Part shown: piece by piece, positions 1 to 64,000 of the stretch
Layout: the number at the start of each line of letters is the position of its first letter
Numbering within the stretch: position 1 is the stretch's first letter
Assembly: GCA_022495995.1 (NCBI GenBank)
Contig: JAFEMH010001247.1
Span: 372,001 to 436,000, forward strand
Reading direction: 5' to 3'
DNA from: Adenophora triphylla var. japonica
Taxonomy: Eukaryota > Streptophyta > Magnoliopsida > Asterales > Campanulaceae
DNA: 64,000 nt
The notes under the pieces: generated by a model
What the model was told of the DNA's origin: nothing
Seen by the model: the letters and a program-made list of their open reading frames with translations, nothing else
Databases searched by the model: none
Made by a program: the position numbers and the translations under genes

Positions 1-502
1 TTCTGTTTGCTAAGCCTTCCTCCTCTTGAGTGGACTTAAGCACTAACTCCTTGATTTCTTCAAGTTTATCTCGGAAAAACAGACCTAAATCACCAATGTC
101 ACCTCTAAGAACAGGTTCATAAGCTTCAGAAAGATGGCCATGCTGATTAGCAAAGTAGCCAAACATGGTGTAAACAGGTGGAGAATTAGCAGGGACTAAG
201 AAGGAAGAAGGAATGACTGTGCTGACAATTAAGGGAACATCAAAAGGAACAGGGGTAGGTGGAACAGATAGGGGAAAATCAGGATGAATGATAATAGAAA
301 GATCAGCAGAAAGAGGAGGGGCAAGAAACATCTGACCATTATTCTCCAAGGACAGCTTGCAGGCAATCATAAAATTCAGAAATGCTCTTCCATTCAGCAG
401 ATCTCGCATGATGCCAAGGCTTAGAATTCTGCCAGTGTCTACTGAATGATCTTGCTGACATGGTCTGGAAGCATAAAATGGTAAGGTAATGGCTAGGGCA
501 TG
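1..502 (-). pseudogene. SIRE-1 third ORF, C-terminal part after an in-frame amber stop
   Basis: The frame of the upstream ORF continues past the TAG at 505-503 and stays open for about 167 codons to the window edge. The reading includes a Pro-rich stretch (about 300-150) and ends in a charged, Glu/Lys-rich, probably helical segment. An open frame of this length after a single stop suggests a recent nonsense change in a longer protein. Function is unknown. Confidence 0.7.
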
Positions 503-2902
503 CTAATACACCATCTTCCAAACACCAACAGCAGAGTAAGGAGAATACTCAAGAGTTTCAATCACATGATCATTAATCATCAAACGCTTCATCAGAATTC
601 CACCAGAATAAGTGCAAACTTCAATTGGAGATTCACCAGATGGACAAATATCACCACGAATTCTTAAGGATCCAGGTTGATTTGTGGCTGGAGGGAGAGA
701 TTTGACTTTGGCATGAGAAACAGCAGGGGTTTTCTTCTTGCCATGCTTGATATCCTTGTTCCATTTAAGCAGAATAGGAGGCATGCTGGTAGAACCTTCA
801 GTAGGAACAGAATTTTTGAAAGGGTTTCTTACTATCCTAGTACCAGACCTCCACTTGAGTTTTTGATGAGGAGGGAAAAGGGGGTTACCAGCAGATTCCT
901 TTGGAATGGACTTCATGGTAGTATACCAATTGGAGCATATCATCATCCTACAGTCATCAGAAAGAGAGTTGTACCAAGAGGGAGGTGTGGTATCTTCTTC
1001 AGCAACATCTGGAATTTCCTCATAATCTTCTGGGTCTATTTCATCAGGACTGTCTTCATCAGCAACAGGGAGAGAATCATCATTGGTCAAGAAATCAGCA
1101 ACGGCCTGATGGATGAGTGCTTGAACAGGATTGTATGCAACAATTGCAGAGAAGGCATTATCAACTTCTTGAGCTTGAAGGTCAGCAGCAATGTCAGCAT
1201 CTGAGGTAGCTCCTCCTCCCAACTCAACAATCTCTTGGAAGGGTTCAGCAGGAACATCAAAGAAAATGGGAGCTTGCTCAGAATTAAGAAAAACTCCTCC
1301 TGTAACCACTATAGGCGCAGGTTGAGCAGGGCCAGCAGATGGGCTGGAGTGAGCACCAGATGCAGGAGTACCTTTTAGAAGCACAGTGCTGATAAACTGT
1401 TGGTCATCATCAGAAACAGTTCTGCTGGATTCAATAGTGTCACTTGAGGAATCAGCAGAAGGAACATCATCAGCATTGCCAGAATCAGCCTTCTTATCAG
1501 AAGAACTATCAACTCTTCTCTTCAATGCTTCTTCAGAATAAGTGATGAGTTCCTGAGTCATCTTCAAAACATTCTCAATGAACTGAGTGGCAAGAGGACC
1601 TCTGGTCAGAGTCTCAGCATCAGAATACTTGAATCCCCAGTCTTCATCGTTTTCAGCTCTTCCTAGCTGATAGGGATCATTTTCTTCAAAATCAAACTGA
1701 GTTTTGTAGACAGAGGCATATGCAATCCATACAGAGATGTCCATCAGATCTTGCCTAATCCGATCCTGAAAAAGATAGACTTGATTCCAGAGGAGAGGCA
1801 GAAGATCAAAATATCGATTGAAATTCAGCATCAACACATTCTTGCTGAAATTCTGGTACTTGGAGAGTGGAGGAAACTTTTCAGCAAAGGTCTCATTCAT
1901 GTCCAGTCTTGCCCTATCAACATAGTCAATCAGGTTTCCAGCAGGCACAGTGTCTTTCTGCTCTTCATGAAACTGAAGAAGCCTTCTGATGAACGGCTGG
2001 AGATGGTCAATTGGAAATACCCAGTTGCTTGGAGCAATCTTGTTGATCATGGACCAAGGGTTATTGAAATAGATGTGGAATGTGGGGTTCTTAATAGGAG
2101 CACACTTTCTGGTTCTTGCTTCAATGGCTACTCCGGATGAGGCAGTGTGCTGAATATCCGGGAGGTTAGGGTAGGAGAGTAAAAGGGGCTGTAATGGAAT
2201 CCTCCTCCTCAAATCTTGTTCAATTCTTCTTCTTTTTTCAGAAATTTCTTGATCAATTTCTTCAGGAGTTTTAGTGACCTTTCTGAAGGTTGGTTTGGGG
2301 AGCAGTGATGCATCATCAAGAATGGGTTCAGCAAACAACACTTTTCTGACTCTATGATCAGAAGAAGGAATAGGGAAGGATTCAGGAGCTTTGGCAGAGA
2401 CAGATTTTGATTTCTTGGATGGTTTGGCAGAAGATGCAGGCAGGGTTCTCTTCTTTGGTTCAGCAGAGGATGGGGCAGCAGAAAGGGAAGCAGATTTCTT
2501 AGCTCTTGTAACAGGGCCAGCAGCAACGGTGGATGAGGAAGCAGGGGCTGAGATAACTGAAGGCTTGGAACTAGCAGGGGCTAGGGATGGTTTCTTCGAT
2601 TTCTTCTTCTTGACTTTCTCAGCAGCAGGAGCAATAGTTGAACTCTCAGCAGGAGCAGCAACTCTATCAGCAGGAATGGGGGCTCCACCAGCAGACTGTC
2701 TGCTAATCCTTTTCCAATCACCATCACTGTGGTGCTTCAACTTAAGTTTGGATATGCTGGTAGCATTGGGGTCAGCAAGAACTACAGCATGGTTACCTCT
2801 AATTATCCTGCTCAGCAACCAATAGTGACATCCTTTGCCGGGGAAATCCTTACCTTTCTGTCTATCAGCAGACAGCAGCATACTTCCTGGCTGCTTGGGC
2901 AA
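503..2902 (-). CDS. SIRE-1 third ORF (so-called env-like ORF), central part
   Basis: An open frame of 799 codons lies downstream of pol on the same strand, where SIRE/Maximus elements carry an extra ORF that is often called env-like. The N-terminal third is rich in Ala, Ser, Pro and Lys with basic clusters such as KVKKKKSKK. The middle is hydrophobic and folded-looking, and the C-terminal part is acidic (runs of DEDSPDE type). I see no signal peptide or clear transmembrane segment in this part, so an envelope role is not supported. The annotated first codon is TTG just after a TGA; the true N-terminus lies upstream in other frames (3463-2866). Many Ala-Asp and Ala-Glu pairs come from a repeated TGCTGA word in the DNA. 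Known only as a retrotransposon accessory protein of unknown function. Confidence 0.75.
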   Translation of the reverse strand: MPKQPGSMLLSADRQKGKDFPGKGCHYWLLSRIIRGNHAVVLADPNATSISKLKLKHHSDGDWKRISRQSAGGAPIPADRVAAPAESSTIAPAAEKVKKKKSKKPSLAPASSKPSVISAPASSSTVAAGPVTRAKKSASLSAAPSSAEPKKRTLPASSAKPSKKSKSVSAKAPESFPIPSSDHRVRKVLFAEPILDDASLLPKPTFRKVTKTPEEIDQEISEKRRRIEQDLRRRIPLQPLLLSYPNLPDIQHTASSGVAIEARTRKCAPIKNPTFHIYFNNPWSMINKIAPSNWVFPIDHLQPFIRRLLQFHEEQKDTVPAGNLIDYVDRARLDMNETFAEKFPPLSKYQNFSKNVLMLNFNRYFDLLPLLWNQVYLFQDRIRQDLMDISVWIAYASVYKTQFDFEENDPYQLGRAENDEDWGFKYSDAETLTRGPLATQFIENVLKMTQELITYSEEALKRRVDSSSDKKADSGNADDVPSADSSSDTIESSRTVSDDDQQFISTVLLKGTPASGAHSSPSAGPAQPAPIVVTGGVFLNSEQAPIFFDVPAEPFQEIVELGGGATSDADIAADLQAQEVDNAFSAIVAYNPVQALIHQAVADFLTNDDSLPVADEDSPDEIDPEDYEEIPDVAEEDTTPPSWYNSLSDDCRMMICSNWYTTMKSIPKESAGNPLFPPHQKLKWRSGTRIVRNPFKNSVPTEGSTSMPPILLKWNKDIKHGKKKTPAVSHAKVKSLPPATNQPGSLRIRGDICPSGESPIEVCTYSGGILMKRLMINDHVIETLEYSPYSAVGVWKMVY

Positions 2903-3172
2903 TCACTCTAAAAATGAATCCACACCAGTTGAAATTTCTCCTAAGTACAATGGCAGCAAATCCTTCGAACTGAAGATCGGTAACATGACTATGTGAACCA
3001 GATCGGCAAATCAGGCATCTGTCAATGATCTCTATCAAGGCAAAATATCTCCTAATATAATCAACCTTGAAATGCTTGTCTCCACTGAGTCTAGGTCCGG
3101 CATTAGCACCTCTAGTAAGAATCCAGGCTTCATCCAGAACAGAAGCATCAATGTAATTGGGACCAGAATTTC

Positions 3173-3463
3173 CTAGGGTTGGAAAAATAGAGTGCTATCA
3201 GGGGTAACTGAGATTGGAACACCAGAAACAGTAGAAGAAATGGCAGAGAAGGATTCTGGGTCATCTTCATCAGAATATTCAACGACGGCATTGGCGAAGA
3301 ACTCTCGGACAGAATCAATGAAGACTCCGAAATTATCAGTAGGAGCCAGAAAGGGAAGAACAGAAGTATCTGATAAGAGATCCCAGAGAAATTGTCCATC
3401 AGCTCCATCATCGAAGAAGCTTGAGTCTATGTAACCTCCATAGATATCCTTTTCATTACTCAT
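3173..3463 (-). CDS. SIRE-1 third ORF, N-terminal part
   Basis: This ORF starts with an ATG directly after a cgcag-type acceptor-like sequence and opens with an acidic segment containing KDIYGG. The third ORF of SIRE-2 begins at 63961 with a similar KDIFGG motif, which identifies this as the true start. The frame is lost near 3180. The next frame stays open to about 2866, and a second shift leads into the 503-2902 frame. The copy is therefore broken by at least two frameshifts. Confidence 0.72.
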   Translation of the reverse strand: MSNEKDIYGGYIDSSFFDDGADGQFLWDLLSDTSVLPFLAPTDNFGVFIDSVREFFANAVVEYSDEDDPESFSAISSTVSGVPISVTPDSTLFFQP

Positions 3464-3663
3464 GATTTCTGCGATTTATCACAAAATTAATTGGAATAAA
3501 TCATTTGACACGATTTTCGAAAATGGCGGTACACACACGTGTCAGAGAGGGGTGTGACCAACTGTCCTTGATTTGATAGGTCTGACAGGGAACTCAGCTT
3601 TACATTTAAGAGGAAGCTTGCTGATGGGAGACATAGATAGCTGGCAACCACTACTTAGAGTAC

Positions 3664-3765
3664 CAGCAGAAGAAAAAGGCATCGGCAAGCAATCGGTCAA
3701 GACACAGATCGGCAGAACAACTAATCAGCAGAAATATTAATCAGCAGCAAAGACTGATCGGCAGG
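3664..3765 (-). repeat. Array of ATCRGCA words upstream of the SIRE-1 third ORF
   Basis: ATCGGCA or ATCAGCA (one copy ATCGGTC) begins at 3681, 3692, 3708, 3724, 3740 and 3757, so steps are 11, 16, 16, 16 and 17 bp. It lies in the short gap between the pol stop and the third ORF. The same word recurs across the LTR and protein linkers of this element. Confidence 0.8.
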
Positions 3766-3792
3766 TATAGCGATCTCAGCAAGATATAAGCA

Positions 3793-4659
3793 TCAACCAG
3801 AATAACCAATAACACCCAGCTCACTCATAAGAAATTCAAATCTCTTCTGATCAAGAGGCTTTGTCAAGATATCAGCTCTCTGAAAGTCAGTATGAACTTT
3901 CAGCAAGACAACGTTGCCTTTCTCATCATGATCTTTCAAGAAATGGTATTTTATATCAATGTGCTTTGTTTTGGAGTGCATTACTGGATTATTTGAGACT
4001 GAAATGGCAGACTGATTGTCACAGTAGATTGGGCAGACTTGAGGAGGAATCTCATAGTCTACTAATTGTTGCTTCATCCATAGGATCTGAGAGCAGCAGC
4101 TACCGGCAGCAATGTAATCAGCCTCAGTTGTGGAAGTTGAGGTTGCTGTTTGCTTTTTGCATGACCAAGAAACTAGCCTCTCACCAAGAAACTGGGATGT
4201 TCCACTGGTGCTCTTCCTTGTTACTCGGCAAGCTGCATAGTCAGCATCTGAGTAACCGATAAGATTGAAAGAAGAATCTCTGGCATACCATAGGCCTAGG
4301 TTAGCAGTGCCACTTAGATATTTGATAATTCTTTTTACAGCTTGCAGATGGGATTCTCTTGGGTCGGCTTGAAATCTTGCGCAGACACAAACGGCAAACA
4401 TAATATCCGGTCTGTTGGCTGTTAGATAGAGCAGTGAACCAATCATTCCTCTGTAAAGAGTCATGTCCACTTTCTTGCCGGATTCGTCTTTGTCAAGATG
4501 CACATTTGTCGCCATTGGAGTGCTTTGAGGATGAGCATTATCGAAACCAAATTTCTTGATCAGCTCCTTGGTATATTTGGCTTGATGTATAAAAATTCCT
4601 TCATCGGTTTGCTTCACTTGAAGACCAAGGAAATAGGTTAGCTCACCCATCATACTCAT
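3793..4659 (-). CDS. SIRE-1 pol: C-terminal reverse transcriptase and RNase H
   Basis: The product begins in the RT connection region ([13 protein letters not shown]) and continues through the Copia RNase H domain. Visible motifs are SDADYA, a STSG segment, the acidic TTEADYIAA, and C-terminal ADILTKPL typical of Copia polyproteins. It is separated from the preceding RT piece by a stop and frameshift near 4665. RNase H removes the RNA strand during cDNA synthesis in the virus-like particle. It ends about 30 bp before the ATCRGCA word array. Confidence 0.9.
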   Translation of the reverse strand: MSMMGELTYFLGLQVKQTDEGIFIHQAKYTKELIKKFGFDNAHPQSTPMATNVHLDKDESGKKVDMTLYRGMIGSLLYLTANRPDIMFAVCVCARFQADPRESHLQAVKRIIKYLSGTANLGLWYARDSSFNLIGYSDADYAACRVTRKSTSGTSQFLGERLVSWSCKKQTATSTSTTEADYIAAGSCCSQILWMKQQLVDYEIPPQVCPIYCDNQSAISVSNNPVMHSKTKHIDIKYHFLKDHDEKGNVVLLKVHTDFQRADILTKPLDQKRFEFLMSELGVIGYSG

Positions 4660-4671
4660 TTCGAACTTGCT

Positions 4672-4980
4672 TTACATGAGCTTTTCAAATCTTTTGCATA
4701 GGGCTTCATTTGTGGAACTGAAGATGATGTCGTCCACATATATTTGAACAAACAATGAATGACCCTTGTGCTTGGTCACAAATAGAGTTGTATCGATCTT
4801 TCCTCTTGTAAATCCCACACCGTCACTGAGTAGGAACTTGGACAGGGTTTCGTACCAAGCCCTAGGAGCTTGCTTCAAGCCATAGAGAGCTTTCTTCAAT
4901 CGGTAGACATGATTGGGTTTCTTAGGATCTTCAAAGCCTGGCGGTTGTTCAACGTAGACCCAGCTCTTGAAGTTCACCAT
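4672..4980 (-). CDS. SIRE-1 pol: reverse transcriptase palm fragment
   Basis: About 100 codons contain [12 protein letters not shown] and the catalytic YVDD box, both diagnostic of Copia reverse transcriptase. The fragment overlaps the preceding frame at 4949-4980 through a frameshift and is cut off from the next by a stop at 4672. In an intact element it is one domain of the pol polyprotein, so this copy cannot make active enzyme. Confidence 0.9.
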
Positions 4981-7201
4981 TTAAAAATGCGCTTTTCACG
5001 TCCATTTGATATAGCTTGAATTCTTTGAAGGCAGCATAGGCAAGAAATAGTCTTATCGCTTCTAATCTTGCTACTGGTGCGAAAGTTTGGTCATAATCAA
5101 TCCCTTCTTCTTGACGGTATCCTTTGGCCACTAATCTTGCTTTGTTTCTCGTAATCTTTCCTGATTCATCCAACTTGTTTCTGAATACCCATTTCGTTCC
5201 AATGACTTGCTGAGAGGAAGGTCTCGGAACCAGTTCCCAGACTTTACATCTTTCAAACTGATTTAACTCTTCTTGCATAGCTTCCACCCAGCTTGGATCA
5301 GCAAGGGCTTCTTCAGTCTTCTGAGGCTCAATATCAGACACCATAGCTGAAGAGAAAAGATTCTCATCAAAGTCCTTGTTCAGATTCCTGGTCACTCTGG
5401 GCCCAAAGATGTCACCAATGACATTATCAAGAGGATGGTCACGATGAGGTCTAACTTCTCTCGGAAGGTCTTGTCTTACTGATTCTTGTCTTAAGGATTC
5501 TAGAGGAGGTTCAGAATCAACAGCAGATTTGGAAGATGATATATTTAAAGGAATAGGAGAGATAGTAGGGTTTGGACTTTGAGTGGATTTGGAATTTGAT
5601 CGAGGAATATTTGGTATAGGAGGATGAATTACAGAGATTGGATTTGGGCTAGGATTCATTGGCACAGGTTGAGAAGGATTGGCAGATTGGCTATCAGCAG
5701 AGACATTTGGAGGATTATCAGCAGGACGATTTCTTGCTGAGGATGGAAAGATGTCTGCTGGATCTTCTGCAACAACAAAAGGATCTTGCACATTATCTGC
5801 AGATTGATTAGAATTACTAGATTCACCTGTCTCAAAACTACTAGATTGGTTAGCACTATTTGGAGTCTGGTCAGACTCTAACAAATCAAATTCATCAAAA
5901 GTTACATGAACAGATTCAACAATTTTCAAAAGTTTCTTATTGAAAACTCGAAAGGCCTTACTGTGCTTTGAGTAGCCGACAAAGATGCCTTCATCAACTT
6001 TTTCATCAAATTTACCTCGGTGCTCTCTACCGTTGTAAAGCACATAACATTTGCACCCGAAGATTTTGAAGAATCCTATATTTGGTACTCGGCCTCTCCA
6101 GAGTTCATAAGGAGTCTTATTATGGAATTTGTTGATGAGAGATCTGTTCTGAGTGAAGCAGGCGGTATGAATGGCTTCTGCCCAGAAATATTTCGGCAGC
6201 CTGGCTTCAGAAATCATGGTCTTACCGGCTTCAATAAGCGTCCTATTCTTTCTCTCAACTACACCATTTTGTTGAGGTGTACCAGCAGTAGAGAAATTAT
6301 GGTCTATACCATGATCATCACAATATCGAGCAATACCGTTGTTTGTAAATTCAGTCCCATTGTCTGATCTCATGCTGACGATATCGCTCTCCTTCTGAGT
6401 CTGTAGCAGTCTGAATAACTTGGTGGCAACAGCATATGTATCATCTTTGTTGCTGAAAGCTTCCACCCAAGTATATCGGGAATAATCATCTACTACGACC
6501 AAGGTATATCTACTTCCCCCAAGGCTGGCTGTGGTTGTGGGGCCAAATAGATCCATATGTAACATTTGTAGGCACCTAGAAGTTGACATGCAGGGCTTGA
6601 TCTCGAAAGAGGATTTGTGTTGTTTTCCCAACTGGCAAGCTCTGCACTTCTTTCCATGATCAGCAGACACTTTTGGAAGACCAGTTGCCAATCCCGAACT
6701 GGCAAGCTTGGATATTGATTTGAAGTTTAAGTGACTGAGTCTCTTGTGCCATAGCCACGAGTTCTCACTGTGATTCTTAGCTACAAAACAGATATTAGTA
6801 ACACCAGTAATAGCACTTAAGTCTACTGCATAAATGTTACCTTTTCTTTTGGCAGTGAGAAGAGTTTCATTCGAGGTAATATCTTTTATATAGCATCTTG
6901 AAGTAGTGAAGATACATTGCATTCCTCTATCACAGAATTGTGATATGGAGAGAAGGTTATGTTTGAGTCCATCCACCAAAGAGACCTTCTGTACAGTAAC
7001 TGCACCTCTAATGATGGTACCACATCCAATTATTTTACCTCTACCATTGTCACCAAAAACTACAGGAGGACCTGATGCATCAGCAATATCAGCAAGGAGA
7101 TCGGCACGGCCAGTCATGTGTCTCGAACAGCCACTATCCAAAATCCATACATCTTTGCTGGCATCAGTCGAGGCCATAAAGCATACCTGCAAGTTAAACA
7201 T
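4949..7201 (-). CDS. SIRE-1 pol: protease, GAG-pre-integrase, integrase, start of RT
   Basis: This 750-codon frame begins with aspartic protease ([12 protein letters not shown] near residue 20). The GAG-pre-integrase segment follows ([13 protein letters not shown]) with the HHCC zinc-binding residues of integrase. The DDE core shows [15 protein letters not shown] and [13 protein letters not shown], so all three acidic residues are present. After a low-complexity linker (about residues 430-560) rich in SAD/PAD tripeptides come the first RT motifs ([28 protein letters not shown]). The frame shifts out near 4950. The first codon listed is not special, because the domain is normally released from a gag-pol polyprotein. 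Confidence 0.93.
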
Positions 7202-7374
7202 GCTTATGGTCCCCCTTATTCACTGGGTCCAAGAGGTTAGTTCCTCTTGGGCAGCCATATCTGGCCGCCACTAGAGGCATTAGCCACTGTGGGTCCTGAA
7301 AGGCTTTTCAAGAGGCATTCATGAGCATGATGACCATAATCCAAACAATTTTCACATTTCACTTTGCTGATTGA

Positions 7375-8136
7375 CTAAGTAGTCGGCAAGACACCACTAG
7401 ATTTAGTCATTGCATCATTAGGCTTAGGAGAATCAGCAGACACGAACTTAGGGACTTTATAAGTGTTAGTTTTGCCCTTCTTGCCTTTCTGCTTGCCTTT
7501 GCCAGTCACCTTTGGGGGAGACTGATCATCGGCAGCTGAATCAAGATTGGCAATACCAGCTTTGCTGATGCATTTACTTTTAATATTTTCATCCGCAGAA
7601 TCATTATCAGCAATCTTAATTCCCTTTTGTACGTACCTGGCTTTCTCCATTTCCTTGTAGTGAGGATACTTCATTGCTACAGAATTATACTTTAGCTTGG
7701 TATCTTTATGCAATGGGTTAATCGAGTTGTTCTCAGCCTTCTTATCCTTTTTCTCAATTACAGAGACATCAATACACTTGCTACTGCTAGTTTCAAATCC
7801 TATCCCATGTTGGTCATTTTTAGGAGAAGCTTGGCTTGCATTAATTGCCATTTTAGCAGCGTTAGGTTTTGAAAAGATTTCAATGGTTTTCATAAGAGAA
7901 TCATTTCTTTGAGCTAAATCTTTAATCTGTGCAATGTGTACTTTTGCTCTGCTTTTGAGATCCAGGTTTTCAGTTTGAAGCTGATCGAACTCACTCAGTT
8001 TTGTTTCTAAAGAATCAAGTTCAGCTTTGAGTGATTCTCTTTCAGCAGAAACTAAACTGAAATCAACAGTCAATATTTCATGAACACTACTCAACTTTTC
8101 ATAATCCACAAAAAGTTCATCCATGGTCTCTATCAT
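7375..8136 (-). CDS. SIRE-1 gag C-terminal region with coiled coil
   Basis: The 253 codons begin with a heptad-like segment (about residues 5-90, rich in L, E, K and S) and continue into a basic tail with clusters such as KGKQKGKKGK. The same layout is found in SIRE-2 at about 58,620-59,480, which supports homology. It lies between the zinc-knuckle gag part and protease, as expected for the long gag of SIRE elements. Its frame is separated from both neighbours by stops. Confidence 0.75.
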   Translation of the reverse strand: MIETMDELFVDYEKLSSVHEILTVDFSLVSAERESLKAELDSLETKLSEFDQLQTENLDLKSRAKVHIAQIKDLAQRNDSLMKTIEIFSKPNAAKMAINASQASPKNDQHGIGFETSSSKCIDVSVIEKKDKKAENNSINPLHKDTKLKYNSVAMKYPHYKEMEKARYVQKGIKIADNDSADENIKSKCISKAGIANLDSAADDQSPPKVTGKGKQKGKKGKTNTYKVPKFVSADSPKPNDAMTKSSGVLPTT

Positions 8137-8183
8137 CTCAGCCTTAGATATCTCAGGAAGAGGGTCGGTTATGTTTCTTTTGG

Positions 8184-8468
8184 CTAAGTGATCTTTTGGC
8201 TCAGGAGAGAAGTTGGGTAGGGATGAGATGGGTTTGGCAAGATTTCTTGAAATACTCGGGAGTTTGGTAAAGGATAGCTTCTTTTCAGAGGATTTTGGAG
8301 GACTTGGTTCGGTTGCATGGGAGGCAATGGGTCCACACTGTCCATAAAGTGAGGTTCCAACTTGATGAACCTTGTAACCATAAGGATTGACTGCATTGAC
8401 TTTGACTTCTTGGAATGAATGTCTTGCTGGTTTTTCTCTCCTTGATGGTGTTCTTGGAGGAGAAGCAT
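8184..8468 (-). pseudogene. SIRE-1 gag linker fragment
   Basis: A short Pro/Leu-rich open stretch in a shifted frame between zinc-knuckle gag and coiled-coil gag. Position and composition match the variable Pro-rich linker of SIRE-2 at about 58,200-58,620. It is an eroded piece of the same gag rather than a separate gene. Confidence 0.5.
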
Positions 8469-8498
8469 TCCGATGAATAGGAGTAGGTAGATCTAGTG

Positions 8499-9230
8499 CT
8501 ATTTCATCATCGGCATCCAGGGCACAAAACTTATATCAGCATCTTCATTGTCATCGGCAGCGCCTTCTCCTTCTGAGTCAGTTTCACACCAGACTGGCAT
8601 AGCTTTCTCGATGCTGTCATCTGCAACATAGCTTCTGGACTTTGGATGTCTTTGGTTTACCGATTTCCTGACATACTCATATTTTGGTTGGGGACATTTA
8701 GATGCAAAATGTCCAGGTTTTCGGCAGTTAAAACATACCAAGTCTCCTTTGCTGTTCTTTCCATCAGCAGTGCTAGTAGAAGGCTTATGGTTGCTGGTGG
8801 TTCTATGGAAGGGAGTAGTAAATGGTTTGTTTTGATTTGGTTTGCTGTCTTTTTGCATTTTCTTGAAGTTTTTGAACTTTCTGTAGTTCCTGGCAAATGC
8901 AGCAAATTCCTCTTCTTCCATAAGAGGCTCAGGAGGACTTTCAAGGGTTTTGCTACAGCAAGGGCTTTGGCATTGATCAGTAGGAGGGTAAGGAGTAGGC
9001 ATTTGAGATATCTGAGTCTGTGCTGAGAGAGACATGCATTTGAAGTTTTTGTCGAGAATATTAAGTTTTTGTAGTTCTCTCTCATACAAAAATAGACTAG
9101 ACACAATATTTTGAATAGAAGTGGTATTTAAATCTCTAGCTTCTCTAAGAACAGTGACCTTGGTATGATATATACTTCCTAAAGCACTTAGAAAGCGTAT
9201 ATTCAGTATATACTTTACCAAGAGAAGCAC
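8499..9230 (-). CDS. SIRE-1 gag: central part with CCHC zinc knuckle
   Basis: The product contains the retroviral-type zinc knuckle CFNCRKPGHFASKC, followed by an acidic stretch. The N-terminal half matches gag segments of SIRE-2 (LNTT...IVSSLFLYERELQ). The zinc knuckle binds element RNA for packaging. The frame overlaps the upstream gag frame at 9145-9230 through a frameshift. Confidence 0.88.
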   Translation of the reverse strand: MLLLVKYILNIRFLSALGSIYHTKVTVLREARDLNTTSIQNIVSSLFLYERELQKLNILDKNFKCMSLSAQTQISQMPTPYPPTDQCQSPCCSKTLESPPEPLMEEEEFAAFARNYRKFKNFKKMQKDSKPNQNKPFTTPFHRTTSNHKPSTSTADGKNSKGDLVCFNCRKPGHFASKCPQPKYEYVRKSVNQRHPKSRSYVADDSIEKAMPVWCETDSEGEGAADDNEDADISFVPWMPMMK

Positions 9231-9780
9231 ATAGATTACTTACCTCGCAGAACCGATCATATGCTGTTCTGAGTGATTCGCCATCTGACTTTTTGAAGGA
9301 TTCGAACTCAGCAATAGCATCATAAAGCCTGTTGTCCTTGGTGCGTGCATCTCCTTCGAAGTATTCAAGGAGCTTGTTCCAGCATTCTTGTGTCGTGTAA
9401 CACAAGTCAATGAGCTTGTACTGTTTGTCGTCTAGACCACAAGAGATAATGTGGCTGGCTTTCCCATCAAGAGCATAGGTTAACTTGTCTTCGTCAGTCC
9501 ATTCATCTCTTGGTTTTTCAACCAGAGTTTCCGTAACTTGAACATCTGTTTCTTGTTCATCGTCAGCGTCGGCATGCGCAGTTAGGGGAGTGGAAGGTAT
9601 CGGTTTGTAGGTGGTTTGAACCTTCAAGGGAGTAATCGGTCCACCTTCCACTACTTTCATTAATCGTTCATCTATGGAGTTCATGTACTTTATCATTCGG
9701 GATTTCCAAACACCAAACTCGTTGATGTTCAACATCGGTATGGTAGTGATGTTAAACGTCTGCATAATTTTTCCCGCCAT
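9145..9780 (-). CDS. SIRE-1 gag: N-terminal capsid-like domain
   Basis: The likely start is the ATG at 9780-9778, giving MAGKIMQTFN, because SIRE-2 starts gag with the near-identical MAGKIMQTYN at 56889. An open frame extends upstream to 9864 but only through primer-site and LTR sequence. The body has the plant Copia gag signature (CWNKLLEYFEGD, AYDRFCEVSNLCASLG). Gag forms the virus-like particle. The frame ends at a frameshift near 9145. Confidence 0.9.
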   Translation of the reverse strand: MAGKIMQTFNITTIPMLNINEFGVWKSRMIKYMNSIDERLMKVVEGGPITPLKVQTTYKPIPSTPLTAHADADDEQETDVQVTETLVEKPRDEWTDEDKLTYALDGKASHIISCGLDDKQYKLIDLCYTTQECWNKLLEYFEGDARTKDNRLYDAIAEFESFKKSDGESLRTAYDRFCEVSNLCASLGKVYTEYTLSKCFRKYISYQGHCS

Positions 9781-9828
9781 GGTATCGGCAATCAAGCTGT
9801 AAGGCTTGGAAATTTCTTTCAAAAATGT

Positions 9829-9844
9829 CAAGCTTTGATACCAA
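9829..9844 (-). other. SIRE-1 primer binding site
   Basis: On the - strand directly after the LTR the sequence TTGGTATCAAAGCTTG matches the initiator tRNA-Met-complementary site used by Copia elements (TGGTATCAGAGC), with one mismatch in the core. Confidence 0.85.
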
Positions 9845-9845
9845 T

Positions 9846-11187
9846 TGTTAGGCCCAATAGGCAAGGAAATAGGCTAGAGGGGGGGTGAATAGCCTTTTTA
9901 CAATTTTAATTTAAAATACCTTAATGGTCAAAGTCACTAATCAGAATGTTGTAAGTTAATCAGTAAGCACAGCGGAATATTTGTGACTTAGTTTGAACTC
10001 ACACAAAATCAGCAAGAAGTTGTTTAGAGCTTGATTTGAACACAAGATATTTATTTAAATCGTTTATGCAGAGCAACTTGTTTGGTTTAGGGAAATACTT
10101 ATGATTCAGCAGGATGAACTGTTCTGATTTGTAACGGTGAACGACTGGCAAGATGAAAATAAAGTAAAGACAATGACACAGTATTTGGAGAGGTTCACAG
10201 CGTGAATGCTTCTACGTCCTCTACCAAGATTGGTCAGATCTTGGATTTTGAGAGAAGTTTACTATCAGTATGTCCTAGTCTATTACAAGTGCGGCCTTGC
10301 CGGTTACAAGGACTGAATACAAGGATCTACTGATGGATCTTTAAATAAAGAACTGACCAGGTGTTTTTGAGTGGCAAGTTAGACTTATCTCACTCAGGTG
10401 TGTGTGTGATTCTCAATCAATGCATTCTAATGATTGTCTTGTTGGAGAATGCTTACAAGGTTGATTGAGATGTGCACGAGTGTATATCCCTAATAATGTC
10501 TAATGATTTTATGGACTTGAAGGCTTGAGCTTCATTCAATGCTTCAAGCACACTCTTCTTCAATGCAACAACCAACCATCTTCAATGCAGCAAGGTCTTC
10601 TATATATACTTTGAGAGAAAGAGAGAGAAGAACTAAAGATGTCGTTGAAGGGTAGAATAGGAATAAGGAAAATATGGTTGGTAGGTGAGGATCATTTAAT
10701 GCCATATCTTTGCAATTAATGCGGGAGATTTGAATAAGACATTTCTGCTTTTGTTCGGCGGGTAATAACCCCTTTGTCCCAACCGGTTACCTGCAGCAGC
10801 AGACAAAGGACAAAGTAGAGCTGAAAGTAGCTCTTGTGTCAGAACAGGCAGAATGGTGTTGGCAGGAAAATGTAACTACTTTTAGCAAACAAGTACGATG
10901 AAAGAGATAGAGATGTGACCGTTGTGACTGAGAGTTTATTTCAAACGAAGGGAGTCATCCCAAATTTAAGTCACCTATCTGCTGAAGTATGTTGCTGAAA
11001 AGTGTTAACTCCTGCTGATTACCAGGCAGATCCCACCAGCAGGATAGTAACCTGCAAGACATGCTGAACTAACAGAGAGGGCATCAGTAAGAGATCCAAA
11101 AATAAAATATAATTAAATTAGGGGTCTCTAACTAGCCATGTGATTGGGATTAAGCAATTCTGAGTCCACATATATTTTGACCCAACA
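9846..11187 (-). repeat. SIRE-1 5' LTR
   Basis: The ends on the - strand are TGTTGGG at 11187 and CCTAACA at 9846, next to the primer site. The start resembles the SIRE-2 LTR start (TGTTAGTCAAATATATG at 55371), and the end shares a C-rich run followed by TCTAGCCT. Length is 1342 bp. A TATA-like run lies near 10598-10612 on the - strand. TGCTGA words, the LTR version of ATCRGCA, cluster at 10980, 10993, 11013 and 11062. Confidence 0.9.
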
Positions 11188-11740
11188 AGCAAGATCAGTC
11201 GACCTAGCTCATTGTCCGACCTACATAGTCCCGACCTAGCTATCGTTCGACATACGATCCAGATTCTATTTCAGGTATGATTCGACCCTATCCAGCAGTC
11301 AGGTCGACCTGGATCCAAACAGATGACCTCGACCTACGATACTATGTCGACCTACAGAGTCTAGGCGTGAATACAATTCTTACCATAACGGACTCCCTAC
11401 AAATCCGGAGTTATTTATGGATCAGATCTCTTATGCTAATCTGATCCACGATTCTAGGGATCTAGCACAATCCTATTACAAATATAACTCTCATATACAA
11501 CTATAAATACATGACAATATCAACCGTTCCAAGGTAATTTGCTATTTGTTATTCTGAATACATTGTTCTTTATAACTTATTAGCTCTCATATACACCATA
11601 CTTACTCTCACGCCCGAGGGTCTTCGCCGGAGACCATTCCGGCTAGTCGTGGGTTTTGTTTTCAGGTCAAAAGCCAGGTGATCAGTCTTGCAGCTGGACA
11701 GAGATTGATTATAGCACGATTCCTGCAGCATCAAATTTTA
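11188..11740 (+). repeat. LTR-like remnant with CGACC words, disrupted by SIRE-1
   Basis: Eight copies of CGAC(C/A) lie between 11200 and 11351, three in perfect GTCGAC and one in the 12-bp palindrome CAGGTCGACCTG (11300-11311). They lie upstream of a TATA-like ctataaatac (11501-11510) and a CG-rich leader near 11610-11650. This layout suggests the U3-R part of an LTR whose other half lies left of SIRE-1. No coding part is seen and the family is not assigned. Confidence 0.4.
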
Positions 11741-12100
11741 TTAATAAAAATATTTTTTGCCTATGTGAAAAAAGACTAGTGACTAACATGAGAAAAAATC
11801 AATAAGTGAGAGACCTATTTTTGAATAAGTTAAACCCCTTAATTCACAGTTTACCCCTTAAACGTCTTTTTGATTCAATTAGGTCCCAAAATCGTAAAAT
11901 TTTGGACGAAATTTTATGAATGGCAAATATACTCTCATTTTAGATGAGTTTAGGGGCAAGGATGCCAATTATCGACGTTACGGGCATATCTGCATCCAAA
12001 GCCTAAGTTAAGGTGAGTATTTATGTATTTACCCAAATCAATGCAGTAAGCAAGGACAATAGAGTGGGGGCATATTCATGCTTTCAGATAAAAAAGTTGT
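11741..12100. other. AT-rich stretch without recognised feature
   Basis: There is no open frame, terminal repeat or tandem array that I can support here. It separates the LTR-like remnant from the eroded SIRE-3 ORF3. Confidence 0.4.
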
Positions 12101-14640
12101 TTGAAGAAGGATTCTCATTTGAAAAGATTTGAAGGATGGAGTTCAGTAGGGAGAAGAGGACCTTCATTGAACCAAGATGTAAACAGGCTTTGCCTAAGGC
12201 TGAGGGAGGAGACATGGGTTTATAAGGGATCACATCCAGCAAGTTCTCTTGAGAGGAGCAGAATTTAGTTTCTGGAAAGTGACCAAGGCTGAGGGATGAG
12301 ACATGGGTTTATAAGGGAAGGGAAGAGTGAGATAGACTTCAATTTAACATGGGAGACAGAGATGGCAAGGGCTGTAAAGTCAATGGGGCAGGTGAGCATC
12401 CATTTGGAAGGTTTTTGTAAGGGTGCAGGGGAGATAAGTTGAAGGGTAGGAGCAGATGGTGGAATAGAATTCGAGGAAGAGCTAGGTCCAGATTGGGCAA
12501 GGCTGGATGTTGCATTGAGTGTTTCAAAGAACATTTTGGCATTATTGATCCCAAATTCTTTCTCAAGGTCATGAAAGAGAACATAATTTTCAATGGTGGA
12601 GAGAGAGAGATGAAGTCTAGGTTGCCTCATAAGTTCAACATTTCCTTGAAATCAGAAGAATAGTTGCTAGGGAGAAAAGGAAGGGGTGATTGAGGAAGGC
12701 TCATGTCAACATTGAATGTTTGGAGGGGAGGATTGGTTTTCAGAATTTGAAGTAAAAATCACATTTCCTTTATTAACTGAAGAAGGAAGCATTGTTTCTT
12801 CTGTGATCAGTTCATTCCCCCTAAAGATTTCAGAAGTACTTATTAAATTCATAGAGGAAATATCAGTTTCATTCCCCCTAACAGTTTCATGATCATTCCC
12901 TCTATTTTCTTTAGACTTCTTTTCCTTGGCAAAGAATTTGGATGGATTTTTGAACAAGGTGTAGATGCAAGGTTCACTGGAGGAGGAAGAGGTGGAGGAA
13001 GAAGTGAAGGAAGAGGTGGTTGTAAATGGGATACATGAAATTGAAGTTGGATTTAAAAAGGACACTCCAGAAGGTGTTAAGAGGCCAAGGTTTGGAGGAG
13101 GAACATAGACAACAGAGATCAAGGCATTAGTTCCAACATGTTGAGGGGGAGAAATGGGAGAATGTTTTAGAAGGGTGAGCCTTTAAGGACAGACTCATGA
13201 CTAGAGCTAGTATGATCATCCTCAATATCAATAAAGCTCCATGGAGAAGGAGCAGAGAATTGTGGAGAGGAAGGAACATGAGTGGGTGACCCTTGAACAT
13301 TTTGAGTGGGTGATCCTTAGGGAGGAGATATAGAAGATCCAAGAGGTTCATGATGAGGAGAGTTATGGGTCACAAGGTTGGATGATGCATTTTGGCTAGA
13401 GGAGGAGCTGGAAGATTTTAGTGAAAATATTCTTCTTTTAGCGGGAGGGGATTGATGTGCATTTATTGGAAGGGGAGATGGGATATTTCTTTTGAGGGAT
13501 CTCATTCTTTTGGACTGAACAAGTTGTGAGAACGTAAAGGTATGTGATGAGAGACTATCATGGGGAGAGGAGTGTGGAGTTTTACCTGATTGAGAGGAGT
13601 TGGTTTCTTGAGATGAGTTGAATGCTAGAGGATAGTCAGTTACTTGATGAGAGTCGACTGTTTGAGAAGAGTCAACTGTTTGATCCTTGAGCTGTCCTTT
13701 TCGAAATTTAACCCTTGTCCCAAGAGTGTTGATTGGGATATCAATACTTGAGTCCTTAGTTTTGAGTGATGTTGGAGAGGGGTAAGAAATTGAGGGAGAT
13801 GGCATGCTCTTTGCAGAGGAGTGGGCAGAAATGGGTTCTTTGGGAGATGAAGCAGGAGAAGAGTTTTGGGAAGATGATTTTGCAGAAAGGGATTTTTCTG
13901 AGAACAATGAAACGTCAACAACTAGTCTTTTGAAACAGAGGGAGGTGAGGTTGAGCACTTTGTGTTTGTTCCGTTCCTCAGTTTTCAACCACTTTCTGGC
14001 TAACGGGGGATTATGATTAGGGATAACTTTCTCAAGAACACCACTCTTGAAGTGAATGAGACTGGGAAGTTTAGATCTGGATTTTGATCAAGTGAGGATT
14101 TTTTGTCTTTAAGAAGATAGAAAGTTTGAAGGAGAATAAAATTCCAATTTGCAAGAGTATTCTCATCAAGAAGGCATAATGTCATTTTCCATTCATTGGG
14201 GCTGAGTTGGTCAAAGGCATGTTGTTTGCCTGTGAAAGCTTTCATAATCACATCGGCTAAAACAACATGATTTTCAAAGAGGGAGGATTTATAATGGATT
14301 TAGAGGAGAGATGGGTATAATTAACATCTTCTTTCCCAACAAAGCATTTGTATGCGACAGATAGATCTAGGGTTTGGTCCCAAATATTTTCAACCAGATA
14401 ACTGTAGTTGTTAGTTTTGTACTTTTTTGTGACTAGGTCTGTAGTGATTTTGACCAAGATTGTCTCATCCTTCGATCATTTTTCATACTTGAAAATGTGG
14501 ATACACAGTTTTGTGTAGATTGGGGGAGTTGCTTCCAAGAATTTGGCAAGTATGGAGGCGGGCATGAGATGGTGAACAAACCAACTATAGGGATGTTTAT
14601 AGAATTCAGGATCAACGAAGTATTCGTGTGCAGCCATTGA
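12100..14640 (-). pseudogene. SIRE-3 third ORF remnant
   Basis: Several - strand open pieces follow one another: 14640-14476, 14457-14257, 14251-14000, 13988-13317, 13351-13127, 13122-12706 and 12630-12265. The first opens with MAAHEYFVDPEFY, an acidic/aromatic start like the SIRE third ORFs. The 13988-13317 piece is rich in Ser and Pro with basic clusters, as in SIRE-1. Frameshifts and stops separate every piece. A 36-bp segment at 12195-12230 recurs at 12283-12318. GTC(G/A)(A/G)C words occur at 13635, 13653 and 13671, exactly 18 bp apart. Confidence 0.55.
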
Positions 14641-15214
14641 GAAGTAGGTTGAGAGAAACTTTTGCAGGGAGAGAGTAAGGAGTAAGATTATGAAAAAGGG
14701 TAGCGAAGAGGGCGGTGAGATTATGATATGGTTTTTGAATGAGAGATAGGGAGTAATGATGGAAAAACTTGCATTGGGAAGGATAATAAGTAGGTCTTTT
14801 ATACCAGCCCGAATAACCGGGTGAAGAAAAAAATGGTTGGGGGAATAAAAGGAGTTGAAGGGACAGTTTTCAATAAAAAAAACTGTCAAGACATTAAATA
14901 GGGAAGGATAGTTGTCGGTGAGTAAAAAGGGTATGTAAGGAATGAATAGTATTCTGATTTCTCATTAAGAAAAAAAAAGAAAATTTTCCTATGTAAGCTA
15001 TGAAAACAGCAAGTTGTCAATAATAAATATCACGAAAAGATATTTTGAGGCTTTGGTCATTTTCAATGACATAGGCAGCCGAGTCTAATAAGTAGAGATG
15101 ATGATGAAGGGTCGACTGTCAATGATTTTAACCTTATAAAAGGCAATCTTTTCCAAACAAGGTTGGACATAAGGAATTTTTTTTTCAGACTTTGGGTTAA
15201 GAAAGAAACAAAAA

Positions 15215-15658
15215 ATGGGTAGAAGTGAGACGAAATTTAGTCCTAGTAAGATGTCAAGAGTAGTAAGAAAGATAATGTTTAAGCAAGATGGATCAGACAG
15301 TGAAGAAAAATTAGAAGCATTAGCTGCTAAAGAGGAACTTCAAGAGGTAAGTGATTTTAACTCCCTTGATTTAGATGGTTTTAAAAATTTCGTATGTACT
15401 CTTCTTGTTCAAAAGAAGAAACAAGAGGATAGATTCAAGGCCCTTATTGTTGAAAATCTGAAATTCTCTAAGGACATTGACTGCCTAAAAATCAAAAAAC
15501 AAGACCTTGAAATATCCACCACTAACCTCAAAATTCAAAACACTACCCAAGAGAATGAAATTCTAGAACTTTTTGCAGATGTGTTTAATGTCAGAACTAA
15601 CCATTTAGGCTTAAGTGCTATGTTCAAAGAAATTCAAACCAAGATGGAAGATATCTAA
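15215..15658 (+). pseudogene. SIRE-3 gag fragment, coiled coil
   Basis: These 147 codons are rich in K, E, L and Q with a long predicted helix (about residues 60-115), comparable to the C-terminal coiled coil of SIRE gag. Downstream, an Arg/Ser/Tyr-rich tail is interrupted by stops up to about 16,240. The N-terminal capsid part and zinc knuckle are missing. The fragment is on the + strand, opposite to the LTR and ORF3 of SIRE-3. Confidence 0.5.
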
Positions 15659-16238
15659 AAAGAAAACCCATCCTTGAAAAACAAAATAGACTCCTGGAAC
15701 AAGTCAAGCTCAGCTATATCCCATTTTCACTATACTCAGAAACATCCTAGTGATAAAACATGACTAGGTGCAGACAATCCTACCCTAAAGATCTATACTC
15801 TTCCATCGTGGGAAAGAAAGTTGGAAAAAATGCTTGTTGAAATTCTCAAACTAAGCAAAAACAACAAACCAACTTATCCTGTTTAGACAAAAGTTGATGT
15901 TTACAGAAAACAAGGATTCAGACAGTCGACTAATAATTAGAAAGTCGATTATCCAAAGCCAAAATCAAACTCTCCTAGAAAATCATACTCACCAAGACAT
16001 TACAGACCCCATTCTTCATCAAATTACCAAAATAACCAGAGAACCACCTACTCCAGACGTCTATCCTACAGTAACCAACCTAGACACCATTATTCCTATT
16101 CCAACTCATATGGACCAACACTTACACCCTACATGATGCAAATTCTCTCTTATCTTAACCAAATTCACTTAAGGCAAACTCAAAGTCTACCATCGAGAAG
16201 ATACAATCAGGTCTAGGTCCGTAAAGAAAACTAATCCG

Positions 16239-17235
16239 TTGGACCCAGAATTTAAGGGTACCATTCTTTTTGTTTTATTTGTAGGTTTCAAATTTAGGTA
16301 CATTATATTAGATAGTGGGTGTAGTAGACATATGACGTTCAATAAAAAAGGCTTCAAGACTTTTCTCTCAAAGATAGACCTAAAGTCACCTTTGGAGACA
16401 AGTCACAATGCTATCTCAATATCTTTCTCAAATGTATCATATGTGGAGGGCCTAAAACACAATCAGATTAGCATTGGTCAGATTTGTGATAAAGGCTATC
16501 ATGTAGTTTGCACCAATAAACAATGTCTGGTCAAAGACTCAAAAGGAAACATATTCTTAACTGGGAATAGAAAAGGGAATCTTTACTGTTTATCCCTTGA
16601 AGTGACAAAATTAGATACAAACCTATGCCTTCTCTCATATAATCACTCTGACCTAGCTTGGATTTGGCACAAACGACTAGCTCACCTCAATTTTAAAAGC
16701 AAATATAAACTTCAATCTTCCAGCCTGGTAAAAGTGCTTCCCAAGATAGCATTTAAGAAAGACAAGTTTTGTGGAGCGTGTCAATGTGGAAAACAAAAGA
16801 AATCTTCATTCAAAAAGAAAACTAAACTTGATACATCTAAACCTCTTGAATTACTCCACATGGCCCTTTTTGGACCCATAAGAACTAGGAGTCTTGGTGG
16901 AAAAAGGTACTCTCTAACTATTGTTGATGACTTCACTAGATTTACTTGGATTCTTCTTATGAAATCAAAAAGTGAAAAGTGGGTCACATTGTCAAACTGT
17001 TTAATCATGTTCAAAACTTAAAAGATTGCAAAATCTTAAAATTAGAACTGAACATGGAAAAGAATTCGAAAATACTGGTGTTGAAGAATATTGTGTACAA
17101 TAAGGCATTGATCATATTTTTTCTACTCCAAGAACTCCTCAGCAAAATGGAGTAGCTAAAAGAAAAAATAGAACCATCTGTGAAGTTGCAGTTAACCATC
17201 CTCACTGTTCTCACTTTCATTTCCCTTAGGTCCAT
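16239..17235 (+). pseudogene. SIRE-3 protease and integrase fragment
   Basis: The open frame to 17021 shows protease [11 protein letters not shown], then GAG-pre-integrase (WIWHKRLAHLNF) and the start of the integrase core with the substituted HMALFGP. The rest of integrase continues in broken frames to about 17200 (NGVAKRKNRTIC). EHGKEF stands where active elements have DNGTEF, so a catalytic Asp is lost. RT and RNase H are absent. Sequence after 17,240 does not continue pol. Confidence 0.85.
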
Positions 17236-17239
17236 TCAT

Positions 17240-17588
17240 CCTAAATGGACTGCAACAAGAAAAGAATCTCTTCTAAAAGAAAGAAGCATCCTACTCTCTA
17301 GAATAATCACTCCCCCTCAAAATTTTCACATTTACCCTCTTCCCTTAAAAACATTCTCTCTCCCTCATTTTCTCCTCCCTTTTCTTAGCCTCCTCCTCAT
17401 CTTCCTTGTCAAACATCTCCAGCAAAGATACACATGGCTCCTCTATTTGCTTTACCTTCATCTTACCCTTGGCTATTGCCTCCTTCTTCCTTTCACATAC
17501 CTCTTCCTGCACTTGATCTACCTCTTGCTCTCACTCAGCCATTCCCACCTCATCACAACTTATCTTACTTTCTCACTCTGATACCAAT
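17240..17588 (-). pseudogene. SIRE-3 5' internal region with primer binding site
   Basis: On the - strand ATTGGTATCAGAGT (17588-17575) is a nearly perfect initiator-Met primer site next to the LTR. Below it an acidic and Lys-rich reading (about 17570-17330) may be a remnant of a gag leader. At about 17,330-17,310 the - strand has TTTTGAGGGGGAG, a polypurine-tract-like sequence in an unexpected place near the join to the reversed gag-pol fragment. Confidence 0.5.
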
Positions 17589-19305
17589 TGAAAGGCACAT
17601 TAAAGAGTTTAAGCTAGGAAGGGAAGATAGTCAATAGTTTAGAGAGTCAAAGGTCACGGATAGTTGACTGTCTAAGAGGAGTCGACCGTTAGAGTGTTAT
17701 GCAACGGAAGAGAATATAATAAGAAGTAACAACAAAAGTAAATATGTGTGTGAGTGTGAAAACAGTAAATAACACAGGAATTTAAAGTGGTTCAAAGTAA
17801 GCAACTTTTCCTGCGTCCAACCCCCGCTGTCCTTCTTGACAAGTGAAGAAACAATCCAATATAATACTCTTCTTCGTAATTACACAGATTGTTCAAGAAA
17901 ATACCACAATAAATTTCTCTTCTAAATTCTTCAAAAACAATTAAGGATGCTAGTTGCATAGCATTTACAAGTAACCAAAAAGAAAAAGAAAATTTCTCAA
18001 AACACAATGCTTCACAAAGCTGAAAGAGAATGAATTGAGAGCAAGGTTTCACAGTGATATTTCAAAGGTTTGGAGGTGTGTGAGGTTTTTGGCCAATCAA
18101 CATTTTAAACCCTTATACTTTGCTCTAGCTTCGATTTTAACCCACATTATTTTTTTTAGCAATTTTAACCTATGTACTCCAAATGCGCATATATTTTTGC
18201 CTGATACACTAACTCCGTCCAAAAATGTTAAAAAACTTAACAAAATCTAATGAAATCATGTTTCTTCTTACAAAAATGCTTTCCCTTGTACTCCCCAATT
18301 ATTCACTGTTAAAATCTGCCTCCTTCCACTTACCTATTCTTTATCGAATCCATTTCAATTCCACCCACTTCTTCCTCAAATTCACCACCGCTTCAAATCC
18401 TCAATTCGTATATCTGACTTTTTGGAGGGAAGAAAATGTTAATAAAATATCAAAGCTTACATGAAAGTTGAATACTTGATTTTCAATCTTCCAATGGGAA
18501 GAAATTCAAAGCTTTGAAAATGTGGTAGCCCCTCAAGTTACCTAGAATTCGTTATGAGGATCAAATGTTGGTACCGAACTAAGTGACATGGTATTCAAAA
18601 TCTTCAGATTTTATATCAAATGTAGTGTAAAATTTTATTTAAATTATTTTGTTTGAATGGGTGGCGGTGGATTTGAGAAGGAAATGGGTGTAATTGAAAT
18701 GAGAATTTTGATAAGGAGTGGGTTAGTGGGAGGAAAGGATTTTAACGTTGTATTATTGGAGAATTCAAGGGAAAGCATTTTTGTAAAAAAAATATGGTTT
18801 CGTTAGATTTTGTTAGGTTTCGTTATGTTTTTTAACATTTTTGGACGAAGTTAGTGTATTGAACAAAAATATATGCGTATTTGGAGGATAGAGATTAAGA
18901 CTGCTAAAAAAAAAGTGGGATAAAACCGAAGCTAGAGCAAAGTACAAGGGTTTAAAATGTCGATTGCTCAAGGGTTTTATAGGTTTGTAAAAGGGGTTGA
19001 AGGTTTTTGGTGTGTGAAAAGGGTCATTTGTAATGGTGAGACATGAGGTTTATATATGAGGTTTTTTGATGATCGTTGGAGTTGGTGTAACGGATGGATC
19101 TGTTATAAATGAGGAAGTAAAGGGAAGAGTTTTAAAGTATGCAGTGAGAGGTTGAAGGTTGAGGTTTTTAATAAGTCTTGAATTTAATTATTCATGAGAT
19201 TTGATCTTCAGTTTGCTTCTTTTGTCTTTGTGTGAGTTTGAATTTTAATGTTTTAATCTTGGTTTTGTTTAAACTCTAGAAGATCCAATGAAGTTGGTCC
19301 TAACA
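17589..19305 (-). repeat. SIRE-3 5' LTR carrying a nested inverted-repeat element
   Basis: The - strand starts TGTTAGGACC at 19305 and ends CTTTCA at 17589, directly before the primer site. After removing the nested element (18090-18975) the LTR would be about 830 bp. Words GTCAAA, GTTGAC and GTCGAC occur at 17646, 17663 and 17681 (steps 17 and 18 bp). The flanking 19306-19310 is atatg; I found no partner LTR. Confidence 0.65.
18090..18975. mobile_element. Long-terminal-inverted-repeat (foldback or MULE-like) non-autonomous element
   Basis: The left arm begins CAATCAACATTTTAAACCC (about 18097) and the right arm is its inverted copy ending about 18968. The similarity extends inward for roughly 330 bp on each side, including GCTTTCCCTTG near 18280 and its complement near 18770. 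It has no coding capacity. Exact ends and target duplication are uncertain. Most of the element is self-complementary, so its RNA would form a long hairpin. Confidence 0.75.
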
Positions 19306-19437
19306 ATATGTTTCACGTAAATTGTCGTTAATTTATTATTTATATTGGATTTATATGATTACAATATAAAAAAGGCATTTTATAAGCTTATGTGTACTAA
19401 TAAATACTTATTGTTGAATATTTGTATTAAATAAAAC

Positions 19438-19503
19438 TTTAGCTTTGTGGTAGATCCCTCTTTCATATCCATAAGGTCATGAGTTCGAATCCGGTCAAAT
19501 ACA
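19438..19503 (+). other. Possible tRNA-derived SINE head
   Basis: TAGCTTTGTGGTAGATCCC resembles a pol III A box, and about 30 bp later GAGTTCGAATCCGG resembles a B box. The spacing is that of a tRNA-like promoter. No folded tRNA or poly(A) end is clear, so this is only a candidate. Confidence 0.35.
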
Positions 19504-19519
19504 ATTTAATTTTTATTTA

Positions 19520-19690
19520 AAATACGGCACTTTAAAAGTGCCGAAAAAATTCCGGCACATTTAAAAGTGCGGTAAGTATTCCTAACACTACTTTTCTTGG
19601 CATTTATAAAAATGCCGAAAAATGTGACGGAAATAGTTTTTCCTGCACTTTTTTTTTTCGTTTTCGACACTTTTTAAAATGCCTCTAAAA
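19520..19690. mobile_element. Possible CACTA terminal remnant
   Basis: CACTACTTTTCTTGGCA begins near 19588, and the area holds short inverted repeats around GGCACTTTTAAAAGTGCCG-like cores. CACTA elements end in CACTA and have such subterminal repeats. Only one end is visible and there is no transposase. Confidence 0.35.
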
Positions 19691-19699
19691 GCCATATTT

Positions 19700-21096
19700 G
19701 TTGTATTTAATGGACAGTTAGACACTTGTGATTCTCACAATAAAAACTTTCTACCCACTTTCTCAATCCTACTTGTGTAACTCTCCTGAAAAACGCATTT
19801 TTTTTCTATTGATTAGGAAAAACATGTTTTAAAATGCATCGTGACATTTTTGCAAATAACGAGAACTTTTTAAAAAAATGTGCGGTAAATTTTTTGTAAA
19901 TAATCGGAACTTCTTAATACACTCTGTCACTTTTCAACACACGAACTAGACCTATGTAACACAACATTTGGTCATCTCAAACATTATCATCGTCAATCTT
20001 TTAACATTTATTTATAAAACTTCAAATGGCCGTTTAAGGGTCTAAATGATATCTTTTGGGGGTTTTAAACCCATTATCATGAAGCGAAGCCCCGTGACTT
20101 TTGTAGGTTTCAAAATTTCCTTCGTCAACAAACCTTCTTATATCAATCTCAAAAGTTTTGGATATCAATATAAAAGGCTTAGGGATATCCATAAACCTTT
20201 AAGATTGATATTCAGAATGTCTGTTGGCCATGTGTGATGTGAACCTTGCCCAAATCGACAAGACCCAACAATTCAAAAGGAACCATAGATCGTTCTAATG
20301 AAGAATCGAAGATGAAAGGCGGATATCATAACACAATGCCCCCAAACGTGACACAAACCAAGGACTTTAGTGGATTCAGATGAAAGATGCAACCAAGACC
20401 TCCATTTCAAATGTAACGAAAACCTTGGGCTAGTGAATGACGCCACAATTGGTTGCGGAAGAAAAATTGATAAGTCGAATATATGAGCGCCACAAGTTCT
20501 CACTTGATAAGCTCAAAACAGTTCAATCAAGAAATTAAGAGAAAACACTCTCAATATTTTTCATTCATAAAAGTTACATATTACAAATGACAAAACATGA
20601 CTTTATATAGCTTTTTTGGAACATCCCTCCAATATTAGTATAATGTAAATACATTAAAATGATTCAACAATAAATTCTTATGGATAAAATTACATAGACA
20701 TGTTAAAAGTCACTCAAATGAAATGTATCTACAAAATTCGTCTCCTTTGACTAGTATGGGGTAAATGCATTATATCTTCTTCTAGAAAATTCTAAAATGA
20801 GATCTGTAAAGTGCATTCAAAACTAGACATCCATACCTTTTTGAAAATATATTATGCACAAAAATTGTTCATCTGGATTGTCTGTTACTATCCATAAAAG
20901 TTGACATAGAAAAGATGAAAAAGCTGAAAATGTTGATTATAAAATGGCTAGTATAGATATATAAATCATGGTCATGACTCATGAGAAGAACCATGACTAG
21001 GCCAGGGTTAAGGCTGAAAATCCAATATAAATAATGGATATTTTGAATCATCCATGCCTATGTTTCTCTAACCGGGTTCGTATCACCATTACCTTG
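19700..21096. other. Intergenic, no gene recognised
   Basis: This AT-rich DNA has no supported coding region. At about 20,100-20,240 a diverged unit with 'ggatatcaat' and 'attgatattcagaatgt' is related to the tandem repeats at 21.1 kb. The remainder shows nothing I can name. Confidence 0.4.
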
Positions 21097-21510
21097 TTCA
21101 AATGTGCTTTTAAATTCATATACAAAAGGATTTAATAGTGATATTTAGAACCCTATAAGATTGATCTCCAGAATGTTTGTTGCCAATGACCTTAGTCAAA
21201 TGTGTTTATTAATTTATATCCACATTACTCTATTATTGATATCTAAAATCCTTTAAAATTGATATACATAAGGTTTTTTAAATTGATATACAGAAGGTTT
21301 TTTGGCCATGTCATTGTTCAAATGTGCTTATCAATTAATATCCAGAATACTTTAGTATTGATATCAAGAACCATTTGAGTTTGATATTCATAAGGTTTGT
21401 TGGTTATGACCTCGTTCAAATGTGCTTGTTAATTTATATACAAAATGATTTAATATTGATATCCAGAACCCTTTTAGGTTGATATGCACAAGATTTGTTA
21501 GCAATGGAAT
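21097..21510 (+). repeat. Four-unit tandem repeat of about 100 bp
   Basis: Four diverged units each contain 'tcaaatgtgctt', then 'ttgatatcca' and 'ttgatat', and end in 'ttgttggc'-like sequence. They start near 21,105, 21,197, 21,310 and 21,412. One unit carries a short internal duplication (about 21,255-21,300). A single related copy is at 20.1 kb, and related 'atatccgaaacc' sequence is at 40.6 kb. Confidence 0.7.
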
Positions 21511-21820
21511 TAGCCACGGCCTTGATTTCCGGCGCGCGCAAAGATTCATTTATTTACAAAAATGTTATCGTTCACGAAGTTTTCCTTATTTACAAAAATG
21601 TCAACGTGCATTTAAAAATACGTTTTTACTAATCACTATAAAAACACGTTTTTCCTAGATTTTCACATATCACTTTACTTTTCATACTTACAACATAATT
21701 TTTAATTTCTATGTAAAGTCAAACTTTAAATTTTACAATAAGATGGAGGGAGTATATGTTATAATTCAACTAAGATTAATTTTAGCCGTTGATACACCAA
21801 CAACCAACAACATGAGAAAT

Positions 21821-22101
21821 ACTCCCTCCGTCCCATACCTATGTGCACACTTTTCATTTTGGGCGTCCCAAACTTACGTGCATATTTTCTAAAATGGAAA
21901 GGAATCTTTACTATTCCCTCCACTCATTCTCTCTTCTACATTATTTTAATACTCACAACACCATTATAATTTATTATTCTCTCCACTCATTCTCTCTCCT
22001 ATTTTATTTCCACACTCACAACACTTTCAATATAATACTCTCTCCTTAATTTACGTGAAAAGTCAAACTAGGCACATAGGTCCGGGACGGAGCGAGTATA
22101 A
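21821..22101. mobile_element. Stowaway-like MITE
   Basis: Left end tactccctccgtccc and right end gggacggagcgagtata form terminal inverted repeats within TA-rich flanks. The inverted similarity continues with 'cctatgtgc' against 'gcacatagg'. Inside are two copies of a 'ctcactcattctctct' segment. Confidence 0.8.
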
Positions 22102-22680
22102 GACTTTGGTTCATTGCATCAATCATTCGAAAGCAATTTCAAATCCCAATTATATTCTTCAAAATATAATTATGAGTTATGCTTAATCCTCTCAAGTGTG
22201 AATACTTATTTTCTTATTCGTGCGTATTATCAAGTAAGTCGATATTGCCTAAAATGATAATTTTACACTATATCTCTATCTCATTCTATTTTATACTTTA
22301 CTTTTATACTTACAATATCAATCAACTTACTATTCTTTCAAATAATTTTCTTTTCTATTGAATTTTTTATACCCACAAATATCTTCTCCCACTATTTTTT
22401 TCTTCTGCTTTTCTTTAATTTTTGTGTTAAACTTTTTGATATTCACTCACATGAGATGAGATAAGGGAGTATGTATTATGATTCAACTGTTAAATAATGA
22501 TTGGCCTTATTTACAATAATGAACTTTATAATCCTAATTAATTGATCCCAAACCGATCCAACGAATAACAGTAAAACCATACTTTGTTAAGGCAAGGACG
22601 AAATGGTCACAATTGTAATGATTTGTTGAAACAAAATGTTGGTATCCTAATCCAAGTAAGTGAATGGACACACTACCCCA
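22102..22680. other. Intergenic DNA upstream of the PRHA-like gene
   Basis: AT-rich, with a partial MITE-like end (gagataagggagtat near 22460). I see no gene. Confidence 0.4.
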
Positions 22681-23107
22681 CCCACCACCGTGCTCCCGCC
22701 GGTTCTCTTCTCTCTACGCCCAATTACTATTAGGCACCGTAACGCACACACTCAACTCTCCCCCTAGTGTGTGTGTGTGTGCTGTTCTTAATCTTTAACC
22801 CATCATTTACATATTTGGTAGAATCCTTAGAGCTGGCCGTTGTTCACAAGGCAACTCCATTAATGGAATTTGTGGGAAAATCCAATCAACAACAAATTTC
22901 AACTCGATTTTGAATTTCAAAATTCATTCTTTCTCACCCTCCACCATTATATAGAGATACCTAACTTGCATGCTTTTCTTGTTTTTTTTTTTTCTCTTTT
23001 TCTTTTTCCCAAACCCCCCCCCCCCCCTTTTTTTTTTTGTCTTGGTTTGGCATTTTTAATATCGCCCAGTAAACCTCTCCTCAGTTCCAGATCCTCACCC
23101 ACTTCAG
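22680..23107 (+). promoter_or_regulatory. Promoter and 5' leader of the PRHA-like gene
   Basis: The composition changes here to C/T-rich sequence with a (GT)n run at about 22,768 and a long T/C tract at 22,985-23,040, as in plant 5' leaders. A good donor, CAG|GTACTC, is at 23107/23108. The matching acceptor TTTCAG ends at 24606, two bases before the first ATG. I infer a non-coding first exon and a 1.5-kb leader intron. No clear TATA box is seen. Confidence 0.5.
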
Positions 23108-24369
23108 GTACTCTATGTGTTTGTGTGTGTGTGTGTGAGAGAGAGAGAGTGTTTTGGTGTTGGTGTTGGTTTGGTTTGGTTTGGTTGCTTCTAATCAAAT
23201 TTACGATACCCAGAATTTTGATTGTCTCCCAATTCTTTCTGTGATTTTGGGTTCTTTTTTTCTTGAATTTCTGTTTACTTGATTGAATGTTTTTATGTGC
23301 TTCAAGTCAATGTGAAAGATTTCACTTTTTTTTTTTTGGATATGATTTCATTTCTGGATTGGTAACTACTGTATATATGTATGAGTACTAATTTAGGGTG
23401 ATCATGATTTTTAATCGGTTCTTTTGTAAGTTAAAATTGTTCTCTGTGTTGTAAATTTTATGATTTGTCTTGGTTTATTGAAGTTTCTGGGTACTTTGAA
23501 AAGGCGAAATTGAAGGTCAATTGATCATTGTTTCTCTGCATTCTGCACAATTGAATTTCTGATTGGAAAATGTTAAAATGTGCCCTTAGGGCACTCTTCA
23601 AGGTTCCAAATTTAGAAAGTTTTTGAGTTGCATTTTCTCTGTGAGTTTAGTGAATTTCAAGACTAGAACTTTCTAAATCTTGAATTAGGACATTTTTGCT
23701 TTTAAGATATAACAATGAAATTAATTATGTGGTCTCCAACTAGTAATAGATTCAGTTGAAATTTAAGAGAGCTCACACTTAGAGTTATTTCCAATTTCGT
23801 GCATTGACAAACTATTTCATGATGATTTTGAGTTATACTTCCAATAATTATGCATTGATTAGCCGAGTTTTTTTTTTTTTTTTCATGAAATTTGATGTTA
23901 AATGAGTTCACATATGTGGCAATGGATTTTACGTCAATCTGTTGCTTCAGGGCAATGTACTTGTTGGTAGCACTTCTATTTGGCATGTTTTGTGGTTAAA
24001 TTTATTGAACTTATCCTATAATCATGGTAGAATTTTCTTTCCAGATTGTTGGTTTTCTATATCTAGTTAGATGTATTCAGATTAGACTCTTAGACACGTG
24101 CCTACTGAGAGGATGTGATTCTTTCCATTTTATTTGTTTGTTAGGGTTTCTTCCTCTGCGAGGTTAAATTTTCTGAATATGCCGGCTCATGAATTTTAGG
24201 TTAATGCCAACATTATATTGGTTTAAAAGCATGTCTCTGGTACTTCATTACACCAAGTTGGAAGAGAAGGGAACATAAGAACTGAATATTCGTCACTAGT
24301 CTTTACTTTAAATACCAAAAAACGGCATATGCATCGGCCATAGTATCCTTGCTGATTGCCGTCTTTGAC

Positions 24370-24440
24370 ATTCTTTATATACATATATATATACATACAC
24401 ACATATATATATATATATATATATACATATATATATACAT

Positions 24441-24495
<55 letters not shown>
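24370..24495 (+). repeat. (AT)n/(ACAT)n microsatellite in the leader intron
   Basis: About 120 bp of alternating TA with ACAT interruptions followed by a T run. Open frames here are pure repeat translations. Confidence 0.95.
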
Positions 24496-24506
<11 letters not shown>

Positions 24507-24607
24507 ACTTTTGGTTAGCACAGTCGCATTTGTGAAGATTATCTCATCTTCACCAATTTTAAAGTAATACTTGACATTTCTCATGTTTTCTTTCACTATC
24601 TTTCAGC

Positions 24608-27600
24608 ATGCCTGGTGCTGCAAAGGAACAAACTCATCAGGTTGGGGAGTCGGAGCAGTTTAAAACTGGTTCAACAAATAGCAAGAGACCAAAAAAGTTT
24701 AAATCTCTAGGGGACACCATTGTTGGTAACTCTATGAACAAAGATAGAACGGAAGGAAGCAAAAGACGAAAGGGACCCCATAAGATTAAGTCATCAAAGC
24801 AGAAATTTTTGAGTAGATGTCAAGATGAAGATTCTCAATTGGTTAGCGCGAATGGAAATGATGAGCATGACAAGGGGAAAAGGCGTAGGCGAAAGCAGAG
24901 GAGGCCACAAAACAGTGTGGATCTAGATGAGCCTTCTCGCCTTAAAAAGCGGACGAGGTATTTGCTTATTAGGATGAAAGTTGAACAGAACCTTCTTGAT
25001 GCTTACTCAACAGAAGGCTGGAAAGGACAAAGGTATGGAAGTTTTTTTTAAAAAATCTAGATAAATTTCTGCTTGTTTATAAGCTGGTATACAGTTGATG
25101 CAGCATATATATGTCATTTAAAGAAATTGTGAGTGCTGCTTAATCAATAGGAATACAGAAAATAAATCTTATTGTTTGAACCGGAAAGTTATAGCCATGC
25201 TACCTTTCAGGGGACCTAATACAACCCTCCTCTTTTATGTAGTTGCTATGTAAAGGCAAGACTATGAATAAGAAAAGCCTTCAGGATTCTGGAAATTTAT
25301 CTCCAAGTTGATAGAAAGCACAGGTTTTTTAATTATTACTTCTCATAATGCTGATTCAAACAGGTGATCTTTTAGGCCTCAAATTTTGTACAGAAACAGT
25401 ATTATCCGGATTTTATCTAAATAATAAATGATAATCTCTATGTACTCTCTCCCTCCGTTTGTCTTTTCTACCCTTTTCTCTTATAGCCTGAAATGAAGTT
25501 AGGATTTAAAAGTCGCTCCTCTTTTGTGGTGTGTCTCTGGAGAGTGTGTGTTTGGGGGGGGGGGGTACGCACCTATGCTCTATTATTCATTAGCTTAAAT
25601 CTATAATGTAATTTTCCTATTAAGATAAGTTAAAGACGGAAAGAAGAGGGAAGAGGGGAGGCGGTTTTAAGTGTATGGAGCAGAGAGATTTAGAGAAACA
25701 TTCCTATTGATCATCCCGTTAAACCTATAAGTAAATATCTAAAGGGAAGACTTCAATTGTTGATTGGTTTTTACCCCTTTTAGAAGCTTCTCTTTTATAG
25801 AATTTATCTGCTCCACGCCATTCTAAGATTCACTTTCTCAAACATCTATTTTTCTATCAATAATTTTCTGCAGTCGAGAAAAGATAAGGCCAGAAAGAGA
25901 GCTTCAAAGGGCAGAGAAGCAGATATTGAAATGTAAACTCGGACTTCGTGATGCTATACATCAGCTGGATTCACTTGGCTCGGTAGGATGCATGGAAGAC
26001 TCTGCTATTGCTCCTGATGGATCTGTACATCATGAACATGTAAGGATCTTTTAAGGATGTGTTTTTTTCCTTTCCCATCACTTATTCCTGAACTACCGAA
26101 TGTTGACCTCTATATTCATTCTTTTTCGTGTCTTTTAATTCAGATACATTGTGCGAAATGCAAGCTGCGGGAAGCTTTTCCTGATAATGATATCATACTT
26201 TGTGATGGGACCTGCAACTGTGCATTTCACCAAAAATGTATTGATCCTCCACTTTTAACTGAAAACAGTGAGTTTCTCAACTCTTTACTCTCCTACTCCC
26301 CCCCCCCCACACACCCCACAAGAAGTTTATTTATACTCCCTCCGTCCCAAAATGATCTTCCCACTTTTTGGTTGTTAATACAAAGGTACTTTTGGCAATA
26401 AAATTTAATTTTCCTAATGAAAATTTAAAACTTGTTATTGATGCACTCATGCACCATTATAAATACTATCAAGAACAATTTTGTGATAGTCATTAGGAGA
26501 ATTTAATTTATCTAAAATTATTGCTCAAAGTACCTTCGTATCAACAACAAAAAAAGTAGGAAGATCATTCTGGGACGGAGAGAGTAATGTTGAATGTCTG
26601 CTTCATGATCTTCATTAAACTTACTTTTACTGTAATCAATATTCACCCAGTTCCCCCAGGAGACCAAGGCTGGTTTTGCAAGTTTTGTGAGTGCAAAATG
26701 GACATATTAGAGACCATTAATGCTCACCTTGGAACAGATTTCTCAGAAGATAGTATGTGGAAGGATATCTTCAAGGAAGAAGCCGCTTTACCAGATGGTG
26801 GCCATACATCTCTGCATCCAGAGCAAGATTGGCCGTCAGATGATTCAGAGGACGATGATTATGATCCAGAAGGACAGGAACACTGTGAAGTTAGTTGTGA
26901 TCATAGTAGGGGTGGCTCTGACTCTAATGCTGATGCTTCTGACGATGCAAGCAGTTCCAGCAGCCTATGGTCACTGGAGGATGAAACCTTTTCTGAGCCT
27001 GGAAAGTCAAAGAGGGGAAGTCCGGGCCTCCATATTTCGTCTTCTTATGAGACTAGTGATAATGAAGTCGTAAGTGGTCGCAGACAAAGAAGAGCAGTTG
27101 ACTATCAGAAATTGTATGATGTGAGTATATTATGAGTTCATAAGTTAGAATAAAAATATTTTATCCTACTATTCTCTATGTATGATTTCTTGTTTTTCTT
27201 CCCTTTGCAGGAAATGTTTGGGAAAGATGCTCCTGCTAATGAGCAAATAAGTGAAGATGAAGATTGGGGTCCCACCAAGAGAAAGCGGAGAGAAAAGGAG
27301 TCTGCTGATGCAGCCAGCACGCTCATGACTCTATGTGAAACTGAGGAAAACTGTGCAGATGAGAATACCAATGAAGTAACAGAATGTTCAAACAGAGAGA
27401 TTTCTAGAAGATCTTTGTTTCGAATTCCTGCTCCTGCTGTTGAGGTAGTTTCTTGTTTTGGTTTTCTCCAAATGTTTTCATCCTCTTAGCAGTATTATTT
27501 TATCCCTCAAATTGATTTTATGTTATGTATTGTACCAGAAGCTTCGCCTTGCATTTGCGGAGAATGAACTCCCTTCTCGAGCTGTCAAGGAAAACCTTTC

Positions 27601-30600
27601 CAAGCAGTTAGGTCTCGACCCTGAGAAGGTATTACTTTCTATTTAAGCACATACAGTGATGTGTTCTGCAAATTTAATTGGATGATGTGTTTGATATCAA
27701 ACAGGCATTTGAAAATAGGCTAGGATGAGCTAGATACTAGCTTCTTTATCCTTCTAAGGGAAAGCTCTGTTTTTGTCTATCGTAGTTTGGGACGTGTTTC
27801 ACCTTTACCATCAAACTTTACTTTTCTTTTTTTTTTTACCATCGTACTACAAACAATGGTGTTATTTTATAACAAATTTGGGTGTAAAATGACACCATTG
27901 TTTATGATACGATGGCAAAAATGAAACTAGTTTGGGTATAAAATGACACCATTGTTTGTGGTACGAGGGTAAAAACAAAAAAATAATAGAGTTCAATGGT
28001 ATGGCGAGAGATAAGGCCCCTGGGTTAGATGGATTCTCGATGGCTTTCTTTCATTCATGTTGGGAAATTGTGAAATACGATCTTATGTTCGATGAGTTTT
28101 TTGGAGAATGGTTTCATAGGCAAGAGTATAAACTCTTATTTTTTATCACCCTAGTGCCTAAAAAAGATTGCTCTTTCAGAGTTGGTGATTTTAGGCCTAT
28201 TATCTTAGTGACAAATGCGTATAAGATAATTACTAAAGCTCTGTCGCTTAGGCTGAGGGCAGTACTTGGAGATACCGTTTCGGAAACTCAGAGTGCTTTT
28301 GTGGGGAGGGGGAAGACAAGGAATTGATGCGACTTTGATTGCAAATGAGATGGTTGAGGATTTACAGAGAAGGGGTAACAAAGGGGTTGTGGTTAAGCTT
28401 GACTTTGCAAAGGCCTATGACAGAGTGAGTAGGCAATTCTTAGACCATATTCTTGAGTGCAAGGGGTTCGGTGCTAGATGGCGACGATGGATTAGTTGGT
28501 GTTTTAGGGTCCCTCATTTCTCGTCATCGTTAATGGTAAGGCTCAAGAGTGGTTTAAGGCTTCGAGAGATTTAAAACAGGGGGACCCTTTATCTGCTCTT
28601 TTGTTTACCCTCGTGGGGGATAAATTGAGTAGGCTTCTGATGCGTGGAGAGGAGGTAGTCATTGTGGAAGGGTGTAGGATGGGTAGGGATAATTACATGG
28701 TCTCATCTTCAGTTTGCTGATGACACAGTGTTGTTCCTAGCTGAGGGTGTTCGAAATTTCAAAAATGTGCTAACCATTCTTCAGCTTTTCGAGAAAGTGC
28801 CTGGGCTGAAAATTAATTTGACCAAATGTGGGATAGTGGGGACTAATATGGAAGAGGATATATGGAATAGATATGCTCATTTGATTAGTTCTCTCTTGGC
28901 CTTTATTTTATCTTGGGGTTCCTTTGGTGGAAATCCGAAAGCCGTATCATTTTGGGACCCAGTGGTAGAAAGAGTAAACAAACACCTTGTTAGTTGGAAA
29001 CGAGTTTATTTTTCGTTGGGAGGCGCATTACTCTGGTGTGAGCTTGTTTTTCTTGCATTTCGTTGTATTATCCATAGTTGTCAAAGGCGACCGCCCGCCT
29101 CGCCTTTTTGATGCCTTGAGGGGTGAGTCGCCTTTTTGTAGCTAGGCAGGCGGATGAGCGCCTTTCTTCACCAGGCGTACGCATTGCTCGCCTTTTTGCT
29201 GCCTACCTCTCGCCTTTTTGCATTTTTTTTCTTATTTTGCTTTTCCAGTCCCATGTTCTTCAAATTTTCATTTACTTTTGCATGAATTTAGAACTTGATT
29301 TTTTTTCTCGATAATGTTTAAGGTTTAAGTTTATTTCTCTTGCTTAAACTAGTACTTATTTTGCTAATTTGAACTTCTTAATTTGAAATTCATTTTGTCT
29401 TAAAATTCTTACTTTTTAAGTTTGAATTATATTATAATATTATTATATGTGGAATTGTGACATTTAGTTAACCTTTTATACTTGTTCATAATATGTTTTA
29501 TGCTTTATTTATGTGTTGCATGCATATATTTATATATATTCTATTTTTACTTTTTTTTTGTTTTATTTTCCACGTTGCTTGCCTTTTGCCGCCCGCATCT
29601 CGCCTTTCGCCTTTGACAACTATGGTATTCTCTCTCTCTTTTTAAAATTTTGACTGTTGTGGCAAAATAGATTAAGAGAATGATAAGGATTTTTTTGTGG
29701 AAAGGCTCTGGAGAAAATAAAAGAGATCATCTTGTAGCTTGAGAAAAAGTTTGTCGTACTAAAGAGGAGGGTGGATTGGGTTTGGGCAACTTGATCATCG
29801 AAACATCTCTCTAGTTAGCAACTGGCTTTGGAGATTTCCTTGAGAACCTCAAACTATTTGGCATAAAGTGATTAAGAGCAAGTTCGGGATGCATGTTAAT
29901 GACTTGGATACTATTTTCAGAAATTCATGTTTGCACAAATCCCCCTGGAAATTCATTCATCACTGTCACCACATGTTTAATCTTTTTATTAGGTTGAAAG
30001 TTGGTAACAGAGCTCAAATTCGTTTCGAGAAGATGTGTGGGCTGGTAATTCCTCTCTAAAAGATCGTTTTCCTCGTTTGTATCGTCTTTCTTCGGTCCAT
30101 TGCTCCCCTATTGTTGAGTTTCATGAGGCTGGAGAGGAGGGAGACTTTATCTCTTGGAATTTTCACTTCCGCAATCTAAATGATAGAGAGGCATATGATG
30201 TTGGTAGTATTCTTTCTTTCTTATCTCATGTTCGTCTATCGAATTACCAGGATGATAGGATTTGGGTTTGGGTTTTAGAAGGCTCCTATAATTATTCTTG
30301 TAAATCTTTTCTTAATTTCTTGATTCGGAATCCCTATCCATCGTCATTTCCTCTTGCTTCTCAGGCATGGAGGTCTAAGACACTTTTCAAGATTCGGGCA
30401 TTTATATGGATTCTTGTGTTTAATAAAAACTCAATTCCAACAACAAATTGCAGCTTCAACGGCCCTTTAAATGTTTATCGCCAAATCGGTGTGTTAATTG
30501 CAAGGAGTTTGACGAAACACATGATCATCTCTTTCTCCATTGTAGTCTTGCGCGTTACCTATGGAATTGTTTGTTTGAGGTGGCTAATGAAGTGTGGGTA

Positions 30601-33097
30601 AGTCCAGAACATGTTACTTCTTTTCTGCAAATTTAGCACAAAGGTTTTGGTAAATGAGAAGATCTGAGTCGCTTGTGGAAGTGCGGGATTTTTGCAGCTC
30701 GTTGGTGAATTTGGTTGGAACAAAACATAAGGATTTTCAAAATTCAGCTTCTATCGAGGCAATTTTTAAGGGATAAAGTGGTTTCATTAGCATCGATTTG
30801 GGCATATACGAATGGTGGATTTAGAAGATTATCTCTTGATGATTTGAAAAGAGATTGGATTGCTGCTATTTTATAACGTAGAATTCTTGTATTTTGTTTT
30901 CTTTTTAGATGGACTTCTTGCCCATCTTCTTGTACTTTGCCTCTTTTAGTAATATAATTCTCTTTTCGTTTTAAAAAAATGGAAAAATTGAAACACGCCC
31001 CAAAGTATGATGGACAACAGATTTTCGCTTTCTTTTTTAATGCTTGAAATGCTTTCATATACTCGCTCTGTCTCATAATGAATGTCCATTTCTTTGAAAA
31101 TTTTGTCCCAATATGAATTACAATATTCTAAATAACTGTCTCTAAATGTTTTTTACCAATTTTTTTCAACATTTCATTATATACTTATAAAACTAGAAGT
31201 TTAGAAGTGAATAACAAAAAAATTATAATGTTTCCTATTACATTAACATTTTCAGAATGTCTCTTAAATGAAAAATGGACTTTCATTTTGGGACGGAGGG
31301 AATAGAAAAGATATGCTTCATAGTTATCTAGTTGTCTTTAAGGCCATACTTGCCTTTATTTCCTATCTCGTCCAAAGCGATTCAATGATCTTAATTAATA
31401 CTGAGATGTTAGGATTCAATCAGTAAGTCCTGCACTTTATTATCACATATTTGGTCAATGCATAGTGGATTCAATGATCTTAATAAGTACTGAGATGTTA
31501 GGATTCAAAGCGATTAACATTGTTTCTGATATTAAAATGTTTCTTATTGTCACCATTTCAGCGTCTTTTAACTATACAGTTCTAAGACGGGCATTTTGAA
31601 TTTTCAGGTCAACAAGTGGTTCAAAAATGCTCGCTACCTAGCCCTTAAAACCAGGAAGGTATGTTTTTATGGAAAAATTTCAAAGTTTCTGGTATATTAT
31701 CAATCCCCTCCCCCCCCCCCCCTCAGCCTATGTTTGCTTCAGTGTTTCTCACTTTTATGCAATAATTGTTCATGTCTGGTATTGATGTGGAAAAATATCC
31801 TGACAATTTGTGGTACAAATTTAGTGAACAGTATGCCTATCCCTAGTTATCCTTGTTATAACAGATTGGCTTTTGCTCAAGGATGAAATAAAGCTCATTA
31901 TTAATTAGTTACTCCTTCCTAAGAGTTATACGTTAAGAGTCGACTATTCCTTTTTTGGATGTTCCACATTAGGAATCAGCTTTTAAAAATTAAGCCATAT
32001 ATATTTATTTTTTCTTAAAGTCTTTTGGTCATGTTCAAAATATGATAGATTTCTAGCATATTGTAGAATTTTTTTAATAACTTTAGTACAAATTAAGAAA
32101 CACAAAACAAGACAAAATTATCAGTTTGACTGTTAAATGTGGACTCTTTACATGGAATGGAGGGAATAATTTCTAAGTCGTTAACTATTAGAGTCACTTA
32201 ACCTTTAGTGTTTAGTATTAGGGTCTCCCCGTAATGACTTTAAATGAATTGAATAGGGTTCGGTGTTGTGTTTTAAATATAAAATGGATAGAATCTTCTT
32301 TTCTTATCAAAAAAAAAAAAAAAAGAATAAAAGGGCATGGATAGAATCTGATGGTTTTATAGACGTGTTTATGTACAACTCGTAAACTTGTGTGTGAATT
32401 TTAGATGGTGCAAGAGGGTTATAAGGACCAAGCTTTGAAATTCGTCATTAGAATTGTGGCAAGAAGGTTAGTGCACATTAAAAGAGAAAAAAATGGTAAT
32501 ACAATGAAATGACTAATAATATTTTTAGTGATTTCACTTGGTGAAACTCTCTCTGCTTTGTTCAGTAAGTCCAGTTTCTACTTTTAAAAGTCAAGATAGA
32601 ACTAAATCTAATCATAATTTAACATACATTATTAAGGCAATAAATAGATTAAGAATACTTGGATTGCGCAATCGACTTTTAAGATCAGCTGACATTATAT
32701 AAAACATCAGCCTAAATATCATGTTGACCAAAGAAAAAGAGAGTGAGGCAATATTTGGACCTTTTGGTCAGAAAAGAGAGGGTATTCACTTTCTTATAAC
32801 TTAATCAGGTTGACCAAAAAAACAAAAGTGGACCTTTTTTGTCAGAACTGAGGGAGTACTCAGCGTTTTCTTAAGAATCATTTAATTTTTGTACAACGCC
32901 AACGCCAACAAAGTCTTGGTCCCAAAATGATTTGGGGTCGTCTAACATGAATTATCATATGGACTCTTTAGTGAAAGAGCTTATAAAACAAGGAAAAAAG
33001 GGAGTGATGGTAAAAAAAAAATTAACAAATTATAAATTATAAAAATGTTTCTTTTTAAAAGCTAGGAGAAATGGATCGCTAGGAGGGCTTGAACCTC

Positions 33098-33130
<33 letters not shown>

Positions 33131-36100
33131 AACTCAGCTATTCCAGCTTGTTAATATTAATTTCTATAGTTGTATAATAAATACTTCCTCCGTCCCATAA
33201 TGATAGTCCCATTTGATTATTCAAACATTTTAACAACTTATTTTCATTTCCATCACTAACCTTGGTGTGGTTTACTTATCACACCATTACTCCCTCTTCT
33301 TCGGTGGTTGTCTCTCATCCTCTTCCTCATTTGTTGACAATTTAGGAAGTTCAATGATTTTAACATAACAATTTTGAAATGGGACTATCTTTTTGGGACA
33401 AGCACAAATGGCAAATGGGAACATCTTTATGGGACTGAGGGAGTAGCAATCTTTGTTTAATACATTCATTATCAACCTAAAACCTCGATCCTTGGTTGGT
33501 TTGGTGGAGATTCAGAAATTTATTCTCAAGATCTAGATATTGAATAATCATTAGAATAGTTGTTTGGCAAAATTGCAAAAATGTTCAACCCCGGATAAAA
33601 AAGATCCTTGGCAGTCGTCAAGTGGTTACATTGTTGGTAAACCACTACAAGGTTCTGCAGGGAGGTGTTGGGATGTGGAGTCAAAACCACGGTTAAAGGA
33701 ATCAAGGAGGAAAATCGTTGAAGGGGACTGTCGGGATGGGCGACCGCCCAAGGTGATGATGGGCGACCGCCCAGTAGTACAGAAGGAATGGCTCGGGGAT
33801 TTTCTAGCTTGGGCGACCGCCCATGAGGTGATGGGCGACCGCCCATGTGACGGGGAGGATTTTCTGCAGCTGATTTGGTTTCCTACTTTGACAAGATCTC
33901 TTCCTTCTTTGGTGATTCCTTTTGGTAGTAGTATTTGAATAGAAAGGAGATTACTTTCTTGGGTAGGAATTCTTTTATTACTAGGATTTGATTTCGTGTT
34001 CCATATAAATACATGTGATAGCCTAGAAACAAATTGTGCTGTGATTGTAACATCGGAAAATATTATAATGAATATTTTGGCTTGGTAGCGCCCCCGGACG
34101 TAGTTGTTGTTGCAACGAACCGGGTTAACAATTCTTGTGTGTTCCTTTGTGTGTGATTTACTTTTCGTGTGTGTTGCCCCTATTACATCTCCATAGTTCG
34201 GTCCGTTTTCCGCTGCGTGGGTGTGATTTTCACAACAACTGGTATCAAAGCCTTTGGTTTTGTCGAATCATTGCTTGGGGTGTCTTTTGCTATGGATTTC
34301 TTGGGAGCTTTGGAGGATGGGAATAAGGTGGTGTTGATCGAAAAGTTTGATGGGACGGATTTCAATTTTTGGAAGACACAGATCGAGGATGTTCTATGGA
34401 ACAAGGATTTGTATCTACCATTAAAAGAAAAGCCGGATGACATAGAGGAAGCAAAATTCGAAATCTTGAATCGGAAAGCGTTAGGGCTTGTTAGGCAAAC
34501 GTTGACCAAGGATGTCGCGAAGAATGTTTTGGAGGCGAAGACTACCATGGAGATGTTGCAGATGTTGGCGAGCATGTACGAGGCACCATCGGCGAACTAG
34601 GCTCATCCGATGAGGAAGGCTGTTGAACATACGGATGGTGGAGGGCGTGGCGGCAACAAAGCATATAAGTGAATTCAAATCTATCATGCGACCCAACCGT
34701 CTTCCGTGGTCATACTCTTGATGACGAGGTACTAGCATTGATTTTACTTTCTTCTTTCTTTGGAAAGTTGGGATACGATCGCTATAGCGGTTAACGTTTC
34801 AACGGGAAAAGTGAAGCCGAAGTTTGCGGATGTCGTTGATGTGATTCTTGGCGAAGAAATTCGTAGGAAGAAGCGAGGGTGGGACATCGGGGCTAGCCTA
34901 AAGGTCGGTGAAAAGAGTAAGGGCATCAAGAAGGTGATTACTTGCTATGATTGTGGGGAGAAAGGGGCACTTTAGGAGAAGTTGTCCGGCGGTCGAGCAG
35001 GGCGAAGGAATTGAATGTTCTTTGAGGAGATGGCGAGACGTATTAATCTTGGGTGGGAGCTTCAACGGATTCGTGGGTTTTGGATTCGGGCTCGACGTTT
35101 CATTAAATGCACTAGTGCAGAAAGAATGGAGCAAGACGTTAGGGTGATTTTGGGGTTGTTCGTTTGGGAAACGATTATCTGTCAAGGTCATTGGAAAGGG
35201 GTAGTTCGGGTCAAAGCAACGGATGGGGCTTTTACGGCTACGTGATGTGCGACATATTCCGGATTTGAAGAGGAACTTGATTTCCATTAGGCAACTTGAT
35301 AAGGAGGGTTGTGTGGTGACCTTCGGTTGTGGGACATGGAAGGTAAACCGCGGAGCTAGCTTGGTGGCTCGTGGCGGCGTGGAAAATATGTTGTATACCA
35401 CATGCAACATGAGTCGTTGGGGGAAACGAAGGCGCATCCCAATGATGAATGGTGGTGGCCGAGATCGCCATGGTGGGAGAAATTTCACTAAACGGTATGT
35501 TGATAGAAATTGGGTGATGAAGTCGGCCGACGCGGAGCCAATTTGGTCAACATGGGAGCGGGATCTAGAACGGTGATGCGATGGGTTGCAAAGAACACAC
35601 AAAGGTTCCAAGCTTGTGATTGTGTGGGGCACGTGGATTCGCGCTGTTCAGGATCGATAGTTAGCAAGCAAGTGAGCGGGGATGTGCAGGGAGGATCATT
35701 CGGAATGAAGACTCGGAGCATGGTAGAACCGACAGTTATGTTGAAGCGTAGCTCAGCTTCAACTCACTTGGATAACTAGACAAGAGGCCGGGCGCTACCA
35801 ACGCATTAGCTGGCCACTGAAAATTGAGATTTGTTTGTTTCAAGAAAAGGTATCATGGATGGTTTGTCTCCAGGTGGGAGATTGTTGGGATGTGGAGTCA
35901 AAACCACGGTTAAAGGAATCAAGGAGGAAAATCGTTGAAGGGGACTGTCGGGATGGGCGACCGCCCAAGGTGATGATGGGCGACCGCCCAGTAGTACAGA
36001 AGGAATGGCTCGGGGATTTTCTAGCTTGGGCGACCGCCCATGAGGTGATGGGCGACCGCCCATGTGACGGGGAGGATTTTCTGCAGCTGATTTGGTTTCC

Positions 36101-37492
36101 TACTTTGACAAGATCTCTTCCTTCTTTGGTGATTCCTTTTGGTAGTAGTATTTGAATAGAAAGGAGATTACTTTCTTGGGTAGGAATTCTTTTATTACTA
36201 GGATTTGATTTCGTGTTCCATATAAATACATGTGATAGCCTAGAAACAAATTGTGCTGTGATTGTAACATCGGAAAATATTATAATGAATATTTTGGCTT
36301 GGTAGCGCCCCCGGACGTAGTTGTTGTTGCAACGAACCGGGTTAACAATTCTTGTGTGTTCCTTTGTGTGTGATTTACTTTTCGTGTGTGTTGCCCCTAT
36401 TACATCTCCATAGTTCGGTCCGTTTTCCGCTGCGTGGGCGTGATTTTCACAACAGGAGGTGGGAAATATTTAAAAGGAAAAAGAAAATAGGAAAGGACAA
36501 TTAGAACTAGAAATTAACTATGCTTAAAAAGGTGAGGTGCTGGAATTAGGAGATCCATCTTTTAAGATTTGGAGTATTAAAGCAAAGTTGACTCTCAGAG
36601 ATAGTTGTGTATCGTGGAATGTATTGAGCCAATTCGGTTAGCTCTTAACATAGAGTCTTGAGGATCTTTTTTCTTAAAAAGACATCTATTAATTGAGAGC
36701 TTTTTCCCAAACTTAAAGGATTTTGCTGTGGAAGCTAGATATAGTGATAATTCAGGACCGAAATTGAATATTGATTTATGTTAGATTAATAAATCAGATT
36801 GTTCAGTTGTCAGAAGTGAAATTGGGAAAATCATTGATTTCTAGAAGAAAACATTATAGAATCCAAGTTTTGATGCAACTTTAAATTTTTGATATAGTGT
36901 GGGGATTTATATCCAAGAGTAGTTAAGGTCGGAAATTTAGTTCTATGGAAAGAAATTGTGGTCGAAAAGGAAGGGTTCATTTTCAAATTGCTGTGCTGGG
37001 CGTAGTCATTCTTCCAAAATTGGTCAATCAAGAGCTGATTAGTGTGAAGTGAATATAAGGAAAAAAATTGGGACCTTTGTGAGTTATTTGACATAATTGA
37101 TGATTCATGTTTGGGTGATTTTTATACCCATTACCCCTATATTCATTGGTTTGGGTAATGTTTTTGATTATGTAGTCATTATGATATTTCTCTTACTTTT
37201 GTGCAATTTGAAAGATGTATATTTGAGTCAAAATCTAGTACTTAAAAGTTTACTTTCGAAGTAGTATTCTTTCTTTCGGAAATAGGGAGTCTTAAATTGC
37301 ATTTGTAAGAGGTATATATCTTAGATGGCTTTGAATATTGTTGCCTAATTTGGTTCAAGGGAGGCAATGTCAAACACTCTTTAAACACTTTAAATAAATA
37401 TTCCGTTGAAAATATAATTGTTACCCTCTCTTTTCGTATAAGGGTGTTTTTGTAATAAACTTCACAATGGTTGAAATAGGGTTTACGAGTAG

Positions 37493-37545
<53 letters not shown>

Positions 37546-38965
37546 TTGTGTGTTGCGCCGTAAGCTTGTCAGTGAATTGTGATCTGTCAGAGTAAGCAAA
37601 GGATTCAGTTATTGCTGCTTAAGCAGTTGAAGCTGAAAATGGTAACAGTTCTGTGATTTACAAGAATTCTGGCTGAGTAGCATTAATTTTGTCTTTGCTT
37701 GTTGATTCAATTAATTATTTTTTTGTTTATAATTGTAAGTGATTCATTTTTGTGAAATGGGTTTATGGTATTGTTCATAAAAATCATATCTTTCCAGCCG
37801 TCTGTTTAAGAAATCAGTATGTTTTAATTCTTTAAGTAATGTAGCAACTTCCTTGGCTCTTCTTCTTCAGAGGTCTTGAAATGGATTTTTTTTTTTTTTA
37901 GAGGGGGGGGGTTGGGGGTGTTCTCAGATTACTATACTTGTGGATTTGTCTATATCTCGTGCTGAATGTGTTACTCTTGGAATTTGACAGGGGGAGAGTG
38001 GAAACCCGACTGACACCGTCAGTCCAGTTATCTCTAAAGAGCCTGAATCACTAGTCGAGACGGGAAAAACTGCTGATCAGATGATGGGGAAAGATATATC
38101 ACTTGCAAATGTGGTTGATTCACCAAAGAGATCAAAGTTTCGTAGGAGAAAAAGATCGCAATCAGTAGCCCTTGCTTTAAAGAAACGGAAGCAAGAGAGA
38201 GCCTCACTTCCTTCACCAGCCGATAACAACAAGGTATGGCTTGGCTTTACATCTTGCAGTTTTATTGTTGTTTTTATCTATGGGGCTAACTTTTTTGGAG
38301 AATCCAAAAAGAGAAGCGAGAGTTTTTTTTTTTTTTTTTTTTGGGGGTGGGGGAACGGAGAGCATTGTTTTGATTGCAAAGATTGCTTAAAACATTGGCG
38401 GAGCTAGTACGGAGCTTATGTGGGAAATTGCCCTCGTTTGATTAGACTTTTTTTACTAGTGCAAATATTTCAAAAATTTTGGGGTTTTGGTATTTTATTG
38501 AAACTTGGCTCCGTTTGTGTAAAAAAAAAATGAACTATTTTTTTTGTCTCTTCTTATTAGCAAACGTTCCCCCCCCCCCCATTTGTAATTTGTGTGGCTC
38601 CATCACGGGCTTAAAACCAAGAAATTATCATTAATGGTGTGATCATGTTTTGAGTACAGGCTAAGAAGGTGTCGGGAGATGATGAGAGCTTGAAACTGAT
38701 GAGAAACAAGAAGGCAAAGAAGGAGAAAACGAAAGTTGTTTCCGAAGCAAACGGCCCCATAGTAGTACAAGAACCGGATCCAGAGGTAATAGACGAGAAG
38801 ACTATTAAGGCGGAGGCTGAAATGGTGAAGATTTGCAGAGCGTTAGACAAATTAGCAAGAATGAAGAGGGTTTTACTTGGCTTGCCTTGTTTCCAGAATG
38901 AATCGACATCCAAAGAGCAAACTGTTATGTATGTTCCTGTTGCAGAGGTGAAGGAAAAAGCATGA
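24608..38965 (+). CDS. PRHA: PHD-finger homeodomain transcription factor, PRHA/HAT3.1 family (9 coding exons)
   Basis: Coding exons inferred from GT-AG borders and frame: 24608-25032, 25874-26039, 26144-26267, 26651-27120, 27211-27444, 27539-27628, 31608-31658, 37991-38233 and 38660-38965. They total 2109 bases, or 702 residues plus stop, with no internal stop. The N-terminus is basic ([10 protein letters not shown] near residue 95), followed by the family motif [19 protein letters not shown] across the first junction. The PHD finger spans about residues 200-251 (CAKC at 200, FHQKC, GWFCKFC at its end). An acidic stretch ([13 protein letters not shown]) follows. The homeodomain lies about residues 461-520, with WFKNAR in the recognition helix carrying the expected W, F, N and R. 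The C-terminus is Lys-rich. The family comprises nuclear DNA-binding regulators; PRHA was described as binding a defence-gene promoter. Assignment to PRHA rather than HAT3.1 is less certain than family membership. Confidence 0.9.
26334..26590. mobile_element. Stowaway-like MITE in PRHA-like intron 3
   Basis: Ends are tactccctccgtcccaaaatgatcttcccac and its inverted copy gtaggaagatcattctgggacggagagagta. It makes up two thirds of the 383-bp intron (26268-26650), which splits the PHD finger. Confidence 0.85.
27985..30965 (+). pseudogene. L1-type LINE remnant, reverse transcriptase and zf-RVT region
   Basis: Broken + strand frames encode the LINE RT order: [19 protein letters not shown] plus [17 protein letters not shown], and the catalytic FADD box (QFADDTVLF at about 28,718). 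After an insertion at 29,072-29,625, further frames show the zf-RVT region ([24 protein letters not shown]). The 3' end has the LINE-like tail ttagtaatataattctctttt followed by an A run near 30,972. ORF1 is absent, so the copy is 5' truncated and inactive. Confidence 0.9.
29072..29625. mobile_element. Non-autonomous DNA element inserted in the LINE
   Basis: CCATAGTTGTCAAAGGCG at the left and the inverted CGCCTTTGACAACTATGG at the right form an 18-bp terminal inverted repeat. GC-rich cgcctttttg motifs recur at both ends and the middle is AT-rich. It interrupts the LINE frame. I did not find a clear target duplication, so the superfamily is unassigned. Confidence 0.75.
31057..31305. mobile_element. 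Stowaway-like MITE
   Basis: Ends tactcgctctgtctcataatgaatgtccat and atggactttcattttgggacggagggaata are imperfect inverted repeats. It lies just upstream of the acceptor of the 51-bp homeobox exon. Confidence 0.75.
31906..32172. mobile_element. Stowaway-like MITE
   Basis: Left ttactccttcctaagagtt and right ggaatggagggaataa, with inner similarity between 'gttccacatt' and 'aatgtggac', give a diverged TIR element inside intron 7 of the PRHA-like gene. Confidence 0.6.
33075..33147 (-). tRNA. tRNA-Asn(GTT)-like sequence, probably decayed
   Basis: The - strand carries the D arm TAGCTCAGTTGGTTAGAGC, the anticodon arm TGGCTGTTAACCA with anticodon GTT (33113-33111), and the T arm GGAGGTTCAAGCCCTCC. 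These match the plant nuclear tRNA-Asn layout. The 5' acceptor strand is GCTGGAA, but the bases after the T arm are TAGCGAT rather than a pairing TTCTAGC-type strand, as if three bases were lost. The acceptor stem therefore does not close. It lies antisense in intron 7 of the PRHA-like gene. Confidence 0.7.
33179..33448. mobile_element. Stowaway-like MITE
   Basis: Ends atacttcctccgtcccataatgatagtccca and tgggactatcttt...gggactgagggagtag are inverted. It lies 30 bp from the tRNA-like sequence. Confidence 0.75.
33666..34237 (+). repeat. 5' LTR of the non-autonomous Copia element
   Basis: TGTTGGG...CACAACA ends. Four copies of the self-complementary word TGGGCGACCGCCCA lie at 33737, 33760, 33810 and 33832 (steps 23, 50, 22). 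The TATA-like catataaata follows near 34002-34010. CTG lies 6 nt before copy 1 and CAGAA 6 nt after copy 2. The 3' LTR repeats the set at 35954-36062. Confidence 0.95.
34292..34600 (+). pseudogene. Truncated Copia gag in the non-autonomous element
   Basis: The ATG at 34292 starts a Tork/TNT1-like gag N-terminus ([18 protein letters not shown]) that stops after about 102 codons. Out of frame downstream are a zinc knuckle with a damaged His ([14 protein letters not shown], near 34,945) and a protease-like VLDSGSTFH (near 35,090). Confidence 0.8.
35883..36454 (+). repeat. 3' LTR of the non-autonomous Copia element
   Basis: It has the same length as the 5' LTR and matches it except one base seen by eye. 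It is preceded by a short purine-rich ggtgggaga tract suited to plus-strand priming. Confidence 0.95.
36460..37980 (+). other. Remainder of PRHA-like intron 7
   Basis: No gene is seen. A (TA)n(TG)n microsatellite lies at about 37,492-37,550. The rest is AT-rich intron without recognised elements. Confidence 0.5.
38394..38605. mobile_element. Possible hAT-like MITE in the last PRHA-like intron
   Basis: Left ttggcggagctag and right tgtggctccatcacggg are weakly inverted, of the type often seen in plant hAT-like MITEs. The terminal match is short. Confidence 0.3.
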
Positions 38966-39194
38966 AAGATATGCATTTCTATCTCTCTCCTTTTTCCTTT
39001 TTCTTTTTTAATGGGTAAGCAATTTTGTCTGGAATTTGATATCTTTTCCTTCTGTTTTTTGAAGGGGTATTTTGGGGACATGTCAGTTTTACAATGGGGA
39101 TTATATTTAATATAGATTTAAAGTTTTAGTGTAAAGATGGTTTTTCTGTGGATTTTATGATTCTTTGGCAATTTTTGGTATTTTTATAGACTCA

Positions 39195-39247
39195 TGCACA
39201 CACACATAGTGGGAGAGAGAGAGAGAGAAAAAGCACACACACATAGT

Positions 39248-39283
<36 letters not shown>

Positions 39284-39300
39284 AAGAGAGAGGGGAGAGT
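39195..39300 (+). repeat. (GA)n repeat between converging genes
   Basis: Two copies of 'acacacacatagtgggagagaga', the second extended into a long GA run. This is 3' flanking DNA of both host genes. Confidence 0.9.
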
Positions 39301-39694
39301 TTGACAAAAAAGAAACTTTTATGATTCTTTGGTAATTTTTGAGTCGAGATCACTCATACTTCTTATATGTATCACATTGTGCAACACAAGTGATCAAATG
39401 ACTATGTATCAATGATGATGTCAACTATAATAACTTATAACTGTTGAATTATGTGTGATACACAATGAATGTATAAAAGTGGTTTAGGTGATCTTGACTT
39501 GTAATTTTTGGTGTTTTTATAGATTCATACATACATAATATGGAGGAGAGAGAGAGAAATTGTTTGGACTCTGATCCTTCCTACTCATATGAACTAATTA
39601 TTCATCTCTCTGCATTTATCAAAATTGAAAGGGGGAAAATGAACAAAAATAAAAAATGATAATAAAAACTCTGACAGATTCTCTCTCTCTCACA

Positions 39695-42600
39695 TCATCC
39701 TTCCTCACTGATGGGAGAATTTGGCCTTCTAACAAATCGACCCTGCAACCAAAAAAAAAAAAAAAACACCCAAAAGAACATGAGTTAGTGACAAAAATTA
39801 AATTGGTTAATATATAGTTTGCCGACCAGAAAAAACCCCATGTTATCATAAGTGTCCAAATGATTAAATGTTTAATGTAACGTCAGAGTTGGCAATGAAA
39901 TGAACAAATTGTTAGCATGTGCATTATAAGTAGGGAATTTGAGCTGATGAAACTTTTCTTTCGATACAAATCACTTTTTCTCAAATTCTTTATTAAATTG
40001 AAAAGACCCGAAATTTTTTATACATTAGTATATACTAATATTTACTTATAGACATTGCATATATAATACAACATGATGAAAGAACTTCCTCATCATTATG
40101 ATAGTTTTTTAAAATTTTCTGAACACTCTCCCAACATAAATTTTTTAGTCATTATGATAATTTTTTAAAACTTTCCGTTCACTCTCTCAACATAAATCTT
40201 AGTGAGATTCTCTTTAGTGTAGTTGGCTTTAATTAGAGTAGTTTACCTTTTTTTGACCCAAAATAAGTATTACTCACTCCTTTAATCCCATTTAAAAAAT
40301 ATATATAAAAAATTTGCTAGTGATAAAAAATAGATTTGAAAAACTTTCAGATATTCATTTCTCTCCAAGTTTTTTTTTTTTTTAATTGAGTAATAATATA
40401 TGTATCACTTATAATTCAACACTGAATTTGACATTTAGATTTATTTGGGTTCTAGGGGTGGGGGATGATTTGGATTTGTGAAAGTGAGATTTGAATTAAT
40501 AAGGATGAATCCTTAAAGGGTAGGTCTGCTTTCTCCATAACTATGGAAAAACGTGTTTTTAATAGTCAGAAGCTATGCGTTTGATAACCAGAAAAAATTC
40601 CTGATATCGAGCCTCAAAGGGTTACGGATATCCAGAAAGCTTTCGAACGGATATCCGAAGCCTTTGAAATATCCGTAAAAATAGATTTGAAGCCCAAATC
40701 CAAGCGCCAAGACCAGAATGCTTATTGAAGGCTTCCGGATATCCAGAAACCTTCAAATGTATATCCGAAACCATCAAATAATATCCGTAAACATTTCAAA
40801 GTTTCCTGATATTTCATTTTGAAGGTTTCTGATATCACTTTCATGTCTTCTGATATCCGAAGCCTTGGCTGATTGTCGCGACAAGTAGGCCCCATTTCTC
40901 CATAAGTTACGGAAAAATGCGTTTCTCCCCGGATTTTGTGATCCTTAAATTAGTTTGTAAAGATGAAAAAATAAGTTAAAAGTTGATAAAGTATGACCAT
41001 ATTGTAATTCCAGTCAACAAACACTATTATTGATAGTTGAAAATTTAATGAAAGCTTTGAGATAGTAATTAGTAAAGGGAAAGTATTTAAGTAAAGTAGG
41101 TACCTTACCTTGATTCTAGGGCGTCGATCAGCGTTGACTTTTCTAACTTGATATCTAATCTTCTTTGAAAACAAACGATTATGCCTTTTTTCCTTGTACC
41201 TCATTACACTTGCCTCTCTACACGAAAACAAGTCTATTTCTGCCAACCTTGCCTGCAGTGCAGTGCACAATTTCATTTTTTTAATTATTATTAATTATAA
41301 TCTTAACCATTTATCATAAAATAAACATTACATCCTTTTCTACACAAATTAAATAGGAGAGAGAATGAGTGAGAGGAATAGTTAGGAGAGAGAATGTTGT
41401 GAGTGTAAAAGTAAAGTAGGAGAGAGAATGAGTGGGTGGAATAGTTAGGAGAGAGAATGTTGTGAGTGTAAAAGTAAAGTAGGAGAGAGAATGAGTGGGT
41501 GGAATAGTAATAAAAACTTTCCTTTTTGGGAAAGTGTCTTTTTAAATGGGACACCCAAAATGGAAATTTGTGGCTTTTCGGTCGGGACGGAGGGAGTATA
41601 TACTCCCTCCGTCCCAGACCAAGGGTATATGGGGGGAATTTCACGCTTCTTAAAATTTTTTAAAAAAATGAATAAAAGTTAAATGTGAGATAGAGAATAG
41701 TAGTTAAATGTGTGGTAGAAAATAGGAGAGAGAATGTAAAAGTTAAATATGTGGTATGGAATAGGAGAGAGAATGTAAAAGTTAAAAATATTTAATAGGA
41801 GAGAGAATGAGTGAGAGGAATAGTAGTTAAATGTGTGGTAGAGAATAGGAGAGAGAATGTATAAGGATATAATGAATAGTTTTTTTGTAAATTTATGGAG
41901 ATGATAAGGATATAAATATATTCAAAAATTTGCCATTTATGAAAATGAACTCTTGATCTGAAACGGATTAAAAGAAAAAGATGAATCCTTGGTCCGAGGA
42001 AAATGGAGTAATTGTTTATTATATCCCACACCGGGCGAAATACGAGGGTGTGTTTTGCTCAACCAAGTTAAATAATTGCAAAACAGAAATAAAATAAAGT
42101 AAACGTATAGCTCAATGTACTTTTCCAAATTTCCATTTATCCTATTTTATTTTATTATTAATTAACTCGTGCTTTCCCTCCTTAAGTTAACAACTAACTA
42201 AAATACCAGAAATCCACCCGGACTTACATGGATATCATTTCCGGTTCCTCCGGCTGATTCCGACCCGGAAATCTCATCTGGAAGCGGGTTTGCCCGGTCT
42301 GACCAAGCGTTCAATACGTCGTCGTAATTCAATTTCAGGAGCAATCGGCCACTCGGTTCGGATATCGGAATTGAATTCAATTCCACTGATAATGCTTTTT
42401 CTACTTTCTTCTTCTTCTTTTTCTTCTCCTCCACCACTTTCTTCGCCGGCTTCGGCGTAATGTCGGCGATATTGACCGTCCGAATCCTCCACCAATTCCC
42501 CTCGTCGACGTTTCTCAACGCCCTAACTGAATTTCTCATCCCGAACCCGAATTCGAATGTAGAATTGAATCCCAATCCAATTGGAAAACCATAGCAAGTG

Positions 42601-43214
42601 TTGTTCCAAGAAATTGTATTGGATTCATCAATGGCGGAATCGTTTTCCGTTTTTGAATTCCCCATTATACTGTCAATCCCCTCTCCCATTTCCTCATCAA
42701 GCATCGATTCTGTATCGAAATCATCAGATAATTCCACAGAATTCGAATTCCATTGGGGGGAGGAAGAGGAGGAGGAATTGATTTCTACCGGGCTCAGACA
42801 GGGTTTTTCGCAGACCTTTGGCTCAACCAAGCAATTGGGATGTTCCAACAATGGTGGATGGAGTAAAAAACCCGAGTTTTCGATCACCTGAAAGGGCAAA
42901 ACTAGCTCCGGGAGCTCATTGAAGTAGTAGCTATTTTGTGGGGTGAATTTGGAGATTTTCTTGATGTGTTTGGTGGAGAAAACATTTGGACAAGCTGTGG
43001 AAAGAAGAGTGGCTGCCTCATTATAGGTTTGATTGGGTCTTTTTCGAGGAGTTCGAGTTTTTCGAGTCGAGATTGCTACCGGAGAATTGCTTGATTCGGA
43101 GAGAGTTGAAGACGGAGAAGAAGATGATTGTGAGATTCTACTAGATGTAGGTGAAGATTTGACTACTTCAATGGCAAAGCCATAAGCCCTTCCACCACTT
43201 AAGATAGTAGACAT
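39695..43214 (-). CDS. CIA2: CIA2/CIL-like CCT-domain transcription regulator (3 coding exons)
   Basis: Exons inferred on the - strand: 43214-42228, 41252-41109 and 39742-39695. Donors are CAT|GTAAGT and AAG|GTAAGG and acceptors are CTGCAG and TTGCAG; all joins are phase 0. The product has 392 residues, close to the Arabidopsis CIL length as I recall it. The N-terminus has a Ser-rich stretch and the family block [18 protein letters not shown], then [13 protein letters not shown]. The middle has acidic patches. The CCT motif spans the last two exons ([20 protein letters not shown] at about 341-360, ending in GRFV). Family members are nuclear proteins that raise expression of chloroplast protein-import and plastid ribosomal-protein genes in leaves. 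The last exon is only 48 bp including the stop. CIA2 and CIL cannot be separated from sequence alone. Confidence 0.88.
40540..40930. repeat. AT-rich repeat in CIA2-like intron 2 with 'atatccg' units
   Basis: Short units with 'gatatccagaaacct' and 'gatatccgaagcc' repeat about ten times. They are flanked by 'ctccataactatggaaaaacgtgttt' and 'ctccataagttacggaaaaatgcgttt', which are direct copies. The content is related to the repeats at 20.1 and 21.1 kb. Confidence 0.6.
41300..41602. mobile_element. MITE with internal tandem units, in CIA2-like intron 1
   Basis: The right end gtcgggacggagggagtata is a Stowaway-type end. The left end is not clear. Inside, a unit of about 66 bp ('aggagagagaatgttgtgagtg...') is repeated at least twice between 41,375 and 41,505. 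Confidence 0.6.
41599..42015. mobile_element. Second Stowaway-like MITE abutting the first
   Basis: Left tatactccctccgtcccagaccaaggg and right ccttggtccgaggaaaatggagta are inverted. It shares the terminal tata with the neighbouring element, so the two meet at a single TA-rich site. Confidence 0.7.
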
Positions 43215-43800
43215 CTTTATAAATAGATTTCAAAAACCCAATATCAAGATTCTATTTTTCAATACTAAATTTCAAGAAAATCTAGTAAAATCCATCAAAA
43301 AATCATCTCTTAAACATGCAAAATGAGTAGAATTGATAGAAATTTCAAAAACCCAAATCTCAAGAAAAACTAGTAAGCCAATACTAAGATTATGCCCAAA
43401 ATTCTACTTGAACACACCTCAAATACACTCAAGAAAGATGTCAAAACTGAAGAATTGGTTGTAAATTCGCAAACCCAATTCTAGATTCTACACAAAATGT
43501 CAAAATTGGAACAAAACCCTAAACCTTATTTGAAGAAAAAAAAACTATCTTTTTCTGAATAAATAAAAGTTGGGTTTCTCTTTTAAAAAGAGTAAGAAGC
43601 CAAAAGGTCAAATAATAAACTAAAGAAAGAAGATACTTAGATACCCAGAACCTTTCTTTAAAGAACCCAAAAAGGGGAATCCTAAAAACTTTATAAAAAT
43701 ACAATCTTTGAGACAGAAATTGGAATTAGGAAAAACAAAACCCAGAAGAGAATTGTACAGTACAAGTAACTGAAGAATCAAAAAGAGGAAAGTGAGTTGC

Positions 43801-43808
43801 TATTTATA
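43801..43808 (-). promoter_or_regulatory. TATA box of the CIA2-like gene
   Basis: The - strand reads TATAAATA, about 590 bp upstream of the ATG. A C/T-rich leader follows about 30 bp downstream. Confidence 0.55.
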
Positions 43809-43979
43809 TTTTAAGGAAGAGTGGGGAAATGTAGAGAAGGGAATGGGTTGAATTGGATTGCATAGGGTCCAAGAATTAGAAGTTATCATGAGAAAGGAGG
43901 GGCAAAGAATGGAATTATGAAAAATATCTTGATGGGTGGGAGGATTATCCAGTAAGGGGAATCAAAAGAAAGAGTTGGA

Positions 43980-44190
43980 GTTGAGTTATTGCAGGAGGCA
44001 GAGAGGACCTCTCTCTCACTCTCACTCTCACTCTCTCTCTGAAATGGGTGACAGAGGAAAGGGGAAAGTCACGGGGTCGGGAAACAGATGAAAGGAAATG
44101 AAGCGGTGTGAGCTCTCTGTACAAATAGCAGAGAGGATCGCAATCTCTCTCTCTACTTTCTCTCTCTGAATTGTGTGTGTTTGTGTGTGT
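43980..44190. repeat. (CT)n-rich stretch upstream of the CIA2-like gene
   Basis: Several CT/GA runs (44,010-44,040 and 44,143-44,168) and GT runs near 44,175 lie between the host promoter and the Ty3 LTR. Confidence 0.85.
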
Positions 44191-44437
44191 TTGTGTGAGA
44201 GAGTGACAAGTGAGGATTGGGGGTGAAATTGGGGGGAAGATTCAAGAGAATGGAAATGAGAACAGGGGAAGAGACAGAGACAGGGCCATCTTAGCAGTTT
44301 TTTGTTTAGGACCACTGTGTGAGTGTGTGAGCATTATTTTATACTGCTACTTTACTAAAATACCCCTAGTTTTAAATTACTCACAAAACTTTTTATTTTC
44401 ATTCTTGCTGATTTAGTTATTCAAAACACACGATATT

Positions 44438-44956
44438 TGACGAAGTACGGAAGCAATATTCGTGAATAGCAAGCGCTAAACACAAGAGTTCAGAAGCAAT
44501 GAACCCTAGAAAAGCAATAAACTGGAATCCACCAGAAAAAGATAAAAACCCTTCAAATTAAATCATCAAAACTGAGTTTAACAAAGCCATAAAAGTGTTT
44601 AAATACTTCCTTGAAACCCTAAAACGAAATAGCAAAGCAAAGACCAAAATACCCTAACTTAAAGTTCACAAAATCAGCAAAAACGGAAGCAAAAACGGAA
44701 TAAGGGAACTTGGACGACGACGCGAGGCGGGCGCTTAGCAGCATCTCAGGCGAACGCCTGGGAACCAGAAAGGAACGCCTTCGTCGAACCACCGTGAGGC
44801 GCGCGCCTAGGCAGGCATGAGGCGGCCACCTGGAGTCCAGAAACTTGTTGCTGGGACGGAGCTTGCTGAGGCGTGCGCCTAGTCTGTGATGGGGCGCCCG
44901 CCTGGAAACCAGTGGCTGAATCTCCCTGTTGCTGTGCTCCATGTTGTCCTGCATCA
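44438..44956 (-). repeat. Ty3 element LTR, - strand copy
   Basis: The - strand reads TGATGC at 44956 after a purine tract (GGTGGAGGAGAC) and ends in GTCA at 44438, 519 bp. It contains six GC-rich near-palindromes of AGGCGNNCGCCT type at 44725, 44748, 44797, 44820, 44869 and 44892 (steps 23, 49, 23, 49, 23). A TATA-like tatttaaac lies near 44,600 on the - strand. Its promoter points toward the CIA2-like gene. Confidence 0.75.
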
Positions 44957-45256
44957 GTCTCCTCCACCTCTAAAGAACTCGACCCCGAGTTCACATCGGG
45001 ATAAAGAACTCCATCCGCGTGGTACTCATAAATATCAGCAACATTGAACGTGTTAGAAATGTTCAAATCATCGGGAAGAGCCACCGCATAAGCATTGTCA
45101 TTAATTTTTCTGGTCACTTTGAAAGACCCATACTTGCGAGGTTGCAGCTTCTTGTCCCTCATAGGAGGGAGCTCATTAGGCAACTCATCAGAAAGCAACT
45201 CCTGAGACCCTGAAAGAAGTTCTTCAATATCTCTCGGCATCTCGATCTCGAAAAAA
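44746..45256 (-). pseudogene. Ty3 pol fragment, - strand, with RT and integrase core deleted
   Basis: The frame joins a segment upstream of RT ([20 protein letters not shown]) directly to the integrase C-terminus ([20 protein letters not shown]). The + strand copy has both segments about 2.5 kb apart, so this copy carries a large internal deletion. The reading continues into the LTR. At about 45,256 it meets the oppositely oriented copy. Confidence 0.85.
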
Positions 45257-45260
45257 TCTG

Positions 45261-45938
45261 TTGAGAGCACACTGTTATGTTAAGAACAAGGCATGTATTA
45301 TGATTATTGATAATGGTTGTACTGAAAATATAGTTTCGCAGAAATTGGTTGAATTTTTTGGGTTAAAAATTGAACCTCATGAGAAACCTTATAGTTTGGG
45401 ATGGGTGAATAAAGGTTCAGAACTCAGGGTATCACGGACTTGCAGGGTTCCTATTTCTATTGGCAAACATTATAAGGAGGAGGTTGTTTGTGACGTTCTG
45501 AATATGGACGTCTGTCATATATTGCTTGGTCGCCCTTGGCAGTATGACCATGACATTACTTATCGGAGAAAGGATAATGTGCTGATGTTCACATGGGGTA
45601 AACATAAAATTGCTATAGCTCCTGTACTATGTTTTGAGAAACAGGTTGAGAAGGAAAAATCGATCGTGATGCTTATACATAACGATAAAGATCTGACATC
45701 AGCTATTGAAGAAGCAGTGTACTTTTGTTCGATAGTGATTAAGGGGCTGTTGGGTTCTGTTAGTGTGGAGATCGGGATGCCGAGAGATATTGAAGAACTT
45801 CTTTCAGGGTTTCAGGAGTTGATTTCTGACGAGTTGCCTAATGAGCTCCCTCCTATGAGGGACATTCAGCATCAGATTGACTTAATTTCAGGAGATAGTC
45901 TGCCAAACCTCCCGCATTATCTCATTAGCCCTAAGTAG
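45261..45938 (+). CDS. Ty3 pol: protease region
   Basis: A retropepsin-like segment has [11 protein letters not shown], where most enzymes have D-S/T-G, followed by [12 protein letters not shown] typical of plant Ty3 proteases. A connector to RT contains the same [11 protein letters not shown] block as the - strand copy. A stop near 45,936 separates it from the RT frame by about ten codons. Confidence 0.85.
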
Positions 45939-45968
45939 TACGAGATACTTAGAGAGCAGATTGAAGAC

Positions 45969-46814
45969 TTGCTGCGAAAGGGATTTATCAGGGAGAGTAT
46001 GAGTCCATATGCAGTACCAGTGCTTCTTGTGCCAAAGAAGGGCAATCAGTGGCGTATGTGTGTTGATAGCAGAGCCATCAGCAAGATAACCATCAAGTAC
46101 AAATTTCCTATCCCTCGTTTAGAGGACATGCTTGATGAGTTATCCGGTTCTAAGGTGTTCACAAAGTTGGATTTGCGCAGTGGGTACCATCAGATTCGGA
46201 TCAGACCAGGGGATGAGTGGAAAACAGCTTTCAAGAGCAAGGAGGGACTTTATGAGTGGCTGGTCATGCCATTCAGACTATCCAATGCCCCTAGCACTTT
46301 CATGAGGCTAATGAACCAGGTATTCCGACCTTTTATTGGCTCTTTTGTCGTAGCCTATTTTGATGATATCCTGATTTATAGTAAAGATAGAACGGCACAT
46401 TTGGAACACCTTAGACAAGTGTTACAGGTTTTAAAAGATAATCAGTTGTATATCAATCTTAAGAAGTGTACATTTTGCACCAACAAATTGCTTTTTCTGG
46501 GATTTGTTGTTGGTGAGGATGAGATTCAGGTTGATGAGGAGAAAGTGAGGGCGATAAGGGATTGGCCGGCCCCAAAATCAGTCACGGAGGTGCATAGTTT
46601 TCATGGCTTGGCTACCTTTTACAGGAGATTTGTGCGTGATTTCAGCATCATTACTGCACCTATTACCGAGTATCTGAAAAAAGGCAAATTTCAGTGGGGT
46701 TTTGAGCAAGATCAGAGTTTTGCCCTCATCAAGAAAAAACTTTGCGCTGCACCAGTTCTTGCTCTAGCAGATTTTGACAAGAGATTCCAGTGGAATGTGA
46801 TGCTAGTGGTGTAG
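45969..46814 (+). CDS. Ty3 pol: reverse transcriptase
   Basis: The motifs [29 protein letters not shown] and the catalytic YFDDILIYS are all present, followed by the thumb (FLGFVV). [11 protein letters not shown] stands where PFGLSNAP is usual. The frame is lost near the start of RNase H. Confidence 0.93.
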
Positions 46815-47376
46815 GGATAGGGGCTGTTCTCTCACAAGAAAAGCGGTCGACTGCTTTTTTCAGCCGAGAAGTCGAGCGAGGCTCTCGGCTGCTGAGTACT
46901 TATGACCAGGAGTTTTATGCAGTCTTTCGGGCTTTGCGACAGTGGGAGCATTATCTTGTTCAGAGGGAGTTTATTCTGTTTTCTGATCATCTTGCTTTGC
47001 TCTTGCTTTGAAGTTCTTGCATAGCCAGAAAGTGATAAATAAAATGCATGCCCGCTGGGTTAGTTATTTGCAGAAGTTTCCTTTTATTATTCAGCATAAA
47101 TCAGGGGTTCAAAACAAAGTTGCAGATGCTTTGAGCAGAAGGGCTTCTTTGTTGATCACTTTATCCCAGGAGATTATGGATTTCGACTTGCTAAAAGAAT
47201 TGTATGAGGATGATGTAGATTTTAAGGAGTTATGGGCGAAGTGTGTGGGCAAACATCCTAGTGCAGATTTTCACATTCGGGATGGGTTTCTGTTTAAAGG
47301 GAATCAGTTGTGCATTCCTATTTATTCCTTACAGGAGAAGCTGATTCGAGATTTACATGGTGGGGGCCTTAGTTGA
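46790..47376 (+). pseudogene. Ty3 pol: RNase H and integrase zinc-binding region, frameshifted
   Basis: Two frames (46790-47011 and 47008-47376) encode RNase H ([14 protein letters not shown], ending KVADALSRR), then the region before the integrase zinc finger. A frameshift near 47,010 and a TGA after 47,376 break the protein. Confidence 0.85.
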
Positions 47377-47379
47377 CAT

Positions 47380-47778
47380 TTGGGACGAGACAAGACTATT
47401 GCTGATTTGGATGAGCGATATTTCTGGCCTCATCTGAGGAAGGATGCGAGTTCGATTGTCAGAAGATGCTATACCTGCCAAGTTTCTAAGGGTCAGTCTC
47501 AAATTACTGGTCTTTATTTTCCTTTACCTATTCCTGATGATATTTGGCTGGATCTATCCATGGACTTTGTATTGGGTTTGCCTCGTACACAGCAGGGCGT
47601 GGATTCTGTTTTTGTGGTGGTGGATCGGTTTTTCAAAATGTCCCATTTTATTGCTTGCACGAAGACTGCGGATGCATCTAATATTGCAAAGTTGTTTTTC
47701 AGAGAGATTGTGCGACTGCATGGAGTTCCTAAGTCCATTACCTCGGACAGGGACACCAAATTCCTGAGTCATTTCTGA
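47380..47778 (+). CDS. Ty3 pol: integrase zinc finger and core
   Basis: CYTCQ of the zinc-binding motif is followed by the core with SMDFVLGLP and TSDRDTKF, giving two of the three catalytic acids. The rest of the core is in broken frames to about 47,940. Confidence 0.88.
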
Positions 47779-47943
47779 ATTACTTTGTGGCGTATGCTCG
47801 GTACTTCGCTGAATAGGAGTTCTACAGCACATCCGCAGGCGAACAGACAGACGAAGGTTACTAACAGGACATTAGGAAATATGATTAGAAGTGTTTGTGG
47901 AGACAAGCCAAGCAGTGGGATTTAGCTTTGCCACAGGTGGAGT

Positions 47944-48639
47944 TTGCTTATAACAGTGCAGTGCATTCGACTACAGGGAAATCACCTTTTTTTCTTGGTT
48001 TATACGTCTGTTCCTAGGCATGTAGTGGATATGGTACCGTTACCTAACGGTCGTGGTGTGAGTCAAGCTGCTGAAAATATGGCCAAGGATGTGCAAGCCG
48101 TCAAGGAAGCTGTCAAAGCTAAGCTAGAGGCTACAAAGTTGAAAAATAAGGCTGCTGCTGACAAAAAGAGGCGGGAGAAGGTTTTCGCAGTTGGGGATGA
48201 TGTCATGGTGTTCCTACGGAAGGAGCGTTTTACTGTAGGTTCTTACAAGAAGCTGCAACCTCGCAAGTATGGGCCTATCAAAGTGACCAGAAAAATTAAT
48301 GACAATGCTTATGTGGTGGCTCTTCCCGATGATTTGAACATTTCTAATACGTTCAATATTGCTGATATTTATGAGTACCACGCGGATGGAGTTCTTTACT
48401 CGGATGGAGTTCTTTATCCCAATGAGAACTCGTGGTCGAGTTCTTTAGAGGTGGAGGAGACTGATGTAGGAGGCTGCAACCCAGGCGCACGCCGCAGCAA
48501 CCACCAGGCGGCCACCCCACTGAGCCTCAACAGGCGAGATTCTACTGGTGTCCAGGCGACAGCCTCATGCCAGTCCATGCGAGCGCCTCACCATGGCGTC
48601 AACAAGCAACCAAATACTGGATCCCAGGCGGGCGCATGA
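47944..48639 (+). CDS. Ty3 pol: integrase C-terminus reading into the LTR
   Basis: The C-terminal domain ([27 protein letters not shown]) is followed by [12 protein letters not shown]. There is no clear chromodomain. The frame runs across the purine tract and about 175 bp into the LTR, as known for CRM-type Ty3 elements; that lineage is therefore my suggestion. A short '[10 protein letters not shown]' duplication is present. The LTR-encoded tail is composed largely of the palindrome words. Confidence 0.8.
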
Positions 48640-48935
48640 TCCTTCCCAGGTGGGCGCCTTAGTGACGGGTTGTTTGTTTCCTTTTTCCGTTTTTGCTGTT
48701 GTTTGAAACTTTAAGTTGGGATATTTTGGTCTTTGCTTTGTTATGTCGTTTTAGGGTTTGAAGAAAGTATTTATACTTTGTTTAAAGAGGTGGAACTCAG
48801 TTTTTATGATATATTTTTCAAGAGTTTTCTCTTATTTTCTAGTGGATTTCAATTTATTATTGTCTAGGGTTCATTGCTGGTGAACTCTTGTATTTAGCGT
48901 TTGCTATTCACGAATATCGCTTCTGTTTTACGTCA
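48462..48935 (+). repeat. Ty3 element LTR, + strand copy
   Basis: It starts TGATGTAGG after GGTGGAGGAGAC and ends TTTTACGTCA, 474 bp. Palindrome words begin at 48483, 48506, 48554, 48577, 48626 and 48648 (steps 23, 48, 23, 49, 22). CTG stands exactly 6 nt before the first of each pair (48474, 48545, 48617). A TATA-like gtatttatac is near 48,769. Bases after the end (tgagg) do not match those outside the other LTR (atatt). Confidence 0.78.
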
Positions 48936-49368
48936 TGAGGAGACGTGTTAAAGGCATTATCTAAAATCGAGTATGGACAAACCTTATCTATAGCACACCA
49001 ATTAATTTTAAGATATAATCTAAAACTTAAAGATAATAAAATTAAAGTGATACTCATATTTCATTTTCCTTATCTAGGGCAAAATGGTAAGAAAAATTAT
49101 GTAATCCTAATCATGGGCAAGCATGGATATCCCTGATATTGGATTTTTTGTAAGTATGTCACTCTAGTATACTCCCACCTGCAAACATTTCATTCAACAC
49201 CAAAGAGATATAATTATGCGAAGCCTTTTTCTTATCCAGTGACATGTCAATACCTGATTGGATACTCTAGATTCTAGGGCTGACATGGTATGCCTTTTAT
49301 TGGTTGTTGGATTATCACGTGTATCAAGAAACTTAAAAGCTTTTTATTTATTTCCTCTAGATATAGTA
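48936..49368. other. Intergenic, no recognised feature
   Basis: AT-rich with no supported gene or terminal repeat. Confidence 0.4.
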
Positions 49369-49604
49369 TACTCCCTCCCGCCACAAATCACACAGTTGAT
49401 CAACTGAATTAATTTTTGATCATGATTTTATGAATGTCTAGATATTCCTATGCAATTCTAAAAAAAGTTATTGATAGTATTTCTAATGGTGAAGCAATAA
49501 CAATTTTTAAAATTTCAAAAAAATATCTAGATATTCATAAAATCATTGATCAAAAATTCACACAGTTGATCAACTGTGTGAATTATAATGGGACGGAGGG
49601 TAGT
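49369..49604. mobile_element. Palindromic MITE
   Basis: Ends tactccctcccgcc and gggacggagggtagta enclose a nearly complete inverted repeat. At the right a perfect palindrome CACAGTTGATCAACTGTG (49561-49578) is itself matched at the left arm. Confidence 0.75.
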
Positions 49605-50054
49605 ATATTACAACTTTCTATTTTGATTCATTCAAAAATTAATGTCACATTTTTGAAAAAAAAAAATGTTCTAAAGTAATTTTATTGTTCTACAAGTAAT
49701 ATACAACTATTAAAGCAATTTCTTAATATTGAAAAGTTAATTAAAATATTTATTATTAAATAATGGAAGTGTTATTTTAATTTGTGTAGGGATTAAAAAA
49801 AAAGGAAAAAACAGAGAGTAATGATTAGAAGGCATTGTTTTGTTTGGGGTTTGTGGTGGGCTTAAATATGTGGCATATGGCAATCCTACGTTAGGATGTT
49901 TATCTTCAATGGCTTGAGATTACATTGCTCCAAATTATGGATGATTTTTTGATTAGTGGGTCCCAAATTTTATCAACTTGTTAGTACATTGGTTTTCACT
50001 CATATTTTCATCCGTTTTATTATACCTTATCATTGGTGTTTTATTGTAGAAAAA
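49605..50054. other. Intergenic, no recognised gene
   Basis: AT-rich sequence without open frames that look real. Confidence 0.4.
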
Positions 50055-50095
50055 CTAGTATTACCCACCGTGCGGGTCGCACGATGACAGTACAA
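50055..50095 (-). mobile_element. Candidate Helitron 3' terminus
   Basis: On the - strand a hairpin CGTGCGACCCGCACG is followed about 11 bases later by CTAG, then T. This matches the Helitron 3' end (hairpin, short spacer, CTRR, A/T insertion site). The 5' TC end was not located and there is no Rep/helicase. Confidence 0.4.
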
Positions 50096-50540
50096 AAATG
50101 ATTGTATAAAAATTAAAGAAATGATGAATTGCCCCCTCCCCCCCCCCCCCCAACAACCCCACACCACCCCCTAAAAGAACACATTCTACTCACTTTCATC
50201 TTTCTACCTAGCAAAATAAAGAAAGGATGAATTAGCCTCTTAGTACAATAGTTGTATCGCCCCGATTCAAATATAGCAAAATAAATACTGAGGTAATGAG
50301 GCATTTTCACAAACAGATTGTGAGTGAAAACGGAGAAAATAAGAACAACAAAACAACCAACAACATACCATCATAACCGTACAAATGCCATATTCACATA
50401 AACATTTAACAATAGTTATTTGACAGCAAAAAGTTCTACAAAAATATAAATCAAGCAAAATAGACATTATCAAGCAAGCAATAGCACAGTACAAAAAATA
50501 TTTGTTAGTAAATTCACCATTTAGCTTAATACTTAAAATT

Positions 50541-50905
50541 AATACTCCCTCAGTCCCACTTCAATTGAGCCATGGCATCTTTGCACGCTTTTTAAGATTT
50601 TTTTTAAAAATGAGTAAAGAATTGAAAGTGGGTAGAAGATTAGAGGAGAGAGAATGTAAAAGTTAAAAATATTTAATAGGAGAGAGAATGAGTGGGAGAA
50701 ATAGTAAGTTAATAATTGATTTTTTTTTGTAAATATGCTAAAATTATAAGGGTATAATGAATGGTTTTTTTGTAAATATATAAACATTATCAGGGTATAA
50801 ATGTCCGAAACACTGTTCACTTCTTTCCATTTATGAAATGGCTCATTTGAAGTGGGACGTCCCAAAAAGAAAAGTGGCTCAATTGAAGCGGGACGGAGGG
50901 AGTAA
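50541..50905. mobile_element. Stowaway-like MITE
   Basis: atactccctcagtcccacttcaattgagcca at the left is matched by tggctcaattgaagcgggacggagggagta at the right, an inverted repeat of about 30 bp. Confidence 0.9.
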
Positions 50906-51258
50906 TTATTTTGTAACTGTCAACATAGTAAAATTCAATTTTGTTAATAAAAATTATTAATTATTTATATTAGTTAGTAACCGGTGTAGGAAAGTTTTTT
51001 TTTTGTTTTTTTCAACTTTAAATCTAGACCGCTCTTTGCCTTTTGAGTGATTAAATCTGAACCACTCTTTGTGTGGCGGTTAGAGAGGTAGTAACCGTTG
51101 TAGCAGAGTGGGAAGTTAAAAACAAATTTATTTTTCATATTCAATCCTAGCCACCAGTTATGTTTTCTCAAACTCAATCTTGACCATTGATTGTGTGGCG
51201 GTTAGATGTAAGCTCTATTGTATTATAGATGTCAATTAGGTTTTCAAAAGATAGTGAA

Positions 51259-51572
51259 TACTCCCTTTTTTCTCGCCTGATACTTCACCATTTTGGTGAA
51301 GCACTTAAATTAAGAAAATTGATGAGTGGGAGAAGGGTTGTAAGAGAGAATAAGTGAGTAAATATGACAAGTGGGGCCCACAATTTAAATATGTGAGAAA
51401 AAAAGTTAATAGATATAACAAGTGGGCCTCACAATTTAAATATGTGAGAGGAAAAAGTGAGTGTGGTTGACAAATGGGACCCACATTTATTACCATTTTA
51501 GAAAATGTAAAGCTTCTATTGGGACACCTATTTAGATAAAAGGTGAAGCTTCGAACGGGACGGAGGGAGTAT
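51259..51572. mobile_element. Stowaway-like MITE
   Basis: Left atactccctttttt...gcctgatacttcacc and right ggtgaagcttcgaacgggacggagggagtat form imperfect inverted ends. 'aagtgggcccacaatttaaatatgtgag' is directly repeated inside. Confidence 0.75.
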
Positions 51573-52120
51573 TACATAAGTCTTGTATTAACTTATCAAT
51601 GTATGTTGAATGAATGTGATATACTACTTATTTTTATCTTGCTTATACATATCATGATAAACTTATACTAAAACCTATTTTCATATATAAAATTGCAACA
51701 CTTTTTTAAATAAATTAGAAATGAAAGTGTAACATTTATATTTTTTATGAGACAAACAATTAAAGTCTATGAGAGTCTTATGACCAAGAGAACCCAAGTT
51801 TTTGCATAAATGTGCTACATTCAATTTGGAGTCACTACAACTGGATGCCTCATATTCAATCTCCTTCATACAGATGTACTATGGTGGTGTAGCTCCGAGA
51901 TTGGTGGGGGGATTCTACTCTTAATTAATTGATCCAACGGCTATCAATTTGAAATAACCGTTAGGCAGTCAGATGACAATGTAATATGGATAAAATGCTT
52001 GATACATACTAGCTAAATATACTACTGATATATGGCAAAAAAACTTATTGATTTTATTTAATTAAAAATAAAAATGAATTGTTATTTTGAAACAATTGAG
52101 TACTTACTTATGATCATCCC

Positions 52121-52368
52121 TAGTGGCGAAGCCCACATGTATGAGATGGAGATCATTAGACTTTCTTAATTTTTGAAATTGTGACTTTAGTACCTATTTT
52201 TTTTTTTTTTTAAGGTATATCAAAAATACTATTTTATCAATTTCAGCCCCTTCATTTGTGGTATAATTTATATCGTATTATCCGCCAAATTTCTATATGA
52301 AAAATATAACTTTTGATTCCTAAACAATCTTGACTTCCTTAGATTATTATTTTTTAGCTTCACCACTA
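52121..52368. mobile_element. Short TIR element
   Basis: TAGTGGCGAAGC at the left and GCTTCACCACTA at the right are inverted copies with one mismatch. No coding capacity. Confidence 0.55.
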
Positions 52369-52392
52369 ATCATCTTATACTTTATTATAATA

Positions 52393-52667
52393 TACTCCCA
52401 ACTACTCATTATGATTTTCTTTTTCAACATGGGGATTAAGAAATATTAATATAATAAGAGGAGAAAAAAATAAGTGAAGGAGGTATTGTGATTATAGAAA
52501 GTAAAATATGAGAGACAATGAGTGAGAGGAATATTGTTGTGAATATGACAAATGTATCTCATTAAATATAAAAATAATATAAATTTGTTATTTTGAAACG
52601 TTATAAATCGAATGGGAATACCAAAATTGCAAATTATCTGAAATCGAGCGGAACGGAGGGAGTATTT
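52393..52667. mobile_element. Stowaway-like MITE, diverged
   Basis: Left tactcccaactactcatt and right gagcggaacggagggagta; the right end is well preserved and the left is weak. Confidence 0.55.
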
Positions 52668-52729
52668 AACTTATAGTAACTTGTAAGGAAAGTTGATAAT
52701 GAGATAAGAGAATCTAAGAAAATGTAATT

Positions 52730-53451
52730 TTGAAGCTAATAAGTGAAGTACGTGGCCTTGTGCGAGGCAACCATATGAGCATAGTGAGAGAGTGGGAGGC
52801 CGGGAGAAAAGCTAAGCAAAAGTCCATAATTTTCCAAAATATTTCTTTAGATATTTATTCAAGTGTCCCTTTAATGAAATCTTTAATATTTGGAATATAT
52901 AGAAATCCACTCACTTTTAATTCTATTATTTTATATTGCATGGATATTTGCTCAATAAAAATAGTACATGGATACTGCCTAGTTGTAGAATAATTGGCCA
53001 CACATTAATTATGCCTTGTAGTTGTGTCCCTTGCAATTGGTACGCTAGACGTTTCCACACTCCTATATTAACCAATACTAGTGAGTAACTCGTCGAGATT
53101 CAATGGACATATATTAAAGCTTATTATTACTTATTGCTATAATTTGTAATTTCATTTAAATAAATGAAAACAATATGTTAGGTTTATATCCAACAATAAA
53201 AAAGTGAGACGATCATTTTGGGACATAGGGAGTATCCTGTACACACAGAAAATTACATTATTACATTCAGACTAACTCCATTTAGCCTTATGTGTTGGGA
53301 TGGCCAAATATATTTTGGTCATAAAAATCTATTTTTATTATAAAAATAAAAATGTGTGTACACTTAATCGCCGATTTTTTAAGAGATGGAGAAGATATAA
53401 TTTACACAAACTTGCGTAATGATTTGAGCTTATAAAATTTACACAAACTTG
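52730..53451. other. Intergenic, no gene supported
   Basis: An 87-codon open frame at 52730-52993 has no recognisable features. A lone MITE end (tgggacatagggagta) lies near 53,220. 'tttacacaaacttg' is repeated directly before the Copia LTR (53,401 and 53,439). Confidence 0.4.
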
Positions 53452-54298
53452 TGTTGGAAATGGGTAACGGAAAGTTAAGTTTGACTTAACGTGGACCCAA
53501 GATTCTAACGAAGTTCGTTAATTCGTTAACGAGAATTGTTACAAAATATATTCTACATTTGTTGTAGATTACTAAACTCATTTAATGTCTCAAAACCATT
53601 TAGGGTGAATGAGAATTAATGACAAGTGTTTTTTGTAACTTAACGAGAGTTAAATAAAGGGTTAAAGTTAACTTGAGTTGACTTGGACTGATCCAAATTG
53701 GTTTTGGGTCACAACTGTTCCCAAAAGGTTTTCGTGACCTTTCAGTTCTGGGCTTAAGCGCGATCGCGCTCCAGCCTAGAGCGGCCGCGCTGATTTAAGT
53801 AAAATCTTGGCTTGGTCTCGGCATGAGAGAGCGGTCGCGCTCAAGGCAAGAGCGGCCGCGCTAGTACGCAGAATCTGAACAGTTTTGGCACCTCTTGGAG
53901 TGAACAACCATGAACCCTTTAACTTTCTTTAAATAGTTTCCCTCCGAATTTCAATTTAGACATACAGTCATTTAAGCCTCTTTACCCTCTAGTGAGATAG
54001 TTTAACATAGCAAAATCATATCATCTTGTTGCATCAAATCCTTTCAAGTCCAAAGTTCAAAACATTGTGTTGTTCGTTAGATTAGTTATATTGGAGTGCT
54101 CCTTATAACTAATAGTAAAGTCGTTTTATCTTACGAGAGTTTTGTTATTCAACCGTAAGCACCTGTGCGGGACAAATAACTCTTACGGAGATTGTATATA
54201 ATACAAGACTCGACTTGTTTTCTAGTTTTCCCAATCTCCGTTAAATTCTTCGTCAGTTTTTCTGTTAAGTTCTTGAGAAGCCATACTAAAGTCCAACA
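53452..54298 (+). repeat. 5' LTR of an interrupted Copia element
   Basis: The ends are TGTTGG and CCAACA, 847 bp, 40 bp upstream of an intact gag ATG. GC-rich palindromes end at 53770, 53791, 53841 and 53862 (steps 21, 50, 21); the first is the perfect AGCGCGATCGCGCT. TTCTG lies 6 nt before the first and CAGAA 6 nt after the last. A TATA-like tttaaatag is near 53,922. The primer site after the LTR is not the usual initiator-Met sequence. Confidence 0.75.
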
Positions 54299-54337
54299 AT
54301 CGTAAGAGTTTTTTGTCGCTTCTTCAAGATCTTCAAG

Positions 54338-55370
54338 ATGGCAAATGAGAAAGACGTCTCCTCCTCCAGTCAAGGGAATGTTACGCCTCCTTCTCAAGGT
54401 GACGCTACATTCAACCATGTTGCACCCGCTCCTACTCCTCATCACCTCGGCCATGGTGAGAAACCCGCTAAATTCACTGGTGTGGATTTCAAGAGATGGC
54501 AACAGAAGATGCTCTTCTACTTGACCACCCTAAGCTTGCACCGCTTCTTAAAGGAAGATCCTCCGGCGGTGGAAAAAGGTGATCCCGACCCCCAAAGGCA
54601 AATGGCAAAGGAGGCTTGGGCTCCCGGTAATTTTTTATGTAAGAATTACATCTTAAATGGACTTGACGATGCACTATACAATGTGTATAGTACCGTCGAG
54701 TTAGCCAAGGCGTTGTGGGACAACTTGGAAAGGAAGTACAAGATAGAAGACGCCGGGTCAAAGAAATTTGTCGTCGGTAAGTATCTTGACTTCATGATGG
54801 TCGATTCCAAATCGGTAACAACTCAAGTAGATGAATTTCAAATCATTCTACATGGGCTTGATGCCGAGGGGATGATCATGAATGATCCATTCAAGGTGGC
54901 TTCTATCATTGAAAAGTTGCCGCCTTCGTGGAAGGATTTCAAGAACTATCTCAAGCATAAACGCAAGGAGATGTCCTTGGAAGACATTGTTGTTCGTCTT
55001 CAAATAGAAGAGAACAATAGAATCAACGAGGCCAAGGTTGCTAAGGGCAAGATGGAGGCTAAGGTCAATCTCTCCGAGGCTAGCACAAGTGGCACAAAGA
55101 GAAAGCATTCCGAAAATGCCGGGAATGCTAAGAAAGGGAAGAAGAAGGGGTCTAAGAAGTTCAAGGGGTCGTGCTATAATTGTGGCAAACCGGGCCACTT
55201 AGCAAAGGACTGTCGTCCTCCTAAGAAAGAGGCTAATAATGTTGACCACATGGACTTAGACTTTGCAGCGATGATCTTTGAGGCCAACGTTGCAAATTTG
55301 GAGGAGAATCCAAAAGCTTGGTGGATAGATACCGGTGCTACCCGCCATATTTGTGGTAACAAGGAAAGTT
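54338..55370 (+). CDS. Copia gag and start of protease, cut by the SIRE-2 insertion
   Basis: The ATG at 54338 starts an open frame of 344 codons with no defects. The gag core (KFTGVDFKRWQQKMLFYL) and UBN2-type segments are followed by a basic tail, the zinc knuckle CYNCGKPGHLAKDC (about residue 280), and the protease start WWIDTGATRHICG. At 55371 the LTR of SIRE-2 begins, and the apparent last residues of the frame are LTR sequence. The remaining pol should lie beyond the SIRE-2 3' LTR, outside the window. Confidence 0.93.
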
Positions 55371-56817
55371 TGTTAGTCAAATATATGCTTAGGTTTAGAA
55401 TTGCTTAAACCCAATCACAACAAGCATTAATGTGGACCCCTAATTTTAATTAGACCCAATAAAATTTTTCTATGTATGATAGGTCCCCTTAATGCTAGTG
55501 CCAGTGTTTTTATTTCATGTAATTTTCTCAAGACCTTGAAGACTTTGAAGGTGTGAAGATTTGCTCCCATGTTGTTTTTGTGAGTTACTCTGTTTGGTCA
55601 CCTAACCGGTTAAGCTCCTAACCGATGTGTCAACCGAACCGGTTGCCCTATCTAGCGGATGTAACCTTCACAGGTTATATCCTATCCTTTGCCGGTTAAG
55701 GCTTCCTCAGCAAGCTTTCCTCAGCCTAGCCTAACCGAAGCATTTATTGCTCCCAACTACCCAGCAACCCCTTTAGCTAAAGTTGGTAAGGCAAGCATGC
55801 TGAATAGACGCTGAAGTGACATTCCTGCGGCTGTCAGAAGCTCAAAATAGATTGTCAAAATGACCAGTACTCACATCCTTTCAACCACTCAAGGAAAATC
55901 TTCTCTCTCCTATCTCAGGCATTTAATGCAAAGATCCTTCAATTCAAAGGCATGCCTGATCAAGTCATCATTGCAACCTCTTCAAAGACAACGGCTCCTT
56001 TTCAAAGTTCACTATAAATAGCCTCCCTGGAGCATTGAAGAAGGTTGGTGCATTTATGATTCTTGAGAGTGAGTTGCTCTGAACTACCATCCTGAAAACT
56101 CCATAGTTCAAGGCATTCAATTCAGTCCTCTTATTCACTAGACATCTCTGTAGGACTTATACACTGTGCACCTCAATCAATATTGTAGTGTTCCTTCATT
56201 AGATTACATTTGGAACACATTGATTGATTCACACACAACACCCTAGAGAAATCAGCTCAACTTGTGAGCACATCTCTAGAAAACACTAGGTCTTTATTGT
56301 AGCACGATCCGTTAGTGGTCACCTTTAGTTTGGCAGCCTTCAATCATTGGCTTGCAACTTGTAATAGGTAGATACCATTAATATAGTAGTGCACTTTCAC
56401 AAATCCAAGTTCGACCAAACTTGGTAGAGGGCGTACTTGATTATTTAACACCGTGAACCTCTTCAAACAATGTGTCATTCTTACGCGTGTTTGTTTATTT
56501 ACGTGTTGTTGTAATCGGTTGACATTCTCTCAATCTGGTCACAACCTATTGACTCAACCTACTGCTCAACTTGTTTGTCTTACTTGGAAATATAATTTGT
56601 CTTGTTTGCATAAGGATTTTTAACGTACTGCTTTTGAAACTCTACCTAACCAGTTGTAAACCTAGCCTAACCGAAATTTCGCTGTGCAAAACTAATCTAA
56701 CGGTTAGCAAGTGTGTTTCCTACAACCTTTTTCAAAGACTAAGAGTTTTTAAGCAAAAAGTTTTAATCAGGCTATTCACCCCCCCTCTAGCCTGATTCCT
56801 ACCATTCAGACCTAACA
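55371..56817 (+). repeat. SIRE-2 5' LTR
   Basis: TGTTAGTCAAATATATG at the start and CAGACCTAACA at the end, 1447 bp, followed at once by the primer site. AACCGGTT occurs at 55604 and 55637 and AACCGA at 55620, 55632 and 55733, all upstream of the TATA box TATAAATA (56013-56020). Confidence 0.9.
56013..56020 (+). promoter_or_regulatory. SIRE-2 LTR TATA box
   Basis: TATAAATA inside the LTR, about 270-410 bp downstream of the AACCGGTT cluster and 800 bp before the LTR end. Confidence 0.6.
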
Positions 56818-56818
56818 A

Positions 56819-56832
56819 TTGGTATCGTAGCC
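56819..56832 (+). other. SIRE-2 primer binding site
   Basis: TTGGTATCGTAGCC directly after the LTR corresponds to the initiator-Met primer site with a substitution in its middle. Confidence 0.8.
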
Positions 56833-56888
56833 AACAATTTTCGAAAATTATTTTTCCAAGCTTAACCGCTTGAATTGCCAATTCCAAA

Positions 56889-57816
56889 ATGGCGGGAAAA
56901 ATCATGCAAACATACAACTTGACATCCGTTCCCATGTTGAACGATAACGAATTTCCGATATGGAAAAACGAGAATCATGCGGTACTTGGATTCAATAGAT
57001 GATAGGTTAACTACGTAGTCGAGAGATGGTCCAATGACACCCCGAAAATCAATCTTGCAACAAGAGCACCCAAAACTCCTCTCATGGATCATGCGAGATA
57101 GAGAGTCTGAACAAGACTTTGAGGTTTATGAAACTTATGTGCCAAAACCAAGAGAAGAATGGGCGAGGATGACAAACTTTGTGATTCCTTGGACCGAAAA
57201 GCCTTGCACATCATAACCTCGGGACTTGATGACGGCGTACAAACAAGTACAATGCTATGAGACCGCTCAACAAGTATGGCAAAGTCTTCTCAGATACTTT
57301 GAAGGAGATCAAGTGGCCAAGGACAACAGACTCTACAAAAGCGTTGCTGAGTTTGAGTCCTTAAAGAAGAATCCAAATGAGACAATGAAGGAAACGTACG
57401 ACCGATTCTGCGAGGTGAGTAACTCTTGTGCATCTTTAGGTAGAGTCTATACCATGAAAGACCTAAACATGAGATTCCTCAATTCTCTTGGAGACTTGTG
57501 GCATGTGAAAGTCGCTATTTTGAAAGAATGCCGTGATTTGAACACTACTCATATCCGTAACATTGTGTCTACTTTGTTTCTATATGAGGAAGAGCTCAAC
57601 CGGTTGAGTGGAGTTCAAAAACAATTTAAAAATCTATCTCTGCCCGGCTCGGGCGAGATCTTCCCTGGTTCTTCTATGCTTACCGGCCAAATTACCACCA
57701 ATGACTCTCCCTCAACATCTCGGCCTCAACCAACTCTAGCCAATACCTCTTCTAACACACCTCTTGAGGTAGATGATTTAATTTGTCGCATTCGCCGTAA
57801 ACTACGTAAAGTTTAA
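56889..57816 (+). pseudogene. SIRE-2 gag N-terminal and capsid region, frameshifted
   Basis: The ATG at 56889 gives MAGKIMQTYN as in SIRE-1, but the frame fails after about 36 codons. Parts continue at 57034-57216. The best-preserved piece is 57226-57816, with VWQSLLRYFEGD, TYDRFCEVSNSCASLG and NIVSTLFLYEEELNRL, the plant Copia gag domain. Confidence 0.85.
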
Positions 57817-57943
57817 GGATTTTAAGAAATCCCACAGCAAATCATTTCAACCCAAAGCCTCATCCTTCCATAGATCTGGGAACTTCCAAAAGAAAGGCCA
57901 AACCTCAACCTCAACCGACGAAAAGAATGCCCAAGGTGAGCTT

Positions 57944-59644
57944 GTGTGTTACAATTGTAGAAAACCCGGCCATTTTGCCTCCAAATGCCCTCAACCGAAA
58001 TATGAATTTTTGAGGAAGAAACCATTCAAGAAATTCCCTAGATCTAAATCTAAGAGCTTAGTTGCAGAGGATGGGCCCGAAAAAGCTATGCCGGTTTGGT
58101 TTGAGACCGACTACGAGAATGAAGAAGGCGACTATCTTGACTCAGATGAAGATGCTGATGTCAGTTTTGTTGCTATGGATGGAACCTATGAAAAACCCAT
58201 CTCCCTGCAAACTCCTGTTTTTAGACACCCCAATTCCAATGAACAATCATCCTATGTTGATCAGACTCCGCCTATGAGATCTCCCTTGACATTCTTTGAT
58301 GAACCCATTTCAACTCCCAAGGCAGATGCAGGTAACCCCTATAATTTCAAAATTCAAAACATAGGTGGATCCCTTTATGGTCAGTCCAAAACCTTGCCCA
58401 CTCTCAGACCGCTGATGCAACCAATCCAACCAACCTATCAAGCTCAAGCCTTGCCGATTGCTTCCTATAAACCGACGCTTGAGACCCGACCGATTCACTT
58501 AAAGCCTCTAACCGAACCTAGCCCTCAACCGATATCTTCACTACCAAATTTTGATCCCAATTTTGAACCATCATCCTCTTCCTCTCAGCCTACTGTTGAC
58601 CCTATGCCCAATATGTCAAAGTCTGAAATGGCAGAGGTGATGAATGAGCTCTTCTCCGATTTTGAAAAATTAAATGAAGCTCACAAAATCATGGTTGATA
58701 ATTTTAAAGTAATCACTACTGAAAATGATTCTTTGAAAGCTGAAATAAAAACTTTGAAAGAAAGTAAGCTAGAGTCAGATCAGTTGAAGAAGGACAATCA
58801 AGAACTCACTGAGAGACTAAACATTTCTGTTTGTCAAATTGCTGATCTTGTGTCAAGAAATAACTCTCTTCATAAAACAATTGACACGTTTTCAAAATCA
58901 CGAACCGCCGTGGAGACCATCATTCAAGATCGGTTATCTCCTAATCGAGATGTAACTACCGGTATAAGTTTTAACTCCAAAGGCGGTGATGACATTGACA
59001 GCAAAGACAAACCAGTTAAGGAGTCTGTCTCTGAGAACTTGATAGGCAAATTTGATGATGCTCAATCCAAAATGATTAAGAAGGAGTTAACCAAACCTTT
59101 CAAATCTGTCCCTCACACCTATCCTAATGGACGGGTACAGATGAAAGCCTATCTGAGCAAAAACAAATCTCAATGGACCGAGGTAGCTGATCCTGAGTTA
59201 GGACAATATGTCCCACTTAGTGATGGGAACAGCAAAGGTGGAATTAAAATTGTTGATCATGTTGCAGGTCAGGAATCCTCAACCGGTAAGGTAACCGACA
59301 CCGGTAAGGGTATGACCGATCAGACAACAGTCGCAGGTCACCCAACCGGTAAAGGCAACCTAACCGGTAAAGCCATTCCTAAACCGATGCAACAGGTTAA
59401 CAAAGGTAAATCCATCACCTTCGTCCCCAAAGGATCTGTCTCTGCTCAATCAGTTAATCCCTCTGAAGCATTGGCAAAATTGAACATCAATTCATCTAAG
59501 CCTCCTCAGCCATCTTCTAATAAATGTGTAAATTGTGGTTTTATTGATCACAAGGCTTATGAATGCCTCTTGAAGCACCTATCTGGACCCACTGAGTCTA
59601 AAAGCTCAGGTGGTGGCCAGGTATGGCTGCCAAAGAGGAACTAA
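57944..59644 (+). CDS. SIRE-2 gag C-terminal region: zinc knuckle, coiled coil
   Basis: The 566-codon frame begins at the zinc knuckle CYNCRKPGHFASKC. Next come an acidic segment, a Pro-rich linker (about residues 110-220), a coiled coil (about 225-310), and a Gly/Thr/Lys-rich linker with repeated TGK tripeptides (about 440-490). A second CxxC-type motif, CVNCGFIDHKAYEC, lies near residue 527. The TGK repeats come from the AACCGGTAA word in the DNA. The start codon is arbitrary because gag should enter from upstream. The protein binds RNA and assembles particles. Confidence 0.85.
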   Translation: MCYNCRKPGHFASKCPQPKYEFLRKKPFKKFPRSKSKSLVAEDGPEKAMPVWFETDYENEEGDYLDSDEDADVSFVAMDGTYEKPISLQTPVFRHPNSNEQSSYVDQTPPMRSPLTFFDEPISTPKADAGNPYNFKIQNIGGSLYGQSKTLPTLRPLMQPIQPTYQAQALPIASYKPTLETRPIHLKPLTEPSPQPISSLPNFDPNFEPSSSSSQPTVDPMPNMSKSEMAEVMNELFSDFEKLNEAHKIMVDNFKVITTENDSLKAEIKTLKESKLESDQLKKDNQELTERLNISVCQIADLVSRNNSLHKTIDTFSKSRTAVETIIQDRLSPNRDVTTGISFNSKGGDDIDSKDKPVKESVSENLIGKFDDAQSKMIKKELTKPFKSVPHTYPNGRVQMKAYLSKNKSQWTEVADPELGQYVPLSDGNSKGGIKIVDHVAGQESSTGKVTDTGKGMTDQTTVAGHPTGKGNLTGKAIPKPMQQVNKGKSITFVPKGSVSAQSVNPSEALAKLNINSSKPPQPSSNKCVNCGFIDHKAYECLLKHLSGPTESKSSGGGQVWLPKRN

Positions 59645-60264
59645 CTCTTTGGACCCAAAAGAATAAGGGGGACCATAAGCTTACTGTTTTATTTCAGGAA
59701 TGCTTAATGGCCTCAACCGATGCCGGTAAGGATGTTTGGATTATGGACAGTGGATGCTCTAGGCATATGACTGGTCATGCCGATCTCCTAACCGATCTGG
59801 AAGAAGCATCTGGTCCTCCAGTTGTCTTTGGTGACAACGCAAAGGGTAAAATTATCGGTCGAGGATCCATCAAAAGAGGTACAGTAATTGTACAGAAGGT
59901 ATCTTTGGTGGATGGTCTAAAACACAACCTTCTCTCTATTTCACAATTTTGTGACAAAGGTATGCATTGTGTTTTCAATTCTTCCAACTGCTATGTGAAA
60001 GACATTGCTACGGGTGAAACACTTCTCCTTGGATATAGAAAAGGTAACGTATATGCTATAGATTTAAACAATGTCTCGAATGTTACTAATGTTTGTTTTG
60101 TAGCTAAGAACATAAGTGAGAATTCCTGGCTATGGCACAAGAGACTCGATCACCGAACTTCAAATATCTATCCAAGCCGGCCAATAAAAATCTTGTCGCC
60201 GCTTACCTCGGTGTCTGGCGATCATGGAAGGAAATGTAGAGCACACGGTGGGAAAACAACATAA
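59623..60264 (+). CDS. SIRE-2 pol: protease and pre-integrase
   Basis: [20 protein letters not shown] is the aspartic protease site. The pre-integrase part reaches [10 protein letters not shown] and is then disturbed by frameshifts before the zinc-binding cysteines. Confidence 0.9.
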   Translation: MAAKEELTLWTQKNKGDHKLTVLFQECLMASTDAGKDVWIMDSGCSRHMTGHADLLTDLEEASGPPVVFGDNAKGKIIGRGSIKRGTVIVQKVSLVDGLKHNLLSISQFCDKGMHCVFNSSNCYVKDIATGETLLLGYRKGNVYAIDLNNVSNVTNVCFVAKNISENSWLWHKRLDHRTSNIYPSRPIKILSPLTSVSGDHGRKCRAHGGKTT

Positions 60265-60303
60265 AGAATCTTTCCGCAAAGAAGCCCGCATGTCCACTTC
60301 TAG

Positions 60304-60947
60304 GTGCCTCCAGTAGCTACATATGGATCTGTTTGGCCCCACAACAAGCGCCGGTTTGGGGGTAGCAGATATGCCTTGGTTGTTGTAGACGATTTCTCAA
60401 GATATACCTGGGTAAAGATGTTTGCTTCAAAAGATGATACATATGAAGTTGCTACCGCAGTTATTCCGTCTACTTCAAACCCAAAGAATGTGATATCATC
60501 GTATGAGATCGATAATGGAACGGAGTTCAAAAATCTTGGAATCGCTCGATCTTGTGATGATCACGGAATAGACCATAATTTCTCACTTTGGTACACCGCA
60601 ACAAAATGGTGTAGTTGAGAGAAAGAACAGACATTGATCAAAGCCGGAAAAACAATGATATCCGAAGCTAGGCTCCCCAAGTATTTTTGGGCCGAAGCTA
60701 TACATACGGCTTGCTTCACCCGAGAATAGATCTTTGATCAACAAGTTTCACAACAAGACCCCTTATGAGCTTTGGCGTGGCGGGAATTCCCAATATTAGT
60801 TTCTTCAAGATCTTCTATGCCAAATGCTATGTTCTTTACAACGGAAAAGAACGCCGAGGTAAATTTGATGAAAAAGGCGATGAAGGCTTTTTGTGGGATA
60901 CGCCAAGCACAGTAAGGCATTTAGAGTTTTTAATAAACGGTTGTTGA
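60304..60947 (+). pseudogene. SIRE-2 pol: integrase core, broken
   Basis: Pieces in different frames include YALVVVDDFSRYTWV and DNGTEF (60304-60618), an RKN segment near 60,620, and YELW-like sequence to 60,947. At least four frame changes occur in about 700 bp, so no integrase can be made. Confidence 0.85.
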
Positions 60948-61714
60948 AAATTGTTGAATCTGTTCATGTTACTTTTGATGAATTTGATTTGCTAGAGTCC
61001 GACAAGGCTCCAAATAGTCTTGATAGTTACGGTGTTTTTGAGACAGGTGAAACAGATAATCAAAACTCTAATCAATCCACCAGCATCAACGCAAATCAGT
61101 CTCCAGCTCAACCGTCAGCCTCTAGTGGTGTAACCTATAGAGACCTAGTTGATGACTCCTTCTTTCCTCAATCGGTTAGGCAATCAATTAGTCAATCTCA
61201 GCCAGCCGATCCCTTACCAACTAGTCCTCATATTACAACTCCCAATTCATCACCTGAAGCTGAACCAATTTCACCCATCAACTTACCATTTCCATCTCCA
61301 ATTACCGATCACCATCATCAGTCACCCTCACCTAACCGATCACCTCAACCGGTCTCCTCTCCCTCAACCGATTCCACTCCTCCCATAGAAACCTTAAGAC
61401 AGGAATCGGTCAGGCAAGATCTACCTAGGGAAGTGAGATCAGTTAGAAATCATCCTTTAGAAAATGTTATTGGTGATGTCTTTGGACCTAGAATGACAAG
61501 AGGCCAATTAAGAAACTTAGAAGAACAACATGGTTTATTTTCCTCTGCTATGGTCTCCAACATAGAACCAAAGAAGACTGATGAAGCACTTGATGACCCC
61601 AGCTGGGTAGAAGCCATGCAAGAAGAGCTTAACCAGTTTGATAGATGTAAAGTTTGGGAATTAGTGCCTAGACCTAGTGATCAAACAAGTGATTGGAACG
61701 AAATGGGTTTATAG
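60893..61714 (+). CDS. SIRE-2 pol: integrase C-terminus and variable linker
   Basis: The frame begins in the conserved [19 protein letters not shown] and HVTFDEF and continues through a Ser/Pro/Asn-rich linker (about residues 45-175). It then enters the RT-proximal block ([20 protein letters not shown]). Linker tripeptides such as NRS and STD are encoded by AACCGAT words where SIRE-1 has SAD/PAD. Confidence 0.85.
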
Positions 61715-62591
61715 AAATAAATTGGATGAGTCTGGAAAAATTATAAGAAATAAAGCCAGATTAGTGGCAAAAGGATATAGACAGGAGGAAGGAATAGACT
61801 ATGATGAGACTTTTGCTCCCGTAGCTAGATTAGAAGCCATTAGGTTATTTCTTGCCTATACGGCCTACAAAGAATTTAAGCTATATCAAATGGATGTGAA
61901 AAGTGCATTTCTCAATGGTGAACTTCAAGAGCTTGTTTATGTAGATCAACCTCCCGGTTTTGAAGATCCTAAGAAGCCTAATCATGTCTACAAATTAAAT
62001 AAAGCTTTGTACGGCCTCAAGCAAGCACCTCGAGCATGGTATGAAACTCTCTCCAAATTCCTACTTAGTGAGAAGTTTGAACGAGGTAAAATCGACACCA
62101 CCTTATTTATTGCAAAGCATAATGGTCATTCATTGTTAGTTCAAATATATGTTGATGACATAATTTTTGGATCTACTAACGAAAAATTATGCAAGAGATT
62201 TGAGAAGCTTATGCAGAGCAAATTTGAGATGAGCATGATGGGTGAGCTAACCTTTTTCCTTGGACTTCAAGTTAAGCAAACCCATGAAGGTATTTTCATC
62301 AATCAAGCCAAATATACCAAAGATCTAATCAAGAAATTTGGACTTGATTCCGCTCATCCTCAAAGCACTCCTATGGCCACAAATGTACACTTAGACAAAG
62401 ACGAATCCGGTAAGAAAGTAGATATGACACTCTACCGAGGTATGATAGGTTCTCTACTTTACTTAACCGCTAGTAGGCCAGATATCATGTTTGCCGTATG
62501 TGTATGTGCTAGATTTCAAGTGACCCTAGAGAATCTCATTTGCAAGCTGTCAAAAGAATCATCAGATATCTTGTGGGAACTGCTAACTTAG
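61677..62591 (+). CDS. SIRE-2 pol: reverse transcriptase
   Basis: An intact RT domain: [42 protein letters not shown], the catalytic YVDD (near 62,150) and FFLGLQVKQ. It loses frame near 62,520 at the RNase H boundary. Confidence 0.95.
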
Positions 62592-63091
62592 GTTTGTGGT
62601 ATCCGAAAGATTCATCATTTACACTAATTGGTTATTCAGATGCTGATTTTGCAGCTTGTAGGGTCACCAGGAAAAGTACTAGTGGAACTTGTCAATTTCT
62701 AGGTAACCGGTTGGTTTCCTGGTCGTGCAAGAAACAGGCATCAATTTCCACTTCTACGGCGAAGTGAGTATATAGCCATTTGGAAGTTCTTTGTTCACAA
62801 ATTCTATGGATGAAGCAACAACTGGTGGACTATGAAATCCCTCAAGAAGTATGTCCTATTTATTGTGATAATACCTCAGCAATATCAGTCTCCAACAATC
62901 CTGTGATGCATTCAAAGACCAAGCACATAGACATCAAGTATCACTTCCTCAAGGATCACGTTGAAAAGGGTAACATTGTTCTTTTAAAAGTCCATACTGA
63001 TTATCAACTAGCTGATATTTTGACAAAACCATTGGACATTAAAAGATTTGAATTCCTCAGAGGAGAACTAGGCATGATTGATATTCGTTAA
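62540..63091 (+). pseudogene. SIRE-2 pol: RNase H in two frames
   Basis: 62540-62767 holds AVKRIIRYL and SDADFAACRVTRKSTSG. A change near the TEAEY-type motif (62,760-62,780) breaks it. 62780-63091 continues with LWMKQQL, CDNTSA and ADILTKPL to the natural pol stop. Confidence 0.9.
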
Positions 63092-63125
63092 TTTATTGTG
63101 CTAACCTTGCTGTCTGTAAAAGCTC

Positions 63126-63346
63126 TCAACCGATCATGATGGTGCCTCATTTACTTATGCTCAACCGATGCTCTTGTCCTACTCTCAACCGGTATGTAAG
63201 ATATCCTAACCGATTAAAAGCATCCCCTAACCGATGGTCCCTAACCGATGCAAAAGCCTTCTATCCCAACCGACCAATTCTCATTGTCTAACCGATCATA
63301 TCCTTGATCGGTCAAGCCTAATGTAGTGACGTCAGCTCAACCGATT
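63126..63346 (+). repeat. AACCGAT word array between SIRE-2 pol and third ORF
   Basis: AACCG(A/G) begins at 63128, 63163, 63187, 63208, 63229, 63243, 63268, 63290 and 63339, with one inverted copy (ATCGGT at 63307). Most steps are 21-25 bp. The region is non-coding. Confidence 0.92.
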
Positions 63347-63699
63347 GATCATTACCTAGCCGGCAAGTCCCATCAATCCCATCAGCCGTCTACTGCCTTA
63401 CCCTATACTGACAAAGCATCATTGCTGTTCCCCACTCCCTCCTACTACCGTCCTTTTTGTACTTGATGATTGGTCAAATTTAAAATTTTGTGACCAAAAA
63501 GGTAACTTCTGTATCATTCCAGTTTATCAAAAGGTTATCTTTTTGTCATTATTGCATTATGGTTTAAGCTACTTTGCACACACGTACCTAGTTTTTATCC
63601 CTCATATTTAAAATCGTGTTCAATATCTTTTTAAATATCTGTGCCATGCAGTTGAAACGTTTTCTTTATTACAAGAAACCTTTTCATCTTCTATCTCTC

Positions 63700-63960
63700 T
63701 TCTATATAAGGAAATACAACTCTTCATTCAAGCTTTCCGTTTTCCTCTCTCTGCAAAAGCTTTGAACTTTCAAGAATTCAAAATCCATTCTCTCTTTGTT
63801 CTTCGAACTCTAATTCTTTCTGGTAAAGTTTTTCTAAATACTCAAATTCTTTTAACTTGAAGAACTAGAACTATTTTCAAAATCATAACCTCACTTACAT
63901 TGTTTTCTTTTGAAATGTGTTCTAACTTAGAATGTTTTTGATTCTTAAATCTTTTGACAG
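63700..63960 (+). promoter_or_regulatory. Putative internal promoter and leader intron of the SIRE-2 third ORF
   Basis: A TATA-type ctatataagg lies near 63,702-63,711. A C/T-rich leader follows, then a donor CTG|GTAAAG (63832/63833) and an acceptor TTTTGACAG ending at 63960, immediately before an ATG. This would place the third ORF on its own spliced transcript. It is inferred from sequence only. Confidence 0.5.
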
Positions 63961-64000
63961 ATGGCTCCCAAACCAACTAAGAAAGACATTTTCGGAGGTT
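63961..64000 (+). CDS. SIRE-2 third ORF, start only
   Basis: The ATG at 63961 opens a frame with KKDIFGG, resembling the KDIYGG start of the SIRE-1 third ORF. It is cut by the window end after 13 codons. Confidence 0.65.
   Translation, partial: MAPKPTKKDIFGG

What the first reader, a model, noticed from the sequence alone, without database searches (positions are those of the whole stretch)
33737..53862. Same spacing code of GC palindromes in the U3 of three unrelated LTR retrotransposons
Seen directly: TGGGCGACCGCCCA starts at 33737, 33760, 33810 and 33832 (steps 23, 50, 22; repeated in its 3' LTR at 35954-36062). AGCG..CGCT words end at 53770, 53791, 53841 and 53862 (21, 50, 21). AGGCGNNCGCCT-type words start at 44725, 44748, 44797, 44820, 44869 and 44892 (23, 49, 23, 49, 23), and in the other Ty3 LTR at 48483, 48506, 48554, 48577, 48626 and 48648 (23, 48, 23, 49, 22). 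The host elements are two different Copia families and one Ty3, with unrelated words but the same two-step spacing, always upstream of a TATA-like box. In an AT-rich genome this is unlikely by drift. Steps near 21-23 bp are about two helical turns, so paired sites face the same side of the DNA. I know of no named description of this arrangement, and I infer a shared reader (protein complex or nucleic-acid structure).
Basis: partly seen in the sequence, partly recalled or inferred. Interest (0 to 1): 0.92.

Follow-up and report, generated by a model that had tools for sequence, protein, structure and literature searches.

The report
Shared enhancer grammar in plant transposons

Summary
All listed words and steps are present. 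In the window, 13 of 13 GCGNNCGC pairs 15-60 bp apart lie at 20-24 or 48-52 bp, against none in 200 shuffles. Genome-wide (2.48 Gb): TGGGCGACCGCCCA 52,702 times (reversed control 0), AGGCGNNCGCCT 24,651 sites (control 509), AGNGCGNNCGCGCT 30,201 matches (control 1,173).

Corrections: the words are not unrelated; all share the core GCG-NN-CGC. A simple 72-bp duplication does not suffice: spacers of successive units are near random (0.61 versus 0.55 shuffled), words 0.88 identical.

New: CTG lies exactly 9 bp before the first word of each pair in 62 of 78 pairs from 13 mutually unalignable groups, and in 29 of 30 exact pairs of a genome listing, 14 of 15 in stretches not read before. The same words occur in Copia and Ty3 elements and in a hAT-linked array. 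Related LTRs carry different word sets.

Best reading: a directional composite protein-binding enhancer module shared across superfamilies; protein unknown. Kin: Sirevirus repeated motifs, Tnt1 U3 modular evolution.

The parts
33666..34237 (+). Copia1 5' LTR (short copy with 1.65-kb interior; TSD GGAGG; iMet-like PBS follows)
   Evidence: 99.8% identical to 35883-36454; ends and TSD read
33728..33730 (+). CTG element, 9 bp 5' of word 1 (again at 35945 in the 3' LTR; absent before word 3)
   Evidence: statistics
33737..33845 (+). Copia1 array: four TGGGCGACCGCCCA words at 33737, 33760, 33810, 33832 (steps 23/50/22)
34002..34012 (+). TATA-like box of Copia1 (CATATAAATAC)
35883..36454 (+). Copia1 3' LTR, same array at 35954-36062
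44725..44903 (-). Ty3 array, minus-strand copy: six words (sense steps 23/49/23/49/23)
44766..44768 (-). CTG (sense) 9 bp 5' of the first word of the third pair
44838..44840 (-). CTG (sense) 9 bp 5' of the first word of the second pair
44910..44912 (-). CTG (sense) 9 bp 5' of the first word of the first pair
45939..46814 (+). Ty3 reverse transcriptase (RVT_1), defines the superfamily of the plus copy
   Evidence: PF00078 E=2.5e-39
48483..48659 (+). Ty3 array, plus copy: six partly degraded words (steps 23/48/23/49/22), CTG at 48474, 48545, 48617
53452..54297 (+). Copia2 5' LTR (approximate ends read by eye; no partner LTR in the window)
   Evidence: downstream part 95% identical to L024 over 339 bp
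53748..53750 (+). CTG element, 9 bp 5' of Copia2 word 1 (absent before word 3)
53757..53862 (+). Copia2 array: AGCGCGATCGCGCT, AGAGCGGCCGCGCT, AGAGCGGTCGCGCT, AGAGCGGCCGCGCT (steps 21/50/21)
54290..55408 (+). Copia2 gag, interrupted near 55402 by a Sirevirus-like element
   Evidence: PF14223 E=2.6e-25

Best explanation
The arrays are a composite, directional enhancer module in the U3 of LTR retrotransposons: CTG - 6 bp - word 1 - 7 to 11 bp (rarely 5 or 6) - word 2, repeated every ~72 bp (2 to 4 pairs in the loci read). Each word is a near-palindrome around GCG-NN-CGC. I infer that a host-encoded DNA-binding protein binds each word as a dimer; two dimers sit about two helical turns apart on one face of the DNA; CTG, 15-16 bp from the first word's centre, is contacted by the same complex or a partner. 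Related proteins with different flank preference would explain the few word sets (A TGGGCGACCGCCCA, B AGNGCGNNCGCGCT, C AGGCGNNCGCCT). Many families use the same reader, and a family can change the whole set (A to B, or to the differently spaced GCACGASTCGTGC), by recombination between elements or by selection. Most likely effect: transcriptional activation of the element. Shown: words, spacing, CTG, sharing between superfamilies, set changes between related LTRs. Inferred: protein, dimerisation, activation, how sets change.
For: Copy number against reversed controls. Of 66 adjacent steps under 400 bp among 100 listed A words, 30 are 21-23, 12 are 50-52, 15 are 71-74 and 9 other (recounted). 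30 loci fall into 13 groups with no blastn hit at E 1e-3 outside the words, all with the same kind of steps. CTG at -9 of word 1 in 62 of 78 pairs; no other offset from 3 to 30 has more than 3; group-weighted 9.71 of 13, against a maximum of 1.90 for any 3-mer and offset in 200 mononucleotide shuffles. The rule was written down before the set B loci L047-L054 were fetched: 13 of their 17 pairs fit (my count from the list). In the listing, 29 of 30 first and 0 of 30 second words have it; 15 of the 30 pairs lie in stretches not read before, 14 of 15 fit. Genome-wide 14,704 CTG-N6-A, reversed pattern 0. Words kept while spacers are near random. Same words across superfamilies: A in Copia1, upstream of a Ty3-type gag (PF03732) and beside a hAT transposase (PF05699); C in the window's Ty3 and in a Copia (PF14223, PF22936). 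Set change: Copia2 (B) and L024 (GCACGASTCGTGC) 95% identical over 339 bp downstream.
Against: No protein, expression, accessibility or methylation data. No known plant factor with this composite site could be named. CTG at -9 is absent in 16 of 78 pairs, among them the second pair of Copia1 and of Copia2. Set C words are weaker (core intact in 31 of 44). Groups were defined by U3 similarity only; some may be one lineage, and LTR ends were established only for Copia1. The 78 pairs include near-identical loci (L039/L045, L011a/L040), and of the 15 'unread' pairs several look like LTR partners or near copies of read ones. Most loci were picked because they carry an exact word, so word conservation is partly ascertained; CTG and spacers were not selected for. 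The genome-wide wrong-offset control (CTG-N5) could not be run. Copia1's own gag match is below Pfam's cut-off (E=0.037). Activation rather than silencing is a guess.
Confidence: 0.62

Rival explanations
1. The same DNA-reading geometry, but the reader belongs to silencing or anti-silencing: a host factor that guides DNA methylation to the words, or an element-encoded factor that keeps them open (as recalled for VANC and its motif arrays). Word sets would change to escape or follow that factor.
For: Words are CpG-dense and sets differ as wholes between related LTRs, as expected of an arms race; in maize Sireviruses palindromes are small-RNA hotspots (PMC5311732, passages); variable CpG-rich U3s were proposed as a moving target in Del elements (PMC4029996, passages).
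Against: A purely repressive site should be lost, not multiplied with exact spacing in 13 groups. An element-encoded reader would be expected to be family-specific, yet one word is shared by Copia1, a Ty3-type element and a hAT-linked array, and Copia1 with its 1.65-kb interior has no room for a full pol.
Confidence: 0.2
2. The palindromes act as RNA or single-strand DNA hairpins (small-RNA source, genome dimerisation or packaging), and the spacing reflects hairpin geometry.
For: Copia1 and Copia2 arrays fold better than 200 dinucleotide shuffles (z -2.96 and -2.93); word 1 pairs with word 2 in the Copia1 model.
Against: The Ty3 piece does not fold better than shuffles (z 0.54; 137 of 200 at least as good). 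The central NN of word 1 complements that of word 2 in 3 of 78 pairs; positions 3/12 are complementary in 38 of 56 first and 35 of 56 second words. CTG would need a partner: CAG 6 bp after word 2 in 9 of 78. The hAT-linked array is outside retroelement replication.
Confidence: 0.1
3. Common descent without present function: an ancestral U3 module or 72-bp tandem duplication was copied between families by template switching, and what is seen is its remains.
For: Period ~72 bp in all groups; spacer identity between successive units above shuffled in several loci (L039 and L045 0.74 vs 0.57; L037 0.68 vs 0.56; L046 0.69 vs 0.56); shared flanks around different arrays look like recombination mosaics.
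Against: Words (0.88) and CTG are kept while spacers average 0.61 against 0.55 shuffled; in Copia1, Copia2 and the minus Ty3 copy the spacers are no more alike than shuffled. Descent may explain how the module spread, not why words and offsets are kept.
Confidence: 0.08

Closest known systems
Sirevirus repeated motifs (RM boxes; Bousios et al. 2010, PMC2829016; abstract, passages and one part of the text read)
   Same: Palindromic, CpG-rich repeated words in the LTR upstream of the TATA box, with words differing between families.
   Different: RM core is CGG-CCG (12 of 13 RMs; Tnd-1 lacks it) and the paper calls RMs Sirevirus-specific and absent from classic Copia elements. Here the core is GCG-NN-CGC, in Copia and Ty3 elements and a hAT-linked array, with a 20-23/48-53 bp rule and CTG at -9. 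The passages read give no spacing rule and mention no CTG.
Tnt1/Retrolyc1/Retrosol subfamilies with different U3 (PMC1838419, passages)
   Same: Related elements keep the rest and differ in the U3, described as modular evolution.
   Different: There U3 types are described within one superfamily of elements; here the same word sets recur in unrelated groups and superfamilies.
Retroviral and SV40 72-75-bp enhancer repeats (recalled, not tested)
   Same: Tandem ~72-bp units with several factor sites upstream of the promoter.
   Different: No sequence relation looked for or claimed; here spacers have diverged and mainly words and offsets are kept.
VANC motif arrays of VANDAL transposons (recalled; one search gave listings only)
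   Same: Short word arrays that differ between families, read by a sequence-specific protein.
   Different: VANC is, as recalled, element-encoded and family-specific; these words are shared between groups.
Del (Ty3) 5' CpG islands (PMC4029996, passages)
   Same: Variable CpG-rich LTR segment.
   Different: The terms palindrom* and spacing occur 0 times in that text.

Membership tests
Sirevirus RM boxes | Core CGG-CCG signature | tested here: not met
   Core is GCGNNCGC in sets A-C, CGASTCG in the fourth set; definition from PMC2829016
Sirevirus RM boxes | Located in a Sirevirus (PPT AGGGGGAG, AT/TG att site) | not tested
   PPT and att site not examined; the window's Ty3 (RVT_1), the hAT-linked array and the Retrotrans_gag element are not Copia by Pfam
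Sirevirus RM boxes | Palindromic repeated word upstream of the TATA box | tested here: met
   25 of 30 loci with a TATA-like box downstream in the piece read, 5 without
Tnt1-type U3 modular evolution | Related elements with conserved rest and different U3 sets | tested here: met
   Copia1 group has sets A and B; groups 0, 2, 3, 5 have A/B and GCACGASTCGTGC members; only LTR parts compared, coding parts not
Simple 72-bp tandem duplication | Successive units alike throughout | tested here: not met
   spacers 0.61 vs shuffled 0.55 (group means), words 0.88; some loci clearly above shuffled
Hairpin/RNA element | Base pairing preserved between the paired positions | tested here: inconclusive
   core positions always or nearly always complementary in sets A and B, but NN complementary in 3 of 78 pairs and positions 3/12 in 38 of 56 and 35 of 56; no covariation model was built
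Hairpin/RNA element | Folds better than shuffled sequence | tested here: inconclusive
   z -2.96, -2.93, +0.54 in three pieces
Transcription-factor enhancer | Bound by a nuclear protein and activates transcription | not testable with these tools
   no binding or expression data

The most novel reading that the evidence does not exclude
A genome-wide regulatory code shared by transposable elements of different superfamilies: a small set of interchangeable DNA word sets, each with its own fixed geometry (CTG-N6-W-N8-W, ~72-bp period for the GCGNNCGC sets; 19-bp step for GCACGASTCGTGC), read by a small family of host proteins not yet known to bind such sites, with elements repeatedly switching sets as a whole in a contest over transcription.
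Probability: 0.45. Interest if true: 0.9.

Novelty: new variant of a known kind. Interest (0 to 1): 0.78.

Why it matters
If a handful of word sets with one geometry sits in the U3 of many unrelated transposons, one host factor could set the activity of a large part of a 2.5-Gb genome. That makes the question of who reads transposon promoters directly testable: the module is a ready-made bait with built-in negative controls (CTG offset, 5-bp insertions, word swap). It also supplies natural swap experiments in closely related LTRs, such as Copia2 against L024, to separate activation from silencing, and extends palindromic LTR repeats beyond Sireviruses.

Tried and rejected
Pure chance: rejected. 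Recent 72-bp duplication alone: rejected. RNA hairpin: weakened, not excluded. One universal 22/50 rule for all palindromic words: rejected, because GCACGASTCGTGC (41,586 sites, control 25) uses a 19-bp pair step, with CTG at -9 in only 1 of 27 first or single words; the best upstream signal there is a half-site-like AACGA at -18 to -16, sum 1.6 against a shuffle maximum of 1.50. Search for related elements in viral contigs by the Sirevirus-like RT and the Ty3 RT: nothing confirmed. Six word strings in the full text of 5.39 million papers: no paper holds any. Bousios et al. 2016 (PMC4728375) is not held and was seen only through other papers' passages. Paper searches that bear on novelty. From the listed titles, abstract starts and opened passages I saw no description of this arrangement; subscription journals and preprints are not covered, so this is not proof of novelty. 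Not obtained: genome-wide counts of CTG-N5-word and of TGGGCGNNCGCCCA (tool busy), so the wrong-offset control rests on the 78 pairs and the 30 listed pairs. Other plant genomes could not be searched.
Full report
Observation. In the 64-kb window 23 GCGNNCGC sites occur (200 dinucleotide shuffles: mean 0.69, maximum 3), and all 13 pairs 15-60 bp apart are 20-24 or 48-52 bp apart, while no shuffle has any such pair. Copia1 (33666-36454) has LTRs 99.8% identical and TSD GGAGG. Its Copia assignment rests on LTR, PBS and a weak gag match (PF14223 E=0.037, below cut-off); 'Tork/Tnt1-like' is recalled, not tested. Copia2 has PF14223 E=2.6e-25; the Ty3 has RVT_1 E=2.5e-39. The two Ty3 arrays belong to related, partly inverted copies and count once.

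Scale. The window lies in a 2.48-Gb genome. TGGGCGACCGCCCA (set A) occurs 26,569 + 26,133 times, with 0 for the pattern read backwards. AGGCGNNCGCCT (set C) has 24,651 sites, control 509. AGNGCGNNCGCGCT (set B) has 15,429 + 14,772 matches, control 574 + 599; self-complementary forms count on both strands. GCACGASTCGTGC has 41,586 sites, control 25. The tool calls its counts lower bounds. In 20 ten-kb stretches taken at fixed places, three GCGNNCGC arrays were met (two in L011, one in L017).

Spacing. Of 100 listed set A words, 66 adjacent steps are under 400 bp: 30 at 21-23, 12 at 50-52, 15 at 71-74, 9 other (recounted). In 30 loci (window pieces included) forming 13 single-linkage groups with no blastn hit at E 1e-3 outside the words, steps are 20-23 and 49-53 in sets A and B, and 22-23 and 48-49 in set C, with a few exceptions (19, 30, 32, 72). 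The short step differs a little by set while the sum stays near 72 bp.

Third element. Aligning all 78 word pairs on word 1, CTG starts exactly 9 bp upstream in 62 of 78; at every other offset from 3 to 30 it occurs at most 3 times. Weighted by group the score is 9.71 of 13; the best of all 3-mers and offsets in 200 mononucleotide shuffles is 1.90. I first saw the rule, so those loci are not an independent test. The rule was written down; of the 17 pairs in the set B loci fetched afterwards, 13 fit (counted). CTG at -9 of word 2: 2 of 78. In the listing, 33 of 100 words have CTG at -9; of 30 exact pairs, 29 first and 0 second words. Half of these pairs (15) lie in stretches already read; of the other 15, 14 fit, and several of those look like LTR partners or near copies of read ones. 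Genome-wide, CTG-N6-A occurs 14,704 times, reversed control 0. The wrong-offset genome-wide control could not be run.

What is conserved. Core GCGNNCGC is intact in 53 of 56 first and 55 of 56 second words of sets A and B, and in 15 of 22 and 16 of 22 of set C; most loci were selected for carrying an exact word, so this is partly ascertained. In sets A and B word 2 has fewer forms than word 1 (outermost positions complementary in 55 against 44 of 56), though not at positions 3/12 (35 against 38). Spacers of successive units are 0.61 identical on group average against 0.55 for shuffled spacers, words 0.88; in Copia1, Copia2 and the minus Ty3 copy spacers are not above shuffled, in others (L039 0.74 against 0.57) they clearly are. 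Between groups, spacers are 0.554 against 0.538.

Across superfamilies. Set A: Copia1; an array (L011b) with a PF03732 gag in an ORF starting 1.2 kb downstream, taken by position to be the same element and Ty3-type (the link of PF03732 to Ty3 is recalled); and an array 0.55 kb 3' of, and antisense to, a hAT transposase end (PF05699), beside AACCGG-rich repeats, with the array part found again in L040 at 97% over 593 bp. Set C: the window's Ty3 and a Copia (L031: PF14223 and PF22936). Superfamily was not established for the other groups.

Word-set exchange. With words masked, four groups contain LTRs with a GCGNNCGC set and LTRs with the GCACGASTCGTGC set: L039/L055 (82% over 211 bp downstream, 94% over 35 bp upstream), L001/L009 (78% over 342 bp downstream, 83% over 63 bp upstream), L044/L058 (92% over 49 bp upstream), Copia2/L024 (95% over 339 bp downstream, no upstream match). 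Copia1's group holds set A (Copia1, L002) and set B (L047, L048) members; L002's link is a 32-bp match. Modular U3 evolution is known for Tnt1 relatives (PMC1838419, passages); the sharing of one set between unrelated groups is the new part.

Mechanism. Directional, composite, spacing-locked sites, kept in otherwise diverging sequence and shared by retroelements and a hAT-linked array, are best explained by a host DNA-binding complex. The hairpin reading predicts complementary centres and consistent folding; centres are not complementary and one of three pieces does not fold better than shuffled. Silencing or anti-silencing readers remain open. Steps near 22 (2.1 turns), 50 (4.8) and 72 (6.9 turns at 10.5 bp) keep sites roughly on one face; this is arithmetic, not a test.

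Known kin. Sirevirus RM boxes (PMC2829016; abstract, passages and one part read) are palindromic, CpG-rich, upstream of TATA, mostly with a CGG-CCG core, and were reported as absent from classic Copia elements. The present module fails the core test and is not confined to Copia, but works like them. Palindrome clusters of Sireviruses attract small RNAs (PMC5311732, PMC10760457, passages). The latter also reports a Sirevirus palindrome in maize Helitrons, a parallel to the hAT-linked array here.

Verdict. A real, genome-wide composite U3 module that I did not find described, a new variant of the known palindromic LTR repeats; the protein that reads it is unknown.

Noticed in passing
L011:1-1400: hAT transposase C-terminal part, then a four-word set A array in antisense (CTG at -9 for one of its two pairs; both in the near-identical L040), then AACCGG-rich repeats: the module linked to a DNA transposon.
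   Followed up: partly
whole genome; L009, L024, L055-L062: A fourth abundant word, GCACGASTCGTGC (41,586 sites, control 25), with a 19-bp pair step, CTG at -9 in only 1 of 27 first or single words, and half-site-like AACGA about 18 bp upstream.
   Followed up: partly
window 55402-56800 and 63128-63345: A Sirevirus-like Copia (label recalled) nested in Copia2, with AACCGGTT/AACCGAT words near 55.6 kb and again downstream of pol (steps 35, 24, 21, 21, 14, 47, 49).
   Followed up: partly
window 3830-9916 and 56747-63057: Two related Copia elements in opposite orientation, 69-77% identical in the blocks found.
   Followed up: no
window 44438-45255 and 45260-48950: A Ty3 copy next to an inverted, internally deleted partial copy; flanking parts 81-95% alike, while the array part between them was not aligned once words were masked.
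   Followed up: no
L050-L054, window 33846-33853: Several arrays have TGACG or ACGTC just after a second word, a possible bZIP-type site (motif name recalled, not tested).
   Followed up: no
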